From the NCBI GenBank assembly GCA_029263415.1, contig JAJCXN010000005.1, forward strand, positions 1-64,000: a stretch of DNA of 64,000 nucleotides, given 5' to 3'. The notes below the pieces were generated by a model, which saw only the letters and a list, made by a program, of their open reading frames with translations, ran no database searches and was not told the DNA's origin. A program made the translations under genes and the position numbers. This document shows, piece by piece, positions 1 through 64,000 of this stretch. The first letter of the stretch is position 1; every line of letters begins with the position of its first letter. Source of the DNA: Acidobacteriota bacterium (GTDB taxonomy: Bacteria > Acidobacteriota > Thermoanaerobaculia > Multivoradales > Multivoraceae).

Positions 1-38
1 AGTCTCCTCATCAGAAGTACCTGCTCGTTGTGAATCAT
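1..38 (-). CDS. 5' end of a minus-strand gene cut by the window edge
   Basis: An ATG at 38 is preceded at 47-53 by a strong ribosome binding site (GAGGAGG on the coding strand, 8-nt spacer). Only twelve codons are inside the window, reading MIHNEQVLLMRR. The tandem repeats just upstream suggest the first gene of an insertion sequence (istA-like), but too little protein is visible to identify it. The claim rests on the ribosome binding site, the start codon and the context. Confidence 0.35.
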   Translation of the reverse strand, partial: MIHNEQVLLMRR

Positions 39-148
39 CCCGAGATCCTCCTCGGGTACAACTTTCACTCAGCGAACAGGAGCCGCGGGACCGGCCATTC
101 TAATTGGCGCGACCGGCCAAAGTAATTGTCGCGGAACAGCCATCGACA
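1..148 (-). mobile_element. Putative IS21-like element end with tandem repeats (partial)
   Basis: Two 22-bp imperfect direct repeats lie head to tail at 89-110 and 111-132. Both read GACCGGCCA, then three variable bases, then TAATTG, then a GC-rich end. A third, degraded copy starts near 134. Read on the minus strand, the block would begin at 148 with TGTCGATGG, a typical TG-type transposon end, and runs toward a gene start at 38. Several terminal repeats just inside a TGT-type end, ahead of the first transposase gene, are an established feature of IS21-family elements. The family assignment is inference because the transposase lies outside the window. Confidence 0.42.
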
Positions 149-282
149 CACTCAGAGGCGATGACCGGGACCGAATCCTCTTCGTCGTCGACTCGCTCAT
201 CAGAAAAGCAAAAACTCGACACGCCTTCGCGCCGTAGGCACCCGTTCGGGTCAAGCGCCACCTTTCCAATCCGGATCTATAC

Positions 283-1059
283 ATGCCCGTTAAGACCGAT
301 AATGCTGCTGGCCGGCTACACGAGCTGATGCTAGAAGCGGATCTACAAAAGAATGTCCAAGCCTGGCAAGCCTGGAATTCCGTTCTTGGGGAGCCTGGCA
401 ACGGTCCCCAGCTATTCATCAAGATTGCCAAAATCGAACTCCTCATCGAAGAGGTGTTGCTAACAGGCGACAGACTCGAAGAAGAAGATGTCTTCAATTT
501 CTCTGGGCAACGGCTACCCATTCAGAGGCTTCGCACGACGGTTAATCCCACTGCGATGACATCTCCCTGGGAGCAGGTCAGCAAGCACATTGACCCCGCC
601 GCTCTAGGCGCACTGAGCGCGTGCGCCGATTGGTTCTCACGCCACGCTAAGGACAACGCCCACCTAGATACCGAGACGCTCCGCGAGCTGGAAGATGACA
701 TCAGCGATCTCATCGACAAGTTCAATGAGCACGAAGACCTCCCCGCCCCCTTGAGGCAGAGAATCCTGCACTTGCTACGCGATGCCCGGCGCGCTATCGA
801 GGACTACAAAATCGAGGGCTCAAACGTTCTCGAAGAATGGGCGGAGAGAGGAATTGGCGTCGCGGTGATCACCCTCGCCCCTGAGAATCAAGACGTTAGG
901 GATGATCCCGAAATCTCAAAGCTCCGCCAGTTCGTTGCGAAGGTCGCGACAAAGGCCACTGAGAAAGCAGCCGGAAAACTCGGCGAAACCACCTTCAAAC
1001 TCTTGACCGATGTCGTAGAAGCCCTGCTGCTCACCGAAGGCAGCAGTCCTGCGACTTAG
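283..1059 (+). CDS. Hypothetical all-helical protein, partner of the AlbA_2 protein
   Basis: A 258-aa soluble protein with no signal peptide, membrane segment or family I recognise. It looks almost entirely helical and is rich in Glu, Asp, Leu and Ala. Residues 130-185 read like paired charged helices, and the C-terminal 40 residues form amphipathic, Lys/Ala-rich helices. It ends with TAG, and 8 nt later the Schlafen-type gene starts with GTG, so the two are almost certainly co-transcribed. A small helical partner before a nucleic-acid-binding AlbA_2 protein resembles toxin-antitoxin or defence two-gene layouts, but that function is inference. The flanks carry mobile-element traces and a somewhat lower GC content than the later genes. 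Confidence 0.72.
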   Translation: MPVKTDNAAGRLHELMLEADLQKNVQAWQAWNSVLGEPGNGPQLFIKIAKIELLIEEVLLTGDRLEEEDVFNFSGQRLPIQRLRTTVNPTAMTSPWEQVSKHIDPAALGALSACADWFSRHAKDNAHLDTETLRELEDDISDLIDKFNEHEDLPAPLRQRILHLLRDARRAIEDYKIEGSNVLEEWAERGIGVAVITLAPENQDVRDDPEISKLRQFVAKVATKATEKAAGKLGETTFKLLTDVVEALLLTEGSSPAT

Positions 1060-1067
1060 GACCCGGC

Positions 1068-2237
1068 GTGATTCACAAACTGCTCGACATCATCACCTTC
1101 AAAGACCTCGAGAATCTCGTAGAGCAAAGGACCCCGGAAGGTCGCACCCTCGACTACAAACGCGACCTTCCCGGAAGAGAAGGGCTCAACGAGTTCCTCA
1201 AAGATGTCACCTCCTTCGCCAACGCAGCTGGCGGGCTACTCATCTTTGGAGCTGACGAAGAGCGTGATGAGAACGGCAAAGCTACTGGCATTCCAGAGAG
1301 CATCCGTGGCCTTCAGGATTTTCGCGGTGAGCAAGATGTACTCCAGCTCGAAAACTGCGTACGAGATTCCACAGATCCACGCGTCTCAGTGCATTTCCGT
1401 CTGCTAGAAGAAGACGGAAGAGATCCTGTCCTGATAGCCAAGATCCCGCGTTCCTGGAACGGACCACATCGCTACACCAGCAGAAACTCCCAGTTCTACT
1501 CCAGAAACGCCGCAGGCAAATACGCGCTCGACACCGCACAGATCGGACAAGAATTTCTGGCTTCCGGAGAGCTCGAAAAAAGTATCCGTAACTTTCGTGA
1601 TGATCGCATCGCAAAGATCTATGCGGGCCAAACACCGGTTCCAATGGCCTCAGATCAGCCGAGGGCCACAATGCTTGTTGTGCCGATGGAAACATTTGCG
1701 TCAGGAGAAATCAGAGATCCCCAAACCCTCAAAGAGGTCCTACAAAGCAGGTTCGGGGGAAGAGCCGGCAGCCCGCGTTTCAATCTTGACGGTATCGCCA
1801 TCTCAAATCACAGCTCCGCAGATCAGCAACCTGCAAGGTTCTACGCGCAAGCGTTCCGAAACTGCGCTATAGAAGTCACCATTGAATGCCGCCTTCGACA
1901 GGCTGGAAGCCCCGACAAACGAGGCTTCGCAAGCGCCGTACTTGAGCAGGACCTACTCGAGTCAGCACTGCATATGAGAGCCGCCCTAAAGGACATGGAA
2001 CTCGCTCCACCGTTCTTTGTGTTCACCTCGCTCCTCCAAACAAAAGGAGTCTCGATGTGGGGGAAACAATGGCTCCTCACCCCGTTTGACAGAGACGTTT
2101 TGCAACTACCAGAGCTCACGCTCACTAACTTTGATGACGATCTCGACACCACGATCAGACCCGTTTTCGACGCACTCTGGCAAGCGGCAGGTGAACCCTC
2201 CTCGCCCAACTACATCAACGGTCGTTGGAGAATCTAA
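1068..2237 (+). CDS. Schlafen-family AlbA_2 domain protein
   Basis: A 389-aa cytoplasmic protein. Residues ~18-165 match the AlbA_2/Schlafen (formerly AAA_4) domain: an acidic LDYKRDLP strand, then DVTSFANAAGGLLIFGAD, the diagnostic helix-strand, and later a PHRYTSRNSQFYSR segment. The remaining ~220 residues form an unrecognised C-terminal domain. AlbA_2 proteins bind nucleic acid. In bacteria they occur as regulators and in defence or toxin-like modules, and some Schlafen relatives cut RNA. The start is GTG at 1068, 8 nt after the upstream stop. Domain identity is well supported; the biological role is not. Confidence 0.85.
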   Translation: MIHKLLDIITFKDLENLVEQRTPEGRTLDYKRDLPGREGLNEFLKDVTSFANAAGGLLIFGADEERDENGKATGIPESIRGLQDFRGEQDVLQLENCVRDSTDPRVSVHFRLLEEDGRDPVLIAKIPRSWNGPHRYTSRNSQFYSRNAAGKYALDTAQIGQEFLASGELEKSIRNFRDDRIAKIYAGQTPVPMASDQPRATMLVVPMETFASGEIRDPQTLKEVLQSRFGGRAGSPRFNLDGIAISNHSSADQQPARFYAQAFRNCAIEVTIECRLRQAGSPDKRGFASAVLEQDLLESALHMRAALKDMELAPPFFVFTSLLQTKGVSMWGKQWLLTPFDRDVLQLPELTLTNFDDDLDTTIRPVFDALWQAAGEPSSPNYINGRWRI

Positions 2238-2663
2238 CTGCAGCAGCCAGCCAAGATCACTCCATACTTTCTCGCCCAATAGCAATCACCCCGGAGCGCA
2301 GGACGGGTCAAGGGTTGCGAAGCGCCCTTGATGCGACCGAGCACCGGGGTACGCTCAAACCAGCGAGAGTTGATCGCCGGAGTCGGCTCCGGGTGGCAGC
2401 GCGGCGGCCAGCAGGCCGACGGGGGCGCCACCTTCTATGCCGTCGCGTTCATGCGTCGATCGCGCGAGGCCGTGGTGGACGCCCTCAAAGGCGGACAGCA
2501 CGGCCGGGGCAACCGCGGTTTATTGAACGCGCAGCGGGTGCGGGGCGGACATTGCGGCCCGCGTTCATGGCGGCGGCGACGCCGGGCGCGAAGGAGTCTT
2601 CCGCCGCTTCGCGGTGGTGCGTGACAGTCGCGGTTCAGGCGTGGGGATTTGAGCCCGACCAGG

Positions 2664-2688
2664 TTTACATAGTCTCCGATTATGTAAA
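2664..2688. repeat. Recombinase-site-like inverted repeat
   Basis: Perfect 8-bp arms TTTACATA and TATGTAAA flank a 9-nt centre. The arms are AT-rich inside very GC-rich surroundings. The geometry fits the core site of a tyrosine recombinase, or an operator. No recombinase gene lies in the window, so the function is inferred. Confidence 0.5.
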
Positions 2689-2748
2689 GGCCGATGGGTG
2701 GGCGTGCGGGTGTGAAGGCCCGAGCTAGCGCGCTCGAGGGACACGTCT

Positions 2749-2765
2749 GGTAATGCTGCATTACC
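2749..2765. repeat. 17-bp near-perfect palindrome
   Basis: GGTAATGC and GCATTACC are separated by one base. The palindrome lies 60 bp from the preceding inverted repeat and is also far more AT-rich than its surroundings. It could be a repressor operator or a recombinase site from a lost element. Confidence 0.5.
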
Positions 2766-3056
2766 GGATGAGCGATCTCTGCACGCCACGCGACACGCGG
2801 GCGGGTGGCCGGGAGAGAGTGGCGCGAGGTGTGCCGAGCGCGGTGGACCGGTCCCGGAGCGGCGGGAGGGGTGAGCCGAAGGCGACGGGTGGAGCGGAGG
2901 GCGAGCGCGTGCAGCGAAGCCTGGGCGGGCGGGTGCACGTCGCTATGTTTCAACCGCATCTGAGAGTCTGAGCCGCCGCCGGAGGCGGTGTCCTATCTGG
3001 GGTGGGAGGGGCCAAAGGCCTGCGACTCTCCACAAAGCCGCGGAAACGCTGGCACT

Positions 3057-3623
3057 CTACATCGGGCCGGCACCTCTCGCTGGGGTGACGCAGGCCGCCG
3101 CCTCTTGGATCTCCGGCACGTCGTCAAGCAACCAATCCTGCTGAAGGAACAGTCGTACAGCAGCCAGCGTCGAGTCCGCGGGATCCGCTGCCACACCATC
3201 GGTCGCAAGGAAATGAAGTTCTAGCACTCTGCCGAATCTCAATCTAAACCCATCGGCTTCGGAAGTCATGTCCATCGGCACCCTCGGCCTGCCCTCCAGC
3301 CACACCAACCAGTCGGTTGCCGAGCCGACCAAGGAATGCCCAAATAGGCGATGCCAGGTTGCGATCGGCGAGACTGTTGAGCCACCAATGGAAAAATAGC
3401 CTGTTTGCAAAGCTATCCCGACTGAACTAATTCGAGCATCAGGAAGCGCATCACCGAGCGACGGCATCACCACCAAGCCTTCGCCCAGCAGGTACATCGC
3501 AGCCACTCCATCTTGGAGACACGAACTTTCGTGCTTCCCTAGCTCTGAGAGGTCCGCCCAGTAGCGAGGGCGTTTCATGGCGATCTGATTCCATAGCTCA
3601 ATTGTCGTCAACGAACCGCTCAT
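3057..3623 (-). CDS. Putative immunity protein for the RHS toxin
   Basis: A 188-aa protein of no family I recognise. Its ATG follows the RHS stop codon with no gap (TAGATG on the coding strand), exactly where polymorphic-toxin operons place the cognate immunity gene. It looks cytoplasmic, with mixed strands and helices, several Trp residues (such as YWADL and DWLVWLEG) and an acidic C-terminal half (DWLLDDVPEIQEAA), and no signal peptide. An acidic face would suit binding to a nuclease active site. Family knowledge supports the genomic position; toxin neutralisation is inferred from it. It is the last gene of the operon before the mobile-element remnant. Confidence 0.68.
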   Translation of the reverse strand: MSGSLTTIELWNQIAMKRPRYWADLSELGKHESSCLQDGVAAMYLLGEGLVVMPSLGDALPDARISSVGIALQTGYFSIGGSTVSPIATWHRLFGHSLVGSATDWLVWLEGRPRVPMDMTSEADGFRLRFGRVLELHFLATDGVAADPADSTLAAVRLFLQQDWLLDDVPEIQEAAACVTPARGAGPM

Positions 3624-6600
3624 CTACTCGATCCTCCCCTGGCCCGACGGAGAGTAGTCAACATTGGTCTGCCTCGGGAAAACTCGGCCATTATCAAAAG
3701 CATCTCGAACCAGTGCCTCAAGCTCGGGGTTGCCCAGGTCCAGTCGCTCAAGTGCTTCACGAACGTGTTTGCCCCAATCCGTCCTGACAAACGTCTTCGG
3801 AGTCGGAAATCTACCAACAGTAGACGACTTGACGTCGGTGACGAAGATGCGAAACTGACCACGAGAATCTAGTTGGGCCGTGATGAAGTCCGGCCCAGGA
3901 GCATTTGCGTGAAGCGGACTCTGGAGCCCGATCTCACCATCTCTGAGCGCCTGTTTGTACGCTTCGGCTTCTCCCAAAGCAGCCCTGATACTGGTCACTA
4001 TCGATCTCGAGGTCCTCGCCGATCCCATTACGGTGCCATTCTCCACTAGATTCGCACCTCGCGATTCAATGATGGCTGGGCCCGCTTCGGTTCCGCCGGA
4101 GGACGTCTGCTCTCCACCCCGTTGGCCAGCGTTCGTCTTCCTCACCAACTCCGGATCCGCACTCCCTGTGCCCACCTCGGCATCAGACCTCGACGCCCTC
4201 CTCCCACCTCTTCGCGCCGCCCTCACACCTTGCCCCGCCACACCTGCGCCAGCACCCAGTTCAGCAGCAAAGGCCGTAGCCCGAGTGACCGCCTCAGCGT
4301 CACCCGTCGCCACCCCGACCGCAGTATCCACAACAGATTGCCCAACAGCCTTCGCAACGGCCCCTGGGTTCTCGATCACGGTGCGCACGGCCGTACGGAC
4401 ATTCCGCTCCGTCTCGACCAACTCGTCGGCCGACTCTTGTCCAAGTGAGCTATTCGGGGCCGCACCCGCTACCAAAGCGTTCGCAACCACGTTCACGGCA
4501 TCAACCGCGCCTGCCGCCGTCTCTGCGCCAGCGCCCAGAACACCAAGCGCGAGCGCGGCATCGGCCTTGACAGATTGTGGGAGAAAGTCCAAATCGGAGA
4601 TCAGACCGGAAAGTTCAGCAGCAGCCTCCACGCCGCCCCTGCGGAACCGGTCAGCCAGTTCCCTGAGAATCGCGATCTCGCCCGTCGGATCCCAGTAGAC
4701 AGTTGGATTGACCTTGGCGTAGGTGTAGCGATGCAGCGAAGGCGGATCATCGGTAGTCCCCTCGAAGAGATCTTCACTCAGGAAGCGTCCGGCTTCCGGG
4801 TCATAGAATCTGGCCTTGGCGTAATAGAGTCCCGTCTCCCCATCCAGCTCGTGACCGGTAAACCCAAACGGGCTGAAGCTCGAGCCGGCACCACCCCGTG
4901 GATTGCCCCAAGCGTCGTACTGGTAGCGCGCTTGTAGTGCACCGGTCGACTTCACCAGGTTGACCACAGAGCCCAGGCCATCAAACGCGTAGTGCTGACG
5001 ACCTTCGGTCGTGTGATGCATCGAGAGGAGTCGGTCAGGACCGTACTCGTACTTCGAAATCGTGGCGCCGTTGTCGTCGGTTTGCTGCAATACCGCTCGA
5101 TCGTCGTAGACGTAGCGCACCACGCCATTCGGGCCGCTCTTGCGCACTCTCAAACCGGAGTGGTCGTAGAGGAAACGCATCAACATGCTGCCGCCATCAC
5201 TGATCTCGGTCAGCTGATTGCGCACGTCGAATTGCTGGTCGCGGATCGTGCCGTTTTGTGTGCGTGAGCGCTGGTTGCCGTTGGCGTCGTATGTATACGT
5301 AACCGTGCCAGACGCGTTGAGCGCATCACTCACTTGCGTCAGGCGATCGCGCGCGTCGTAGTTCCAGGTCTTGTCTGAGCTCGGCCCACCGGCCGAATCG
5401 ACCGTGATCTCTGTCAACCGGTTGCCCACTGCATCGTACGTGGTGGTGACGGTCTCCTCCGGATACGCCACCTCGATCAAACGATCGGATGTGTCGTAGG
5501 CGTAGGTCGTCTCTTCCATCGCTCCGCCGTTCACCTCCACTTGCGTCAGTCGATTGCCATTGGCGTCGTAGGTGTACACGTACGACGATGTGATGGCGGT
5601 GCTGACCGAGTTGGTGATGCTCTCGAGACGGCCCGCGCTGTCGTATGCCTGTTCTGTCACCAGGCCATCGGCGCTCACCGTGCCAGCCAGCTCACTCGCT
5701 CGCGTGTAGCTGTAGGTTGTGATCACCGGTTCACCACCCGTCGTGGTCAGGACGAATGACATCCGGTTCACGGCGTCGAAGTCGTAGCTCGTGACCGTAC
5801 CGTCAGCGTCTACCAGGCGCGTCCGATTGCCGTTTGGGTCGTAGTCGTAGTGAAGGTGTTCTCCGCGAGCATCCGTCACATCGCTCAAGCGATCGAAGTT
5901 GTCGTACGATCGCTGCGTGATTCGCGAGCCGGTCAAGCCGGAGTAGGTCTCGGTGATCTGCGTTGGGTTGGAGTTTTCGTCGTAGATACGCTCGATACGA
6001 AGCAGGTCATTTCCTGTGGGCACTTCCGGCAGCGCGAACTCTCGCAACGCCAGTCGGTTGATCACATCGAAGGCCGAGGCGGTTAACTGTCCCTTGTAGT
6101 CCCTCTCCTCCACCAAGTTCGAGGCACCGTCATAGCCCCACGAGCGACTCGCCTCTTGGCCCGTGCCTACTGCGGTGGTCATCCCCACGCGACGGTTCCA
6201 AGCGTCGTACATCGACGTCTTCCGGCGACCGTTGGCGTCGATCTGTGCACTGAGGTTCGAGGCCTTGTCATACTCAAAGAGCGTGGCGTGGCCCAGCGGG
6301 TCTGTCACGCTGGTCAGGCGATTGGCTGCGTCGTACTCGGAAAGCCACGGGGCTTCAGGATGCTGCGGACGGTGTACTTCGGTTCGGTTGCCTGCGAGAT
6401 CGTAGACAAACTCTGCTGTCTCACCCAAACCGTTCGTCTCACTCGTTTGCCTTCGTCGAACATCAAACGTGCGAAGCGTCAAACGACCCTCAGGATCAGT
6501 CTCCTCCACAACATCGCCCATCGAATCCCGCACAAAGTGTGTGATCGCAGCAAGAGGAGCGCTCTCTTGCAGCACGAGATTGCGCTCGTCATACACCCAC

Positions 6601-9600
6601 GTGGTTGTATTGCCGTTTGCGTCGGTAAGTCCGATCCGGTTTCCCTTGCCGTCGTAGGTGTTGGCCACCATCAATACGCCGTCGCGGCGCTGTTTCACAC
6701 GACGATTCTCTCGATCGAACGTGTGCTCAGTCACGATGCCCCGACCGTCGATCTCCTGCACCAAGTTGCCAACGGCGTCGTAAGCAAAGCCACGTGTGTA
6801 GTTCAGCGGATCCGGAGACGTCTCGAGCACAACGCGATTAAGAGCGTCGTAAGTGAAGCTTGTGGCGCGGCCCAACGCGTCAGTCTCAGTTAGGCGGTTG
6901 CCCGCGAGATCGTAGGTCGCGCTTGCCTCGTACGACGCGGGAGGGCCATCACCGCCGAGGCCTGTGCCCACGTCCGGAAAACGCGTCGTCACCAGGCGGT
7001 CTAAGCGGTCGTACTCAAAACGGGTCTCGCGGCCCAGGGCGTCCTCTTGAGAGAGTCGGTTGCTCACCACGTCGTAGCCATAGCTCTCCGTGCGATCTTC
7101 GGGAAGATGAGTCTCCAGTGCTCGGTTCAACCCGTCGTAGGTCGTCTCGGTGCGTCGACCCAAAGCGTCCTCGCTCGCGGTCACGTTGCCGCGGGCGTCG
7201 TACTCCATGCTCAAGAGCGGGCCAAGCGCATCCGAAGACGTGGTCGGCCGATTGAGCGTGTCGTATGTCTGCTCCACCTCATTGCCATTCGGCAGTGTGG
7301 TCTTCACCACGTTGCCAACCGCGTCCACCTCAAACTGTGTTTGCAAATTGCCGCTTGCAAGCTGCTCAAGTGTTTCGATTCGTCGGTTGCGAGCGTCGTA
7401 TGCATGCTCGATCCGAGACGGCCGAGGATCGATCTCGACAAGCAAATTGCCCACCGCGTCGTACTCGCGCGACGAAATGTTGCCTTCCGCGTCGACGCTC
7501 TCAACCAGGCGATTCAACCCGTCGTACTCGAACGTGCGCGACTGATGCGCCGGCACCCACGAGCCCTCAGACAGCTTTTCGTTGCTGATGACCTCCGCGA
7601 TCAGGTTTCCGTTGCCGTCCCACTCCCGCGTCGTCTCTGTCCTAGAGCCGGGACGAAAATCAGGAGCCGTGACCTCCACCAGACGATTGAGGCCGTCGTA
7701 AACAAAGGTCATCTCGCGGCCGAGAGCATCTCGCTCAAGCAACTTGTTGCCCTCGCCGTCGTACTCCATCTGCATCGCGGCAGTCTCGGCGCCGGCAAGC
7801 CGGCGCTTCTCTATCATCCGCCCGAGAAAGTCATACGCAAACTCCGTGCGTCGCCGCGCGAAGGTCGTATCGTTCACGTCGGTAGTCTCTTCAGAGAGCA
7901 CGTTGCCCACCGCGTCATAGCTGTACACCGTACGACGACCCTCGGGATCAAGCCGTTCGCTCAGTCGACCCAACAGGTCATAGGTGAAAGACCGCGACTC
8001 CGGAGGAGTGCCAACGTCTGACCACGAAACCTCAGTTGACTTGTCGCCAGCCGGATTGAAGATCACCTCGCGACGAGCTCCTGAGGCGTTCACCATCGCC
8101 ACCACGCGGCCTTCTCGATCAAACTCCGTGACGCTGGCGCGGCTAAGCGCATCGTGCTTCGTGACCATGCGGCCAACATCGTCATACACGGTGGTTTCGG
8201 TCCCAGCTTGACCCGGAACGGGCGGCAGTTCCTTTTGTGTCACGCGACCCAGCGAGTCGTGATCAAACGTTGTCAGCTCGCCACGAGCGTCACGCTGCTC
8301 GAGAGGAAGGCTTCTCGGAAGCCAGACCGTATCGGTCACGCCGCCTTCGGCATCGGTGACTTGCGAAAGATGACCGTACTCGTCGTATGCGAAAGACGTT
8401 CGATGCCCGTTGGCGTCGGTTGTGGAGGAACGCTGGCCGGTCGAATAGTAGGAGTGAGTCCGCGTCCAGCCGGCGACGGGTCCGCTCTCGCGCAATAGGT
8501 TTCCGGTCTCATCATAAGAGAACGAGAAGCTCGCGCCCTTGCGGTCGGTCCGCTGTTGTAGGCGCGTCTTGATCGCGTCAACGCCAGCCGGAGCGTTCGC
8601 CGGCGAAAACTCAGTTGGCGACCAGTAGCTCATCGTCCGTTCTGCCAGTTCGCCGAGCGCACCCACCACACTCTCCTTGGTGATGTTGCCGTGCTCGTCG
8701 TACTCAAACGAGGTGACCACTCCACGTCGATCGGTGTGTGAGGCGACCTTGAGATGCTCGAGGTTCCACGTGGTGGTCGAGGTCTCCTCCAAGGCATCCA
8801 CCATGCGCACCACCCCGCCCAACCGGTTGAGGAAGTAGTCCGTCTCGCCGCCGCGCGGATCGGTCACTACGGTATGCAACTCCAGAGCCGCAAACGTTGA
8901 CAGGCTTGTTGCGTCGTAGGCGAACTCGGTCAGGCCGCCTTCTGGGAGTTGGACGCCGGTTACTTGAGCTTGCTGCCTAACCACAGTTGGAGTAGCCGCG
9001 ATCGCACCGCTCTGCACGGTGTAGCTTGTGGTTGCACCACTGAGTCCGTTCGTCACCGAGGTCAGCGTGTGTCGCTGCACAAAGCTAGCATCCTGACCGT
9101 AGCCATATGTTTCGAGTCGGATGCCGTCTTCACGGCGCGCCTCGATCAGGTTGCCCCACTCGTCGTAGTCGAAGTCGACCCGGATACCGTCGGAGCCAAT
9201 CACCGAGTTGATAACAAATCCGCCGTCGAACTCGAACTCCCGGTACACGCTGTCGATCTGAAGCGAACGCCCAGAATCCTCCAACACGCCGGTCAACCGC
9301 GATGCGAGGCCTTCGCCACTGTAGGTGAGGGTGGTGCGGTTTCCGTTGGTGTCCTCAATGAACTCCAACGGCCACTCACCTTGGCCGCCTTCAAAGAAGT
9401 AGTGATAGCGGGTGCCGTCCGGAACGTAGAGGTCGTAGCTGGAGTCGTCCTCGTTAGTGACTAGGGTACCGTGATACCCCTGGGTCGGCACCCACTCACC
9501 ATCGTCCTCACCTGGGGAAAAGCGCATGCCGCTACCGGCTCCGCCCACAACTACGGCCTTGCCACAACCGTTCAGCGTGACCTTCGAATCGTACGAGTGA

Positions 9601-12600
9601 GACCAGCCGGCTCCTAAGGGGCCGAGTGAGTCGGTGCGCCCCGATGCATAGCTCCGACTGAACGAGATCGGCCGACCAAGCCCTTGAAAGGCAAAGTCAT
9701 CGCGCTGAAGGACAAGTCCACCCTCAGAGAGATCAACGTTGTGCAGATATGACCGCGATAACGAGAGACGGTCGTAGCTCTGGTTTGAGAACTTGAGCGT
9801 TCCTTCTTTAACCTCTTCACTTCCATCAGGAGCCAACGCACGCAGTTCGTACTCATACACCCCAGGCTGGAGGAAAGAGCCTCCGACGAAGTCGTAGTCC
9901 CAGCTACCCGCCTCGCGGTCTACGCGGAAGATTTCTTGTGCAGAGCCGACATCTCCAATCCCGTTGACGCGACGAACCGTCAGCGTAACCTCGGCAGGTT
10001 GGGCGAGCGAGTATTGGAACTTCTTCGCCGGGAAACAAACCTCCCCGTCGCTCGAGCCGGCGGTTAGCTCGGCGTCGAGTTCGAAACTCTGCCTGGGCGC
10101 CACGTCACGCAGAATGGGCGCATCCAGTTCCAAAGCGAAAGACTGCGAGAGAACCTCAGCTGGACTGCCTCGATTCAGAATCAGTTGCAGCGAGTATTGC
10201 TTGAGAAGCGAGAACTCCAACCCGCGCTGCAAACGCGCAACCCCGCCCGACTCAGACCATGGCAGCGGAACGGCGTGGATCGGTACGTCGTCCTCCAGCA
10301 ATTGCAGTTCCGCGGTGAGCGCCTTGTACGCGAGTGGTGTCCAGCCGTAGTCCACGAAGATCGCCTCCTCGGTGCGGCCTGTATCGGTCAGCCGTACCGT
10401 CGGCTCGGTGGGTTCGCCTGCTGGTCCGACGAGAGCGCGAACGGAAGGGAGGACTGCCCAAACCTCGTTGACATGGCGCCCGACAAGTGGATCCACCGGA
10501 AGTTGAGTCTCCAGTAAGGCACCAGTGAAGAAGTCGGCATGGATGAACGAGTAGGTGAGGCTCGTAGCGTAGACCTGGAGCTCATGAAGGCCGGGGGTTG
10601 CGCCCAAGCGCACGCCAGTTTGGAAGCCTTCTCCCAGGACCAGTGCTGAGTCCGCTTCACCTTCTGGGTCCACCTCAAGATTGATGTTTCCGCTCAGCGG
10701 TGCCCACCTAACCTGGGGCGTAGCTACGTCCTTGTAGCGTGTCTCTCCGGCTTCATTGACAAACGGTACGACCACATATTCACGCGCGAGCGAGATAATC
10801 TGAAAGTCGATCGGCTCGAACTTCTCGCCGGGGAGAGCGGCCTGAATGTTGTCGCCGAAACCGTTGGTCAATCGTGGAGAGGACACTTCGGGGGTGCCCC
10901 AACCGCCGGTTCCGTTGCACAGAGTTTCTCCGTCATCAGTGGTCACCGGCGTTTCGGTCCACGTCGTCCCGTATACAAACGTATACTGCGCTGCGCCAGA
11001 GTCGCCTAGAGCTACCTCGACCGTCGTAGACCTATCGATTACGTTGCTGGGAATCACGCCGAACCCGACGGGCTCTGCGCTTGACATGATCTCGATGATC
11101 CGGTCGCCGCACTCACCGTTCTGAATCGAACAGGAAGCTGGTAGGTCCACCAACGTGGGTTCATAGACCACGTCGGGCTGGGCACACCCTCCAGAGGGTC
11201 CACTACCGACAGCCGTTACAGTGAGCGCCTGGTTCGGAACCGGGTTCTCAAACTCGTCCAGCACCTGAACGAAGTCGTATCGAGGACCACGACCCGTCTC
11301 GAGAACGTCGTAGCCGATAAAGAAACCGAACATGAAGTGCTCGGTCCGTGGGCTAGTTCGAACGATCTGTGTCGGTTCACCAGGAAGGCCGTATGCAAGA
11401 AACGGCTCGTCCAGCACCACCTGACCGCCACTTCCCAGCGCTACGGCCTCGACTTCGTGCAGCAACGCTTCCACATGGAACTCAACGTCTCCAAGACCCG
11501 GCGTCCCGGCCCCCAGCATGATCGGGTTGGATCGCGTCGTCTGCCCAAGCCGGAGGGGAGCCCGGGCGATGCCTGCACTGTCGCTCAGGGTCGTGATCTG
11601 AGCTTCGGATTCCTGAGAGTCGTGAGCATTCGGGAACACGGCTCCTTCTCCGCGTGCAATCGCGAAGGTCACTTCCACGCCCGCGACTCCACGCCCGAAC
11701 TCATCGAGAACCCGTACGGCCAGTGGATCCGCTAGCAGGGTATTCACTGTTGTGATCTGGCGATCGGTTTCGGGTAGTTTTTGGATCCGTGTAACCGCCG
11801 ATTCGTCGTCACTAACGCTGTCGCCAAAGTCGTCGAGCGCATCCGCCAGGAACTGCAGGCTCCATTCGTCAAAGTGATCCGCGGTCGAGCCTCCCGCCAG
11901 GGAACCCTGGATGAAGTAGCCGGCGACTCCTGAGGAGGGTTCCTCAACACGCCAAACCGCGCCTTGCCAGTCGCCGCGAGCGACCGGTCCATCCGCCACG
12001 TCAACCACGAACCCACGGTTGAGCCACTCACTAATCTCGGCACGGGCCGACTCGCTCACGGCAAGTGTTGAGACTTGCGCTTCATCCGCCGGCTGCAGCG
12101 ATCGCACGATCACCCCTTGTGCAGAAGCCAATCCCAGCCCAGTATCGGCCGAAATGCTCGGGACCGCAAAATCACGTTCAAAAACAAAGCGCTCGAGCGC
12201 CGAACCTTGAAGCCCAGAGAGCCTGCGCCATGAAGAAAGGAAACCTGCACTTTCGGCCAGCGCCGCAGCGTCCGAAGGCACTGCACCGCTAGCGCGAAAG
12301 GGTGCATCTAGCGCGGCCGCGGTGACGTCTAAGACCGACACCAGACCTTGAGTCTCGATGTTCTCCGTGGACACTCCTGCGATGGCAAGCGATGGCCACG
12401 GCCGGAAGACTCGCAGCCCGTAGAGCCTTGCCAGCGCGTCTTCATCCCTATCCCATCTTGAAACGTAGTCGGCCGCACGCGCGGCCAGCAGACGTGCGCC
12501 CAGAGGTTCGATATCAGCGCGCACTGGCTGAACATCGGTCGCTCGCAGCGTAGGAGTAGCAATTGCGAACGAGTACGAAGCGCCCGCTACCACCGACTTG

Positions 12601-14897
12601 CGAAGCTCGACCGAATGGGAGCCGAGTTCAAGGTCAATAAGCAGGTCGGCGGTTGATGCCATCGGCAGGCCACCCTGACCGACCTCGAACCGCCGTCCGT
12701 CGATCACGATTTGGGGCCGCAGGTGCACCAGGTAAGGCGGCGTTCTCAGCAGTCCTCCGAACTCAAAGATCGCGAGTTCATCTTCTAAGGTTGCAGGGAG
12801 GAAGGACAGTGTCACCCTTCGACTGCCCAGCCGCCAGGTGGCGATGCGCTGGTCAAGCAACGGCGCGTTCTGAGAGTCGGCGAGACGGAACCGGGTGGTG
12901 TGCACCAACTCGGCAGGCAACGTTGAGCTGGCCGAAGTCAGATGCACCACTTCGTAGGGCAACGAAGCAGGCAACAGACCCAGTACGGCCGCATTGATTG
13001 AGTCTTCGCCGAGTTGGGACTGCCAGCGAGGGTCGTCGACACCGGCCTCAGCGAGAGCAGCCTCTACCTCTTGTCTCAGTTGCGTGAGGAGGTCTTCCGG
13101 TTGCAGCGCAGCAAGATAGGTGGCTACGCGCGCCGATGCATCTGGCAACAGCTGCCGCAACACGGGGTTGGGCGCCGGGCCGCCGACCGCCTTGAACGAC
13201 GAATCGAGCGGAACCCATGTAGGCTCCGAGAGATCGACTGTGGCACCGCGATAGTTGCCGAACGGAACACGCGCACCGATCCAGGTGTGTTCGATCCGAA
13301 ACGCCGCCACGCGGCCGCCCTGGATCACCGGTTCATGAGCCAAGCGTGCCTTGCTCAACGCAGCACCGACAGCCTCACTGCCCTGCACACCCAGCCAGTC
13401 GCCGAGACGCTCAACGTTCATCTCGATCACGCCATACACATATCGAGTGGCATGACCGCCGGCCCGCAGCAGGGCACTCAGGAGGGTGGCCTGGTCGGTC
13501 GGGCTGCCGCTTCGCGAAATGAGGGTCGCTTCCGCACCCTTCATCGCTCCTGGGTACCACTCAGTTGCAATCTGTGCTTGAACGAATTCGTAGATTGCAA
13601 GGGCGTCGTAGCCCAGCTGCTCTGCCTGCCGGACGATCGCCGGCGAGAGCGGAGCGATGCCAAAGCCGTTGAGGTCGTCGGCCGCAGGCGTCGGATCCGA
13701 AACGTCGGCGTAGGGCGGAATGACCGAGGTTGCTACGGGCAAGGATCGGCGCTGCTCCGAGTGGTCCGCATAGGGAATGGCGGCGCGCAGCGTCGCAGGT
13801 TCCGACCTGCGTTGGTTGGGCAACAACGCAAGGAGTTGCGCGAGCGCCGTCGGCCGTAGAGCGCTCGTGAGGTCGTCTAGACGTTTGGCCGCGAGAGCAA
13901 GCTCAGCGGCCTTCTGAGAGGTCGCCACGGCACTGAAACCGCCACTTCTCGCTGCCTCCTCCACCAAGACCGCCTTCAGCTTGGCTGAAACTGCGCTCGA
14001 GTTCTCCGCCAGTGCCGAAGCAAGCGCGCGCTCAAGCACTGACTTGCGCACAAGCAGTTGCTCGCCTGCTGCGTGCCATCTTGCGAATGGAGGTCCAGTG
14101 ACACCAACCTGTGCGAGCCGGCGACCCGCTGCAAGGTGTTCGGCCTCAAAGGCCTCCAGATCACGCAGGAGTTCTGCGCTAGCTTGAACAACTCCCTCTC
14201 GCTGCAGGCGCGTGAGTCGAGCGCCGCTGCCAGCAGAGCCCCGAGCGACTGCGCCAGCTGCTGCCTGCTCCGCCTCTCCCAGTCCAGCCGAAGCCGCCTG
14301 GGGTCCGGCGGGCTCAACCGCACGAGCCACCAAGGCGCGCAGGTGAGCGGAAGAACCCTCCAGGCGCACGGCGGCACGGCGCAGGGAGGTCTGGTGCAGC
14401 GGTACTCGGTCTGGGCGCACGCTGAACCACTCAGCGACCTCGGGCGCAACATCCACTCGATGCTCCAGGCCTTCAAGGATCGATTCTTCGAGGGCCAGCC
14501 TAAACGCCTGTACCGGTGCACTGTTTCGTTGCAGCAGTCTCTCTTCTCGGGTCTCTAGACCTCCTCGTGGCTCTTCGCCATTTTTGGGCACCGCAGACGA
14601 AAGTGAAGACGAAGCCGCAGTGGCCTCCTGCGCAGAAACGGTCGGTGGCGAGACAACTCCGAAGCAGGCCGCGCCCGCTAGCACGAGCCCGAGCGACCGG
14701 AGAACGGAAGCCTTTCGGGTCTTGTTGCATGACGGCCAAAATTGGGTGTTCCGCCTGTCGGCGGCCACCTGCTGGATCGATGAAGTTCGGCTCATGAAAT
14801 TGAACACCCGGGGGAGAAGGGAAAACGAAGAAGAGGCTGCACAGAGTGGCGCTGTGGCTAGCGTGGCGGGCACGTGGATACAACGGCGGTTCGACAT
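3624..14897 (-). CDS. RHS/YD-repeat polymorphic toxin with nuclease-like C-terminus
   Basis: About 3757 aa. The ATG at 14897 overlaps the preceding TGA by one base (TGATG), with GGGAG just upstream; GTG at 14900 or ATG at 14795 are alternatives. A signal-like hydrophobic segment ending SAQEA lies near residues 65-92. A transglutaminase-like domain spans ~430-570, with H537 and D565 retained but Thr467 where Cys is expected. A Big_1-like Ig domain lies around 1050-1150. YD/RHS repeats run from ~1740 to ~3280, followed by the conserved RHS core (RFYDPEAGRFLSED) ending at the DPTGE boundary near 3403. After a low-complexity Ala/Val linker, the last ~130 residues look like a PD-(D/E)XK nuclease: E3643/E3645, GPDF with D3670, and TDVK with D3688 and K3690. 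The RHS shell is expected to encapsulate the toxin tip. RHS identity is certain; the nuclease call is moderate. Confidence 0.93.
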   Translation of the reverse strand: MSNRRCIHVPATLATAPLCAASSSFSLLPRVFNFMSRTSSIQQVAADRRNTQFWPSCNKTRKASVLRSLGLVLAGAACFGVVSPPTVSAQEATAASSSLSSAVPKNGEEPRGGLETREERLLQRNSAPVQAFRLALEESILEGLEHRVDVAPEVAEWFSVRPDRVPLHQTSLRRAAVRLEGSSAHLRALVARAVEPAGPQAASAGLGEAEQAAAGAVARGSAGSGARLTRLQREGVVQASAELLRDLEAFEAEHLAAGRRLAQVGVTGPPFARWHAAGEQLLVRKSVLERALASALAENSSAVSAKLKAVLVEEAARSGGFSAVATSQKAAELALAAKRLDDLTSALRPTALAQLLALLPNQRRSEPATLRAAIPYADHSEQRRSLPVATSVIPPYADVSDPTPAADDLNGFGIAPLSPAIVRQAEQLGYDALAIYEFVQAQIATEWYPGAMKGAEATLISRSGSPTDQATLLSALLRAGGHATRYVYGVIEMNVERLGDWLGVQGSEAVGAALSKARLAHEPVIQGGRVAAFRIEHTWIGARVPFGNYRGATVDLSEPTWVPLDSSFKAVGGPAPNPVLRQLLPDASARVATYLAALQPEDLLTQLRQEVEAALAEAGVDDPRWQSQLGEDSINAAVLGLLPASLPYEVVHLTSASSTLPAELVHTTRFRLADSQNAPLLDQRIATWRLGSRRVTLSFLPATLEDELAIFEFGGLLRTPPYLVHLRPQIVIDGRRFEVGQGGLPMASTADLLIDLELGSHSVELRKSVVAGASYSFAIATPTLRATDVQPVRADIEPLGARLLAARAADYVSRWDRDEDALARLYGLRVFRPWPSLAIAGVSTENIETQGLVSVLDVTAAALDAPFRASGAVPSDAAALAESAGFLSSWRRLSGLQGSALERFVFERDFAVPSISADTGLGLASAQGVIVRSLQPADEAQVSTLAVSESARAEISEWLNRGFVVDVADGPVARGDWQGAVWRVEEPSSGVAGYFIQGSLAGGSTADHFDEWSLQFLADALDDFGDSVSDDESAVTRIQKLPETDRQITTVNTLLADPLAVRVLDEFGRGVAGVEVTFAIARGEGAVFPNAHDSQESEAQITTLSDSAGIARAPLRLGQTTRSNPIMLGAGTPGLGDVEFHVEALLHEVEAVALGSGGQVVLDEPFLAYGLPGEPTQIVRTSPRTEHFMFGFFIGYDVLETGRGPRYDFVQVLDEFENPVPNQALTVTAVGSGPSGGCAQPDVVYEPTLVDLPASCSIQNGECGDRIIEIMSSAEPVGFGVIPSNVIDRSTTVEVALGDSGAAQYTFVYGTTWTETPVTTDDGETLCNGTGGWGTPEVSSPRLTNGFGDNIQAALPGEKFEPIDFQIISLAREYVVVPFVNEAGETRYKDVATPQVRWAPLSGNINLEVDPEGEADSALVLGEGFQTGVRLGATPGLHELQVYATSLTYSFIHADFFTGALLETQLPVDPLVGRHVNEVWAVLPSVRALVGPAGEPTEPTVRLTDTGRTEEAIFVDYGWTPLAYKALTAELQLLEDDVPIHAVPLPWSESGGVARLQRGLEFSLLKQYSLQLILNRGSPAEVLSQSFALELDAPILRDVAPRQSFELDAELTAGSSDGEVCFPAKKFQYSLAQPAEVTLTVRRVNGIGDVGSAQEIFRVDREAGSWDYDFVGGSFLQPGVYEYELRALAPDGSEEVKEGTLKFSNQSYDRLSLSRSYLHNVDLSEGGLVLQRDDFAFQGLGRPISFSRSYASGRTDSLGPLGAGWSHSYDSKVTLNGCGKAVVVGGAGSGMRFSPGEDDGEWVPTQGYHGTLVTNEDDSSYDLYVPDGTRYHYFFEGGQGEWPLEFIEDTNGNRTTLTYSGEGLASRLTGVLEDSGRSLQIDSVYREFEFDGGFVINSVIGSDGIRVDFDYDEWGNLIEARREDGIRLETYGYGQDASFVQRHTLTSVTNGLSGATTSYTVQSGAIAATPTVVRQQAQVTGVQLPEGGLTEFAYDATSLSTFAALELHTVVTDPRGGETDYFLNRLGGVVRMVDALEETSTTTWNLEHLKVASHTDRRGVVTSFEYDEHGNITKESVVGALGELAERTMSYWSPTEFSPANAPAGVDAIKTRLQQRTDRKGASFSFSYDETGNLLRESGPVAGWTRTHSYYSTGQRSSTTDANGHRTSFAYDEYGHLSQVTDAEGGVTDTVWLPRSLPLEQRDARGELTTFDHDSLGRVTQKELPPVPGQAGTETTVYDDVGRMVTKHDALSRASVTEFDREGRVVAMVNASGARREVIFNPAGDKSTEVSWSDVGTPPESRSFTYDLLGRLSERLDPEGRRTVYSYDAVGNVLSEETTDVNDTTFARRRTEFAYDFLGRMIEKRRLAGAETAAMQMEYDGEGNKLLERDALGREMTFVYDGLNRLVEVTAPDFRPGSRTETTREWDGNGNLIAEVISNEKLSEGSWVPAHQSRTFEYDGLNRLVESVDAEGNISSREYDAVGNLLVEIDPRPSRIEHAYDARNRRIETLEQLASGNLQTQFEVDAVGNVVKTTLPNGNEVEQTYDTLNRPTTSSDALGPLLSMEYDARGNVTASEDALGRRTETTYDGLNRALETHLPEDRTESYGYDVVSNRLSQEDALGRETRFEYDRLDRLVTTRFPDVGTGLGGDGPPASYEASATYDLAGNRLTETDALGRATSFTYDALNRVVLETSPDPLNYTRGFAYDAVGNLVQEIDGRGIVTEHTFDRENRRVKQRRDGVLMVANTYDGKGNRIGLTDANGNTTTWVYDERNLVLQESAPLAAITHFVRDSMGDVVEETDPEGRLTLRTFDVRRRQTSETNGLGETAEFVYDLAGNRTEVHRPQHPEAPWLSEYDAANRLTSVTDPLGHATLFEYDKASNLSAQIDANGRRKTSMYDAWNRRVGMTTAVGTGQEASRSWGYDGASNLVEERDYKGQLTASAFDVINRLALREFALPEVPTGNDLLRIERIYDENSNPTQITETYSGLTGSRITQRSYDNFDRLSDVTDARGEHLHYDYDPNGNRTRLVDADGTVTSYDFDAVNRMSFVLTTTGGEPVITTYSYTRASELAGTVSADGLVTEQAYDSAGRLESITNSVSTAITSSYVYTYDANGNRLTQVEVNGGAMEETTYAYDTSDRLIEVAYPEETVTTTYDAVGNRLTEITVDSAGGPSSDKTWNYDARDRLTQVSDALNASGTVTYTYDANGNQRSRTQNGTIRDQQFDVRNQLTEISDGGSMLMRFLYDHSGLRVRKSGPNGVVRYVYDDRAVLQQTDDNGATISKYEYGPDRLLSMHHTTEGRQHYAFDGLGSVVNLVKSTGALQARYQYDAWGNPRGGAGSSFSPFGFTGHELDGETGLYYAKARFYDPEAGRFLSEDLFEGTTDDPPSLHRYTYAKVNPTVYWDPTGEIAILRELADRFRRGGVEAAAELSGLISDLDFLPQSVKADAALALGVLGAGAETAAGAVDAVNVVANALVAGAAPNSSLGQESADELVETERNVRTAVRTVIENPGAVAKAVGQSVVDTAVGVATGDAEAVTRATAFAAELGAGAGVAGQGVRAARRGGRRASRSDAEVGTGSADPELVRKTNAGQRGGEQTSSGGTEAGPAIIESRGANLVENGTVMGSARTSRSIVTSIRAALGEAEAYKQALRDGEIGLQSPLHANAPGPDFITAQLDSRGQFRIFVTDVKSSTVGRFPTPKTFVRTDWGKHVREALERLDLGNPELEALVRDAFDNGRVFPRQTNVDYSPSGQGRIE

Positions 14898-17800
14898 CAC
14901 GCTCCCGGGTTGGCGACCAGCCAGCGAATAGCCGCGTCAAACAGCTTCCATCCGTCTTCGGTCAAACCTGTGGCTGTGTTGTTGTGGAACGGCAAACCGA
15001 GACGCCGCGCAGGAGCTGCTCTTGAGCGCATGTCAGCGCCTGTTTCGAATGCGAAAACCGTCGCACGCTCCGAATTGTCTTCTTGGGTTGCAAGTATCAG
15101 AGGTTCACCCACCGGGACCGCCCACGAGAGCGTGTTCGCGGTTTGAAGGGTCAGCAGTTCGGGCAACTGAAGCCCCAAAGTGGTTTCCGTGAGCTGCACG
15201 TCTACAAGCACTCGTGACTGGTTGCCCTGTTTGCCGTAGTCGTGTCCTGACTGCGTGCCGGTCATCTCAAGATCGTCGAACAACCACGCTTCCCAAGTCA
15301 CCAGCGGCACCGGGGAATCTGTGAACTTGGTTCGAACTCTGTTCGAACTGACCGTCGATGAGATCACGATGAGCGCCTTGCCTTCACCGTCCGCCGAGAG
15401 CACGTCGTGATCATCAACGACTTCGACCTCGAAACCGGCCATCTCCAGCCTTCTCTGGACCAGGTGATCGGCGGCCTTGAGCCGTGTCGACTTCGCCACC
15501 AAAAGCGCGCTGCCAGCCGGCACCACCGGCGCTGAGCAGAACTGGACCTCGGTGACCGCGGCCGCCCCCTGCAGTTCGATCTCTAGCCGATGAACGAGTG
15601 CTGCCCCCGAAGCGACTTCGACCTGCTGGAAGCCATTGGTTCCGACATCTTCGATCAAACTCGAAGCAATCAGTGCTCCGCTCGCATCGTAGACCCGAAC
15701 CTCCCCACCGTCAGCGTTCAGTACGCCAACACTACTAACAGGGGTTGGGTCGTCGAAGGTGAATACCAACGTTCCGCCCATAGCACCGAGGTTCGAACCC
15801 GACCCGCCATCTGAATCAGAGTCTGAGTCGCTGTCGGAATCGCTGTCAGAATCGCTGTCAGAATCGCTATCGGAGTCGCTATCGGAGTCGCTGCCGGAGT
15901 CGCTGTCATCACCCCAAAGCACGAGTATGTTGTCTCGAGCCCAAGCGTTCTCACCCTCTGCATCCTGCTCCCCACCACTGCCGCGACCTGATCCCTTGAA
16001 GTCGCGATGCGGCGTTCCCAGATCTCGGTCGCTTCCGCTTGGGTTCGAGCTGTCGAAGATGATCGGCGACGTCGCCGGCGAGTTAGACGCCACGTGAATA
16101 CCTAGCGCCGACCACTGTTCGCTGACGGGCTCACCGCTCGAAAGATCGTTGCCTGCTGCATCCTTCTCAAAGTCCAGTGTAGGTGGACAACCCACTGCCG
16201 CATCGTCGTCCTCGATCGTCCCGGCGACTTCGTTCGTGTCGAGTACCGCCCACATCGAATGCGAGGCGAGCACAACCGACAACCTGAAGTCTTCTGTGTC
16301 CTCCTCGACGAAGTCGTCTAGGAGCTGTACCGAAAAGTGGGCCTCAGTAGCACCCGCTGGCACAAGCAGAACAGGATCGTTGATCGCAAAGTCATCAACC
16401 CCAGCGCTGCCGCCGCCTACCGCGAACTCCAAAGCGATCGGGTGATTGGTCGGTTGACTCAGGACAACAGGAAAGCGGACCTCGCCAGCGCTTTCCAGAG
16501 CGACACCCTCGAGAACGGAGACCGAGGTACCCAAGTAGACCGGGGTCACCGTGGGATCAAACGCTTCCGAAGTTGTGGGATCGTCGCTCGATGACGTCGA
16601 CTCCGGACCCATCACGAGCGCCTGATTGGAAACCGTCGTGTCGGCGAGAGCCCAATCAGAGTGCACGTCTGCCCAGAAAGAGACCGATGCGGACTCACCG
16701 ACTCCGAGTGGGTCGAGTTCTGCCTCGATCCGCGGTTCCGTGTTGAGAAGTTGGCCACCAACCACGCTGACAGAACCGGGAACCAAGACAAGACCCTCCG
16801 GGAGCGAGTCTTCGAGCACCAAGCCCGCACGAAGGCCATCGAATGGATTAGTGACCTGGATGGTGTACCGCAGCCGGTCTCCAGGATTGACCCATCCGTC
16901 GCCGTTCTCATCCTCAAGCAGCACAACGTGCTTGTCCACTTGCATGCTGCTCTCACCGAGAGCCCACGCGATGACGGCATCAAACAGACTCCAGCCAGCC
17001 TGACTCAGAGCAATCGGCGACTCGTCGTGCAGAGGCAGACCAGCACGGCGAGCAGGCGCCACTAACCCGGCCATCTGCGAGCCCTGCTCGTATGCGAAAG
17101 CAGCGGCGAGCTCCGGGTCGCTGGCAACCGCCGCCAATACGATGGCAGCCTCGCCAGGACGCGCCCACGGCATGGGCGACAGCGTGTGTACGAGTGACGC
17201 CCTTCCCGAAGTCGGCACCCCCGGTAGCAAGCCGTGGTCGAGGAACTCAACCACGGCCTGAGCCTCCAAGCCTCCATAGTCGACATCTACAATTGTCCCG
17301 CTCAATCCGAGGTCGGCGTAGAGTTCGCTTTCCCACGTCACAACAGGTTCTGCGGCATGCGTGAAAACGCCCACTAGCTCCGCCGGATCAACCGTAGAAG
17401 AAACGACGATCAACGAGCGGCCATCGACATCAGCCGGCGCTACGGACACATCTTCGAGCACCGTGGCGTTGAGCCCTAGTCCCGCCAGTCGGGCCAGTAT
17501 CAACTCATCCGCGCGTGCCAGAGGTTGTTCTGCGCCGACGACCAGCAACACGTCGCCCGGGAGGGTTGCGCGATCTGCGCAAATCTCCACCCGCGCGAGC
17601 ACCCCGCCCGCGTTGGACTCGATTTCGAGCCGCATGACACCGTTCGCGCCGAGCACGGTCCGTTGCAGTGCATTGCCACCGATGTCGGGCAGGCCAACAG
17701 AGCTCACGAGCACACCGAACTCGTTGTAAGCGCGAACCTCACCACCACGCACTCCAAGAGTCACCACGGCTTCTACTCGGGTCGGCTCGAAGAAGTCCGC

Positions 17801-20800
17801 AATCAGAACTCCGTTGGCACTTCCACCCGCAGGGAGCTTGACGCCCAAGCCCTGAGCCCAGGCATTGGCTGTCCTCAGACTTGCTCCACCTCCCGTACCG
17901 AAACCACCGCCGCCGAAGTCTTGATGCGGTGAGGACAACTCAGCAACGGCGCTCAGCTCGGTATCGAGCAACGTAGCAAGTTCTCCTCCACTCGCATCGG
18001 AATCGAAAACAACACCCCACTCTGCGAACTGGTCGGTCACCAAGTCTCCGTCGGTCAGTACCAACCCTTCCGGTGCCGCCTCGAAGTCAAGCGGCAAGCA
18101 CTCACCACAGAAACCCAGTTCAGTCACCGAGCCACGAGTGTCGAACTGCACCTCGAGTCGCGTTACACCCACAAGGCCCAACGGAACGGTTTGTGCTGCG
18201 TTGAGCCCGAGATTCGGTATCGGCACATCGCGTATCAGCGATGACTGTGCCGAGTAGGCCCGGATTCGGCCGGTGCTCGCGTCGAGCAATCGCACCGACT
18301 GCAGCCAAACCGGAACGTCGAACTCAAACACCAGCTCCCCAGCCGCCGAAGTCACCGGCTCACCAGTCTCTGCAGTCGACACAATCAAGACCAAGCCTTC
18401 AGCTTCTAAGTTGGCCCCCGGCGAGGCGCTTTCACCGCCGGCCCCAACACCAGACCCGAGAAAATGCTCGTTGGGCGAACCTAAGCTCGAGTCACCGCTC
18501 CCCAACAGCACTGTGTTGAACAATGTTGCACGTTGGCCCGACCCTGTCGGCGTGGAGATCAGGACGCCCCAAGATGCCCACTGGTCGGTCACGGTTGCGC
18601 CGGCCTCCATCGCTACACCACCGGCATCGAAGTCAAAGTCGAGGTCGGGCGGGCATTCGAAGTCCGCGTAGCCAAAGTCGACATCCATCAAACCAGAGGG
18701 CGACAGAGCGACCAGGGCCGTGTGCGGTGTGTCGCGGCCATCCTCATCGAATGTGGGATCGACAAGTGCATTGGGCAACGTGGATGGGTCCACGGTGATC
18801 GTGTAGTCACCGGGATAGAGGTCGAATCCGAACGCTCCAGCAGCGCTCGTGGTCGCGCTCGTGACCGTCTCGCCAGCAGTGTCGATGACCGACACGGCGA
18901 CTCCGGACAGCCGGCTCTCGTCGGCATCGACCGCTCCATCGCGGTCCAGGTCGTACCAAACCCGACCCTGAAGACCAACCACCTCAGGAACGTCGTCATC
19001 AAGAATCGTGACGGTACTCTGGGCCCCTGCAAATGCGTTGTTTAGACCTGACACCGACGCCGTGAACAACTCCTCCAGCTCTACTAAGTTGTCGTCAACA
19101 ATCGCCACCGCAACCGTGATCGCCGTCTGACCCGGTTGGAACTCCACCGCTATCGGACTGGCGTTGAAGTCCGTACCAGCAGTGGCGGTGTCCGGGAATA
19201 GTTCCAGAGTCGCTGTGACTAGCTCTGAACTCGGTGCAGAAAGCGCAGCGGAGATGTGCACCACTCCAGCACTCTCAACCACCGAAGCATCGAACAAGTC
19301 GAGTTGCGGAAAGATCGAAAACTGCACCGACACGGTCGATTGATTGCCCACCTGATCGACGGCTGAGACCGACAACGAGTAGCTGTCAACAGCAGAGATT
19401 TCGGCTCCGGACACAAACGGCTGACCATTCAGCCTGGCTATCGCCGTATCGAGATGATCGTCGGCCACCGTGAAGATCGGCGTGACCGGACCGAGGGAGA
19501 CCTGCCCATCCGTGACTCCTGTGAAGGTGATCACTGGATCAGACGCATCCACTGTAAAGGTAACTTCTGCCGAGAGTCCCTCTTCACCGCCGACGTCCGT
19601 ACCTGTCGCCGCTAGGTCGTGCGACCCGTCCGGCAACAGCAGCACCAGTCCGAAGCGGCCATCACCCAGCGCCACCATCGGCACTGCGGGCCCGCCATCA
19701 GCGCCGATCACGACCGACACGATCGTGTCGGGGTTCAGTTCCTCGACCTCAACCGAGACCTCGCCAGGCTCGAGCGCTCCACCGAGAGGCGTAACGAACT
19801 GGATCGTCTGAAGCGGCGGTTCGATCACCAAGGTAGCGGCAGCTTCGATGAAAAGGGGCGTGCCGCTAGTGCTCGGTAGCACCTCCAGCACGACCGTGTA
19901 TTCCCCCGGAACGACATCCGCACCGAACAGAAGCTCGCCGCTCAACGTTCCGTTCCCGGCGAGGTCGAAAGCTGATGTCACCAGTTCCTCGATAAGGCCG
20001 TATTCGCTCACAAAGATTCCACGGACCAGTGCATCGACTACTGGTTCAGCCGAGACATTGGTGAGCTGATAAGCGGCGACCAGATCGTCACCGGCCGCGA
20101 CTTCGGCTGGCAGTACCAACGTGCCCGCCAAGTTCAAGCTATGGCTGACCTCGAACTCCACCGTCAGTCCAGTTTGGTTGTTCGCTAGGTCCCTTGCCAC
20201 GACAACAAGCCGGTAGAAGCCGGGCGTGTCGATCTGAGTTCCTGACACGAACTCTGAACCGTTCAGCGCAACGGAGTATGACTCGAGGTAATCGTCCGTC
20301 ACGACGATCTCAGGAATCACAGCAACATCGCTTTCCTGCCCGTCTGTAATCCCGACGATCTCCACGAGAGGTGCGGTCAGATCGACCGTGAAGTCGATCG
20401 TCGAACTCTGCCGTTGGTTGCCGCTCAGATCGGTGGCCCTCGCCTCGACCGTATGAGTCGCTTCTGAGAGCGCGGGAACCAATGAGGGGAAGAGGCTGGC
20501 GGAGGACCCAACTAGTGGTACACGCTTCCACTCGCCACCGTCGTATCGAATCTCGAGCCTGTCGATTGCTGAGAGACGGTCAAAGGTAAACACAAGAGCC
20601 TTGCCGCCGACGCCGACGAAACCACCCTGTGAAGGAGATCGCACCTCGAGCTCCGGCTGCTCCGCGTCGATCAGGAGAGCCTCTGCGGTTGCGAGAACAA
20701 CAGACACCAACCCACCATCGCCATCGCTCACATCCGCCTCGAGAACCACGACATACCTACCCAGCCCGAGGTCAGCGGTCGCGAACGCCACCGCTTGTGC

Positions 20801-23800
20801 GATCTCGCCGAAGCCGGCCAGGTCCACCGGGAAGCTCTCTGCGCGAACGACACTACTGAGATCCGAGGTGCGAACGAGAACACGGGCGGCGGTCACTGGG
20901 TGACCACTTTCACCGGCGTTGGCGATGTTGGCCTCAAGGGCCAGCTCCTCGCCGCCGGACACACTGCCCGACTCTAGGACAAGCGTGCCAATCAACGAAG
21001 GCGCCGTCGCCACCAGGTCGAGCGGCACCGCTGCCGTGGAGATTGTCTGAGGGGGCTCCGAGCTATCGACTAGTCGGAGATTCGCAACATATCGCCCGAG
21101 CTGGGTCAAGCTCGACGGCTGCCATGAGAACACCTCAACCACAGTAGTTCCCGCTAGGACGCTCGGCAGGCTTTGAGACGCCGCGACCACCTCGGTCCCG
21201 GACGGATCGAGCAACTCGAACTCCACCGCCAGCCCCTCAGCCAATACATTGCCGAGCAGGTAAGAGATCGAGGCTTCGGCCCCAATGTTTTGGTTTCGGG
21301 TGAACGCGGTGCCGTTGAGGGTCAGTTGCAAGGAGAACGTCGACTGTGCGGCCACCGAGAAGTTCGCAATTGCTTCCGTCGCAGTCGAGCCCGAGGCGTC
21401 CTTGAGTACAAGCCGAGCCCGATAGTCACCGGCCAACACCGTCTCAGCAGCAAACTCATCCTCGAGAGGCAGGCTCGCGGCGGCAGGCAGGTCTAGCGGT
21501 ACCTCTCGCAACGCCATCACCAAGAACCCCTGCTGATCTTCAATCAACAGCTCAGCGACCCCTCCAAACGGAACTACCCCTGCCCTGATCGATGTACTGA
21601 TGTTCAAGATATCGGCCGGGTCCACGATCAGTCGATCGAGGGCGAGAGTCACATTCGGCTCGGCTGTGACCGCTGGGATCAAGAGCTCCGCGTAGTTGTT
21701 GGACTCGTCGAACTCAGCTACGTCACCAGCAGGATCAATCGACACCACAAGTCGGTGATCGCCGAGAATCCCGATCGGGAACTGCCAGGTCAGTGCCTGG
21801 AATTGACCGGGCGCCATCGGCCCGATGGGCCCAGCTCCCAACAAGGTTGCTGTTCCGTCCGGATGCTCGACCCGCGCTACGACGGTCGCGGCTGGCGCCT
21901 CCAGTCCACCCGCGTTCCGCACTACAGCGCTTAGCTCGAGAGCATCGCCGACCCTGGCGACGCTCGGCAGCGATTGCAATTCAAAGCCGTTGATCGAGTA
22001 GTCAGGCAACGACTCCTCAGTCAGCAGAATCTTCATGGGTTCCGAGGACTCACTGGTTAGGCCCTGCGGAGTGGTCAGTGTGGCCGAGAACACGTTGAGC
22101 CCCGGATCAAGCGAGACACCTTGAAACCAGAAACCAGACACCTGCGACACTACGAACGCCTGCCAGCCCTGTGGTGCGGTACCGACTATCAAGAGCCGAC
22201 CGCTCTCGGACCAGTCGAGCCAGGATACTGACGTCGGAGTGAGGGGTTGTAGCGCTTGCTCTTCTCCCGACCCGAGGTTGAGGAGAACAACCGAAGACGA
22301 GCCTTGATCGAAGTACGCCAGTTGATCGCCTAGCGGAGAGACTCGCGGATGCAATACAGGTTCGGAAGCCGAAACAACCTCGGCCCGCAGCCCGGTGACG
22401 ACGTCAACCACATCGATGCCCTGGGTGGTGTTGGAAAAATACACGCGACCACCGTCTGGGCTAAACGCTGGGCGGACCACCTCTGCGCCGGAGTGGGTCG
22501 TGTTCACCCCCGTTGCAAGGTCCAGCAACACGAGGCCCGTGCGGTCCCAACGCGCTGCCGCTGCGAACAAGGCATCTGATGTCAGTTGCAAAGTGTGGCC
22601 TGCGACACCCGGCAGCTCACCCACCGATGCCACGCTCAGATCAACCAACGAGAGCGTGTACACAACTTCGACGCCTTGGGCGAAGTCGTAGTCGACGATC
22701 ACCGCGATCTCGCCCGTGGGAGCAGCGGAAACTGCAATGAGCGAGTCACCCGACCAGACCACTGAGTCGCTCTGCACGGTTGGTGGACCGGTGCCTTGAC
22801 CAGGCTCTAGTACGACCAAATGCACATCGCTTGAATCGGCATATAGCAGCCTATTGGGACCAGCCCAGCTACTCAAAAACCCTGAGGACGACAACACCGT
22901 GTAGTCCCAAGCCCCACCCTCGATCGGAACCTCCGCGTTGGCAACCCCAAGGATCGAACTATCGCCTCCGAGAAACGACCCAATGACCGAGCGGCCATCC
23001 GCAGACAGCAATGCAGTCGGTCCATCCAGGACACCGAGCGCGGTTTCAGTCGGCACCTGACTGCTGGTTGACGTAGTCACTAGCGCGTTATTGCGAAAGA
23101 GCGCAACCAGCCCCTCACCGCCAAGGCCCGCGATGTTGACCGACAGCTGCGACACCTCATGCACGTCGCCGGTCGAAGTCGGCAGAAGGAAAGATGGAGG
23201 CTCAACAACAGCTGTTGAAACTGGATGCGTCTCGACCTCATTCGAAAGCAGACCCCGGTTTCCAGCAGCGTCAGTAGCTGCGACAACATAGAAGTAGGTC
23301 ACACCGGACACTGGGACCGTGTCCACGTGTTGAAGGGCGCTAGTCGACGCGACCAACTCGTATGGGCCACCTCCTACCAGGCCGCGCAGAATGTCGAAGC
23401 CAGCTGGCGTGCCGGCTCCCGGCGACCACGACAGCGCTACATCGAGTTCCGCCGTAGCGTCAAGGACCACCGTCGGAGCGCTTAGCGGAGCGCGAGCGAT
23501 CTGAACGGACGCAGCATTTGACGCAACGCTTACATTGCCGACCACATCAACTGCACGAACGATGTAGGAGTACTCGCCATTGAGAAGCGGACCATCGGTC
23601 CAGGTGAGGGACACGAGATCGTCAGAAGTGTGAACAACGACGCCATCTCGCTCGATCAGATACCGCTGCACGTCTAGCGAAGGGCTAGCGGTCCAAGAGA
23701 GAATCGCAGTTGACTCGCCATCGCTCACCACCGTCAGCGTCACCGGTTCTGGAGCCTCCGTGTCTCCAACGTCGAGCGGATCGGCTATCGCTTCCGGACC

Positions 23801-26800
23801 AATTAGTCCTAGTGAAGTCACGGCCGCAACGCCGAAAATATACGAGCCGTCAGCTACCGTCTGAGAGAACTCCGTTGCCTCTTGTAGCGAGCGCCCTTCA
23901 AGAACGACTTGTGAAAGCCCGAAGAACTGGGGACTATGCGGGGTCAGAACCTCGAGCCGAACTCGGTCGGTCCTGTAGGCGGGTTCGAAATCGAGACTTA
24001 GATGGCTCGCAAAGGAGTTATCCCGCTCTGCAATGGGCGCCCATGTTTCGCCGTCCCACGCAAGGACCCGGAATGACTGCGCACCCATCAAGAGCGTGTC
24101 GTCTCCTAGCCAATCGATCTCCATGCGCTCGAGCATCTGGCGCTCAGCAAATCCGAACTCGATCCAAGCATCAAGCGAAGCCGCGGCGGTCGTTGGAGCC
24201 CAGAAGGTAAAGGAATCTCCATCGAGGGCATTGGTTGCATCTGCGCCGAACTGAGACGACGACGCTACGACGTTCGAAGCGAGTGATAGACGCTCAGGGA
24301 CTATGAGTTCTCCGTCTCGCGAAACGAGATAGCCCACCACATCGGACTCTGGATTCGCATTCCACGTCACGTCCACGGTAAGGCCGCTGGACTGTGAGAC
24401 CAAACCGGTGGGCACGCTCGGCAAGGTCCCCCGAACCACCCGAGCAGCTGAGGTGCGGCTCCTGTTCCCAGCGGCATCCGTGGCCTGAGCGGCGAAAGTG
24501 TTCACGCCCAGCGCGAGTGCAACGTCCAACAGCTCGACTCGGCCCTGCGAATCGGTCGCACCTGAGACCACGAGGCTTGGTCCCGACCCTACATCCACGA
24601 AAACTTCATAGTCGACATTGTCGATCAAAGTCGCGATGGCCTCAAGCTCAGGCAACGTCCCGGATGCTGTAGGTGTCGCGGGCTGCAGGAGTTCAAAACT
24701 AAATACGCGGGCAACCACCAACTCGCTCGGTTGGGACTCATTGCCGGCCGCGTCTACCGCGCGAACCTGATACTCGTAGATGCCGTCGCTAAGGCCCAGA
24801 CCGCCAAGATCGAGGTCCTCGTATGACGCAGCCGCCACCGGATTCGGCATCAAGCGAATCGCCACGTCGGTTCCTGAGTCAAACCTGTCCACCACGTATC
24901 CAGCCAGGTCGGTCTCAACGTTGGCCTGCCAAGTCAGATCGACGGCGCTGCCGTCGCCCTGTGCGCTCACTCCAGTCGGCGCCGCGGGCGCCGTCAGATC
25001 AGCCCGGGTCACCGAGATTGTGCCCGGATTCTGATCCGCAAAGGAGGCATCAGACGCGACCGCACGCAGCTCGTAAATTCCCAACTCGAGCGCCGACCCA
25101 GCCCAGACTACCTCCCAAGGCTCAGCACTATCGGTCTCGATCGGCTGCCAACTGGAGGTTCCGACTTGGCGAGCTTCGAAGGCGACCTGAACTACGTCTT
25201 CGTCGAGCGTCTGAGCGGCCACGAACAGTTCAGCGTCGAACTCGATTCCCTGCTCGGGCGTCGTGATAAATGCGGTTGGAACACGCTCGTCAATATCGGC
25301 CTCGACGGGCGACGACGGAGCACTTACGTTGCCTGCGACATCCACCGCCACGACGGAGTAGGTCCAGCGACCATCCGGCCGACCGAAGTCTTGAAAGCTC
25401 GTGCCTTCGATAGCGATCGTACGCGCGTCGGACGCGCCGCTCTCGGCGCCGATCCAACTGCCGTTGCGAACCACAACGTAACCGTGGAGGTCGGGTTCGG
25501 TATTGGCGGTCCAGGTGAGACCTATATCCGAATCTGTGGCCAGAATCTGGAGCCCGGCCGGCGTAGCTGGCGGTTGGTTGTCAACTACAACAGTGATCGA
25601 ATCAACCGCCACATTGCCGTCAAGGTCCTCAGCCTCGACCTCGAGGATCAAACTCTGGGCCTCGGCAAAGCCGTTGGTCTCAACAACGCCAAGTGTGTCC
25701 AACCTAACGGGAAGCGGAGACTCACGGATCAGGCTTCGAGCCGCCGAGCCCGCTGTGACGTATACGCGATAGGTCAAGAAGTCGTTGCTATGGGCCGTTC
25801 CCCGAAGCTCCGTGAGACCACTGATCCTGGCTCCCCCTGCAGGCGCCGTGATCGAGACTTCCGGTGGCGTAAAGTCGATTCGCACGCTGGCTCCTGCTGG
25901 CTCGCTTCGATTCCCCGCGTGGTCTATGGCGACGACCTGGTACTCCACTTCACCCTCGCCGAGGCCCTCATCAACAAGGCTCGTCGCGGCAAGCAGTTCG
26001 TGCAAAGCAAGCCCTGCGCGCGTGATGCGGTAGCCAGCGACATCCGCCTCGGGATTGGCTGACCAGGACACCTGAACGCCAGCCTCGCCTGAGGCACCTT
26101 GCTGCGCAGAAAGCGACAGACCTGTGGGAGCTGAAGGCGAGGTCTGATCGACCGTGATCGCTAGCGAGAGTTCGCTCTGCTGTCCAGCGCGATCCTGAGC
26201 ATGAAGTACCAGCGTGTATTCACCATCGGCCGGCAGGGAACTCCAAACTCCAAGGAGTCCCGCGTCCACCGGAGCCGACCCAACACCTAGTACCTGAGCT
26301 GCGCCACTTCCAATCTGATCGGTCAAGGTAAGTGCGTAGCGCAGGAGGCTTGCGTCCTGAACAGTGCCAAGGATTTCGCTCGGCCCAGTCGCGAAACTAC
26401 GATCCAAAGGCTCCGTAATCGCGATCTGCGGAGGTGAGGTGTCGACAACGACCTCTACCCTCGCCTCCGTCTCGTTGCCCGCTCGATCGGACCCAACCAG
26501 TCGTAATGACGCCACCCCATCTGCCACGCCAGCGAACTCGAGCTGTGCAAGAGCTCCGTCGACGTTGTCGCTTCCGCTCGAGATCTGCGTCCAACTCGAC
26601 GGAGCGCTGCCCGAGCCGATCTCCAGGCGATAGCTCTCGAGGTTCTCATCCGCTATCCGTCCTTGAGCAACGGTGACGAGGTCCACAGCGTTCGTCAAGG
26701 AAGTGCCTTCGGTCGGAAACACTAGCGCTACATCCGGTGCGACAGTGTCCAAGACGAAAGGCCGCTCCACTAGGGACTGGTTGCCCGCAAGATCCTGGGC

Positions 26801-29800
26801 AAGGATTCGAACTTCGTACTCGCCGTCTGCGAGTCCATCGAGCGCCACGAGCTCCCGGCTCTGACCGTTCTCCTCGGCGCTGCCTGACGCAACAGGTACC
26901 AACGGACCCCCGAGTGGCCCGAACTCGACAGTGTAGAGGGACATGTGTTGATCGCTGACGCTCCCCGTCACACCGCTGCTGGCGTTGGCGAAGCCGCTCA
27001 AAGGAACTGTCAACGCGATAGTCGGCGGTGCCACGTCAACCTTCACCTCGACACGTTCGATCTGGATCAGACCAGGATCGGCGACCGAAGTGGCCGTCAC
27101 TTCAATGATGTAGCTGCCATCTGACGCAAGCGCGCCCCCATCGGTCCAGCCATCCCAGAGGATGGTGGACGAGCCGGAGGCTGGATCGCCGGCCACTAGG
27201 TTTCTAACCGGTAGCTCGGTTGCTGTATCCAGCACCAGCACAGTCAGCAAGACAGGCGACGTGGCCGACACTTCGAGCCTCGAAGCATCGGCAACCCCAT
27301 CCCCATTCGGCGAGAACACCACCGGATCAACGGACAGGTCGCTCACCAAAGTGAGAGGGGCGAGGATCTCCAAGGCTCGAAGGATCTCGGTACTGTTGCC
27401 GAGCACGTCGGCGCCGCGCAGACGAAGCATCACACTGCCAGTCAGCCCACCCGTGTTCCAGAGACCCAGCCTGGTCGGCTCTGCGCTCGCAAACCGCGAC
27501 AACAACTCCTCGTATCTACTAATCGGAGCAAAGACAGAGGGAGCGCTACCGATGCCGAAGTCAAGTTCCAGCCAGTCGAAACTGCGCAGCGTCGGCTCGG
27601 GCCGGATTTCGGTTGCAGTACCGAGGATCTCGATGAAGGTTGTGAACGAATCAGCGGTTTGCGGAAAATCAATCGACAAAACAGGCGGCTGCGTGTCTCT
27701 TGCAACAAAGCAGTCGACCTGCACGCTTCGGTTTCCGCAACTGTCTTCGACCACAGCGCGGACAGCGTAGATTCCGTCGGGCAGCTCATTCCCTTGATCG
27801 TCCAAGCCGTCCCAGACAAACTCCGACTGTCCTGCAAGAAAGGCCGACGAGGCGAGAGTGCGAACCGGATCAGCACCCGCAGTTGAGCCGGAACAGACGC
27901 TCAACTCGGCTGCGTCCCATACCTCAACACTCACCAAGCCGGGTTCTCCGCTCTCCACGGTGACCGAAACAACATCTGCAACGCCGTCGCCATTGGGAGA
28001 GAGCCCCTGGTACGGCCTGCCGCCCGGGGAGGACACGTGAACCGGAACACCTTCCACCATCAAGCGTGCACCATCGACGACCGAATCGACTTCGACGTTG
28101 AGCTCCTGACAGACTCGATTGCCTCCTCGATCTGCAAGTTCATACAAGAGGTCCAGAGGACCGTTACCTTCAAGTGCACCCAGACTTCCTGCGTACGACC
28201 TCGGTCGGGTCTCGGACACAGGGCGCTCTCCGTTCGATACCAGTTCAGGAACGATGAAGTCGGTCCTCGGCTGAAACTCGTAGTCGAGCTCGTCGAACAA
28301 CGAACCCTGAACTTCAGCGAGACCACAAATGCGCTGACCATTTGAGGGAAACGTAACATTCAAGACGGGCGGAGTGCGGTCGACCACAAGCTCCACCAAA
28401 AGAGCGGTTTCGAGGTCTGCCGTGTTGGTGAGCCGAATCACCGCGGACTGGACCCCCTCCTGCAAACTCGAGCTGTCGAAGACGAGCTCGTGCGGCTGCC
28501 CATCGGCCGGCAAGTTCTCGGAAGCCAGCACCTCTTCCCCCAAGGAGAGGGTGAGCAACTTCAACGGTGTACCGTCGAGTGACTTGGGGGTGACCAGCAC
28601 CCTAAAAAGGCCATTCCAAATCAGCGGTTCACCACATGCTGCGATTGGAATCGGCTGGACCTCGGCCTTGAGGCTCAGGCAACGCTCCTCGTAGCTAAGC
28701 GATTGCGAGTAGTGCAACCCGTCTGCCGCTACAAGATCTATCCGGACGGCATACACCGAACACGCGCGGACTGCACCGTCAAAAGCCATGATCCCGTCAA
28801 AGAGCGCAGCGCCATCGGACAATTCAACAAGATCGACCCGAGTTTCTACGGGATACCGCGGGTCATCATCACTCTGCAGGTAGAGAACAGCACTCTGTAA
28901 AGAGGTCGACGCGCGAGCCGCAAGGCTGCTGTTAACAGCGTCCGCGAACTCCAAGCCTCCTTCAGAGGCTAGCGCGTCGTCAACAAGTTCAGTGGGAGGC
29001 CGCCTCCCATAAAAATCAACGGAGACCTCAGAGAAGCGCGCGAACCGTACCGCGCCCGTATGCCGGGTCGCGCCCGCTTCATCTGAGATCTCTAGCCGGG
29101 CGACAACGATCGAGTCGCGATCGACCCCGTTGAGGTTCCACACGACGTCAAATGCGTGATCTGGCGTTCCCAACGATAGCTCGACTTCGCCAACTCGTGA
29201 AAGAGCAAGAGGGGCGGTCTCGAGCCAGGCGAGCTCGCTCTCGTCGGGAAGGCTCTGATCAAACAACCTGTACTGCACTACAACCTCATCTAGCGGTTGA
29301 CGCAGAAGCTCGGCCACGCGAAACCGCAGGCCACCCTCCTCCGGCATGAGCTCGGCACAAAAACGATCCCAATCGGGCGAAGTACAGGACACCCCATCGG
29401 GGGTATCTCCGTGGAGCCCCTCACCGCCAGCACCGCTGATCGGCCTCGCCAGGCCGGTCACCCCGTCCACACCGTCGGGACCGCTAGCAACCAGGCGCAG
29501 ACGTTCTTCAACTGGCGGCAGCAACTCAACGGTCTCGTTCCCTGCAACGTCACGGGCTCGCACCCGGTAAGACCACTCCAAGAGTTCTTCTGCAAGAAAC
29601 AGAACCGTGTGTCCAGTCGCAGGGACCACATCCGTGACCGCCTCCCATGAAGCGGGCGACTCGCCAAGTCCGCGTTCCACGGTTCCGGGGAGGAAAGGAT
29701 CGAGATTTGGATCGGTGATATCCGTGCGCAACTCACCATTCGGCGGCGCTGAAAGTGAAACATGCAGGCTAGAGTCCACCCTGGGCCCGGTGCGATCTAT

Positions 29801-32800
29801 CTCGAAGAACAGTTCGAAGTGCTCCATGCGAACCGAATAGCGGCCGTCCTCAACAAACGAGCCGCTCTCGTCCCGTCCGTCCCAGCTCAAGGATCGCAGC
29901 CCGATCGTCGCTTCCTCTTGAACAAAACGGCGAACCACCAAGCCGGAAGAGTCCGCAACCTCAATGAGCAGCTCGATGGGGCTCAGCACCCGATAGTCCA
30001 CCGTCAAGAAATCACGAACACCATCACCGTTCGGGGAAATCAACTTTGGGTAGACCGAGATCTCACCCAGGGATGAGGTCCTTGGAACCGAGAACTGTCG
30101 AAGTGAGCTCTCGCGGTTCCCAGCCAAGTCTTCGACCGTTAAGCGAAGCCTGTAGACACCAGCCTCGGCCGGGGCCCAGACAGTGAGGACATCATTCACC
30201 ACACCTTGATCCGAGGGGACGTCGATCGGCCGCCAAAGATCTGGCGTCTCTACGTTCGCGTACTCGAGCCACCATCGGGCGAGGTTGAGATCGGCTGCCG
30301 TACCAGAGATTGAGACGACTCCCGTAGGCTCGCGTTCGGCCTGCACTTCTGCCGTTAGGTTGGCAAGCGAGCGGAGCACTCGCCCAGCGCCGTTCGAGGC
30401 ATTGCATTCGCCCTGATCGCGCCTTACTAGGGAGAAGATCCGTCTGCCGCTGGACGCCGGCATCGGATCGAATCCGTAGATCGACCGCTTCCAGGTTCTG
30501 CTGCGCAGCGACACACCAAGGTCGAAGCCCAGAAGAAGATCCCCTGTACCTGGGAGCAGAGTGAGTCCTTGGGCATGTTCGATCAACGAGCGACCTTCGT
30601 GATCCCCTTCGGGGTCCTGGACGAGAGGGCTGTTGATCCCGTCGCCCACAAAGCCCCCCTCTCTGGCTCCTAACGATCCACCGAAATGCGCCTCGACCAA
30701 CGAAATCAACCCCTCACCGCTCCCATCGCTCTCCGGTAGCCCGCCTTCGCAGTCCGCTACAGGGAAGCCACTAGCCAGCCACGTCCATTCATGGTTACCG
30801 GTATCAAGGAGATAAGTGTTGGTCCAAACCTCGCTGCATCCGGAGAACAGGAGTTCAGTTTCCAAGCTCACCAGTACGGTCTGGCCGTCGTCCGTTGCCG
30901 CGAGGTCTCCGGCAACCGTTCCCACTACTTCAACAGAGGTTCCACCTTCCTCCTCGCCCCCGACACCGTCTGGTTCAAGCGACCTGCCCAGAATCCCAAC
31001 CGTCATCGCAATGTTTGGGAAGGGAATCAATCGTTCTTCGCTGCCGTCAGCACGGAAGAAGCGCACTACGTCGTCGCTCCCGTCTGCGATCACGACCCGC
31101 CCGTTACCGCCACCGAGAAACAGTGCTTGAGACTGGCTGAAGTCATAGCCGTGAAGCTCATCCGCCGCGCCAGTTTCGAGGTTCAAGCGGATAGCAAGGG
31201 TGTTGCCGGCCGCGGACTCGCGCAGAAGCAAATGAGTCCCGTCGTCCGAGAAGTTGCCAGGTTCCTCTTGTTGAAAGCCCGGCAGCCGAAGTGGCCGAAC
31301 CGAACCAGAACCGCGATACAACTCGATCGGAGGCCCGGAGCTGGTTAGCGGCACTCGATACACAGCATCGTCCGAGTGCGCAATCGGTTCGAACGAACCA
31401 GGCGGGAAGCCAACGACCTCCAGGAAATCTGTTCCGGCTACTTCGAAGACTTGCTTGGTTTCGAGATTCGCTATCGCCACGCGGCGGCCCGGAAGAGTCT
31501 GATAGGTAGCCAGACTTTGCGACTCATCCACAAAGGCTCCCCCGATTCCGACTTCGCTGTCGATAAGTCGCTCTGAGTGCTCTGAGCCAACTGCCACCGC
31601 AACTCGATAGAGCTCCATTCCGCGCGAGTAGAAAAAGAATTCCTCGTCAGCACTGACGCGCGATTCACCCATGAAGTGACTCTCCTGGCAAGCCAGCTGA
31701 AGCTCATCCTCATACTGAGTACCGAAGGCCTGGACCAACGACGATCGGTTATTGTCGACGACCACTGCGACTTCGGCGATCTCCACTCCGGCATTGTCCA
31801 CCAGCCGCAGCGAGTAGATGCCGTCGGCGACCACCCGGCCGTCTTCGTCTCGACCATCCCAAGAAACGCTATCTTGCGCCGACACCGGTACGAGATCAGT
31901 CGGTTCGACCACGACCTCGCCGAACTCGTCAACTACGCGCAACCCGATGTCGGTTGCTACACCCACGTCAAAGACGACCTCGGTCGCGTCCTGCACACCA
32001 TCACCATTTGGCGAAATGAAGGTCGGGACAGCAAACGTCGATTCTCCCGACCCGGCAACCGACAAGGAGGCGCGATTGTTGTCCTCTCGAACCTCCGCCA
32101 CGACATCGAAAGCGTCGGCGACGACGGTCAAGAGAGGACGAGTGAACTCCTGCTCCAAGGTCCACTGCACATCGACCGTCGCGACGGACAGACCCGTCAC
32201 GGAGGCTTCTAACGTTGCTAAGAGGATTCCCTCTTCAGGCAATCCGTCGTACACATGAAGGTCGGAGACGGGCGTGCCCTGGCCACCCAAGTTCGCGAGT
32301 TGAACATGAAGATTCACCGCCGTTCCAACAGTTGGGAATCGAGGACTGAGTGCGAGCGAAGCACTCGACAGCGCGAGGTCCGGAGCAGACGAGACCGCGA
32401 CTTCCAGAAACGTCAGATTGTTGTCGCGCGAGAAGTCGTTCACCTGCTCGGCTCGATCGAGCATCACGAATAGGGTTGCATCGTCTGCAAGCGGAAGCTG
32501 GGCAACCATCAGGTCCGTCGTGGCAATCGAGTTCGCGGCCACGCTGACCACCGCACTAGCAAGCAACTGGCCTCCCAGTCTAGGGTCGGCCGAGAATAAC
32601 TCCACCGTCACGGCCGGTACCGCCACATCACCATCGTTGTGCACCGTTGTCGCAACCGCGAAAGGCTGTCCCTGAAGTGCAGGATCAAGGCTCGGCGTTA
32701 GATCCGCAGCGGAGATCCGAAGGTCCGGAGCACCCAGAATTCCCACCGCGATCGGGAAGTTCGCAACGTTATTGTCCTCATGGCTTTCCGGCTGCAAGTT

Positions 32801-35737
32801 AAACGGGTCGAGCGCCAGCCTGAGAATCAAACTCCCCTCGCGATCCACGGTCCACGGAACGATGAGGGTCTGGTGCGAACCGGCGGCGACGTTGAGGTTC
32901 TCGCTCAGCAGTTCAATGGTGTCCAAGCCGTCCACCAGCAGCACTCGCACCGGAACATCAGTCGCGTTAGAGGTCCCCCGATTGCGCAGGCTCAGCTCAA
33001 GCGTCACACTCTCGCCAACCGCCAAAGGTCCCTCAACGTTCAACAGATCGTCGACAGCGACGAGATCCACATTGGGCACTCGCGGCACGACAATCGTAGC
33101 TCGATCATTGAAAGGGTCTTCGTCCCCAACGGTGCCATCAGGATCGACGACAAGCTCCACTGAATAGTCCACTGGCTGATCGGCTTCGAAAGCCAACGCT
33201 ATCGGCTGCGAACTCCGCGCGGGCACACCGGCAAGGTCCTCGCGGGCTACCACTGCGCCGCCGACTCGCAGTTCCACGGCGGTCGGCCCAGCTGCGGTAA
33301 GCCCCAAATTGCGAAGTACTGCTGCGACCGTGATGGTCGTCGGCAGGAGCTCGAAGTTGGCTGGAGTGACGATGAGTTCCGACGCTTCCACGGACAAATC
33401 AACTCCGTCAATGGGCTCAAGCACCTCGAGCCCGAGGACCGCCAAGTTGTCGACGGTTGATAGCTCGGTCACAAACTGCTCTTCGTCCAACACAAAATGC
33501 AACGGATGAAAGCCGGAAGCACCTGTGGTGTCCCAGATGGCGGACAACGACAGGCGCGTGCCGGGCGCGACGACAGCGAGTGGAAGCTCCTGTAGGAGGA
33601 CTCCGAACTGAGGATCCCCGTCGTAGATCCGTACGGTCGTCTCCAGCGTCGCCTGCGCGCCGTTGTTGAGCACCTCGAACTCCAAGTCCACGCGATCGCC
33701 GTCTCGCGGCAAGGTTGGTCGAGCAATCGGCGATCCGAAGAACATCAAATTCGAGACCGTGGACCGGCGCAGTGCGTCAATAGCTAAAGCCGTCGCCGTC
33801 ACACTGCCATTCCAGCTGCCTTCGAGACTTTGATTGGTGTCGAGGTAGATCAGCGCAGCGGCACTATCGATCGCGCTACTCCCAAGTAGGAGCGCACGTG
33901 CGGTGTCAGCCGCGGAACTGACCGGACTACCAAAGCCCCCGTCGGGGCGCTGCTGAGCCACAAACCAGGCGCGGGCCGAACTCTCTGCAGACTCCACGGA
34001 CGCTGCAACAGCGCCCACAAGTACGGGGCCACTTGTCGCCATGGCTTCCAGCACCTCGAAGGTCGCGAGCAGCCGGCTCGCTCCCGCACGAGTGACCCCG
34101 AAACTGCCGTCAGCATTCTGGCTGGACGCCAGAAAGGAAAGCGCCGACTCAAGACCGGAGTCAACGGTCCCCGCACTAAGCAGTGCCTTGATCGCCAATG
34201 CCGTATCGAGGACATCGCTCCCATAGTCCGTGGACAATCCCCAACCACCATCAACATTCTGAGAACCGAGCAGAAAGCTCGCTGACTCTGGCAGCGGCCC
34301 CAGACGCAGCAGCCGGCGCGTGTGGTCTTCGAGGGACTGAGCCGGTTGACCGAGCAGCCAACGATCCGCGTCGTCGAGTCCGCTGAACATCGGAGCGGCA
34401 CCCTCGAGCGCATCGGCGGCAAAGACCGTGTCGCGGTAACGAGTTGCCGCGCGGTCGGCCCAAGAACCGTCCACCTGTTGACGGGCTTCAAGCCAAGCAA
34501 TGGCGTCGGAAACTGATGCCGCTGATCGGACGGGACCACCACCCACTGGGGTGGGCTCCCCCGGATCAGCGTCGCCCTCTCCCAAACCAGAGAACGAGAC
34601 CTGTCCACGCCCGCCAGTCAGAACGGAAAAGTGCTGTTCAAAATCACGCTGCAGGCGGCGGAGTCGAGAGAGAGCCGCATCCGTCACCACATGATCGGGG
34701 CGGCGCAGAACAAGCGTTGCGAAGTTGAATTGCCTTTGCGCCTCGTCGAATGAGGGTTGCCGTGAGCCTTCCACTGAGATGACGTCCTCGATCGAGACCT
34801 CCATCAAGGCATCGGCTGCGACCGTGGCCCCTGGGGTCGTAAACAACCGCTCCTCGCCGTCGCCTTCAAGCAGCACCATGGGTGCTACCGCGTCCGGCGA
34901 CAGGAAACCGGCCAGGTACAGATCGAAGGGGTTGTACACCGGACGAGCGGCAAGTGCGGTGAAGGTGCCATCTCCGTTAGCGCGCCAGTCGTTCCCATAC
35001 ATCAAGGTGCCCCGCCCCGTATCCGCAAGGAACGACCAATGTGAAGCTTGGTGTCCGAGCAGTGCGCCGCTAGGCTGACCCTCGGAATCCCTAAAACGAA
35101 CGTTCACTCCCCACCGATGCATGACCTCGTGCGACAGCAGCTCCAGCACTGTCGCATAGCCACTACGGCTTGGATCTAGCTGCCAACCATGCAGCCACCG
35201 CATGTCGATGTAGCTGTGCAGGCGGCTCGGACTACCGAATGAAGCACCGTTGTCGTAGATCGGTATCCCGATGCCCTCGACTCCGTTGCGGACTCCGGTA
35301 TGTGTCGCAAGTGCTTCTCGCCCCTGCGCCCCACGGTTGTCGTACTCGAAAGTCGTGAAGACGATCACGGCGTCGTAGTCATCCGCGCTTGCCTCGAAGA
35401 AGGCCCGGGCCACGGCCCCGCGAGGTTCAACGTTGGGCAGGCCGGACGAGTCCAGATAGTCGTATTGGTCTTCGGTCGTGAGAACGAAAATGCCCTCTCG
35501 ATCCTCCACGAACGTCGCGGCCCACTGGCTCGAGGCCAGTAGCGGCTCCAATACACGCACAACATCGACCGGAGCCACGGACCGGCTCTCGCGATCTCCC
35601 AATGACGGTTTGCTGTTGCTAGCCGCTTCCGCTTCTCCCGGCACCCCAGCTGCGAGTACCGACGCGAGAATCAGCGACTTCCTAAGCCGCGAACTCGCAA
35701 GAAGAACATGAGGCATCCAACCACTCAATCGCAACAT
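14897..35737 (-). CDS. Giant secreted multidomain protein (CARDB, FlgD-Ig, FN3, Calx-beta, SD repeats)
   Basis: About 6946 aa from ATG 35737 (GTG 35761 and ATG 35716 are alternatives); a Sec signal ends near GEAEAAS. In order: a zincin-like region with HEVMH at ~203-207; alpha-toroid repeats with QxxDGxW/F motifs (~408-650); about five CARDB domains (~664-1235); four SPNGDGxxD-plus-FlgD-Ig units (~1240, 1900, 2580, 2810); FN3/Ig-like repeats (~2830-4150); an embedded discoidin-like domain (~3820-3950); TolB-like propeller segments (~1370-1700 and ~4200-4560); more CARDB/Ig repeats; Calx-beta (~5490-5570); an SdrD-B-like domain (~5586-5650); a duplicated Rossmann-like domain (~6062-6250 and ~6740-6946); DUF11 (~6265-6380); Calx-beta (~6400-6500); and a Ser-Asp tract (~6610-6643). 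It is probably an extracellular or surface adhesin with a protease domain. No LPXTG or T9SS sorting tail is visible. Its stop overlaps the RHS start. Confidence 0.9.
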   Translation of the reverse strand: MLRLSGWMPHVLLASSRLRKSLILASVLAAGVPGEAEAASNSKPSLGDRESRSVAPVDVVRVLEPLLASSQWAATFVEDREGIFVLTTEDQYDYLDSSGLPNVEPRGAVARAFFEASADDYDAVIVFTTFEYDNRGAQGREALATHTGVRNGVEGIGIPIYDNGASFGSPSRLHSYIDMRWLHGWQLDPSRSGYATVLELLSHEVMHRWGVNVRFRDSEGQPSGALLGHQASHWSFLADTGRGTLMYGNDWRANGDGTFTALAARPVYNPFDLYLAGFLSPDAVAPMVLLEGDGEERLFTTPGATVAADALMEVSIEDVISVEGSRQPSFDEAQRQFNFATLVLRRPDHVVTDAALSRLRRLQRDFEQHFSVLTGGRGQVSFSGLGEGDADPGEPTPVGGGPVRSAASVSDAIAWLEARQQVDGSWADRAATRYRDTVFAADALEGAAPMFSGLDDADRWLLGQPAQSLEDHTRRLLRLGPLPESASFLLGSQNVDGGWGLSTDYGSDVLDTALAIKALLSAGTVDSGLESALSFLASSQNADGSFGVTRAGASRLLATFEVLEAMATSGPVLVGAVAASVESAESSARAWFVAQQRPDGGFGSPVSSAADTARALLLGSSAIDSAAALIYLDTNQSLEGSWNGSVTATALAIDALRRSTVSNLMFFGSPIARPTLPRDGDRVDLEFEVLNNGAQATLETTVRIYDGDPQFGVLLQELPLAVVAPGTRLSLSAIWDTTGASGFHPLHFVLDEEQFVTELSTVDNLAVLGLEVLEPIDGVDLSVEASELIVTPANFELLPTTITVAAVLRNLGLTAAGPTAVELRVGGAVVAREDLAGVPARSSQPIALAFEADQPVDYSVELVVDPDGTVGDEDPFNDRATIVVPRVPNVDLVAVDDLLNVEGPLAVGESVTLELSLRNRGTSNATDVPVRVLLVDGLDTIELLSENLNVAAGSHQTLIVPWTVDREGSLILRLALDPFNLQPESHEDNNVANFPIAVGILGAPDLRISAADLTPSLDPALQGQPFAVATTVHNDGDVAVPAVTVELFSADPRLGGQLLASAVVSVAANSIATTDLMVAQLPLADDATLFVMLDRAEQVNDFSRDNNLTFLEVAVSSAPDLALSSASLALSPRFPTVGTAVNLHVQLANLGGQGTPVSDLHVYDGLPEEGILLATLEASVTGLSVATVDVQWTLEQEFTRPLLTVVADAFDVVAEVREDNNRASLSVAGSGESTFAVPTFISPNGDGVQDATEVVFDVGVATDIGLRVVDEFGEVVVEPTDLVPVSAQDSVSWDGRDEDGRVVADGIYSLRLVDNAGVEIAEVAVVVDNNRSSLVQAFGTQYEDELQLACQESHFMGESRVSADEEFFFYSRGMELYRVAVAVGSEHSERLIDSEVGIGGAFVDESQSLATYQTLPGRRVAIANLETKQVFEVAGTDFLEVVGFPPGSFEPIAHSDDAVYRVPLTSSGPPIELYRGSGSVRPLRLPGFQQEEPGNFSDDGTHLLLRESAAGNTLAIRLNLETGAADELHGYDFSQSQALFLGGGNGRVVIADGSDDVVRFFRADGSEERLIPFPNIAMTVGILGRSLEPDGVGGEEEGGTSVEVVGTVAGDLAATDDGQTVLVSLETELLFSGCSEVWTNTYLLDTGNHEWTWLASGFPVADCEGGLPESDGSGEGLISLVEAHFGGSLGAREGGFVGDGINSPLVQDPEGDHEGRSLIEHAQGLTLLPGTGDLLLGFDLGVSLRSRTWKRSIYGFDPMPASSGRRIFSLVRRDQGECNASNGAGRVLRSLANLTAEVQAEREPTGVVSISGTAADLNLARWWLEYANVETPDLWRPIDVPSDQGVVNDVLTVWAPAEAGVYRLRLTVEDLAGNRESSLRQFSVPRTSSLGEISVYPKLISPNGDGVRDFLTVDYRVLSPIELLIEVADSSGLVVRRFVQEEATIGLRSLSWDGRDESGSFVEDGRYSVRMEHFELFFEIDRTGPRVDSSLHVSLSAPPNGELRTDITDPNLDPFLPGTVERGLGESPASWEAVTDVVPATGHTVLFLAEELLEWSYRVRARDVAGNETVELLPPVEERLRLVASGPDGVDGVTGLARPISGAGGEGLHGDTPDGVSCTSPDWDRFCAELMPEEGGLRFRVAELLRQPLDEVVVQYRLFDQSLPDESELAWLETAPLALSRVGEVELSLGTPDHAFDVVWNLNGVDRDSIVVARLEISDEAGATRHTGAVRFARFSEVSVDFYGRRPPTELVDDALASEGGLEFADAVNSSLAARASTSLQSAVLYLQSDDDPRYPVETRVDLVELSDGAALFDGIMAFDGAVRACSVYAVRIDLVAADGLHYSQSLSYEERCLSLKAEVQPIPIAACGEPLIWNGLFRVLVTPKSLDGTPLKLLTLSLGEEVLASENLPADGQPHELVFDSSSLQEGVQSAVIRLTNTADLETALLVELVVDRTPPVLNVTFPSNGQRICGLAEVQGSLFDELDYEFQPRTDFIVPELVSNGERPVSETRPRSYAGSLGALEGNGPLDLLYELADRGGNRVCQELNVEVDSVVDGARLMVEGVPVHVSSPGGRPYQGLSPNGDGVADVVSVTVESGEPGLVSVEVWDAAELSVCSGSTAGADPVRTLASSAFLAGQSEFVWDGLDDQGNELPDGIYAVRAVVEDSCGNRSVQVDCFVARDTQPPVLSIDFPQTADSFTTFIEILGTATEIRPEPTLRSFDWLELDFGIGSAPSVFAPISRYEELLSRFASAEPTRLGLWNTGGLTGSVMLRLRGADVLGNSTEILRALEILAPLTLVSDLSVDPVVFSPNGDGVADASRLEVSATSPVLLTVLVLDTATELPVRNLVAGDPASGSSTILWDGWTDGGALASDGSYIIEVTATSVADPGLIQIERVEVKVDVAPPTIALTVPLSGFANASSGVTGSVSDQHMSLYTVEFGPLGGPLVPVASGSAEENGQSRELVALDGLADGEYEVRILAQDLAGNQSLVERPFVLDTVAPDVALVFPTEGTSLTNAVDLVTVAQGRIADENLESYRLEIGSGSAPSSWTQISSGSDNVDGALAQLEFAGVADGVASLRLVGSDRAGNETEARVEVVVDTSPPQIAITEPLDRSFATGPSEILGTVQDASLLRYALTLTDQIGSGAAQVLGVGSAPVDAGLLGVWSSLPADGEYTLVLHAQDRAGQQSELSLAITVDQTSPSAPTGLSLSAQQGASGEAGVQVSWSANPEADVAGYRITRAGLALHELLAATSLVDEGLGEGEVEYQVVAIDHAGNRSEPAGASVRIDFTPPEVSITAPAGGARISGLTELRGTAHSNDFLTYRVYVTAGSAARSLIRESPLPVRLDTLGVVETNGFAEAQSLILEVEAEDLDGNVAVDSITVVVDNQPPATPAGLQILATDSDIGLTWTANTEPDLHGYVVVRNGSWIGAESGASDARTIAIEGTSFQDFGRPDGRWTYSVVAVDVAGNVSAPSSPVEADIDERVPTAFITTPEQGIEFDAELFVAAQTLDEDVVQVAFEARQVGTSSWQPIETDSAEPWEVVWAGSALELGIYELRAVASDASFADQNPGTISVTRADLTAPAAPTGVSAQGDGSAVDLTWQANVETDLAGYVVDRFDSGTDVAIRLMPNPVAAASYEDLDLGGLGLSDGIYEYQVRAVDAAGNESQPSELVVARVFSFELLQPATPTASGTLPELEAIATLIDNVDYEVFVDVGSGPSLVVSGATDSQGRVELLDVALALGVNTFAAQATDAAGNRSRTSAARVVRGTLPSVPTGLVSQSSGLTVDVTWNANPESDVVGYLVSRDGELIVPERLSLASNVVASSSQFGADATNALDGDSFTFWAPTTAAASLDAWIEFGFAERQMLERMEIDWLGDDTLLMGAQSFRVLAWDGETWAPIAERDNSFASHLSLDFEPAYRTDRVRLEVLTPHSPQFFGLSQVVLEGRSLQEATEFSQTVADGSYIFGVAAVTSLGLIGPEAIADPLDVGDTEAPEPVTLTVVSDGESTAILSWTASPSLDVQRYLIERDGVVVHTSDDLVSLTWTDGPLLNGEYSYIVRAVDVVGNVSVASNAASVQIARAPLSAPTVVLDATAELDVALSWSPGAGTPAGFDILRGLVGGGPYELVASTSALQHVDTVPVSGVTYFYVVAATDAAGNRGLLSNEVETHPVSTAVVEPPSFLLPTSTGDVHEVSQLSVNIAGLGGEGLVALFRNNALVTTSTSSQVPTETALGVLDGPTALLSADGRSVIGSFLGGDSSILGVANAEVPIEGGAWDYTVLSSSGFLSSWAGPNRLLYADSSDVHLVVLEPGQGTGPPTVQSDSVVWSGDSLIAVSAAPTGEIAVIVDYDFAQGVEVVYTLSLVDLSVASVGELPGVAGHTLQLTSDALFAAAARWDRTGLVLLDLATGVNTTHSGAEVVRPAFSPDGGRVYFSNTTQGIDVVDVVTGLRAEVVSASEPVLHPRVSPLGDQLAYFDQGSSSVVLLNLGSGEEQALQPLTPTSVSWLDWSESGRLLIVGTAPQGWQAFVVSQVSGFWFQGVSLDPGLNVFSATLTTPQGLTSESSEPMKILLTEESLPDYSINGFELQSLPSVARVGDALELSAVVRNAGGLEAPAATVVARVEHPDGTATLLGAGPIGPMAPGQFQALTWQFPIGILGDHRLVVSIDPAGDVAEFDESNNYAELLIPAVTAEPNVTLALDRLIVDPADILNISTSIRAGVVPFGGVAELLIEDQQGFLVMALREVPLDLPAAASLPLEDEFAAETVLAGDYRARLVLKDASGSTATEAIANFSVAAQSTFSLQLTLNGTAFTRNQNIGAEASISYLLGNVLAEGLAVEFELLDPSGTEVVAASQSLPSVLAGTTVVEVFSWQPSSLTQLGRYVANLRLVDSSEPPQTISTAAVPLDLVATAPSLIGTLVLESGSVSGGEELALEANIANAGESGHPVTAARVLVRTSDLSSVVRAESFPVDLAGFGEIAQAVAFATADLGLGRYVVVLEADVSDGDGGLVSVVLATAEALLIDAEQPELEVRSPSQGGFVGVGGKALVFTFDRLSAIDRLEIRYDGGEWKRVPLVGSSASLFPSLVPALSEATHTVEARATDLSGNQRQSSTIDFTVDLTAPLVEIVGITDGQESDVAVIPEIVVTDDYLESYSVALNGSEFVSGTQIDTPGFYRLVVVARDLANNQTGLTVEFEVSHSLNLAGTLVLPAEVAAGDDLVAAYQLTNVSAEPVVDALVRGIFVSEYGLIEELVTSAFDLAGNGTLSGELLFGADVVPGEYTVVLEVLPSTSGTPLFIEAAATLVIEPPLQTIQFVTPLGGALEPGEVSVEVEELNPDTIVSVVIGADGGPAVPMVALGDGRFGLVLLLPDGSHDLAATGTDVGGEEGLSAEVTFTVDASDPVITFTGVTDGQVSLGPVTPIFTVADDHLDTAIARLNGQPFVSGAEISAVDSYSLSVSAVDQVGNQSTVSVQFSIFPQLDLFDASVVESAGVVHISAALSAPSSELVTATLELFPDTATAGTDFNASPIAVEFQPGQTAITVAVAIVDDNLVELEELFTASVSGLNNAFAGAQSTVTILDDDVPEVVGLQGRVWYDLDRDGAVDADESRLSGVAVSVIDTAGETVTSATTSAAGAFGFDLYPGDYTITVDPSTLPNALVDPTFDEDGRDTPHTALVALSPSGLMDVDFGYADFECPPDLDFDFDAGGVAMEAGATVTDQWASWGVLISTPTGSGQRATLFNTVLLGSGDSSLGSPNEHFLGSGVGAGGESASPGANLEAEGLVLIVSTAETGEPVTSAAGELVFEFDVPVWLQSVRLLDASTGRIRAYSAQSSLIRDVPIPNLGLNAAQTVPLGLVGVTRLEVQFDTRGSVTELGFCGECLPLDFEAAPEGLVLTDGDLVTDQFAEWGVVFDSDASGGELATLLDTELSAVAELSSPHQDFGGGGFGTGGGASLRTANAWAQGLGVKLPAGGSANGVLIADFFEPTRVEAVVTLGVRGGEVRAYNEFGVLVSSVGLPDIGGNALQRTVLGANGVMRLEIESNAGGVLARVEICADRATLPGDVLLVVGAEQPLARADELILARLAGLGLNATVLEDVSVAPADVDGRSLIVVSSTVDPAELVGVFTHAAEPVVTWESELYADLGLSGTIVDVDYGGLEAQAVVEFLDHGLLPGVPTSGRASLVHTLSPMPWARPGEAAIVLAAVASDPELAAAFAYEQGSQMAGLVAPARRAGLPLHDESPIALSQAGWSLFDAVIAWALGESSMQVDKHVVLLEDENGDGWVNPGDRLRYTIQVTNPFDGLRAGLVLEDSLPEGLVLVPGSVSVVGGQLLNTEPRIEAELDPLGVGESASVSFWADVHSDWALADTTVSNQALVMGPESTSSSDDPTTSEAFDPTVTPVYLGTSVSVLEGVALESAGEVRFPVVLSQPTNHPIALEFAVGGGSAGVDDFAINDPVLLVPAGATEAHFSVQLLDDFVEEDTEDFRLSVVLASHSMWAVLDTNEVAGTIEDDDAAVGCPPTLDFEKDAAGNDLSSGEPVSEQWSALGIHVASNSPATSPIIFDSSNPSGSDRDLGTPHRDFKGSGRGSGGEQDAEGENAWARDNILVLWGDDSDSGSDSDSDSDSDSDSDSDSDSDSDSDSDSDGGSGSNLGAMGGTLVFTFDDPTPVSSVGVLNADGGEVRVYDASGALIASSLIEDVGTNGFQQVEVASGAALVHRLEIELQGAAAVTEVQFCSAPVVPAGSALLVAKSTRLKAADHLVQRRLEMAGFEVEVVDDHDVLSADGEGKALIVISSTVSSNRVRTKFTDSPVPLVTWEAWLFDDLEMTGTQSGHDYGKQGNQSRVLVDVQLTETTLGLQLPELLTLQTANTLSWAVPVGEPLILATQEDNSERATVFAFETGADMRSRAAPARRLGLPFHNNTATGLTEDGWKLFDAAIRWLVANPGA
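15810..15909 (-). repeat. Ser-Asp coding microsatellite inside the giant gene
   Basis: About 100 bp of six-base units (variants of TCNGAN/GAYAGC) encode an uninterrupted run of Ser-Asp dipeptides ending in GGSGSN. SD tracts are known as flexible stalks in Gram-positive Sdr/Clf adhesins. Here one sits near the C-terminus of a Gram-negative protein. Third positions vary between units, so this is not a perfect microsatellite and is probably under protein-level selection. Confidence 0.85.
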
Positions 35738-35979
35738 GACGACGGCCCCCCAGCAAACCACAAACAGCGCAACGCAGAATGTGTTTCGAACGCCAGCCGA
35801 CCGATTCCGTGGTTCGCTGACGAGTCAGCCTCGGCCATCACCGACGGGCAGCGACCTGGCGAGAGCAAGCGAGACGGCGACGCTGCTCGGCCGCTACCGC
35901 GAAAGCGAAGACTCGATGGTCTCGACACCGCCCTCATCAAGAAACGGAGACAACATCCCTGAATCCCGGGCCTGCGGTC

Positions 35980-36009
35980 GGTCTTTCTGTAGCGGTCCAG
36001 TGAAAGACC
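35980..36009 (-). promoter_or_regulatory. Inverted repeat in the leader region of the giant operon
   Basis: Perfect 8-bp arms GGTCTTTC and GAAAGACC are separated by 14 nt, about 245 bp upstream of the giant gene's start. They could form an mRNA leader hairpin or a dimer-binding operator. Only the symmetry is seen; the role is inferred. Confidence 0.28.
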
Positions 36010-36213
36010 CCAAACCGATAGGACACACTTAGGCATGAACGCGATTCCCCCAAACAGTCCCTGCCCAAACGGGAACAGGAACCAATCACTAAGAGTTAAC
36101 AAAGCCAAACTGAATGCTAGCGAATCCCAACGATTACCGCGTCGCGGCCCCGAGAGGCGACTCCTTCCAACAGCCGCTGCAGCCCCCACAACCTTCAGCA
36201 AGGCAACGACTTA

Positions 36214-36231
36214 GCTTCAGCTGCCTGAAGC
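36214..36231. repeat. Tight 7-bp-stem hairpin
   Basis: GCTTCAG and CTGAAGC flank a 4-nt CTGC loop. No T-tract follows on either strand, so it is not a classical terminator. It lies in the intergenic region between the diguanylate cyclase gene and the giant operon. Confidence 0.3.
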
Positions 36232-37188
36232 CACCGCGTTGACATAGATGCGGCATTTATTTGGAAACCGAGCATCTGAAGCACTAGCTTCTAAGAAGCG
36301 AGGTTGCGTAGAAATCGAACTCTTGCCCCTCTGCTTCTTGCCCGAATACGCACGAAGAACCAGCCCCACATTCCCGTTTCTCGCCGCCACTTGACCGCAC
36401 GATCTATCGACAATCAACTACTGACCACCATTCTGCAGCGCCTCCAAGAGTCCGGTTGAACATTCGGCACAGCTGCCGGATCTACCGATCTCGCGGGTCA
36501 ATGACACCCACACGGCAGCCTCCGCCATGAATAGACGCAGGTTCTCGATGCGCTCGCTCAAACTGCGTCAAATCCGCCACCTCAGGCAGAGGTCGAAGTC
36601 ACGGAGAGCCTCTCGAACTCTGCTCCACGCTCAGCTGGCGCCCTACTCGGGCACTCTCAAGGGCGTCGCATCCGAGCAATCTGGGCCCGTCGGAGCACCA
36701 CACCGCTAGCCAGCACGCGAGCGCCGAGCTGGCCCTCCGTCAAAGCTCCACAACTGCTTCGGATCGACCAGTTGAGAATGACCGAGAGGCGCTCCGTCTC
36801 GGACTCAGCCGCGCAACGCACCAAGACGTCTCTCCATCCCCAACGGGGTCACAGTCCAACCGATCCCCTCTCGGACCGGACCAGTGCAAACAACGGAATG
36901 GGCTGCTCGTGATCGAAACCAGTTGCTCTGCAGGACAACGTCGTCCAAGGTGGATGCGCAAGCGTTGGCCGGATAGAAAACCTCTCTCCGACGCTTCCTC
37001 CGTCGCACTTCGACCCCTCCCGGCAGTCGTTGTTGGAGGCATCAAAGATCCGCCACCCTTCTGTTCCAGGTCTGGGCAGGGCCGAACGCGCTCGCGCCGT
37101 AGCGTGAGTTGGGTTGCCAAGCAACAAGGTGCGAGACGCAGACGCCCCTCACCGCTACAGTGGCTCACACCCGGCGCATTCCTGGCGT

Positions 37189-38607
37189 CTATGCGATCTC
37201 AATCCGGTTGCGCCCCATCTCCTTGGCCTTGTAGAGGGCCTCGTCGGCTCGCGCGAGCAGGGACGCAGAAGAATCCTCTGATCCACTGAGACTGCCCCCA
37301 ATGCTGACTTTGACAGCCAGGTCTTTGCCCTCGACTTGGATCGGTTCTCGCAACTGATTGCTGAGCTTGGTGGCGGCAGCGCGGACCTCAGTCTCGTCTC
37401 GAGCCTCGCACAGGAGGACAACGAATTCGTCTCCCCCGTAGCGGGCGAGCAGGTCGTGTTTGCGAACTGTATTGGCAAAACGTCCCGCCACCTGGCACAG
37501 CAACTGATCTCCAGCCGCATGCCCGTCGGCATCATTGACTCTTTTGAATTGATCGACATCGATAATCAAGACACCGACGGTTCTGCCATGCCGTCGAGCT
37601 CGGTCTAGCTCTAGGTCGAGCTGTTTGTCCATCGAACTCCGATTCGCCAGCCCAGTTAAGGAGTCGGTGAAGGCCAACCGCTCTAGCGTCTGCGCGCGCT
37701 CTTGACGCTCGGTCACATCCCGAAGGATCGAAAGGATGAGAGGGCCCCCTCTTACCGCTTGGTCGTCGAACAAGACGCTCGACCCAGCTAGCACCTTGTG
37801 CTCTCCGTCAAGATGAAACGAACTTTCGAAACCCTCAACCGAACCGTTCTCGGTCAGCTGCCGGAGGAGGGTTGATCGACGGCGGGGGTCTGAGTAGAGC
37901 CTCGAAATCATTCCGTCGGCGATGGAGTGGTCAAAAAGACTTCGTCCGGTTTCGTTCATCTCGAGAACTCGACCGTCCAGGTCAGTGATTGCGACGATAT
38001 CGCGGCTTCTGGAGAACAACTCGTTGTAGAGGTGTTGCCTCAGTGACCTGACGCCATCAACGTGCTGCCAGCGCTGCTGTTGCCACCATGCGAATAGGCC
38101 GGTCAATCCGGTGGCGAGCGCCAACATGAAGATCCGGGTCACACCGAGTTCGCTCTCCCGTGCCGGCACGAAACTAAGCCAAACTGCGACTGTTGGTATC
38201 AAGAACAACTGCAAGAGAGCGACCACAAGAACCGTCCAAGTTGCAATCGCGCCTTTGACGCGCGTGCACAATAGGCCGGCCAGCAAAGGCACCAGCGGAA
38301 GGAACACAAGCACAGGAGCTGAAATCCCCTGTCGAAGAGCTGCACTGAAGAAGAGCAGCAGCACAAGTGCGGTGATGGCGACGCTACTAGACAGGCTCAG
38401 GCGATCATCCCACCTAGTCAACAACAACGCTAGTAGAAAGGCAACTATGCAGCAAGCCGCCAAGACAAAACTCATCGGAGCGATCGGCGCAAGGGCACTT
38501 CGCGCGACCACTCCAATCAGGACAGCTGCCGCCAAAGACCCGACGGTGAGCCGGATCCTGCGACGTTCTTCTTCAATCCCGCTGAGCTCGGCTGGGTTCC
38601 GTTCCAT
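37189..38607 (-). CDS. Membrane-bound PAS-GGDEF diguanylate cyclase
   Basis: A 472-aa protein that makes cyclic di-GMP from two GTP at the inner membrane. Residues ~20-185 contain about six hydrophobic segments, the last ending before WWQQQRW. A PAS domain covers ~190-310 (ITDLDGRVLEMN and ILRDVTERQ are typical). The GGDEF domain occupies ~315-472, with an intact GGDEF signature at 391-395 and an RKHD inhibitory I-site five residues before it, so an active and product-inhibited enzyme is expected. The ligand sensed by the membrane or PAS part is unknown. It stands alone, transcribed toward the giant operon but 1.45 kb away from it. Confidence 0.95.
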   Translation of the reverse strand: MERNPAELSGIEEERRRIRLTVGSLAAAVLIGVVARSALAPIAPMSFVLAACCIVAFLLALLLTRWDDRLSLSSSVAITALVLLLFFSAALRQGISAPVLVFLPLVPLLAGLLCTRVKGAIATWTVLVVALLQLFLIPTVAVWLSFVPARESELGVTRIFMLALATGLTGLFAWWQQQRWQHVDGVRSLRQHLYNELFSRSRDIVAITDLDGRVLEMNETGRSLFDHSIADGMISRLYSDPRRRSTLLRQLTENGSVEGFESSFHLDGEHKVLAGSSVLFDDQAVRGGPLILSILRDVTERQERAQTLERLAFTDSLTGLANRSSMDKQLDLELDRARRHGRTVGVLIIDVDQFKRVNDADGHAAGDQLLCQVAGRFANTVRKHDLLARYGGDEFVVLLCEARDETEVRAAATKLSNQLREPIQVEGKDLAVKVSIGGSLSGSEDSSASLLARADEALYKAKEMGRNRIEIA

Positions 38608-39110
38608 TCAGATCCTCACGATGGCGCATTCCCGAGAGTTGCGGGTTCGATTGAAAGCCGGCAGGCATCCGGATGTTCAAACGTCCGCCGAAGATATAGA
38701 GAAAGTGGGCAGAACCCCAGCAAGAGACTGCCCGTTTCACAGGCCCGTATTGACCGCTATCCTATCGTCTGCTAGTCGGTGCTGCGAAGGGTTGCCCTGA
38801 GGAGGTCTGATTCACCACTTGAGTCTGACGCGCGGCTACGGGCCAGCACGCCGAAAGTGCCATCAGAGTGATCCACGGTCGTCGGCTTGACCAAGTGGTT
38901 TGAACCGCAACGATCAGGAGAGATTCTCGACGCTTGTTCAATGGTGCCCGTGGTCCGCTCGATCGAGCGGTAACGGGGGAGGCGCCGGTCAGGCTGAGTA
39001 GTTTGAGCAGGCGCCTGGTTCCCCTGCAGCGGCTCCACTGCAACCGCAACCCCGCGACGGTTCTCATGGCCCAATGGGCAACCACGACCGTGCCTTTCTG
39101 CCGAGCAGTG
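38608..39110. other. Intergenic region, nothing recognised
   Basis: This 0.5-kb stretch lies between the end of the fucosidase gene and the start of the diguanylate cyclase gene, both on the minus strand. The frames here read as shadow sequence with no motifs. It presumably contains the promoter of the diguanylate cyclase gene. I find no clear hairpin or RNA gene. Confidence 0.5.
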
Positions 39111-40703
39111 CTACTCCTCCGCATCCTCCGCCTGCTCAGTTTCCTCAGCCGACTCCTGACCCGAATCGAGAGAGAACACCGTTGGCTCTCGCTTGGAGTC
39201 GGCAGGCGCTGCGCTTTCGCTTCCTCTGCCCGCTGGCCGCCGCGAAGGGGCGAGGCGCAGGCCACCAGCTTCCCGACTGAGTTCGACTGGTATCTGATCA
39301 TCGACTCGCCGCAGGCGCTCCGCGTTGAGCAGCTTGGTGGCTGCACTCGGTGCGTTTTCGGTCTGAATCTGAACGCTGCCATCTGCCGCTGGCTCCAACG
39401 CAATCAGGTAGTCGCGGTTGGCACCGGATCGTGCACTCGTGGAACGGACTCCCTCGAGTCCTTGAAACGGACCGTACGTGGTTTCGTAGATCGCCTCGCC
39501 GAATCGCTCCAGCCAGGCTCCGACTTTCAACGCACGCTGCGTTTCAGGCTCCGGCAACGTGCCCTCCGGAGTTGGGCCGATGTTGAGCAACAGATTGCCT
39601 CCACCGCTCACTACATCGATCAGGGTGCCCAGCAGCTGTTCTGCAGACTTGAGCGCACGATGTTTGGGATCAAACGACCACGTTGCACCTACGGTGAGGC
39701 AGGTCTCCCAGGGCTGAAACCGCGCCTGTTCAGGATACCGCTCGGTAGGAAATCGAGAGCGCACTGACTGTTCCAGTAGGCGGGCGAACGCCTCGGGTTC
39801 GGTACCGCTGGCGATCATCTCCATCACCGCGCGCAGCTGCTCTGCACTGATCTCCGTCGCGGGACGTTCTCTGCGAACCGGAATTCCACTGGGTACGGCC
39901 TGCTCGGGTGTGACGTAGTCAGCATACTTCGCGCCAAGGCGGTCGTTGATCAGGCACCTTGGTTGAAGCTCGTGAACGCGAGCAAGCAAACGCTCCGGTT
40001 GATATCGATCGTGCTCGAACAGCCCATCAAACCAGAGCACCGCAATGTCCCCGTATTTCGTAAGCAGGGTCTCGAGTTGAGCCTCCATGGTGTCGACGTA
40101 TTCAGACCACTGCGGCCGCTCCGGTTCGCCAATCCAGTTCTGCGCAACAGGCTTGGAGGTATCACGGTAGCCGGGGTGATGCATGTCGGGTGGCGAGTAG
40201 TAGAGGCCTAGCGGCATGCCATCGCGAGCGCAGGCCTCGGCCAACTCGCCGATCAGGTCGCGACCTCGAGCGCCGACCGTGGACTTGTAATTGGTACCGG
40301 GCGCATCGAACAAGCAGTAGCCATCATGGTGCTTAGCCGTGATCACCAGATACCGCATGCCACAACGACGTGCGGTCGCTACCCACTCGTCCGGCCGATA
40401 CTCGCGGGGATCAAAGCTCTTGGCCAAGTCCACATAGTCCGCTTCGTCGATGCGTTGATCAGGACCGAGCAAGGCAGTTAGACCCGGCACCATGATCGGC
40501 CAAGAAGCCTCTACTCCGGCAATGGAATACGGGCCCCAGTGCATGAACAGGCCAAACTTGGCATTGAGGAACCAGTCGAGCCGAGCATCTGTTTGGCTGG
40601 GGGCGCTCAGGGCAGAGTTGACCGCAGAAGCCGGCCTCATCGCGGTCAAGGCTCCACCGGCCAGTGTCGCGAGAATCAAGTCGCGTCGCGTGGGTTCGGG
40701 CAT
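39111..40703 (-). CDS. GH29 alpha-L-fucosidase, Tat-exported
   Basis: A 530-aa glycoside hydrolase of family 29, which removes alpha-L-fucose from glycans with retention of configuration. The N-terminus (TRRDLILATLAGGALTA) is a Tat-type signal. GH29 landmarks follow in order: KFGLFMHWGPYS, the LVITAKHHDGYCLFD stretch, GLYYSPPDMHHPGY, and VLWFDGLF with the expected nucleophile Asp226. The usual C-terminal beta-sandwich is short; instead the protein ends in a polar, Glu/Ala-rich tail (~480-530) that looks disordered. It is transcribed divergently from the seven-repeat secreted protein. Substrate specificity cannot be read from the sequence. Scavenging of fucosylated polysaccharides is likely. 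Confidence 0.93.
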   Translation of the reverse strand: MPEPTRRDLILATLAGGALTAMRPASAVNSALSAPSQTDARLDWFLNAKFGLFMHWGPYSIAGVEASWPIMVPGLTALLGPDQRIDEADYVDLAKSFDPREYRPDEWVATARRCGMRYLVITAKHHDGYCLFDAPGTNYKSTVGARGRDLIGELAEACARDGMPLGLYYSPPDMHHPGYRDTSKPVAQNWIGEPERPQWSEYVDTMEAQLETLLTKYGDIAVLWFDGLFEHDRYQPERLLARVHELQPRCLINDRLGAKYADYVTPEQAVPSGIPVRRERPATEISAEQLRAVMEMIASGTEPEAFARLLEQSVRSRFPTERYPEQARFQPWETCLTVGATWSFDPKHRALKSAEQLLGTLIDVVSGGGNLLLNIGPTPEGTLPEPETQRALKVGAWLERFGEAIYETTYGPFQGLEGVRSTSARSGANRDYLIALEPAADGSVQIQTENAPSAATKLLNAERLRRVDDQIPVELSREAGGLRLAPSRRPAGRGSESAAPADSKREPTVFSLDSGQESAEETEQAEDAEE

Positions 40704-41048
40704 TTGTGAGTCTCACTTTCAGTGTCAGCCTTGACGGTACTCGGTCTGAATAGAAGGGGCAAGAACTCCGCCGACCGATCTCCAGGAAGCCTCGGTAGCG
40801 GGGTACGCGGTATATCGATCTACCGTCGGCGCGGAGCAAGCGGATGTCTGAACTGAACACACGGAATTGCGAACGGAGCTAGCGGTCCACGCCCTATGAG
40901 CAGCTACCGCGGTGCTAGACACAGCTTTGGGGATCGGCAACACTCCACTACTGTCAAAGATCCCATCTCAGAAGCCCCGGCGGAGACCAAGACCTGCAAG
41001 ACCTGCAAGGCAATGTCGCTGGCTCGAGCCCTCGGAAGTGAAATCTCT
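40704..41048. promoter_or_regulatory. Divergent intergenic region
   Basis: This 345-bp region must hold the outward promoters of the fucosidase gene (minus) and the seven-repeat secreted protein gene (plus). A TTGACG near 40728 could be a -35 element, but no well-spaced -10 is convincing. The in-frame extension of the plus-strand gene back to 40896 lacks protein-like features, so I treat it as non-coding. Confidence 0.4.
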
Positions 41049-42551
41049 ATGCGCAAGAAGAACCTGTTCGTTGCTGTTGTCCTCTTTTCGGCCCAACTCT
41101 GGTGCGCCCTAGCGCACGCGCAGATCGAGGTTGGAGACAACGACTTCCGAATCAGCTTTACCGGCAATCTTGCTGGTCCGGATGCCGCACACGCCGCGAT
41201 AGCTTACAACCCGACCGACGACGAGTACCTCGTGGTCTATTCTGCCTCCGCGGTTTTTGTCGGCCCCGGCTTGTTCGACCGGCGCGTGATCTTGGCGAAG
41301 CTGGTCGATGCCACCACAGGTGCTGTTAGCAGTGATTTCTCTATGGTCAGCACTTCTTCCTCTTCTGGTCGACAAGCACGCTCCCCGGCCGCTGTCTACA
41401 ACAGTGCGAATAACGAGTTTCTGGTGGTGTGGCAAGAAGACGATGGCGCCGGATTCGTTGAAGGCGACTTCGAGATCTTCGGCCAGATCCTTGCCAGCAA
41501 CCTCGCTCATCTCGGGGACAGTTTTCGCATCAGTGACATGGGAGGCACCGGACAGAACCCCTTTGGCGCCTCCGATCCGGCAGTCGCCTTTAACAGTGTG
41601 GAGAACGAATATCTCGTCGTCTGGAGCGGCGACGACAACGTCGGCGGATTGGTTGCCTTCGAACACGAGATCTTCGGCCAGCGACTCGACGAGAACGGCG
41701 CCGCACAAGGAAACAACGACTTTCGCATCAGTGACGTGGGAGGCACCGGAGATACCCTTTTTGACGCCTTCCATCCGGCAGTCGCGTTCAACAGTGTGGA
41801 AAACGAGTATCTCGTCGTCTGGGACAGCAACGACGACGTCGGCGGATTGGTGGCCAGCAAATTTGAGATTCTCGGCCAACGACTCAGCGAGATTGGCACC
41901 GCACAAGGAGACAACGACTTTCGCATCAGCGACATGGGAGCCACCGGAGCAGAGCTCAATTTTAGCGCCTTCCGGCCGGCAGTCGCCTTCAACAGTGCGG
42001 AGAACGAGTACCTCGTCGTCTGGCACGGCGACGACGACGTTGGAGGCCTGGTTCGCTTCGAACTTGAGATCTTCGGTCAACGACTCGACGAAAACGGCGC
42101 AGAACAAGGAAACAACGACTTTCGCATCAGTGACACGGGAGGCACCGGAGACAACTCTTTTGGCACCTCCGATCCGGCAGTCGCCTTCAACAGTGTGGAC
42201 AACGAGTATCTCGTCGTCTGGTATGCCGATGACAACGTCGGCGGATTGGTGAACAACGAACGTGAGATCTTCGGCCAACGACTCAACGAGAGCGGCGCAG
42301 CACAAGGGAGCAACGACTTTCGCATCAGTGACATGGGAGGCACCGGAGATAACCCATTTGACGCCTTCGGGCCGGCGGTCGCGTTCAGTTCTGCGGGAAA
42401 CCAGTTCCTCGTCGTCTGGGAGGGCGACGACGACGCGGGCACACTTGCTGACGATGACTTCGAGATTTACGGCCAACGACTCGCAAAGCCCCTTTTTGCC
42501 GACGGCTTCGAGTCAGGTGACACTTCGGCCTGGAGCGCGAGTACGCCCTAG
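41049..42551 (+). CDS. Secreted seven-repeat (propeller-like) protein with FADGFESGDTSAW tail
   Basis: A 500-aa exported protein starting at ATG 41049. GGAAG at 41034-41038 is a likely ribosome binding site, and a clean Sec signal (LFVAVVLFSAQLWCALAHAQ) follows at once. The body has about seven repeats of ~66-67 residues. Five are nearly identical, with DNA periods of 198, 198, 201 and 198 bp measured at the TTTCGCATC word (41523, 41721, 41919, 42120, 42318). Each carries DFRISDxGGTG, then AVAFNSxxNEYLVVW, then EIFGQRL. Seven blade-sized units suggest a beta-propeller (inference). The protein ends FADGFESGDTSAWSASTP, a tail recurring on secreted proteins of several Gram-negative lineages and possibly a sorting signal. 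Function unknown. Confidence 0.88.
   Translation: MRKKNLFVAVVLFSAQLWCALAHAQIEVGDNDFRISFTGNLAGPDAAHAAIAYNPTDDEYLVVYSASAVFVGPGLFDRRVILAKLVDATTGAVSSDFSMVSTSSSSGRQARSPAAVYNSANNEFLVVWQEDDGAGFVEGDFEIFGQILASNLAHLGDSFRISDMGGTGQNPFGASDPAVAFNSVENEYLVVWSGDDNVGGLVAFEHEIFGQRLDENGAAQGNNDFRISDVGGTGDTLFDAFHPAVAFNSVENEYLVVWDSNDDVGGLVASKFEILGQRLSEIGTAQGDNDFRISDMGATGAELNFSAFRPAVAFNSAENEYLVVWHGDDDVGGLVRFELEIFGQRLDENGAEQGNNDFRISDTGGTGDNSFGTSDPAVAFNSVDNEYLVVWYADDNVGGLVNNEREIFGQRLNESGAAQGSNDFRISDMGGTGDNPFDAFGPAVAFSSAGNQFLVVWEGDDDAGTLADDDFEIYGQRLAKPLFADGFESGDTSAWSASTP
41523..42480 (+). repeat. Tandem 198-201-bp coding repeats
   Basis: Five high-identity copies, plus more diverged copies upstream, encode the blade-like units of the secreted protein. 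Nucleotide similarity is high even at many third positions, which suggests recent expansion or ongoing gene conversion. Copy-number variation between strains is plausible. Confidence 0.85.
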
Positions 42552-42703
42552 CTCTGACTCTCTGGTATCGCGCCAAAGATCATAGGCCTCCAGCCACCAG
42601 AGAAGAAATGCGCGAAGGGTGCGGCAGTTCGTCAAGAACATCAACGCCGCAGTAGCGAGATTCGAGATCGCCTGAGACCCCAGGACGACCTGGCGGAGCC
42701 TTC

Positions 42704-43813
42704 TCAGCGAGGCGAATCCCTCGCGGTATCCTCCGCTTCCGATTCGAGCAGCCGAGCACCACGCAGCACGTTCACCATGGCGTAGTTGCCTTCGTGGCAC
42801 GCGTATTCATAAACCCGGTCCTCGCTCGCTCGCCATAGATACTCGCCCGACCAAGGCATCGTCCAGACCGACTCATCTTCCACTGTAAAGCTGTAGAGCA
42901 GGTCGTTGCTGGCCAACTTGGTGAAGCGCTCAACCACGTGTCGATTGGTGGAGCCACCGCCGCGGAAGTCCTCGTATGGCAGGAAGTTGGTGGTGTCGAC
43001 CACCAGCGTGTCGCCCTCCCATGAGCCGATTGAGTCGCCCAGCCAATGCCTGACTTCGGAGCCTGGATGTTCCGAATTCATGCGCACAATGCGGGCGTCG
43101 TGCACCATCTCGAGCAGGATCATGACGTGGTCTTCGGTCTGCACAATTCTTTTGAAGTTGTTGTAGAGCGCAGGCAGCGTCGGGGCGACACCGGTGAAGC
43201 CCACCAGACAGCGCTCGCGTAGCGGCAGCGATTCAGGATCGTCATAGGGGCCTGCTCCAATCACGTCCACCCACCAGGCAGTGCCGTCGTTCGGGCGAAA
43301 GCCTGCCAACTGAGCCATACGCCGTTTCCCAGCCTCAGGTGTCAAGGCCGGCAAGCGGCCGTTCGGAGGATCCGTCAAGATTGAGGTGGGGATTCTGCCG
43401 TCGATCACGTTGACGTCGGTACCGCGATCCATCCAAAACAGGTTGTACGCGCCCACGTTACCCGCACCGAACTCATTGCCTCCAGTGGCCGTCTCCTCCA
43501 GGCCCACCACCTTGGCACCGCCCTGAGGCGGCGCCTCGCGGTCAGCATTGGAGAGCGCTGCTCCTTTCTCTTGGAGCCCGCGTTCGCGAGCAGCAACTGC
43601 TTCCGCTTCCTCCAACGTGAAGAACGCTTTGTTGCCGTACTGAGGTGGCCGCTCCAAGGGAGTCAACGTAGCGGCGTTGTAGTTGCCGGCCAGGTCGGGC
43701 TGGCCGCCGGGCGTACGAGCGATCACATCGTCTTGCGCCCAGAGTCTGGGAGCCAAAGCCATAGTGATCGCTAGAGAAAGAACGGCGACGAAGAGGCCCG
43801 TGGTTCGCTTCAT
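42704..43813 (-). CDS. Secreted protein of unknown function
   Basis: 369 aa from ATG 43813. This start is chosen because a Sec signal (TTGLFVAVLSLAITMALAPRLWAQ) follows it directly, whereas an in-frame extension to 43927 adds only unstructured residues. The mature part begins with ARTPGGQPDLAGNYNAATLTPLERP and contains many Trp/Asp/Gly-rich motifs (FWMDRGTD, WLGDSIGSWEGDTLVVDTTNF, EYACHEGNYAM). This composition is typical of an uncharacterised exported family that I have seen described only as hypothetical in soil and marine Gram-negatives. No catalytic motif is obvious. It is convergent with the seven-repeat gene, with 152 bp between them. Confidence 0.85.
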   Translation of the reverse strand: MKRTTGLFVAVLSLAITMALAPRLWAQDDVIARTPGGQPDLAGNYNAATLTPLERPPQYGNKAFFTLEEAEAVAARERGLQEKGAALSNADREAPPQGGAKVVGLEETATGGNEFGAGNVGAYNLFWMDRGTDVNVIDGRIPTSILTDPPNGRLPALTPEAGKRRMAQLAGFRPNDGTAWWVDVIGAGPYDDPESLPLRERCLVGFTGVAPTLPALYNNFKRIVQTEDHVMILLEMVHDARIVRMNSEHPGSEVRHWLGDSIGSWEGDTLVVDTTNFLPYEDFRGGGSTNRHVVERFTKLASNDLLYSFTVEDESVWTMPWSGEYLWRASEDRVYEYACHEGNYAMVNVLRGARLLESEAEDTARDSPR

Positions 43814-44351
43814 GGTGTGCTCTCGATATGTGGAGGTGTGACCGCAGAATAGCCTAAGCCTCGAACTCCAAAGAGCAGAATGGCTGTTGATCGTGGCCGG
43901 CGTTAGCGGCCGAGGTCCCTCGGCCATTGAGCCGCAACGGGAACTGACAGACGACGAATCGCAATGTCCGAGTGGACTTCACCTAATGCCCAAACTCGGC
44001 GCCTTTCGTACAGAGCAGCTCCCAGCGACGCTCTTGCCAGAAGCTCCGCACTCCAGGCGGCGCCACCATACTCATTCATGCGAAGGTTTTTGGGACTCAG
44101 TTCGTCTGGTTCGTCAGGTTCGTCATTTCTTCAGGTAGCGAGGTTCGTGAGCTTCGTCACGTTGCAGGTCACCAATTTCTCAACGCCTCTCACCACGCCT
44201 CTCCTCGACGGCACACGCAAGAGTCCGTGGCCTTTCTGTCCCTCTCCTAAGCCCCGCAGCGAGCGGAACGCACGACAATTATTCGCTGGCTTGGCAGCCA
44301 GTGCTTAGTGGAGCGTTGACCGAGCCGCGCCCGGCTGCGGCGTGCCAGCCA
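43814..44351. other. Intergenic region with short tandem units and fold-back
   Basis: A 0.54-kb non-coding stretch between two minus-strand genes. It contains three 9-bp units of TTCGTCWGG type at 44101-44127 and, at its right edge, a long fold-back that runs into the stop codon of the next gene (44303-44357). No ORF here has protein-like features. Confidence 0.5.
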
Positions 44352-44357
44352 CTAAGC
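44303..44357 (-). terminator. Candidate terminator or structured repeat
   Basis: GCTTAGTGG (44303-44311) pairs perfectly with CCACTAAGC (44349-44357). An inner hairpin, AGCCG/CGGCT, lies in the loop, and TGGCT..AGCCA flanks it at 44287-44300. The right arm overlaps the stop codon of the small membrane-protein gene, as expected for a transcription-end structure. No U-tract follows, so factor-independent termination is uncertain. Confidence 0.35.
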
Positions 44358-44750
44358 ATCAAAGGCTCCCTTCGGCGGCCAGGTTGCAACAACCGCGGCC
44401 AGAGCCGGAATAACCACGAGGCCAAGTTCGAGTGTCACCGTTGAAGTGGTTCCCTTGAGGATCATTGACGTGTGCAGCAGGCCGTGGAGCCCCAAGAAGA
44501 TGGCACCGATCAGGCCGGCCGCCCACAGTTTCGACCGCCAGGCGAACAGACCCAGGCCCACTCCAGAGGCGATGAACGCAAAGCCGATGTCGAGCACAAA
44601 GTGTGGGTTGAACGGACCGGTTTCAGTGACGCCCGGTATCGTTTCGTACCAGAACCTGGGGCCTGCAACCATACTGACGCCGTTGACCGCAGACAGAAGC
44701 CCTACGACCCCTGCAATACCTCGTCTCCACTCGCTTGTGTTGTTTGCCAT
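44352..44750 (-). CDS. Small four-helix membrane protein
   Basis: About 132 aa from ATG 44750. That ATG has an ideal ribosome binding site (AAGGAGGA on the coding strand, 7-nt spacer), while the ATG at 44756 sits too close to it. Four hydrophobic segments are visible: GIAGVVGLLSAVNGVSMVA, VLDIGFAFIASGVGLGLFAW, AAGLIGAIFLGLHGLLHT and LELGLVVIPALAAVVATW. It resembles DoxX/DUF4345-like small integral membrane proteins but I would not name the family. A stable hairpin follows the stop. Probably monocistronic. Confidence 0.82.
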   Translation of the reverse strand: MANNTSEWRRGIAGVVGLLSAVNGVSMVAGPRFWYETIPGVTETGPFNPHFVLDIGFAFIASGVGLGLFAWRSKLWAAGLIGAIFLGLHGLLHTSMILKGTTSTVTLELGLVVIPALAAVVATWPPKGAFDA

Positions 44751-45299
44751 CGGCATTCCTCCTTCAATTGATCCCAATAGACGACGCAAGCGTAAGTATG
44801 GATGGGCTCGCTGCCTTTTCTCGTCTCGGATCATTACTCCATCGTCAATCCAGCACCAACCCAGAGCAGAGCGGTGCCAGCAATCTGCTTGATGCGTATG
44901 TTCTCATGCCCCCCAAACTTCGTTTCACCGAACGAGAAAACTCCTCCGCCTCATCACGGGCTCACAAGGCGCCGCCACCCCTCAACGTTGGGTAGTCACC
45001 GCTGGGGCGTAGCCTGGCTTCACCCGCACCGGCCCTACATCAACGAGATCGAACGCCCACGGCACGGCCCCCAGACCAAACACCACCTGATCCCCAAAAA
45101 TAGTCTCGGCCCGCAGGTTCTAGAGGACCGCGAAACAACCAAGATCAGCACACCGTCTCAGCATCGACACGGGACTTCAGCCCTACCGGGCTGGTAGATT
45201 CCGGCCACTAGCAGGCGCTGCCGCCTTATCTCTCGCACCCACCCCACTCCAGGACAGCACTTGCCTCACGCTGACTGGACATTCTTCTCGGAGCCCACA
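44751..45299. other. Divergent intergenic region
   Basis: This 0.55-kb stretch lies between the small membrane-protein gene (minus) and the DUF5916 gene (plus) and must contain both promoters. The only structure seen is a perfect 6-bp hairpin with a TACC loop at 45178-45193 (CAGCCC/GGGCTG). No gene is supported. Confidence 0.5.
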
Positions 45300-47558
45300 G
45301 TGTCCTGCTGTCTCAAGCACGGCTTGCCGCGCACTTGTTGTGCTGTGCATCCACACTCTGTGCGTCGCGCCCCACGTGTCGCCGCACTCTTTGCCACCAG
45401 CTTCTTCAGCCTCGCCGTCGCTGCGACGGGCCAAGAGGTGGTCATTCAAGACCTGCCGCGTCCAGTCCTCGCCGCTCTACCTCTGTCCACGGATGAGGCG
45501 CCCATCGTCGACGGCATTCTCGACGACGCTGCCTGGGAGCGCGCCGACCGCGGTGGCGATTTCATGCAGCGTGAGCCGCAGGACGGCATCCCTGCGTCGC
45601 AGCGAACCGAATTCCAGGTCGCGTTCACCCCTTCCGCCCTCTACGTGGCGGGCCGCGTCTACGACACCGATCCCGACCTGATCATCGCCAAAGAGATGGG
45701 ACGAGACTCGGGGATCCGCAATGACGATGGTTTCTCCTTCATCCTCGACACCTTCTTGGATCGGCGTAACGGCTTCTTCTTCGAGACCAACCCCAACGGA
45801 GCCAAGAGCGACGCACTGATCACGGACGAAGGTGCCAATAGCAACTTCGAGTGGGACGGGGTGTGGAAGGTGCGCAGCCGAGTCACCAGTGACGGATGGG
45901 TGACGGAGTTCGAGATTCCCTTCTCTACCCTCCGCTTTGATCCTTCTCAATCTAGTTGGGGCATGCAGGTTTCGCGTAGCGTCAGGCGCCACAATGAATC
46001 CACCTACTGGGCTCCGCTGCCGCAACAGTTCAACGGCTTCCGCATCTCGAGCGCCGGCACCATCGAGGGGCTTTCTGGTCTTGAGCCTTCGCAGCAGCTC
46101 GACATCAAACCTTTCGTGGTCGCTTCGAGTACTCAATCGCGCGAGTTGGGAAACTCTGACGACGCCGATGTCGGCCTCGACTTGAAGTGGGGCATCACCA
46201 AGTCGATGAGGCTAGACGCCACCTACAACACAGATTTTGCTGAAACGGAAGTCGATGATCAACAGATCAATCTGACCCGGTTCTCCTTGTTCTTCCCTGA
46301 AAAGCGCGAGTTCTTTCTGGAGAATGCGGGCATCTTTGAGTTCGGAACGCCCACAGGTCGGCGCGGCGGCGGCGGTGGCAACCTGTTCAAGGGTTTTTTC
46401 TCGCGACGCATCGGCATCGATAGCGAGGGTACTGAAGCGCCGGTGGAGTGGGGCGCGCGACTCACTGGCCGAGCCGGGGAATGGAATCTAGGCGTGCTCT
46501 CGGTCGAGGTCGACGAGACCGAATTCGACGGTGCCACCAGCTTTCAAGTTGTACGCGCAAAACGAAACATCGGCAAGCGCTCTTCGATCGGCGCCCTGAT
46601 GACCCGGCGCGACGAGAGCGGTCCCGAACAGAATCAGTTGGTTGGCGTCGACTTCAGTATCAAGCCAACTGATGATCTCAACTTTAGTGGCTACTACGCC
46701 GCATCAGACGATGAGACCGCCGATGGCGAAGTGAGCGACGAGACAGTTGGTCTTAGCGGCAACTACGACACCAGAGAGTGGAAGGCTCGCCTCAACGTGC
46801 TGGAGATCGGAGAAGATTTCACCCCAGGCGTAGGCTTCTTGAGGCGCGACAACATCCGTCGCTACGAGAGTGAAGTCGAATATGAGCCGATCATCAACAA
46901 GCGCAGTATTCGTAACCTCCGGTTCGGACTGCAGAGCGAGTACATCTCGGACTTGCAAGGGCGCATGGAATCTCGCGAGGTGCGCTACAGCTTCTTGGGA
47001 CTGCGTAACTACCAAGGCGACGGCATGTTCCTCTCAGTTACCGAGCAGACCGAACGTCTGTTCGAAGACTTCGAAATCTCAGAGGGCATTGTCATTCCAA
47101 CCGGTCGCCACGACGCCGACCCTCGGATCTCGCTGTTCTTGAACAGCGCCAACAGCCGGGCGCTCTCATTCAGGCTGTTCGGCGGCACCGGTGGATTCTT
47201 CAACGGCACTCGCGACAACGTGTCCCTCACCACCACCCTGCGCCCGAACCGTTTCGTGCGCTCAGAGACTCAGATCGACCTCAACAAGGTGTCTCTGCCG
47301 AGTGGCTCGTTCGACAGCAATCTCTACCGTCAACGCGTTTCGTTCAACCTGAACCCTAAGATGCTGTTTAATGCGCTGATCCAGTACAACGAGAACAGTG
47401 ACGCGCTAGGACTCAACTTGCGCTTCAATTGGATCTATCGACCGGGTGCCGACCTCTTTGTGGTCTTCAATCAAACCTGGAACGCTCCCAATGCCAACGA
47501 CGCGACCCGCGAAGACCGTCAGATCGTGGTCAAGTTCACCTACTTGTTTCATCAGTAG
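45300..47558 (+). CDS. DUF5916 outer-membrane protein with CBM9-like domain
   Basis: About 752 aa. I chose GTG 45300 because GGAG at 45290-45293 lies 6 nt upstream; an in-frame TTG at 45261 is less likely. A signal-type segment (VAALFATSFFSLAVAATGQ) is followed by a CBM9-like domain opening with PIVDGILDDAAWERA and continuing through GFFFETNPNGAKSDALI to WVTEFEIPFSTLRF. The rest is strand-rich with alternating aromatic residues, starting around DIKPFVVASSTQSRE and ending with RQIVVKFTYLFHQ, as expected for the DUF5916 barrel that terminates in an aromatic residue. A glycine cluster (GRRGGGGGN) lies within a plug-like loop. Location in the outer membrane and handling of carbohydrate or peptide substrates are family-based inference. 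Confidence 0.88.
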   Translation: MSCCLKHGLPRTCCAVHPHSVRRAPRVAALFATSFFSLAVAATGQEVVIQDLPRPVLAALPLSTDEAPIVDGILDDAAWERADRGGDFMQREPQDGIPASQRTEFQVAFTPSALYVAGRVYDTDPDLIIAKEMGRDSGIRNDDGFSFILDTFLDRRNGFFFETNPNGAKSDALITDEGANSNFEWDGVWKVRSRVTSDGWVTEFEIPFSTLRFDPSQSSWGMQVSRSVRRHNESTYWAPLPQQFNGFRISSAGTIEGLSGLEPSQQLDIKPFVVASSTQSRELGNSDDADVGLDLKWGITKSMRLDATYNTDFAETEVDDQQINLTRFSLFFPEKREFFLENAGIFEFGTPTGRRGGGGGNLFKGFFSRRIGIDSEGTEAPVEWGARLTGRAGEWNLGVLSVEVDETEFDGATSFQVVRAKRNIGKRSSIGALMTRRDESGPEQNQLVGVDFSIKPTDDLNFSGYYAASDDETADGEVSDETVGLSGNYDTREWKARLNVLEIGEDFTPGVGFLRRDNIRRYESEVEYEPIINKRSIRNLRFGLQSEYISDLQGRMESREVRYSFLGLRNYQGDGMFLSVTEQTERLFEDFEISEGIVIPTGRHDADPRISLFLNSANSRALSFRLFGGTGGFFNGTRDNVSLTTTLRPNRFVRSETQIDLNKVSLPSGSFDSNLYRQRVSFNLNPKMLFNALIQYNENSDALGLNLRFNWIYRPGADLFVVFNQTWNAPNANDATREDRQIVVKFTYLFHQ

Positions 47559-47678
47559 CGGTCGGCGATCAGCCCGTGGTTGCGTGGTCCATCGCGATAG
47601 TTCGGGCCTCGCTCAGATTTGGCGCTGGCCGGTGCGATTCAAAACCAGCAAACTTTGACGAATGGCTGCCAGCTAGCT

Positions 47679-47723
47679 CGGCCATACTTGGGTCGGCCAT
47701 ACGTGGGTTGGCCATACGTGGGT
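47679..47723. repeat. Three 15-bp tandem repeats
   Basis: Units of YGGCCATACKTGGGT lie end to end in the spacer between two convergent genes, followed by a truncated fourth copy. It is probably a neutral minisatellite; no coding frame is implied. Confidence 0.75.
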
Positions 47724-47774
47724 TGGCCAGTTGGGCCGGCGGGCTAAGTTGCTGCGGTGCGGCTTCGGCACCGG

Positions 47775-48659
47775 CTAGTTCGTCGGGAGCGCGCCCGCCA
47801 ACCGTCGCACTTCAGAGCGTAAGCGTCTCTGATTGTCAGCACCCATGCGATAGAGCAGCTTGTCGAGATCGTCGGCCCGTTCCATGGCTGGATCGACGAA
47901 TCGGTAGGACAAGACACCTTCGATCACTTCGAGTTCTCCGTCTGGAACGCTCACCGCAAGCACTCTCGCAATCGCTCGATCCAGGGTTTCACGGAAGGTC
48001 CCAGGGTAGCCCAGCTCACTGAAGGCCTCCTCCACCGCTGGCTGGAAGCGTTCAAATAGAGCGGCAGCGCCCTGAGCGTCGACCGACTCCAACACCTCAA
48101 TATACGGCGCGAAACGGCCAAACGAGCGTGCTGAGATGACCGTTGCTGTCGTGCCTTCGGTGGCTTCGAAGCCACGGCCCGGCCGCATGAACGGGACGTG
48201 TACCTTGGGGTCCTCGCCGTAGGCAACGTTGGTAGTGACCTTGACGAATCGATCGATCAAGCCATCGTTGACCAGCCAGGCCGCAAGCCGTGGATGCGCA
48301 GAAACCGCACCAACGACGGTGCGCAGCACCTCGTCAGAGCTCGACAGAGATACCGGCCCAAGATCAGGATCGTCCGCGACCACAGGCAAAGGTGGGGCGG
48401 GTGCAGGGCGCTCGGCCGCGGTAGTAGCGATCGGCTCGAGCTCGCGAGCCGCCGACTTGAACGATCGCCACCACCACCAGGCGGCGAACATGCCCACGAG
48501 CACCGCAAAAATCAAGATCCCAACCAGTAGTCGCTTTGGCCCTTCGCTTTCCGCTGCCCGATCGGATGGTGTCCACGACTGGTTCTGCAACTCCGGTTCT
48601 TCCGGCGTGGGTTCCGGGCGATTATCGGGATTGAACTCGTAGTCGTCGTATTCAGGCAT
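47775..48659 (-). CDS. DUF3014 membrane-anchored protein
   Basis: 294 aa from ATG 48659 (MPEYDDYEF); the longer frame adds residues without protein character. A polar, Pro/Glu-rich N-terminus is followed by one transmembrane helix, RLLVGILIFAVLVGMFAAWW (~45-65), then a Pro-rich linker, then the DUF3014 domain (~105-290). The last includes DEVLRTVVGAVSAHPRLAAWLV and SYRFVDPAMERADDLDKLL. DUF3014 proteins are exported single-pass proteins of unknown function found mainly in gammaproteobacteria. The gene is convergent with the DUF5916 gene and separate from the VWA/MoxR pair. Confidence 0.9.
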   Translation of the reverse strand: MPEYDDYEFNPDNRPEPTPEEPELQNQSWTPSDRAAESEGPKRLLVGILIFAVLVGMFAAWWWWRSFKSAARELEPIATTAAERPAPAPPLPVVADDPDLGPVSLSSSDEVLRTVVGAVSAHPRLAAWLVNDGLIDRFVKVTTNVAYGEDPKVHVPFMRPGRGFEATEGTTATVISARSFGRFAPYIEVLESVDAQGAAALFERFQPAVEEAFSELGYPGTFRETLDRAIARVLAVSVPDGELEVIEGVLSYRFVDPAMERADDLDKLLYRMGADNQRRLRSEVRRLAGALPTN

Positions 48660-48915
48660 CGGGCTTTGATTCCTCTCTATGGCTTTATGGCGATGGGCGC
48701 ATCCTGGGACCTGAAGGCGCAAGCAGCAGCATCAGCTGGTGCTGCCGTGCAACGGTATCCCAATCCTAGAGCAGTCTAGGAGCGAGCAATCGGTGCACAG
48801 ACCGTAAGCTCTTCTGACTAAGAGTACGACCGATCGCCCTTGAGAGTTCCAGCTGCTTGCACCACGCGGCTACGAACCCAAACCAAAACCCGCTTTTCGA
48901 AGGAAAAAGGTAGGC

Positions 48916-50109
48916 CTAGGCGGCCAGCAAGGCCCGGTTGGGTCGAGCTCCACGCAGCACATCGATGGCCTCAGTGAGACCGTCGATGGTGAGCTGGTAC
49001 ATCGGGAAGACCTGACGGATCAGATGAATCGTCGGCGCATTCCAAATCTTCTGAGGCTCAGGATTGAGCCACAGCGAGTTCGGACAACGCTCGCGAATCT
49101 TGCGCAACCAGGTGAGTCCTGAATCGACGTTTGAGTGGTAGTAGTCAATGGCACCACCGCTGTGGGTGAGTTCATAAGGACTCATCCACGCGTCGCCCAC
49201 GAAGACCACAGACCAGGTTTGATCGAGGTTCTTGATGACTTCAGAGGTGAGTTCACCCTTCCACCGAGCAATGTCGGTGTAGAGCTTCTCGTAGACACAG
49301 TTGTGGAAGAACTTGTGCTCGAACTTCTTGAAATGGTTGGCAGCATGCGCCGCGCTGAACAGGCGCTCGCACAGCAGGGTGTGTGGATCCATTGACCCAC
49401 CCACGTCCATCAACAGCAAGATCTTGATGCGATTGCGGCGCGGTTTGTCGAATACCAGCTCGATCTCACCGCCGTTGCGCGCAGATTGGTCGATTGTTTG
49501 ATCGAGATCCAGCTCTTCGGGCCCATCGTCGCGATCGAGTCGTTTGAGCCGCCGAAGGGCCACACCGATCTGCCGAGTATCGAGGATCCGATCCGATCGT
49601 AGATTGCGAAACTGGCGCGATTCAGCCACCTGCACCGCGCTGCGACCACCACCGGCACCGCCGATGCGAATACCAGCTGGGTTCTCGCCGCCGTGTCCGA
49701 AGGGCGATGTGCCACCCGTTCCGATCCACTTGCTACCGCCATCGTGACGCTCGTCTTGTTCGGCTAGGCGTTCCTTGAACTTCTCCATGAGCTCGTCCAG
49801 GTCGAGTGCCTTGAGCTTGGCGCGATCCTCGTCGCTGATGTCCGGCAGCTTCGGGTTCTGCAGCCACTCCATGAGCTCATCGCTCACTTCGAACTGATCT
49901 TCAATGTCCATGAAGAACGATGCAAAGGCCCGATCGTAGGTGTCGAAGTCCGTCTCACGCTTGATCAACAAGGAACGAGCCAGATGGTAGAACGCATTCA
50001 AATCGGCGCGCGAGTGTCCGCCAGCGATTGCCTCGATCAGCGTCAACCATTCGGTGATGGTGACGCGTAGGCCGAAACCCCGTAGGTGGTAGAAGAAGTC
50101 GAGAAACAT
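48916..50109 (-). CDS. VWA domain protein, CoxE-like
   Basis: A 397-aa cytoplasmic protein of the CoxE-like VWA group, which works with MoxR-type AAA+ ATPases in assembling or activating other proteins. The N-terminal half is helical (FYHLRGFGLRVTITEWLTLIEA), with a glycine-rich segment around 140-160. The VWA domain begins near residue 225 with KILLLMDVGGSMDPHT; the MIDAS signature is DVGGS rather than canonical DxSxS, as is usual in this subgroup. Its start lies 2 nt after the moxR-like stop codon, so the two are co-translated. No substrate or oxidase gene is nearby, so the client is unknown. Confidence 0.92.
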   Translation of the reverse strand: MFLDFFYHLRGFGLRVTITEWLTLIEAIAGGHSRADLNAFYHLARSLLIKRETDFDTYDRAFASFFMDIEDQFEVSDELMEWLQNPKLPDISDEDRAKLKALDLDELMEKFKERLAEQDERHDGGSKWIGTGGTSPFGHGGENPAGIRIGGAGGGRSAVQVAESRQFRNLRSDRILDTRQIGVALRRLKRLDRDDGPEELDLDQTIDQSARNGGEIELVFDKPRRNRIKILLLMDVGGSMDPHTLLCERLFSAAHAANHFKKFEHKFFHNCVYEKLYTDIARWKGELTSEVIKNLDQTWSVVFVGDAWMSPYELTHSGGAIDYYHSNVDSGLTWLRKIRERCPNSLWLNPEPQKIWNAPTIHLIRQVFPMYQLTIDGLTEAIDVLRGARPNRALLAA

Positions 50110-50111
50110 GA

Positions 50112-50942
50112 CTAGTTGACTCTACCCCGACGATGCGCGGAGAGCACTGCGTCCATGTCGTTCTCGCGCTTCAGCAGCACCCCTAGGAAAGGCAGTTCTT
50201 GTTCGATGGCCTCGGTGCTCACTCCACCACGGCGCAACGCCGCAATCCAGTCGATCAGCTCGCTGGTCGAGGGCCGCTTGCGAACTTCGGGCAGATCGCG
50301 CAGCCAGTAGAAGCGCAACAGCACTTGGTGTAGCAATTCCTCTTCGACATCCGGGTGGTGCACCTTGACGATGTCGACCATAGTCTCTTTGTCCGGAAAC
50401 TGGATGTAGTGGAAGACGCACCGCCTTAAGAAGGCGTCGGGCAGCTCCTTCTCGTTGTTGGAGGTGATGATCACAATCGGTCGGAACTTCGCGCTGTGAG
50501 TTTCATCGGTCTCGGTGACCGCGAACGACATGCGATCGAGCTCGTGCAGAAGGTCGTTGGGGAACTCCATATCGGCCTTGTCAATCTCATCGATCAAGAG
50601 CACCACTCGTTGCTCTGCGACCAATCCCTGGCCGAGCGGGCCGAAGCGGATGTACTGCCTGATGTCGCTGATGTCGCGATCGTTGAACCGTGCGTCGTTG
50701 AGTCTGGCAACCGTGTCGTATATATAGAGGCCGTCCTGTGCCTTGGTGGTCGACTTAATGTTCCAGGTCAGAAGATCCATCACCAGATTCTCCGCCACTG
50801 CTTCGGCCAAGACGGTCTTTCCGGTGCCCGGCTCGCCTCGAATCAACAGCGGTTTTTCAAGGGCGATGGAGACGTTGACCGCATCCCGCAGTTCGGGTGA
50901 AACCAAGTAACGATCAGTGCCGGTGAACTGCGAAAACGACAT
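50112..50942 (-). CDS. MoxR-family AAA+ ATPase
   Basis: 276 aa from ATG 50942, chosen because GAGGAG lies 6 nt upstream. Walker A is GEPGTGKTVLAEA near residue 37, Walker B is VVLLIDEIDKAD, and a sensor region reads ITSNNEKELPDAFLRRC, followed by the lid and winged region. MoxR ATPases act as chaperone-like remodelers of metal- or cofactor-dependent enzymes, together with a VWA partner. Here the partner gene follows after 2 nt. The gene is divergent from the Sir2 gene across a ~200-bp spacer that must hold both promoters. Confidence 0.95.
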   Translation of the reverse strand: MSFSQFTGTDRYLVSPELRDAVNVSIALEKPLLIRGEPGTGKTVLAEAVAENLVMDLLTWNIKSTTKAQDGLYIYDTVARLNDARFNDRDISDIRQYIRFGPLGQGLVAEQRVVLLIDEIDKADMEFPNDLLHELDRMSFAVTETDETHSAKFRPIVIITSNNEKELPDAFLRRCVFHYIQFPDKETMVDIVKVHHPDVEEELLHQVLLRFYWLRDLPEVRKRPSTSELIDWIAALRRGGVSTEAIEQELPFLGVLLKRENDMDAVLSAHRRGRVN

Positions 50943-51140
50943 GCGAGACTCCTCTGGGGACATAAGCGTAGGCCGGTGCTAGTGGCGTTGGCGAGACTGG
51001 ACATGGAGCGGCCGTTAGTCCGCTCGCGGCGGTACCGGACAAACGCTCGTTTGAATTGGACGGCGATGCTACTACACGGCAAGATAGGCGCTCCGAGCCT
51101 CGTTTTCAGTCAGCACCCATGTCCCACCTTAGGAGTCCCG

Positions 51141-51950
51141 GTGACCGATTCTTCAAGCTCCAACAAGACAGACCAAGACGACTGCCTCGTGCCGCAGGAA
51201 ACCATGGCAGCAGCTGAACAGTTGCGAACGGAGTTGGCCGCAGCCAACCACATCGTCGCCTTCACTGGGGCTGGGATCAGCACAGAGTCCGGCATCCCCG
51301 ACTTTAGGAGTCCGGGCGGCATGTGGAAAAAATTCAAACCGATCGACTTCTCGGAGTTCATCGCCTCTGCCGACGTGCGTGCCGAGGCCTGGCGCCGCAA
51401 AGCGGGAACACGAGGCACCATCGGTTCTGCGCAACCCAATGCTGGCCATCTCGCATTGGTGGCTTTGGCTGAAGCCTCCAAACTACGATCGGTCATCACC
51501 CAGAACGTCGATGGGCTTCACCAAGTATCGGGCCTCAACGATGACCAGGTCATCGAACTACATGGCAACGCCACCTACGCAACCTGTCTCGCTTGCCACA
51601 AACGCTTCGACATCGACCTACTTCTCGACCAGTTCGAGCAAACCCAAGAAGCGCCGGAATGCGCCGCTTGTGGCGGCATCGTCAAGTCTGCGACCATTTC
51701 GTTCGGCCAAGCGATGCCGATCCTGCCAATGGAGCGAGCAGAGGCAGCAAGCCTTGCCTGCGACTTGTTTATCGTGTTGGGCACATCACTGGTGGTCTAC
51801 CCCGCTGCCGGCTTCCCACGCCTGGCGAAGGCCCACGGAGCCCGGCTTGTCATCGTCAATCGCGAACCGACCGACCAGGATTCCCTAGCGGACTTGGTCA
51901 TCCACCAAGGAATCGGAGAAGTATTGAGGGCGGCGGTCGAGGCTCTCTAG
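51141..51950 (+). CDS. Sir2-family NAD-dependent protein deacylase
   Basis: 269 aa from GTG 51141, selected because AGGAG at 51131-51135 sits 5 nt upstream; the in-frame extension upstream lacks sirtuin sequence. Removes acyl groups from lysine using NAD+. Visible landmarks are FTGAGISTESGIPDFRSPGG (NAD-binding loop), TQNVDGLH, the catalytic His141 in ELHGNA, and a zinc ribbon of Cys149, Cys152, Cys174 and Cys177. It ends with the nucleotide-binding GTSLVVYPAAG and IVNREPTDQD. Complete and apparently active. Probably monocistronic. Confidence 0.95.
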   Translation: MTDSSSSNKTDQDDCLVPQETMAAAEQLRTELAAANHIVAFTGAGISTESGIPDFRSPGGMWKKFKPIDFSEFIASADVRAEAWRRKAGTRGTIGSAQPNAGHLALVALAEASKLRSVITQNVDGLHQVSGLNDDQVIELHGNATYATCLACHKRFDIDLLLDQFEQTQEAPECAACGGIVKSATISFGQAMPILPMERAEAASLACDLFIVLGTSLVVYPAAGFPRLAKAHGARLVIVNREPTDQDSLADLVIHQGIGEVLRAAVEAL

Positions 51951-52372
51951 AAGCGCCCTTTGGTCGGGTACAGAACGATTCTCTGAATCATCGTGCGCTC
52001 TCGCCGTGCTAGCATTACTGGGTCGTTGGCGGCGCCTCAGCCATAGCCTTCGGGTCCTCACTCGTTGAGTGTTCAAGAACCCTCTCGGCACCCAGTTATC
52101 AACCGAGCAGGCGGCTCACCCCGCGGCCGACTCGCCCCAACACACTGCCCGCACCAAACCGCGACCTCGGGACACCACCCCTGACCCCTTCTTTGGACAG
52201 AACGCAACGCAGGCAACTGCGCTTCGTCTGGTGAGCCCCGGAGTCGAGCCTAGGCGAGCAGACGTTTCGATTGCGACCACTACCTCGGTCGCCCATCCCC
52301 CACACATCACAAAGACCCAAAGTGGGCTTTCAAAGTAAAGACCCACGTACGCCCTCGGAGCCCCAAAGACCG
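51951..52372. other. Intergenic region before the S1-domain gene
   Basis: A 0.42-kb non-coding stretch. A small hairpin, GATTC/GAATC (51977-51989), 26 nt after the Sir2 stop may contribute to transcription end. The remainder should carry the promoter and 5' leader of the S1-domain operon. No ORF here looks coding. Confidence 0.45.
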
Positions 52373-53929
52373 ATGACTACCGAAGACCAGGCTACAGAGG
52401 CCGCGCAGGCCACCCCATCAACCGAAGCGACGAAAGAGGTCGCAGCCGAAGCGCAGGCACCCGCCACCGAAGCGGAAGCAACCCCCGAAGCAGAAGCGGC
52501 GCCCGAAGCGGAAGCTGTAGCAGAAGCGGCAGAGGATACTCCGACCGAAGAGGCCGTGGTCGAAGCGACCGCGGACACGAGTTCGGCGGCCTCCACGGCA
52601 GACACCCCAGAAGCGGAAGTAACTCCTACAGAGTCTGCGCCGGAGACGGCAGAGGCTGCGCCGGAGACCGCGGCCTCGGAGGCAGCCCCAGAAGCGGCAG
52701 CCTCCGGCAACGCAGCAGTGGTCGCAGAGGGCCCAACTGCACCAGAGGGAGTCAGTCCTGCGCAAGAACTCACGCCTGAAGAGCTGGTCAAACACTCTCC
52801 TGCCTTGGCACCGATCATTGCTGCCATGCAGGACAAGACGCCAATCAACGGCAAGGTTATCGGCTGGAACAAGGGTGGTTTCCATGTCTCGGTAGACGGC
52901 CTCCCCGCCTTCTGTCCGAAGTCACAGATGGAGATTGGTAACCCCAAGCAAGCGCACGCCTACGTTGACCGTGACCTCCAATTCAGTGTTGCCGAGGTCA
53001 AAGAGAACGGCAAGCGCATCGTGGTCCACCGCAAGGGTCTCCTGCGGCAACAGCGCGGCGAAACGATTCAAGCGCTCAAGGAGCGCAGCAACTCGGGAGA
53101 GGCCATCTCCGGCAAGGTGACGTCGGTCACTGACTTCGGCGCGTTCGTCGACTTGGGTGGCGTCGAAGGCCTCGTCCACCTGAGCCAACTTTCCCGCACT
53201 CGGGTCGAGAAGCCGTCTGACGCAGTCAAGGTTGGCCAAGAGGTCCAGGTCAAGGTTCTCAAGGTTGAGAAGGGCGGCGACCGTATCTCGCTGTCAATGA
53301 AGGCACTGGAGCCGGATCCGTGGCTCACCGCGGACGACACCTTCGAGATCGGTGGCACGTTCACCGGCAAGGTGGTCCGAGCGACAGACTTCGGCCTGTT
53401 CGTTGATGTCGGCCACGGCATCGAGGGCTTGTTGCACAGTTCACAGCTGGAAATGCGCAAGTCGATGTCCGACTACCCCGAAGGCAGTGAAGTCACGGGT
53501 TGGATCCGCGAGGTCGACGGCGGGCGCAGGCGCCTGTCCCTCTCTCTACGCGAAGTAGCCAAAGGCAACCCTTGGCAAGACATCGAGTCCAGGTTCGAAG
53601 AAGGACAACAGATCGAAGGCGTTATCGAACAGGTTGCCAAGTTCGGCGTGTTCGTGGTTCTCCAACCCGGTCTATCCGGCCTACTGCCCTTTTCAGCCAC
53701 TCAATCGATGGGCGATCACATGCGGCCCCAACGCATGTATACCCCCGGCGACACCATCAACATCCAGATTGACGCCATTGACGCCAAGCGCAAGCGGATC
53801 TCACTCGCACCGGTCGGTTCGAAGCTTGAGGGAACCAAATCCGATCTTCGCGATTATCAGAAGACCGCAGAGCCCACCACCGGACTTAGCGCCATGGCGG
53901 CCGCATTTGCCAAGTTGCAAGGCGGCTAA
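52373..53929 (+). CDS. S1-domain RNA-binding protein (ribosomal protein S1-like)
   Basis: 518 aa from ATG 52373. The first ~140 residues are a low-complexity Ala/Glu/Pro/Thr tail built from EAEA- and TPEA-like units. Four S1 OB-fold domains follow at about 155-225, 242-312, 327-396 and 410-482. The second and third carry the textbook TDFGAFVDLGGVEGLVHLS and TDFGLFVDVGHGIEGLLH strands; the first and fourth are diverged. It is shorter than the six-domain ribosomal S1 and has no enzymatic domain. A role in mRNA binding or translation is likely. It is the first gene of a run with the DUF1820 and OmpH-like genes. Confidence 0.93.
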   Translation: MTTEDQATEAAQATPSTEATKEVAAEAQAPATEAEATPEAEAAPEAEAVAEAAEDTPTEEAVVEATADTSSAASTADTPEAEVTPTESAPETAEAAPETAASEAAPEAAASGNAAVVAEGPTAPEGVSPAQELTPEELVKHSPALAPIIAAMQDKTPINGKVIGWNKGGFHVSVDGLPAFCPKSQMEIGNPKQAHAYVDRDLQFSVAEVKENGKRIVVHRKGLLRQQRGETIQALKERSNSGEAISGKVTSVTDFGAFVDLGGVEGLVHLSQLSRTRVEKPSDAVKVGQEVQVKVLKVEKGGDRISLSMKALEPDPWLTADDTFEIGGTFTGKVVRATDFGLFVDVGHGIEGLLHSSQLEMRKSMSDYPEGSEVTGWIREVDGGRRRLSLSLREVAKGNPWQDIESRFEEGQQIEGVIEQVAKFGVFVVLQPGLSGLLPFSATQSMGDHMRPQRMYTPGDTINIQIDAIDAKRKRISLAPVGSKLEGTKSDLRDYQKTAEPTTGLSAMAAAFAKLQGG

Positions 53930-53959
53930 GGGTTTCAACCGACAAGCAGCGAGTTCGGA

Positions 53960-54295
53960 ATGAGTGAACGACGCATCTATCGTGTCGCTTTCCACAACCA
54001 AGGCAAGGTCTTCGAGATTTTTGCTGCGGGGGTATCCCAAGGGAACCTCTTTGGTTTCATCGAGGTCGAAGAGATTCTCTTCGGCGAGAAATCGGCGGTC
54101 CTCGTTGATCCTTCTGAAGAAGCGCTGAAACACGAGTTCGACGGCGTCAAGCGGAGCTACATCCCGATGCACTCCATCTTGCGGATTGACGAAGTCGAGA
54201 AACAAGGCACAGCCCGTATCACTAAGAGCGAGCAAGATTCAGGCACGGTGACTCCTTTCCCGATGCCGGTGATGCCAGAAGCCACCCGCGAATAG
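53960..54295 (+). CDS. DUF1820 family protein
   Basis: A 111-aa small soluble protein. The pattern YRVAFHNQGKVFEIFAAGV, then GFIEVEEILFGE, then YIPMHSILRIDEVEKQG is characteristic of DUF1820, a single-domain family of unknown function common in gammaproteobacteria. It starts 30 nt after the S1-domain gene, and its stop codon overlaps the next gene's possible GTG start by one base, so it sits inside an operon. Its proximity to an RNA-binding protein fits a translation-related role, which is only inference. Confidence 0.92.
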   Translation: MSERRIYRVAFHNQGKVFEIFAAGVSQGNLFGFIEVEEILFGEKSAVLVDPSEEALKHEFDGVKRSYIPMHSILRIDEVEKQGTARITKSEQDSGTVTPFPMPVMPEATRE

Positions 54296-54339
54296 TGACT
54301 GAGTCAGAACACATCAGCAATCACGAGGCCAGGAAGACT

Positions 54340-54888
54340 ATGTCTATGTTGAAGAATCACCCGATGTCCAGTCCCCATCGCGTCAAAGGGCGGCTCATAC
54401 TACTGAGCATCGTTCTGGGGCTTGTGTTCGCTAGCGCTGCATCGGCTCAGGAAGCCACCAAGATCGCAGTGGTCGATCTAGACGCCTTGTTCTTCAGCGC
54501 CTCAGAGGGCACTCGGCTTCGCGACCAACTCGCCGATCTCGAGAAGACCACAAAGGCAGAGGTCGAAGCCATTGAACAAACGATGCGGAAGATCCGTCAG
54601 GATGCTGTGGGCAAGTCCGCGATCGAGCAGCGCGACGCAGCAAGAGAACTAGAAGACGCCGAGCGGCAAGCCCGGCGGGCCGCAGAAAATGCACAGCGCA
54701 CGGCGGCCAAACTCGAACAAACCGCTCGGGCCAGCTACAACACTCGTCTCGAGCCGCTCTTGCGCGAAGTCCAGGAGACGGAAGGATTCGACTTGATCCT
54801 CAACAAGACGCCGGGCATTGTGGTCTTTGCCAGTACCGCGATTGACGTCTCGCAGGCCCTACTCGCCAAGCTCGAGCCCGGGCAGTAG
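54340..54888 (+). CDS. OmpH/Skp-family periplasmic chaperone-like protein
   Basis: About 182 aa from ATG 54340; AGGAAG at 54331-54336 is nearby, ATG 54346 is equally possible, and a GTG at 54295 overlaps the DUF1820 stop. A Sec signal (LILLSIVLGLVFASAASAQ) is followed by KIAVVDLDALFFSASEG, the usual N-terminal strand of OmpH/Skp, then a long Arg/Glu/Ala coiled coil (~60-150) and a C-terminal GFDLILNKTPGIVVFAS strand. Skp-like proteins hold unfolded outer-membrane proteins in the periplasm. It is not next to bamA or lpxD, the usual neighbours, so it may be a paralogue with a different client. Confidence 0.9.
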   Translation: MSMLKNHPMSSPHRVKGRLILLSIVLGLVFASAASAQEATKIAVVDLDALFFSASEGTRLRDQLADLEKTTKAEVEAIEQTMRKIRQDAVGKSAIEQRDAARELEDAERQARRAAENAQRTAAKLEQTARASYNTRLEPLLREVQETEGFDLILNKTPGIVVFASTAIDVSQALLAKLEPGQ

Positions 54889-55115
54889 GCTGTAGCCGGC
54901 CCCTTCCGCTACCAGAGTTCGGCCGTACGACCGTTCCCGCAGAAACGGATTGGCGCTCTCACCGCACACCACCCCATCGCATCGCATCGCCCCTGGCCCC
55001 CTTCAGGGCACTTCTTTTGCTAACCTGAGGCCGACTTTCTTCTTACGTTGAGTTGCGTCTGCGGTGCCGACAACAGGGCGCCGAACTTCTGCTTTGTACT
55101 CGGGGCAAACCAAGG

Positions 55116-56756
55116 GTGACGGATCCGTTGCTTGATCACCGCGTGCCGCTCGGCGCACGACGGGACGCACATCGCAGCTTCGCCAAGAAGGCGAACGCTG
55201 AAGACGTGCCAGAGAAGCGCGTGCGCCACTCGAGTTCCTTCGAGCTGGCCGCCGTTGAAGCGCTGGACCCCAATCACCGAGTCGACCCCGCGCCAAGCGC
55301 ATCGAGCGTCAACAGATCGACATTGGCGATCCTGTGGATCGACCGCAACCCGCACGACCTCGAGCTGGCCACGCTGGTCTTGAACCGGCTCGCTCCACAG
55401 TTCCATCTCGTCGCCGTCAGCGAGTTGAACGAACTCGTGAACGCCTGCGCGCAGCACGACTTTGCTTTGGCAGTGCTCGGCGATACCGAGGAACCCGCAC
55501 GCGCCGAAAGCGTCCGTCAGGCACTGCGCGTCGCGCTTCCAGACATCCCGCTCCTGCTCTTCGCGGAGACCGGGGTTGACGTCGGACTGCGACTGTTGCG
55601 CAACGGCTTCGATGACTTCATGCCCAAGTCATCTCGCTCATTTCTCGAGCTACCTGAGTTCTTGAGCAAAGCGCTCGGCCGCGCCCAAGAAAGGGATCAA
55701 CGCACCGACCGCGAAACCCGCCTCTCTCGCCTGCTCGACTACGTAGGAGTTGGCACCTTTCGCGCCACCATTGATGGCCGCCTGCTAGACGCCAACGCAG
55801 CATTTCTTGCCATTTTTGACCTGGAGAATCTCGAGCTGGCTCGGCAGACTGACTTCGGTGGACTCTTGCGGCCGAGCCCAGATCAAACCGAGACGGCCAT
55901 CTCAGAGCCGGCGCCACTGCGAGAGATCAAGCATGTGCAGGTGGATGATGACCAAAAAGTCCTGCAGGTGACCCGGGTGGTCTTGCTCACTCCTGACGGC
56001 GAACTGGCCGTGGATGGGCTCATCGAGAACGCACCCACACTGTCCCCCGAGCAGGTTCAACTCGCGAGCACGCCGGTCATTGACAGCGCCGCTACTCCGA
56101 GAGCGCCCGAGGGTGAGCTACACCTGGCAACTGAAGAACCGCAAACAGGGCACTTAGACGGAGCAAATCTCAACCTACCCATGAGTCGCGGGCCATTGGC
56201 CGACGCCAACAACTTGCCGCTCCCCCAGAGTTCCCTGACGCTGCGAACCAAAGCAATGGTCTCACTCGACCAGGTCTTTAAGCACGTCCTCTCAGAACTC
56301 GCTGCACCTCTTGAACACACCCACGCGGTAGTCAAAGTCGCGCCTCTGCCTGAAGTGTATGGAAACTCCGCACAGCTTGAGATTCTGTTCCGTAATCTGG
56401 TCGAGAACGCGATCCGGTTCCGCAGCGAACAACCGCCGCAGATCCAAGTATCGGCGAGGAAGAATGCCCACAAGGTCACGATCAGCGTGCACGACAACGG
56501 CGTGGGTATGACAGCAGCCGCTCGTCATCGTGTGCTGGGTTTCGAAGGCACTATCGGCCCAGATACTCCGGTTGGTCACTGGAGCCCGCTGGGGCTCGCC
56601 ATCTCGCGTCGGATCGTTGAGCATCATCAAGGTCAGCTCTGGGCCGAATCCGACCCGCAAAGAGGATCGGTGTTTCACGTCGAATTGCCACGCCGCAGTA
56701 GCATTCCAGACGCCCGCCCCAACACCTTCCCGACCGACACCGCTGGTCCGACCTGA
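55116..56756 (+). CDS. HATPase sensor protein with degenerate receiver and no clear H-box
   Basis: About 546 aa from GTG 55116 (TTG 55053 is an alternative; no good ribosome binding site decides it). A polar N-terminus is followed by a receiver-like fold (LAILWIDRNPHDLEL through NGFDDFMPKS) whose phospho-acceptor position reads AVLGDTEE and is degenerate. A PAS-like segment follows (RLLDYVGVGTFRATIDGRLLDAN). The C-terminus is a kinase ATPase domain with N-box LFRNLVENAIRF, G1 DNGVGM and G2 GLAISRRIVEHHQG. No convincing HisKA phospho-acceptor helix precedes it. It therefore looks like a kinase-derived ATP-binding regulator. The GGDEF-EAL gene follows after 23 nt, suggesting shared signalling. 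Confidence 0.85.
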   Translation: MTDPLLDHRVPLGARRDAHRSFAKKANAEDVPEKRVRHSSSFELAAVEALDPNHRVDPAPSASSVNRSTLAILWIDRNPHDLELATLVLNRLAPQFHLVAVSELNELVNACAQHDFALAVLGDTEEPARAESVRQALRVALPDIPLLLFAETGVDVGLRLLRNGFDDFMPKSSRSFLELPEFLSKALGRAQERDQRTDRETRLSRLLDYVGVGTFRATIDGRLLDANAAFLAIFDLENLELARQTDFGGLLRPSPDQTETAISEPAPLREIKHVQVDDDQKVLQVTRVVLLTPDGELAVDGLIENAPTLSPEQVQLASTPVIDSAATPRAPEGELHLATEEPQTGHLDGANLNLPMSRGPLADANNLPLPQSSLTLRTKAMVSLDQVFKHVLSELAAPLEHTHAVVKVAPLPEVYGNSAQLEILFRNLVENAIRFRSEQPPQIQVSARKNAHKVTISVHDNGVGMTAAARHRVLGFEGTIGPDTPVGHWSPLGLAISRRIVEHHQGQLWAESDPQRGSVFHVELPRRSSIPDARPNTFPTDTAGPT

Positions 56757-56779
56757 GCCCAGTCGAGAGCTAAGCCGAT

Positions 56780-58996
56780 ATGCCCCGTCAACGATCGCCA
56801 GCGGTTACCGCACCACCGTCGCGCAAGGAGTGCCGGGTTTTGATCCCCGAGACTCCAGCCGGTGGCGGAATCGTGGAACTCTTAGACCGACGAGCGACAT
56901 CGCAGTTTCTGATCCATCGCTTCGCACACATCGCTGATATCGCGTCTGCACTCAATCAAGACGGCGGTACCTCGAGCGCTCTCGCTGATACCGATGTCGT
57001 GGTATTCGACGTCCACCTGTCGAAAACCACCGACGAATTCTTCAGTGGGTTGCTGGAACTCGGCCAGATGCTTGACTGCGCATTCGTCGTGGTTGCGCGG
57101 CAAGCATCACTGACCCTAGCCACCCGGTCCATCCGCGCGGGCGCCGAAGACTTCCTTGTCATCGGCGACATGACTGCAAATTCGCTGGAGCGCTGCTTGC
57201 TGCTCGCGCTCGAGCGTCACCGATGTCGCCAGAATGCTGCACCTCCGAGTTCCGTATCGACCTTCGCTCAAGCCATCATCGGCGCCAGTGATGGGCTTTG
57301 GGACTGGGATCTCCAAGACGGGGTCCTACGCCTATCTCAACAGTGGTTCGAGATCGCCCGCACCGAGATTCCGGATCGAGCTGATGACTCCACGCCTCAT
57401 CATTCGAGCACGACACCACAGCAACCCATCGACGTTGATGCGAGCTTTTGGTTTGATCGCATTCACCCCAATGATCGGGATGCGTTCAGACGGATCTTGC
57501 AAAGCCACCTGCGCGGCGAGAGCGATCAGCTCGTCAACGAGCACCGACTAAGGACCGATCAAGGCGACTACCGCTGGGTGTCCTGCCGCGGCAAGCACTA
57601 TCGAGGCGACGATGTCGCGGACCATCTCGCAGGCTCGTTGATTGACATCACCGAACAGCGCCGCAAGCAGGAACGCTTGGCTGATGCAGCTCTTCACGAC
57701 GAATTGACTGGACTTCCCAATCGGACCTTGTTCCTCAAGCGCATTGGCAAGGCGCTGGCTCGCGGAGGCCGCACCAACGACTATCGGTTCGCTGTGCTGT
57801 TTTTGGATCTTGATCGCTTCAAGACGATCAACGACAGCCTCGGACATTCGGTAGGCGACCGACTTCTCACCTCGGTTGGACAGCGGCTCGACGACCTGCT
57901 GCGTCCTTCGGATTGGGTGGCGAGAATCGGTGGGGATGAGTTCGCGATCTTGGCCGATGATCTCACCGAGCCTTCAGATGCCACCCGGGTCGCACGGCGA
58001 GTCCTTCAGAAACTTGCCCTACCCCATATCATCGACGGGCGTGAGGTCTACACGACTGCCAGCGTTGGAGTCACGCTCTCAGGGCCGCTCTACCAAGAAG
58101 CGCCCGAAATGCTGCGCGACGCGGACAACGCAATGTACCGAGCCAAGGCTCTGGGCAGAGCCCGCTACCAGTTGTTCGATCCCGAAATGCATGAGACGGC
58201 CATGCGCCAACTTGCGCTCGAAAACGATCTAAGGCGAGCACTACTCAACAACGAACTCACGTTGAGATATCAACCCATCGTCAAGCTGAGCAACGGCCGG
58301 ATCGAAGGCTTCGAGGCCTTGGTCCGCTGGCAACATCCAGAACGCGGCCTGCTCCAACCCGACGAGTTCATCGGAATCGCAGAAGAGACCGGCGCCATCC
58401 ACCAAATCGGGCGGTGGGTCCTCAACGACGCATGCAAGCAGGCAGCCACCTGGCAACGGCTCCATCCCCGGCGCCAGCCCTTGACCATGAGCGTGAACAT
58501 CTCGGGCCGCGAGTTCCTCAAAGACGATCTGATCGAGCGAGTCAAATCGTCGCTGCGGGAGTCTTCCTTGGCGCCGGGAAGCCTACGGTTAGAGCTGACC
58601 GAGACCAGCCTCATGGAGCGCCCGGAGATCGCGTCGGAACGTATCCGCGAACTGAAGGAACACGCGGTCAAGCTGCACTTGGATGACTTCGGTACCGGCT
58701 ACTGCTCGTTGAGCTACCTACAAAAGCTGCCGACCGACACCCTCAAGATCGATCGCTCCTTCGTCTCTCAGATCCAGAAGCCCGGCGCCGCAGGCCACAT
58801 CATTGAGACGATCGTCAGCCTAGCCCACCGTCTGGGTATCGGGGTGTCGGCCGAAGGGCTCGAGACACAGACGCAGGTCGAAGCGTTGCGCGGATTGGCC
58901 TGCAACCAAGGCCAGGGCTTCTTCTACTCAGAAGCCGTGTGCGCCAACGAGGCCGAAGCCATGCTCGCAGGTGGTCGACTCACGGGGCCCAACTAG
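56780..58996 (+). CDS. Receiver-like/PAS/GGDEF-EAL cyclic di-GMP protein
   Basis: A 738-aa cytoplasmic protein with both synthase and phosphodiesterase domains. Residues ~15-150 resemble a receiver domain (VVVFDVHLS keeps Asp, while the conserved Lys is replaced in EDFLVIGD). A PAS domain occupies ~165-295. The GGDEF domain (~300-470) has GGDEF at 384-388 and an RPSD I-site before it. The EAL domain (~485-738) has EAL at 512-514, SVNISG, LELTE, DDFGTGY, LKIDRSFV and AEGLET, so all the usual metal and catalytic residues are seen; the final QGFFYSEA replaces the common QGY. Both activities are possible. It follows the HATPase gene closely and converges on the methyltransferase gene with a 4-bp overlap. 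Confidence 0.96.
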   Translation: MPRQRSPAVTAPPSRKECRVLIPETPAGGGIVELLDRRATSQFLIHRFAHIADIASALNQDGGTSSALADTDVVVFDVHLSKTTDEFFSGLLELGQMLDCAFVVVARQASLTLATRSIRAGAEDFLVIGDMTANSLERCLLLALERHRCRQNAAPPSSVSTFAQAIIGASDGLWDWDLQDGVLRLSQQWFEIARTEIPDRADDSTPHHSSTTPQQPIDVDASFWFDRIHPNDRDAFRRILQSHLRGESDQLVNEHRLRTDQGDYRWVSCRGKHYRGDDVADHLAGSLIDITEQRRKQERLADAALHDELTGLPNRTLFLKRIGKALARGGRTNDYRFAVLFLDLDRFKTINDSLGHSVGDRLLTSVGQRLDDLLRPSDWVARIGGDEFAILADDLTEPSDATRVARRVLQKLALPHIIDGREVYTTASVGVTLSGPLYQEAPEMLRDADNAMYRAKALGRARYQLFDPEMHETAMRQLALENDLRRALLNNELTLRYQPIVKLSNGRIEGFEALVRWQHPERGLLQPDEFIGIAEETGAIHQIGRWVLNDACKQAATWQRLHPRRQPLTMSVNISGREFLKDDLIERVKSSLRESSLAPGSLRLELTETSLMERPEIASERIRELKEHAVKLHLDDFGTGYCSLSYLQKLPTDTLKIDRSFVSQIQKPGAAGHIIETIVSLAHRLGIGVSAEGLETQTQVEALRGLACNQGQGFFYSEAVCANEAEAMLAGGRLTGPN

Positions 58997-59781
58997 AGCA
59001 CACCGACATAGCACTCGCAGTGGTAGTGCATGTCGACAAAGCCGCTGCTCTGATGACGCTCGAAGAGCATATCCAGCGCAGCAATTGCAGGTGTGTAGCT
59101 CTTCGTTTGCGCAGCCGGCGCGTAGGAACTTGAGTTGAATCGTGAGCGCAACGCGGTGACATCGAGCCGTTGGGCATAGCCGAACCGCTCTTCTCGATAT
59201 CCCGAGGCGAACAGCTCGCGCAGCCGATGCTTCACCTGCCACAACGCGTGGACTTCGAGGTACCCAACACCCCACGTCCGAAGGAAGGCCTCGTAGTCGC
59301 GGTGGAACTCGTCACGCCCTTCGTTGCGGCTGTTCCAAATCACCGCGGCACGTGCGCCGGGCCTCCCAATCCGTCGATACTCCGTCCGCGACGACTCGAA
59401 GTCGAACCAGTGAAATGCTTGCGCCACAGTAATCGCGTCCACCGAGCTGTCGCTCAAGCCGGTGTTCTCACTGGTGCCATCAACCGAGCAGAACCTCGGT
59501 TCACTGCTCATCGCCGACTCCGCTAAGGCCCTCATCGACGCGTTGGGTTCGACACCATAGAGCCTGAGAACCGCGTCCGAGTTGTCCAGCAACTGCCCGC
59601 TGAGAATCCCGGTGCCGCTGCCGATATCGGCGATCGTGCAACTCGCGCCGAGACCTTCATTGCTCAGTACGAAGTCGACCGCATCCGTCGAGTAGGACGG
59701 CCGCGCCAGCCGATAGTCGTCGGCTCGATTGGTAAAACGTTCGGTGGCACCTTCAGTGGTCTTGGCTGGACTGGAGGCCAT
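58993..59781 (-). CDS. SAM-dependent class I methyltransferase
   Basis: 262 aa from ATG 59781, which overlaps the stop of the acetyltransferase gene (TGATG). The class I Rossmann core is visible: motif I IADIGSGTGILSGQL near residue 50, then LYGVEPNASM, then SVDAITVAQAFHWFDF, characteristic of the Methyltransf_11/UbiE-like group that acts on small molecules. The C-terminal half is helical and likely defines the substrate, which I cannot infer. It is the last gene of the PHA cluster and overlaps the convergent GGDEF-EAL gene by 4 bp. Confidence 0.92.
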   Translation of the reverse strand: MASSPAKTTEGATERFTNRADDYRLARPSYSTDAVDFVLSNEGLGASCTIADIGSGTGILSGQLLDNSDAVLRLYGVEPNASMRALAESAMSSEPRFCSVDGTSENTGLSDSSVDAITVAQAFHWFDFESSRTEYRRIGRPGARAAVIWNSRNEGRDEFHRDYEAFLRTWGVGYLEVHALWQVKHRLRELFASGYREERFGYAQRLDVTALRSRFNSSSYAPAAQTKSYTPAIAALDMLFERHQSSGFVDMHYHCECYVGVL

Positions 59782-60371
59782 CAATCGGCAAACGCCTCTT
59801 GCACTCCAAACCCAGCTCTGGTGGCGTCGAAGTCGGCCACTGCGTGCGCCATGACCAGTAAATCGTGCTTGCTGCCAGCACGATCTACAACATGATCCTT
59901 CAACAGCCCTTCGGGCCTGAACCCGAGATTCTCGAACACTGCGATGGCGCCTTCTTGATCCAGCGTCATGCGCGCCACGAGCTTCTCAACGTTTTGCTCG
60001 AGCGCCCTGCGAAAGATCTGCTCGGTCAAGAACCGACCGAGCCCCTTGCCTCTCGCCTCTGAGCCCACCAAAACCCGCACTTCCGCTACGTGTTGGGTCC
60101 AAGGCTCACCCGAACGATCCAAGGTTGCATAGCCCAAAATCTTGGCCCCTTCAGGGGATGCTGCCTCAGCCACTGCCAACAAGGTTGAAACGCGTCCCTT
60201 CTCGATCGCCTCGATCCATGCGTCGGCTACCCGATCGCTGGTGATGTCGCGACGCAAGAACAGGAGATCGTGCGGCGAGAGGGTTCGCGCAAAGTCCAGA
60301 ATGTGCTCCCGATCTGTCCTCTCCATGAGGCGCAGGTCAAGGCTCAAATCATTCAATGTGTGTTGTGTCAT
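59781..60371 (-). CDS. GNAT-family N-acetyltransferase
   Basis: A 196-aa cytoplasmic enzyme that transfers an acetyl group from acetyl-CoA. The pyrophosphate-binding loop reads EARGKGLGRFL, preceded by the VAEVRVLVG strand and followed by AIAVFENLGFRPEGLLKDHV, the usual GNAT C-terminal strand-helix. The acceptor substrate cannot be deduced. It begins 25 nt after the phaC stop and its own stop overlaps the methyltransferase start, so it belongs to the PHA operon; whether it is functionally linked to PHA metabolism is open. Confidence 0.92.
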   Translation of the reverse strand: MTQHTLNDLSLDLRLMERTDREHILDFARTLSPHDLLFLRRDITSDRVADAWIEAIEKGRVSTLLAVAEAASPEGAKILGYATLDRSGEPWTQHVAEVRVLVGSEARGKGLGRFLTEQIFRRALEQNVEKLVARMTLDQEGAIAVFENLGFRPEGLLKDHVVDRAGSKHDLLVMAHAVADFDATRAGFGVQEAFAD

Positions 60372-60396
60372 TCAACGTCCCTTGCGGCCGATGGCC

Positions 60397-61512
60397 CTAA
60401 AGCGAGCGGTGGCCCAGCCATTGTTCGAGTTGCGGCCAAAGTCTAAACATCGCATTCGCGCCAGCGACCAAGCTAACGTGCCCGCCCTTGATGACGATCT
60501 GCTCTTTGTCTTCACTGCCCACTAGCTCGACCAACGGCTCGGCCGCCGCCTTCGGCACGATGTGGTCATGCTCCGCCATAACGTGGACGAAGGGGACAGT
60601 GATGTTACTGAGATTGACGAGCGCTCCATCCAACTCAAACTCACCCTTGATCAGCTTGTTTTGCTGCTGGAGTTCCTTGGTTACCTGCCGAAAACACTCA
60701 CCAGGAAACGGAATCTGGTCGACCGCCCAACGATCGAAGCGACGATAGGACTCCACGAAGTCATCGTTCCACATGTTGTCCCACAGCCTGACGCGACCAA
60801 GCACCTGGGATGCCGGGCGCAGCAAGTTGAACGAGGCATACAGCAAGGACGGCGGAACATTGCCTAATCGATCAACGATTTGGTCCACGTCGAAGTGCTC
60901 GGGATTGGTCCACTCACGAAAAAGACCCATGCCGTCGTAGTCAATCGGAGTGGTGAAACAGGCGAGGTTCTTCACCGGCCCATCCGGAACCAGAGCTTGA
61001 TAGAGCGCAGCGAGCAGCCCCCCCATGCAGTAGCCCACTACCGATACATCAGGCTCACCGCTATCCGCGAGCACCAGATCAATGCACTCGGGGATGAAGT
61101 CGAGAACATAGTCCTCAAGTCGCAAGCGACTATCTTCAGGTCGCGGCACCCCCCAGTCGATCATGTAGACGTCAAAACCCTTGTCGAGCAGAAACTCGAC
61201 CAGGCTCTGACCGGGTGCCAGATCCAAGATGTAGGGCTTGCTAATCAGCGACATGACGAGCAAGACCGGCACGCGGTAAACCTCGTCATTGCGTGAGCGG
61301 TAGTGATAGAGCTTGAGCGTCCCCCGCTGGTGGATCACATCCTTGGGAGTCAGCCCAACCCCGGGGTCTCCCGTGGATATGTATCGGAGTCCCTTGACCC
61401 CACGCAGGAGGGTCTTGCGCACTTCTTCACGAACCCGACGCGCTAGCTCAGAGCGATCAACTTGCGGCCGTGGATCCTCCGCAGGAGGATCGCTAGAGAC
61501 CTGACTAGGCAC
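60397..61512 (-). CDS. phaC: Class III-type poly(3-hydroxyalkanoate) synthase subunit PhaC
   Basis: A 371-aa enzyme, short like class III PhaC and lacking the long N-terminal domain of class I and II enzymes. It polymerises 3-hydroxyacyl-CoA at the granule surface. The alpha/beta-hydrolase core shows the synthase lipase box GYCMGG with nucleophile Cys162, then Asp316 in AEHDHIVP and His345 in KGGHVS, spaced as in known class III enzymes. The start is GTG at 61512, 3 nt after the stop of the phasin/PhaE-like gene. Class III PhaC normally needs a PhaE partner; the small upstream protein is the only candidate here. No phaA or phaB lies in the window. Confidence 0.94.
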   Translation of the reverse strand: MPSQVSSDPPAEDPRPQVDRSELARRVREEVRKTLLRGVKGLRYISTGDPGVGLTPKDVIHQRGTLKLYHYRSRNDEVYRVPVLLVMSLISKPYILDLAPGQSLVEFLLDKGFDVYMIDWGVPRPEDSRLRLEDYVLDFIPECIDLVLADSGEPDVSVVGYCMGGLLAALYQALVPDGPVKNLACFTTPIDYDGMGLFREWTNPEHFDVDQIVDRLGNVPPSLLYASFNLLRPASQVLGRVRLWDNMWNDDFVESYRRFDRWAVDQIPFPGECFRQVTKELQQQNKLIKGEFELDGALVNLSNITVPFVHVMAEHDHIVPKAAAEPLVELVGSEDKEQIVIKGGHVSLVAGANAMFRLWPQLEQWLGHRSL

Positions 61513-61515
61513 TGG

Positions 61516-62103
61516 TTAACTGGCCGCCTTCGTCGTCCGCTTCTTCTTACTGACAGCCTTCTTCTTGGTCGCCTTCTTGGCGGCCTTCTTCTCGGTGACC
61601 TTCTTCGCCACAGACTTCTTGCTCACAGCCTTCTTCTTGGTCACCTTCTTCGGCGCGGACTTCTTGCTCACAGCCTTCTTCTTGGCTACCTTCTTCGGCG
61701 CGGACTTCTTCTTGCTGGTCTTCTTCGCCGCAGCCTTCTTCGCTGAAGCCACCGGCGGCTTTCTGGTCCGAGCCGGGCGTGCTCTCGACGGTGCCTTCTT
61801 CGCGGGGGTTCCCGCGAGCGAGAGCAACACACTTTCAATGTTGGCGAGTCGTTCTTCGACTTGCGCCAGTCGACTGCCCAGTTCCAAGACATCGGTGCGA
61901 GTCGGGACATTGATGGTGGTGAAGTATCGCTCCGCAGCGTGATTCATTCCCTGCTGGGTCTTGAGCAAGGATTCCATCATGCGCGCTTGCGCCTTACCAA
62001 AGGTAGGCGACGAGGTGATCTCACCTAGCAACTGGTTGATTTGGCGCTCTGAGCGGTCCAACCATTGGCGCCAAGTGTCGAACGGATCGGATTTCTGCGC
62101 CAC
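61516..62103 (-). CDS. Phasin/PhaE-like protein with Lys-rich histone-like tail
   Basis: 195 aa from GTG 62103, supported by GAGGAG at 62111-62116 with a 7-nt spacer; GTG 62109 is too close. The first ~95 residues are helical (DPFDTWRQWLDRSERQINQLLG, then a heptad-like RLAQVEERLANIESVLLSL), as in PhaE/PhaR-type synthase partners or phasins. Residues ~105-195 are Lys/Ala/Ser repeats of KKAVSKKSAPKKV type, resembling histone H1 and AlgP tails. The gene precedes phaC by 3 nt. The N-terminus probably binds the synthase or granule, and the tail probably binds DNA, as described for PhaM-like proteins that tie granules to the nucleoid. This is inference from layout. Confidence 0.8.
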   Translation of the reverse strand: MAQKSDPFDTWRQWLDRSERQINQLLGEITSSPTFGKAQARMMESLLKTQQGMNHAAERYFTTINVPTRTDVLELGSRLAQVEERLANIESVLLSLAGTPAKKAPSRARPARTRKPPVASAKKAAAKKTSKKKSAPKKVAKKKAVSKKSAPKKVTKKKAVSKKSVAKKVTEKKAAKKATKKKAVSKKKRTTKAAS

Positions 62104-62248
62104 GGTCACTCTCCTCAGTTAGCTTGGGCCCCATCGACCGTCAACGAGCGGAAGCCATTCTTCCGATGCAAACGATGGGTGCCCGATCTTACGCCAATCC
62201 GACCTTGCCGTTCTCACCACCCGTTAGTTCGGTGAAGGTGGCACAAGC

Positions 62249-63631
62249 TCAGGCCGGAGGAAGCACCCGACCCGGGTTGAGCAGGTTCTGAGGATCGAGC
62301 GCTTGCTTGATCCTTCGCATCAGCTCTAGCTCGTTCGGTCCGCGAGTGATGTGCAGGTGAGACTGTTTCTCTAGTCCAACACCGTGCTCCGCGGACACGG
62401 AACCGCGACGCGCGGCCAGAGGCTCATAGACGCACGCCTCAACCGCCTCACGAACCTCAGTACCACGCTCACCCACGCCTACAATGACGTGCAGATTGCC
62501 ATCGCCTAAATGACCAAACACCACTACCGTGCCGTTGGGCCAGCGGTCGCTGACCTTCTCTTTGATCTCAGCGACGTAGGCCTCCATGTCAGCGATACCG
62601 AGCGAGACGTCGAAGGTGTAGATCGGCCCAAGCCGGTTCATGTGCTCAACAGCATCCCTAAACCCCCAGATACGAGCACGCTCCGCGGGCGTGGTAGCCA
62701 GCACCGAGTCTTCGATTAGGTCGCGCTCCATGCAGTCGCCCAAGACATCGCGAAACCGTTCACCATCTTTCTTTGGATCACCTCCGTGCGCCTCGAGGAT
62801 GACGTAGTAAGGGAACCCGTGATCCAACGGTGGCTGATGCTCTGACGGAGCCGTGGTGGTCAGCTCATAGAACTCCGGCCACAGAACTTCGAAGGCACTC
62901 AGGGTGGGACCCAGACCATCTTGAACTGCACTTAGCAGCTGCAGGACATCGTCGAACGCGTTGAGAGCCGCAAAGCAAGTGTTCACAGATTGAGGTCTGG
63001 GTTGCAGCCGTAGGACGACCCGCGTCACCACCCCCAAGGTACCTTCTGAGCCGATGAAGTACTGCTTGAAGTCGTAGCCCGCGTTGTTTTTGAGCATCTT
63101 GGAGAGATCACTGACGATGGTGCCATCTGCCAACACCGCTTCAATGCCGAGCACCTGCGCTCGAGTCATGCCATACCGAATGACGTGGTTGCCACCAGCG
63201 TTGGTGGCAACGTTGCCGCCAATGGTGCATTGGGCGCGACCGCCTAGGTCCACAGGGTACTTGAGGCCTGCCGACTCTGCTGCTTGTTGGACGCTCTCAA
63301 GGGTCGCTCCAGCCTGCACTGTGATCGTCCGACTTGTTGTGTCGATCTCTTCAATCTGGTTCATCCGCTCCAACGACAAGACCACTTCGCCCGCTAGGGC
63401 AACGGAGCCCTTAACTAGGCCAGTAAGCCCGCCCTGGGTCACCACCGGCCGTCCGGCAGCGGAACACAACCTCAACACTTTGGCGACCTGCTCGGTCGAG
63501 CGAGGCCTGATGACAGCATCAGCTTGGCAAGGACCAGCAACGTCCCACGCAGCTGGTCGCGCCTTGACCGCGTCACCGACGAGCAGATCTTGCTCAAGTA
63601 CTACTTCGGCCAACTGTTGTTCGAGCGTCAT
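62249..63631 (-). CDS. FAD-binding oxidase, GlcD/D-lactate dehydrogenase type
   Basis: 460 aa from ATG 63631 (MTLEQQL); the frame extends to 63679 without useful sequence. A PCMH-type FAD domain (~40-220) contains PVVTQGGLTGLVKGSV, IGGNVATNAGGNHVIRYG and YFIGSEGTLGVVT, and the FAD-oxidase C-terminal domain (~225-458) ends with SAEHGVGLEKQ and LNPGRVLPP. Such enzymes oxidise D-2-hydroxy acids (glycolate, D-lactate, 2-hydroxyglutarate) and pass electrons to quinone or cytochrome. No GlcE/GlcF partner is visible, so a single-subunit dehydrogenase is likely. Exact substrate unknown. Confidence 0.94.
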   Translation of the reverse strand: MTLEQQLAEVVLEQDLLVGDAVKARPAAWDVAGPCQADAVIRPRSTEQVAKVLRLCSAAGRPVVTQGGLTGLVKGSVALAGEVVLSLERMNQIEEIDTTSRTITVQAGATLESVQQAAESAGLKYPVDLGGRAQCTIGGNVATNAGGNHVIRYGMTRAQVLGIEAVLADGTIVSDLSKMLKNNAGYDFKQYFIGSEGTLGVVTRVVLRLQPRPQSVNTCFAALNAFDDVLQLLSAVQDGLGPTLSAFEVLWPEFYELTTTAPSEHQPPLDHGFPYYVILEAHGGDPKKDGERFRDVLGDCMERDLIEDSVLATTPAERARIWGFRDAVEHMNRLGPIYTFDVSLGIADMEAYVAEIKEKVSDRWPNGTVVVFGHLGDGNLHVIVGVGERGTEVREAVEACVYEPLAARRGSVSAEHGVGLEKQSHLHITRGPNELELMRRIKQALDPQNLLNPGRVLPPA

Positions 63632-63761
63632 GGGTCGCACACCTTCTCTCCGGATCTTCTCGGAAAACATTGCTGCCACACGATCTCGGGACTCAAGGCG
63701 GTGGCTAAGGGGCGGATTGTAGCCAACCCAGTTTCAAGCCTGCGATGCGGAGGGGCAAATT

Positions 63762-64000
63762 CTACGCGTCGACATCGACGATCACCGGCGCATGGTCCGA
63801 AGCGATCATCCCGTCCTTCTTCTTGCGGTAATCACGGTCAGTCCAAACTTTCGCTGCCCGCCCGGCAACCCCGCGCGATCCGAGCAGAAAGTCGATCCGC
63901 AATCCTTGATTCTTGTGAAACGCCCCCGCCCGATAATCCCACCATGAGAACTGGTTGCCCTCGGGCTCAACCACTCGATACAGATCCTCGAGACCTGTAG
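63762..64000 (-). CDS. xthA: Exodeoxyribonuclease III, C-terminal part (runs off the window)
   Basis: About 79 C-terminal residues are in view and the frame stays open to the window edge. The sequence GLEDLYRVVEPEGNQFSWWD, then GLRIDFLLGSR and finally SDHAPVIVDVD is the standard C-terminal end of exonuclease III/AP endonuclease, including the catalytic Asp-His of the SDH motif and the RID strand. The enzyme repairs abasic sites in DNA. The true start lies outside the window. Confidence 0.92.
   Translation of the reverse strand, partial: TGLEDLYRVVEPEGNQFSWWDYRAGAFHKNQGLRIDFLLGSRGVAGRAAKVWTDRDYRKKKDGMIASDHAPVIVDVDA

What the first reader, a model, noticed from the sequence alone, without database searches (positions are those of the whole stretch)
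3057..35737. A 32.7-kb coupled operon: ~6.9-kDa-residue-scale giant surface protein, RHS toxin and immunity candidate
Three minus-strand genes abut (TGATG overlap, then TAGATG with zero gap). The first encodes ~6946 aa with a zincin-like motif, CARDB, FlgD-Ig, FN3, discoidin, Calx-beta and SD modules. The second encodes a ~3757-aa RHS protein with a nuclease-like tip. The third looks like its immunity gene. RHS toxins are normally paired with VgrG/PAAR (T6SS) or Tc-toxin parts; here the partner is a giant secreted adhesin-like protein, and both proteins have Sec-like signals. This suggests a contact-dependent delivery or surface-display arrangement that I do not know from the literature.
Basis: partly seen in the sequence, partly recalled or inferred. 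Interest (0 to 1): 0.85.

Follow-up and report, generated by a model that had tools for sequence, protein, structure and literature searches.

The report
Giant surface protein paired with toxin
A bacterium related to Acidobacteriota carries a three-gene unit (a huge, probably secreted multi-domain protein, a caged toxin-like protein and a small gene that is probably its antidote), and related bacteria keep the first two side by side while swapping the toxin tip and antidote, which suggests a new kind of partner for a known class of bacterial weapon.

Summary
Three minus-strand genes abut: a 6,946-aa giant (14897-35737), a 3,757-aa RHS protein (3624-14897) and a 188-aa gene (3057-3623).

The pairing is conserved: in 14 of 14 judgeable loci (13 in the window's phylum, one in a Lysobacterales MAG) the giant is followed on the same strand by an RHS gene of the same type.

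Among 11 RHS proteins the cores match in 55 of 55 pairs and the tips in 1 of 55 (marginal). Downstream genes match in 0 of 45 pairs of 10. Four of 12 downstream genes scanned are known immunity families (SUKH, pentapeptide); two SUKH genes follow tips recognised as HNH-type nucleases. This is the signature of polymorphic toxins.

The TG module and a toroid or giant neighbour stay linked in 20 of 21 judgeable loci, also where gene order is reversed or RHS is replaced by an M23 peptidase.

Best reading: a Sec-exported RHS toxin held through its TG domain on a giant surface stalk. Docking, export route and delivery are inferred. RHS toxins with a dead TG domain are already published; I did not find the giant/toroid partner in print.

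The parts
14897..35737 (-). giant multi-domain protein, 6,946 aa from ATG 35737 (6,954 from GTG 35761)
34402..35548 (-). HExxH...H zincin-like head (motif-level) and start of the toroid
   Evidence: alignment A2: His, Glu, His of HExxH and the later His of HWS invariant in 13 of 13 rows; AF2 mean pLDDT 79.6 but no PDB fold match
33842..34216 (-). alpha/alpha-toroid (squalene-hopene-cyclase C-terminal type) stretch
   Evidence: PF13243;
15821..15907 (-). Ser-Asp (SD) repeat near the giant's C-terminus
   Evidence: 12/24-bp tandem repeat; translation
3624..14897 (-). RHS protein, 3,757 aa: Sec-like N-terminus, inactive transglutaminase, DUF6531, RHS repeats, Rhs-associated core, C-terminal tip
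13416..13640 (-). transglutaminase-like domain without the catalytic Cys
   Evidence: PF01841 at residues 421-495 of P0002; no Cys at the catalytic position in 17 of 17 aligned TG domains
3624..4679 (-). variable tip after the core motif WDPTG; PD-(D/E)xK-like letters GPDFI...VTDVK read by eye
   Evidence: 351 aa; 1 marginal match among its 10 tip pairs; no family match; AF2 of the last 172 aa failed (pLDDT 39.7)
3057..3623 (-). 188-aa immunity candidate, no signal-like start
   Evidence: no match in Pfam, PADLOC, NCBIfam or plasmids; one weak 53-residue hit among 296 other genomes of the phylum

Best explanation
This is a Sec-exported RHS polymorphic-toxin locus with a dedicated giant surface partner. 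Shown by sequence: three abutting genes; a conserved pairing of giant and TG-RHS gene; a conserved RHS core with exchanged tips and exchanged downstream genes; a transglutaminase domain that has lost its catalytic Cys; linkage of that domain with a toroid protein in several architectures. Inferred: both large proteins cross the inner membrane by Sec and reach the outside. The giant forms a long Ig-like stalk with a zincin/toroid head. The RHS protein docks on it through the dead transglutaminase, most likely on the toroid. The RHS shell encloses the tip and cuts it loose at the Rhs-associated core. On contact with another cell the tip, probably a nuclease, is delivered, and the 188-aa protein neutralises it inside the producer.
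For: Giant then TG-RHS on the same strand in 14 of 14 judgeable loci, including a second pair in the same genome and a Lysobacterales MAG. Within-genome control: of the four RHS loci found (150 of 177 first-look candidates were scored), the two with a TG domain have the giant, and the two without (C48, C51) have none in the stretches read. Of four toroid loci in the genome, two are these giants, one is a true squalene-hopene cyclase and one has no TG module beside it. Giant heads and RHS N-terminal regions co-diverge (Mantel r 0.957, 9 of the 14 pairs, p 5e-5). Cores 55 of 55 pairs, tips 1 of 55, downstream genes 0 of 55 (0 of 45 without a locus that proved not to be RHS). Of 16 TG-RHS genes with a visible 3' end, 12 have a same-strand ORF of at least 100 aa within 50 bp. 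SUKH follows an LHH nuclease tip (G060:C383), a Tox-SHH nuclease tip (G024:C43) and an unclassified tip (G052:C14); a pentapeptide protein follows G116. The downstream protein of the Tle1-like tip in G041:C626 starts like a lipoprotein (lipobox read by eye). No Cys at the TG catalytic position in 17 of 17. The TG/toroid link survives reversed gene order and other cargo.
Against: No expression, secretion, toxicity or binding data. Tip and 188-aa protein match no family and the tip model failed. The giant's C-terminus is not conserved: by eye, tails are a YWKNH-type domain, a VWA-like domain, a TM tail or other, and the window giant has no visible membrane anchor, so surface display is weakest for this very member. 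One TG locus (G052:C187, a 541-aa protein without RHS) has no toroid within the 20 kb read. Three TG-RHS genes (G374, G360, G212) are followed by the toroid gene and not by an antidote-like ORF, and one (G043:C50) only by an ORF of about 75 aa. Eight of 12 downstream genes scanned match no Pfam family. Co-divergence could be plain shared descent of the genomes.
Confidence: 0.6

Rival explanations
1. The locus is a Sec-exported RHS toxin plus immunity gene, and the giant is a separate adhesin/protease that is only co-expressed with it, for example to hold cells together while the toxin acts; the two proteins do not bind.
For: The giant has adhesion-type modules, and relatives of its head occur as separate proteins, mostly of about 550-1,400 aa, in genomes without the RHS type. 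Raoelijaona et al. describe RHS-like toxins that carry adhesion modules in their own chain (PMC13018210, section 6).
Against: The linkage is strict and specific: 14 of 14 giants, TG-RHS genes only in the own-genome control, and TG/toroid linkage also without RHS.
Confidence: 0.22
2. The pair works against prey or on complex food, not in rivalry with kin: the HExxH head and the tips digest other cells and the third gene is not an antidote.
For: HExxH head; cargo other than RHS behind the same TG module: an M23 peptidoglycan peptidase in G003 and an alpha/beta hydrolase domain in G043:C9; three TG-RHS genes lack an antidote-like ORF. Giant proteins have been interpreted as weapons of predatory bacteria (PMC12057145, passages).
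Against: SUKH and pentapeptide proteins follow four relatives' RHS genes, two of them with HNH-type nuclease tips; downstream genes turn over with the tips.
Confidence: 0.12
3. Tc-like machine: the giant is the injection or pore-forming partner of the RHS cage.
For: RHS cages pair with a large partner in Tc toxins (recalled). One relative (G360) has a sub-threshold TcdB_toxin_midN match (16.3 bits against 24.8).
Against: No Tc-type domain among the Pfam hits of the window's giant or RHS protein; the giant is made of Ig-like stalk domains and both proteins have their own Sec-like starts.
Confidence: 0.04

Closest known systems
Polymorphic toxins with an inactive N-terminal transglutaminase and RHS repeats (Zhang et al. 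2012, PMC3482391; passages seen)
   Same: Signal-like start, dead transglutaminase, RHS repeats, variable C-terminal tip, gene downstream
   Different: The paper suggests that the domain anchors the toxin by binding peptides; the passages I saw name no giant or toroid partner gene, and the terms CARDB and FlgD do not occur in the 300,000 characters held
Bacterial teneurin-like proteins (Raoelijaona et al. 2026, PMC13018210; outline, passages, sections 6 and 10 seen; Jackson et al. 2019, PMC6425310, passages seen)
   Same: Exported RHS/YD shell toxins with variable C-terminus and a tested downstream immunity gene; Ig-like, CARDB and similar repeats upstream of the shell
   Different: There the adhesion modules are in the same polypeptide and the superfold has FN-plug and NHL domains; here the stalk is a separate giant protein and the N-terminal module is a dead transglutaminase
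T6SS Rhs effectors (PAAR/VgrG type; recalled)
   Same: RHS core and variable tips
   Different: Sec-like start, no PAAR or VgrG among the Pfam hits, no VipB match in the genome
CdiA/CdiB contact-dependent inhibition (recalled; listings and passages only)
   Same: Large exported protein, variable tip, small immunity gene
   Different: No TPS or haemagglutinin-repeat domain among the Pfam hits; the giant partner has no outer-membrane transporter domain among its hits

Membership tests
RHS polymorphic toxin | RHS repeats and Rhs-associated core | tested here: met
   PF05593 E 1.1e-128; TIGR03696 E 2.7e-19, 69.4 bits against 32.5
RHS polymorphic toxin | conserved core with variable C-terminal tip | tested here: met
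   cores 55 of 55 pairs, tips 1 of 55 pairs at E 1e-3
RHS polymorphic toxin | cognate immunity gene directly downstream | tested here: inconclusive
   position and turnover fit, and 4 of 12 downstream genes scanned are SUKH or pentapeptide; the 188-aa protein itself matches nothing
RHS polymorphic toxin | toxic activity of the tip | not testable with these tools
   needs an expression assay; AF2 of the tip failed; relatives' tips include LHH, Tox-SHH and Tle1-like domains
inactive-transglutaminase RHS toxins (Zhang et al. 2012) | TG after the signal peptide, catalytic residues lost, RHS repeats following | tested here: met
   PF01841 at 421-495; no Cys at the catalytic position in 17 of 17 (position of the motif recalled; G027:C45 has a Cys two residues away)
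bacterial teneurin-like proteins | TEN YD-shell over its cut-off | tested here: not met
   39.3 bits against a cut-off of 50
bacterial teneurin-like proteins | FN-plug and NHL domains before the shell | tested here: inconclusive
   no such Pfam match, but the region was not modelled in 3D
T6SS Rhs effector | PAAR/VgrG and a T6SS in the genome | tested here: not met
   no PAAR or VgrG among the hits; VipB 0 matches in the own genome; no other T6SS family was searched
Tc toxin | SpvB/TcdB-type domains and a TcA partner | tested here: not met
   none among the Pfam hits of the window's RHS protein and giant; no genome-wide TcA search was made
CDI two-partner secretion | TPS domain and CdiB-type transporter | tested here: not met
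   no TPS domain among the Pfam hits; no CdiB search was made in the genome
zincin metallopeptidase (giant's head) | HExxH plus candidate third ligand, conserved | tested here: met
   invariant in 13 of 13 rows, candidate third His invariant
zincin metallopeptidase (giant's head) | zincin fold | tested here: inconclusive
   no Foldseek match at E 0.001; best VIA-align Z 4.1

The most novel reading that the evidence does not exclude
The dead transglutaminase and the toroid protein are the two halves of a general carrier-and-dock module for surface-displayed cargo. RHS toxin cages are one cargo; an M23 peptidoglycan peptidase (G003) and perhaps an alpha/beta hydrolase (G043:C9, partner side cut off) are others. 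In the window's lineage the dock has grown into a 7,000-aa stalk. This would be a new two-partner way of displaying polymorphic toxins in diderm bacteria, distinct from T6SS, CDI, Tc and teneurin-like toxins.
Probability: 0.4. Interest if true: 0.82.

Novelty: new variant of a known kind. Interest (0 to 1): 0.64.

Why it matters
How Sec-exported RHS toxins of diderm bacteria are displayed and delivered is open; the 2026 teneurin-like toxin paper says that no delivery machinery is obvious (PMC13018210, Discussion). A strictly linked partner gene gives a concrete candidate and a concrete interface (dead transglutaminase against toroid) that can be tested. It would also give a role to one class of giant bacterial genes, and a reason why inactive transglutaminases persist in toxins.

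Tried and rejected
Tested and dropped: T6SS origin (no VipB match); a Tc partner (no domain); chance adjacency (14 of 14); a generic association of RHS genes with giants (C48 and C51 lack the TG domain, and show no giant in the stretches read).

Led nowhere: fold of the tip (pLDDT 39.7); fold search with the head (no Foldseek match at E 0.001; VIA-align best Z 4.1); plasmid search for tip and third gene (no match); tip and third gene in 297 genomes of the phylum (tip in its own genome only; third gene in its own plus a 53-residue hit at E 5.5e-4 in G319); PDB sequence search with the tip (one chance-level hit, E 0.67); promoter/terminator scan of 2200-3700 (nothing above chance); PMC13274458 (passages: RHS and transglutaminase genes only as separate table rows). 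A small gene of about 190-220 aa with a signal-like start, just upstream of the giant in five relatives, has a T2SSC (GspC-like) match in one of five (E 0.015, 15.5 bits against 27) and no convincing PDB match (best E 0.82); no ORF like it was recognised upstream of the window's giant, so I built no T2SS route on it. The genome has three secretin matches and an exosortase match over its cut-off (30.8 bits against 25.7); neither was tied to this locus.

Not judged in the giant count: loci cut by contig ends (G043:C42, G049:C49, G080:C203, G101:C59, G057:C221, G122:C240, G123:C103) and loci not fetched to their 3' end (G041:C593, G052:C184, G058:C134, G024:C32). Not judged in the TG/toroid count: G060:C383 (two tandem TG-RHS genes; the upstream side is the contig end, no toroid in the 4 kb read downstream), G043:C9, G457, G080:C110, G024:C31, G024:C43, G058:C349, G058:C475, G060:C111, G060:C415, G101:C100, G123:C342, G135:C165. 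Weak partial A1 hits (short TG or Ig stretches in G147, G162, G187, G199, G229, G285, G339, G366, G450) were left out.

Corrections made on the way: a first tip count (0 of 45) used a wrong cut for the C54 protein and left out G043:C43; it was redone (1 of 55). G043:C9 was first taken for an RHS locus; Pfam shows TG, an Ig-like domain and an alpha/beta hydrolase domain and no RHS repeats, so its downstream ORF does not belong in the downstream count (0 of 55 becomes 0 of 45). G043:C50 has no downstream ORF of 100 aa and is absent from that count.

Full report
OBSERVATION. The giant runs from 35737 (ATG; the frame is open to a GTG at 35761) to 14897, the RHS gene from 14897 to 3624, the small gene from 3623 to 3057, all on the minus strand. 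The junctions read GCGTGATGTCG and GAGTAGATGAGC, so the first pair overlaps (TGATG) and the second abuts. Codon-position GC is alike in the three genes and along seven samples of the giant. A named-genome scan with the RHS N-terminal alignment returned 11 loci: nine in records titled Acidobacteria/Acidobacteriota or Thermoanaerobaculia/Thermoanaerobaculales, one titled Deltaproteobacteria and one Lysobacterales, all MAGs.

WHAT THE PROTEINS ARE. Giant: HExxH head, alpha/alpha-toroid (squalene-hopene-cyclase type), CARDB, CHU_C, FlgD_ig, Ig-like and fn3 stretches, F5/8 type C, Calx-beta, SdrD_B, DUF11, SD repeat. The residues of HExxH and a later His in HWS are invariant in 13 of 13 aligned heads. 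AlphaFold2 gave mean pLDDT 79.6, but neither Foldseek (no match at E 0.001) nor VIA-align (best Z 4.1) recognised the fold, so 'zincin' rests on the motif. RHS protein: Sec-like start (by eye; hydropathy does not by itself separate it from internal stretches), transglutaminase-like domain, DUF6531, RHS repeats, Rhs-associated core, 351-aa tip. No Cys stands at the catalytic position of the transglutaminase in 17 of 17 aligned domains, the window included (motif position recalled; G027:C45 has a Cys two residues away). The tip carries PD-(D/E)xK-like letters by eye, with no family match and a failed model. The tip of the second copy in this genome (C54) has a sub-threshold Tox-REase-9 match (E 0.0067, 17.1 bits against 27.3).

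THE PAIR IS CONSERVED. The RHS N-terminal 1,700 aa were found in 17 of 147 genomes and the giant's head region in 38 of 147, own genome included in both. In a phylum draw of 396 genomes the RHS N-terminal model hit 21 and the head/toroid model 74; many of the latter are shorter proteins, mostly of about 550-1,400 aa, without a giant. I then read neighbourhoods. Giants whose next genes can be seen: window, G000:C54, G002:C53, G026:C21, G036:C195, G041:C626, G041:C242, G043:C50, G043:C43, G052:C14, G060:C366, G116:C120, G476:C7 and the Lysobacterales genome G496:C8. All 14 are followed on the same strand by a gene with the TG-RHS N-terminal module. In G041:C242 short ORFs covering about 2 kb, and in G476 one 127-aa ORF, lie between; in G036 the giant's span is divided among abutting ORFs; in G060 and G041:C242 the contig ends inside the RHS gene. 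Eleven further giant-type loci could not be judged (listed under Tried and rejected). The C54 and G043:C43 giants begin with the toroid and have no HExxH head. Giant heads and RHS N-terminal regions diverge in parallel: Mantel r 0.957, p 5e-5, 9 of the 14 pairs, the other five lacking a head or a long enough N-terminus. This shows co-inheritance but cannot be told from shared descent of the genomes. Within the genome, RHS loci C48 (Kelch, HINT) and C51 lack the TG domain and show no giant or toroid in the stretches read. The RHS scan found four loci, with 150 of 177 first-look candidates scored. The genome has four toroid loci: the two giants, a true squalene-hopene cyclase (C44), and one without a TG module beside it (C1).

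POLYMORPHIC-TOXIN PATTERN. For 11 RHS proteins with a readable core end, cores match in 55 of 55 pairs and tips in 1 of 55 (window against G052, 27% over 120 aa, E 8.8e-4); downstream genes match in 0 of 55 pairs of 11, or 0 of 45 without G043:C9, which proved not to be an RHS locus. Recognised tips of relatives: LHH nuclease (G060:C383, E 6.7e-20) and Tox-SHH nuclease (G024:C43, E 8.2e-10), Tle1-like phospholipase (G041:C626), DUF6765 (G496). Recognised downstream genes, 4 of 12 scanned: SUKH behind the LHH tip of G060:C383, behind the SHH tip of G024:C43 and behind G052:C14 (the last at 25.5 bits against 25.4), and pentapeptide behind G116; the other eight, the window's included, match nothing. 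The downstream proteins of G041:C626 and G496 start like lipoproteins (by eye). Of 16 TG-RHS genes with a visible 3' end, 12 have a same-strand ORF of at least 100 aa within 50 bp, one (G043:C50) only one of about 75 aa, and three (G374, G360, G212, RHS repeats confirmed) are followed by a toroid gene instead.

THE DEEPER LINK. The TG module and the toroid stay together when the rest changes. In G374, G360 and G212 the toroid protein (about 720-780 aa) lies downstream of the RHS gene; in G027 two TG proteins without RHS lie next to toroid proteins, in opposite orders; in G003 a TG protein ending in an M23 peptidase is followed, after one propeller-like ORF, by a toroid protein with a PEP-CTERM-like tail (tail named from memory). 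In G043:C9 the TG module carries an alpha/beta hydrolase domain, but the partner side is cut off by the contig end. Counting the 14 giants, 20 of 21 judgeable TG loci have a toroid or giant neighbour; G052:C187 (a 541-aa TG protein without RHS) does not.

MECHANISM. Shown: gene order, conservation, tip and downstream-gene turnover, dead TG, TG/toroid linkage. Inferred: Sec export; a surface stalk; TG docking on the toroid; release of the tip by the Rhs core; delivery on contact; neutralisation by the 188-aa protein. Some giants of relatives end in a short motif, a hydrophobic stretch and a basic tail (G002, G041:C242, and a giant fragment in G080), which fits anchoring by an exosortase-like route (recalled; the own genome has one exosortase match over its cut-off). 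The window giant has no such tail. No VipB sheath gene was found.

COMPARISON. Zhang et al. 2012 (PMC3482391; passages) describe dead transglutaminases after a signal peptide and before RHS repeats and suggest anchoring by peptide binding. Bacterial teneurin-like proteins (PMC13018210; outline, passages, sections 6 and 10) are exported RHS shells with a tested downstream immunity gene and adhesion modules in the same chain; Jackson et al. 2019 (PMC6425310; passages) mention Ig-like and CARDB repeats there. The window's protein falls short of the TEN_YD-shell cut-off. I therefore file the locus as a new variant: a known toxin type with a separate giant partner. My eight paper searches show no description of that partner; the library lacks most subscription journals and the bioRxiv collection, and I saw listings, not the full text of every paper listed.

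SCORES. Polymorphic toxin with a conserved giant partner: about 0.85. Docking and display as written: about 0.45. Combined statement 0.6. Interest 0.64.

Noticed in passing
G000:C54, loci L085 and L035: Second giant/TG-RHS pair in the same genome: toroid-headed giant (open frame 6,879 aa), RHS of 2,386 aa with 4-bp overlap, then a 408-aa ORF.
   Followed up: yes
L186 (G003:C940) 63-4885: Mini-version without RHS: transglutaminase plus M23 peptidase protein, a propeller-like ORF, and a toroid protein ending in a PEP-CTERM-like tail.
   Followed up: partly
L076 (G043:C9) 2-6736: TG module followed by an Ig-like domain and an alpha/beta hydrolase (DUF900) domain instead of RHS repeats; a 354-aa ORF overlaps its end.
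   Followed up: partly
L092, L093, L095, L097, L087: Small gene of about 190-220 aa with a signal-like start just upstream of the giant in five relatives; weak T2SSC (GspC-like) match in one of five. Possible hint of a T2SS route.
   Followed up: partly
L101 (G060:C383): Two TG-RHS genes in tandem, each followed by a small ORF; the first has an LHH nuclease tip and a SUKH gene behind it.
   Followed up: partly
window 40896-42551: 551-aa protein with about 66-aa tandem repeats (198-bp unit) and no Pfam match.
   Followed up: no
window 61516-62109: PHA-synthase-subunit/phasin-like N-terminus followed by a repeat tail with a weak histone H1-like HC2 match.
   Followed up: no
window 1068-2237: Schlafen AlbA_2 domain protein near the end of the toxin locus, opposite strand.
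   Followed up: no
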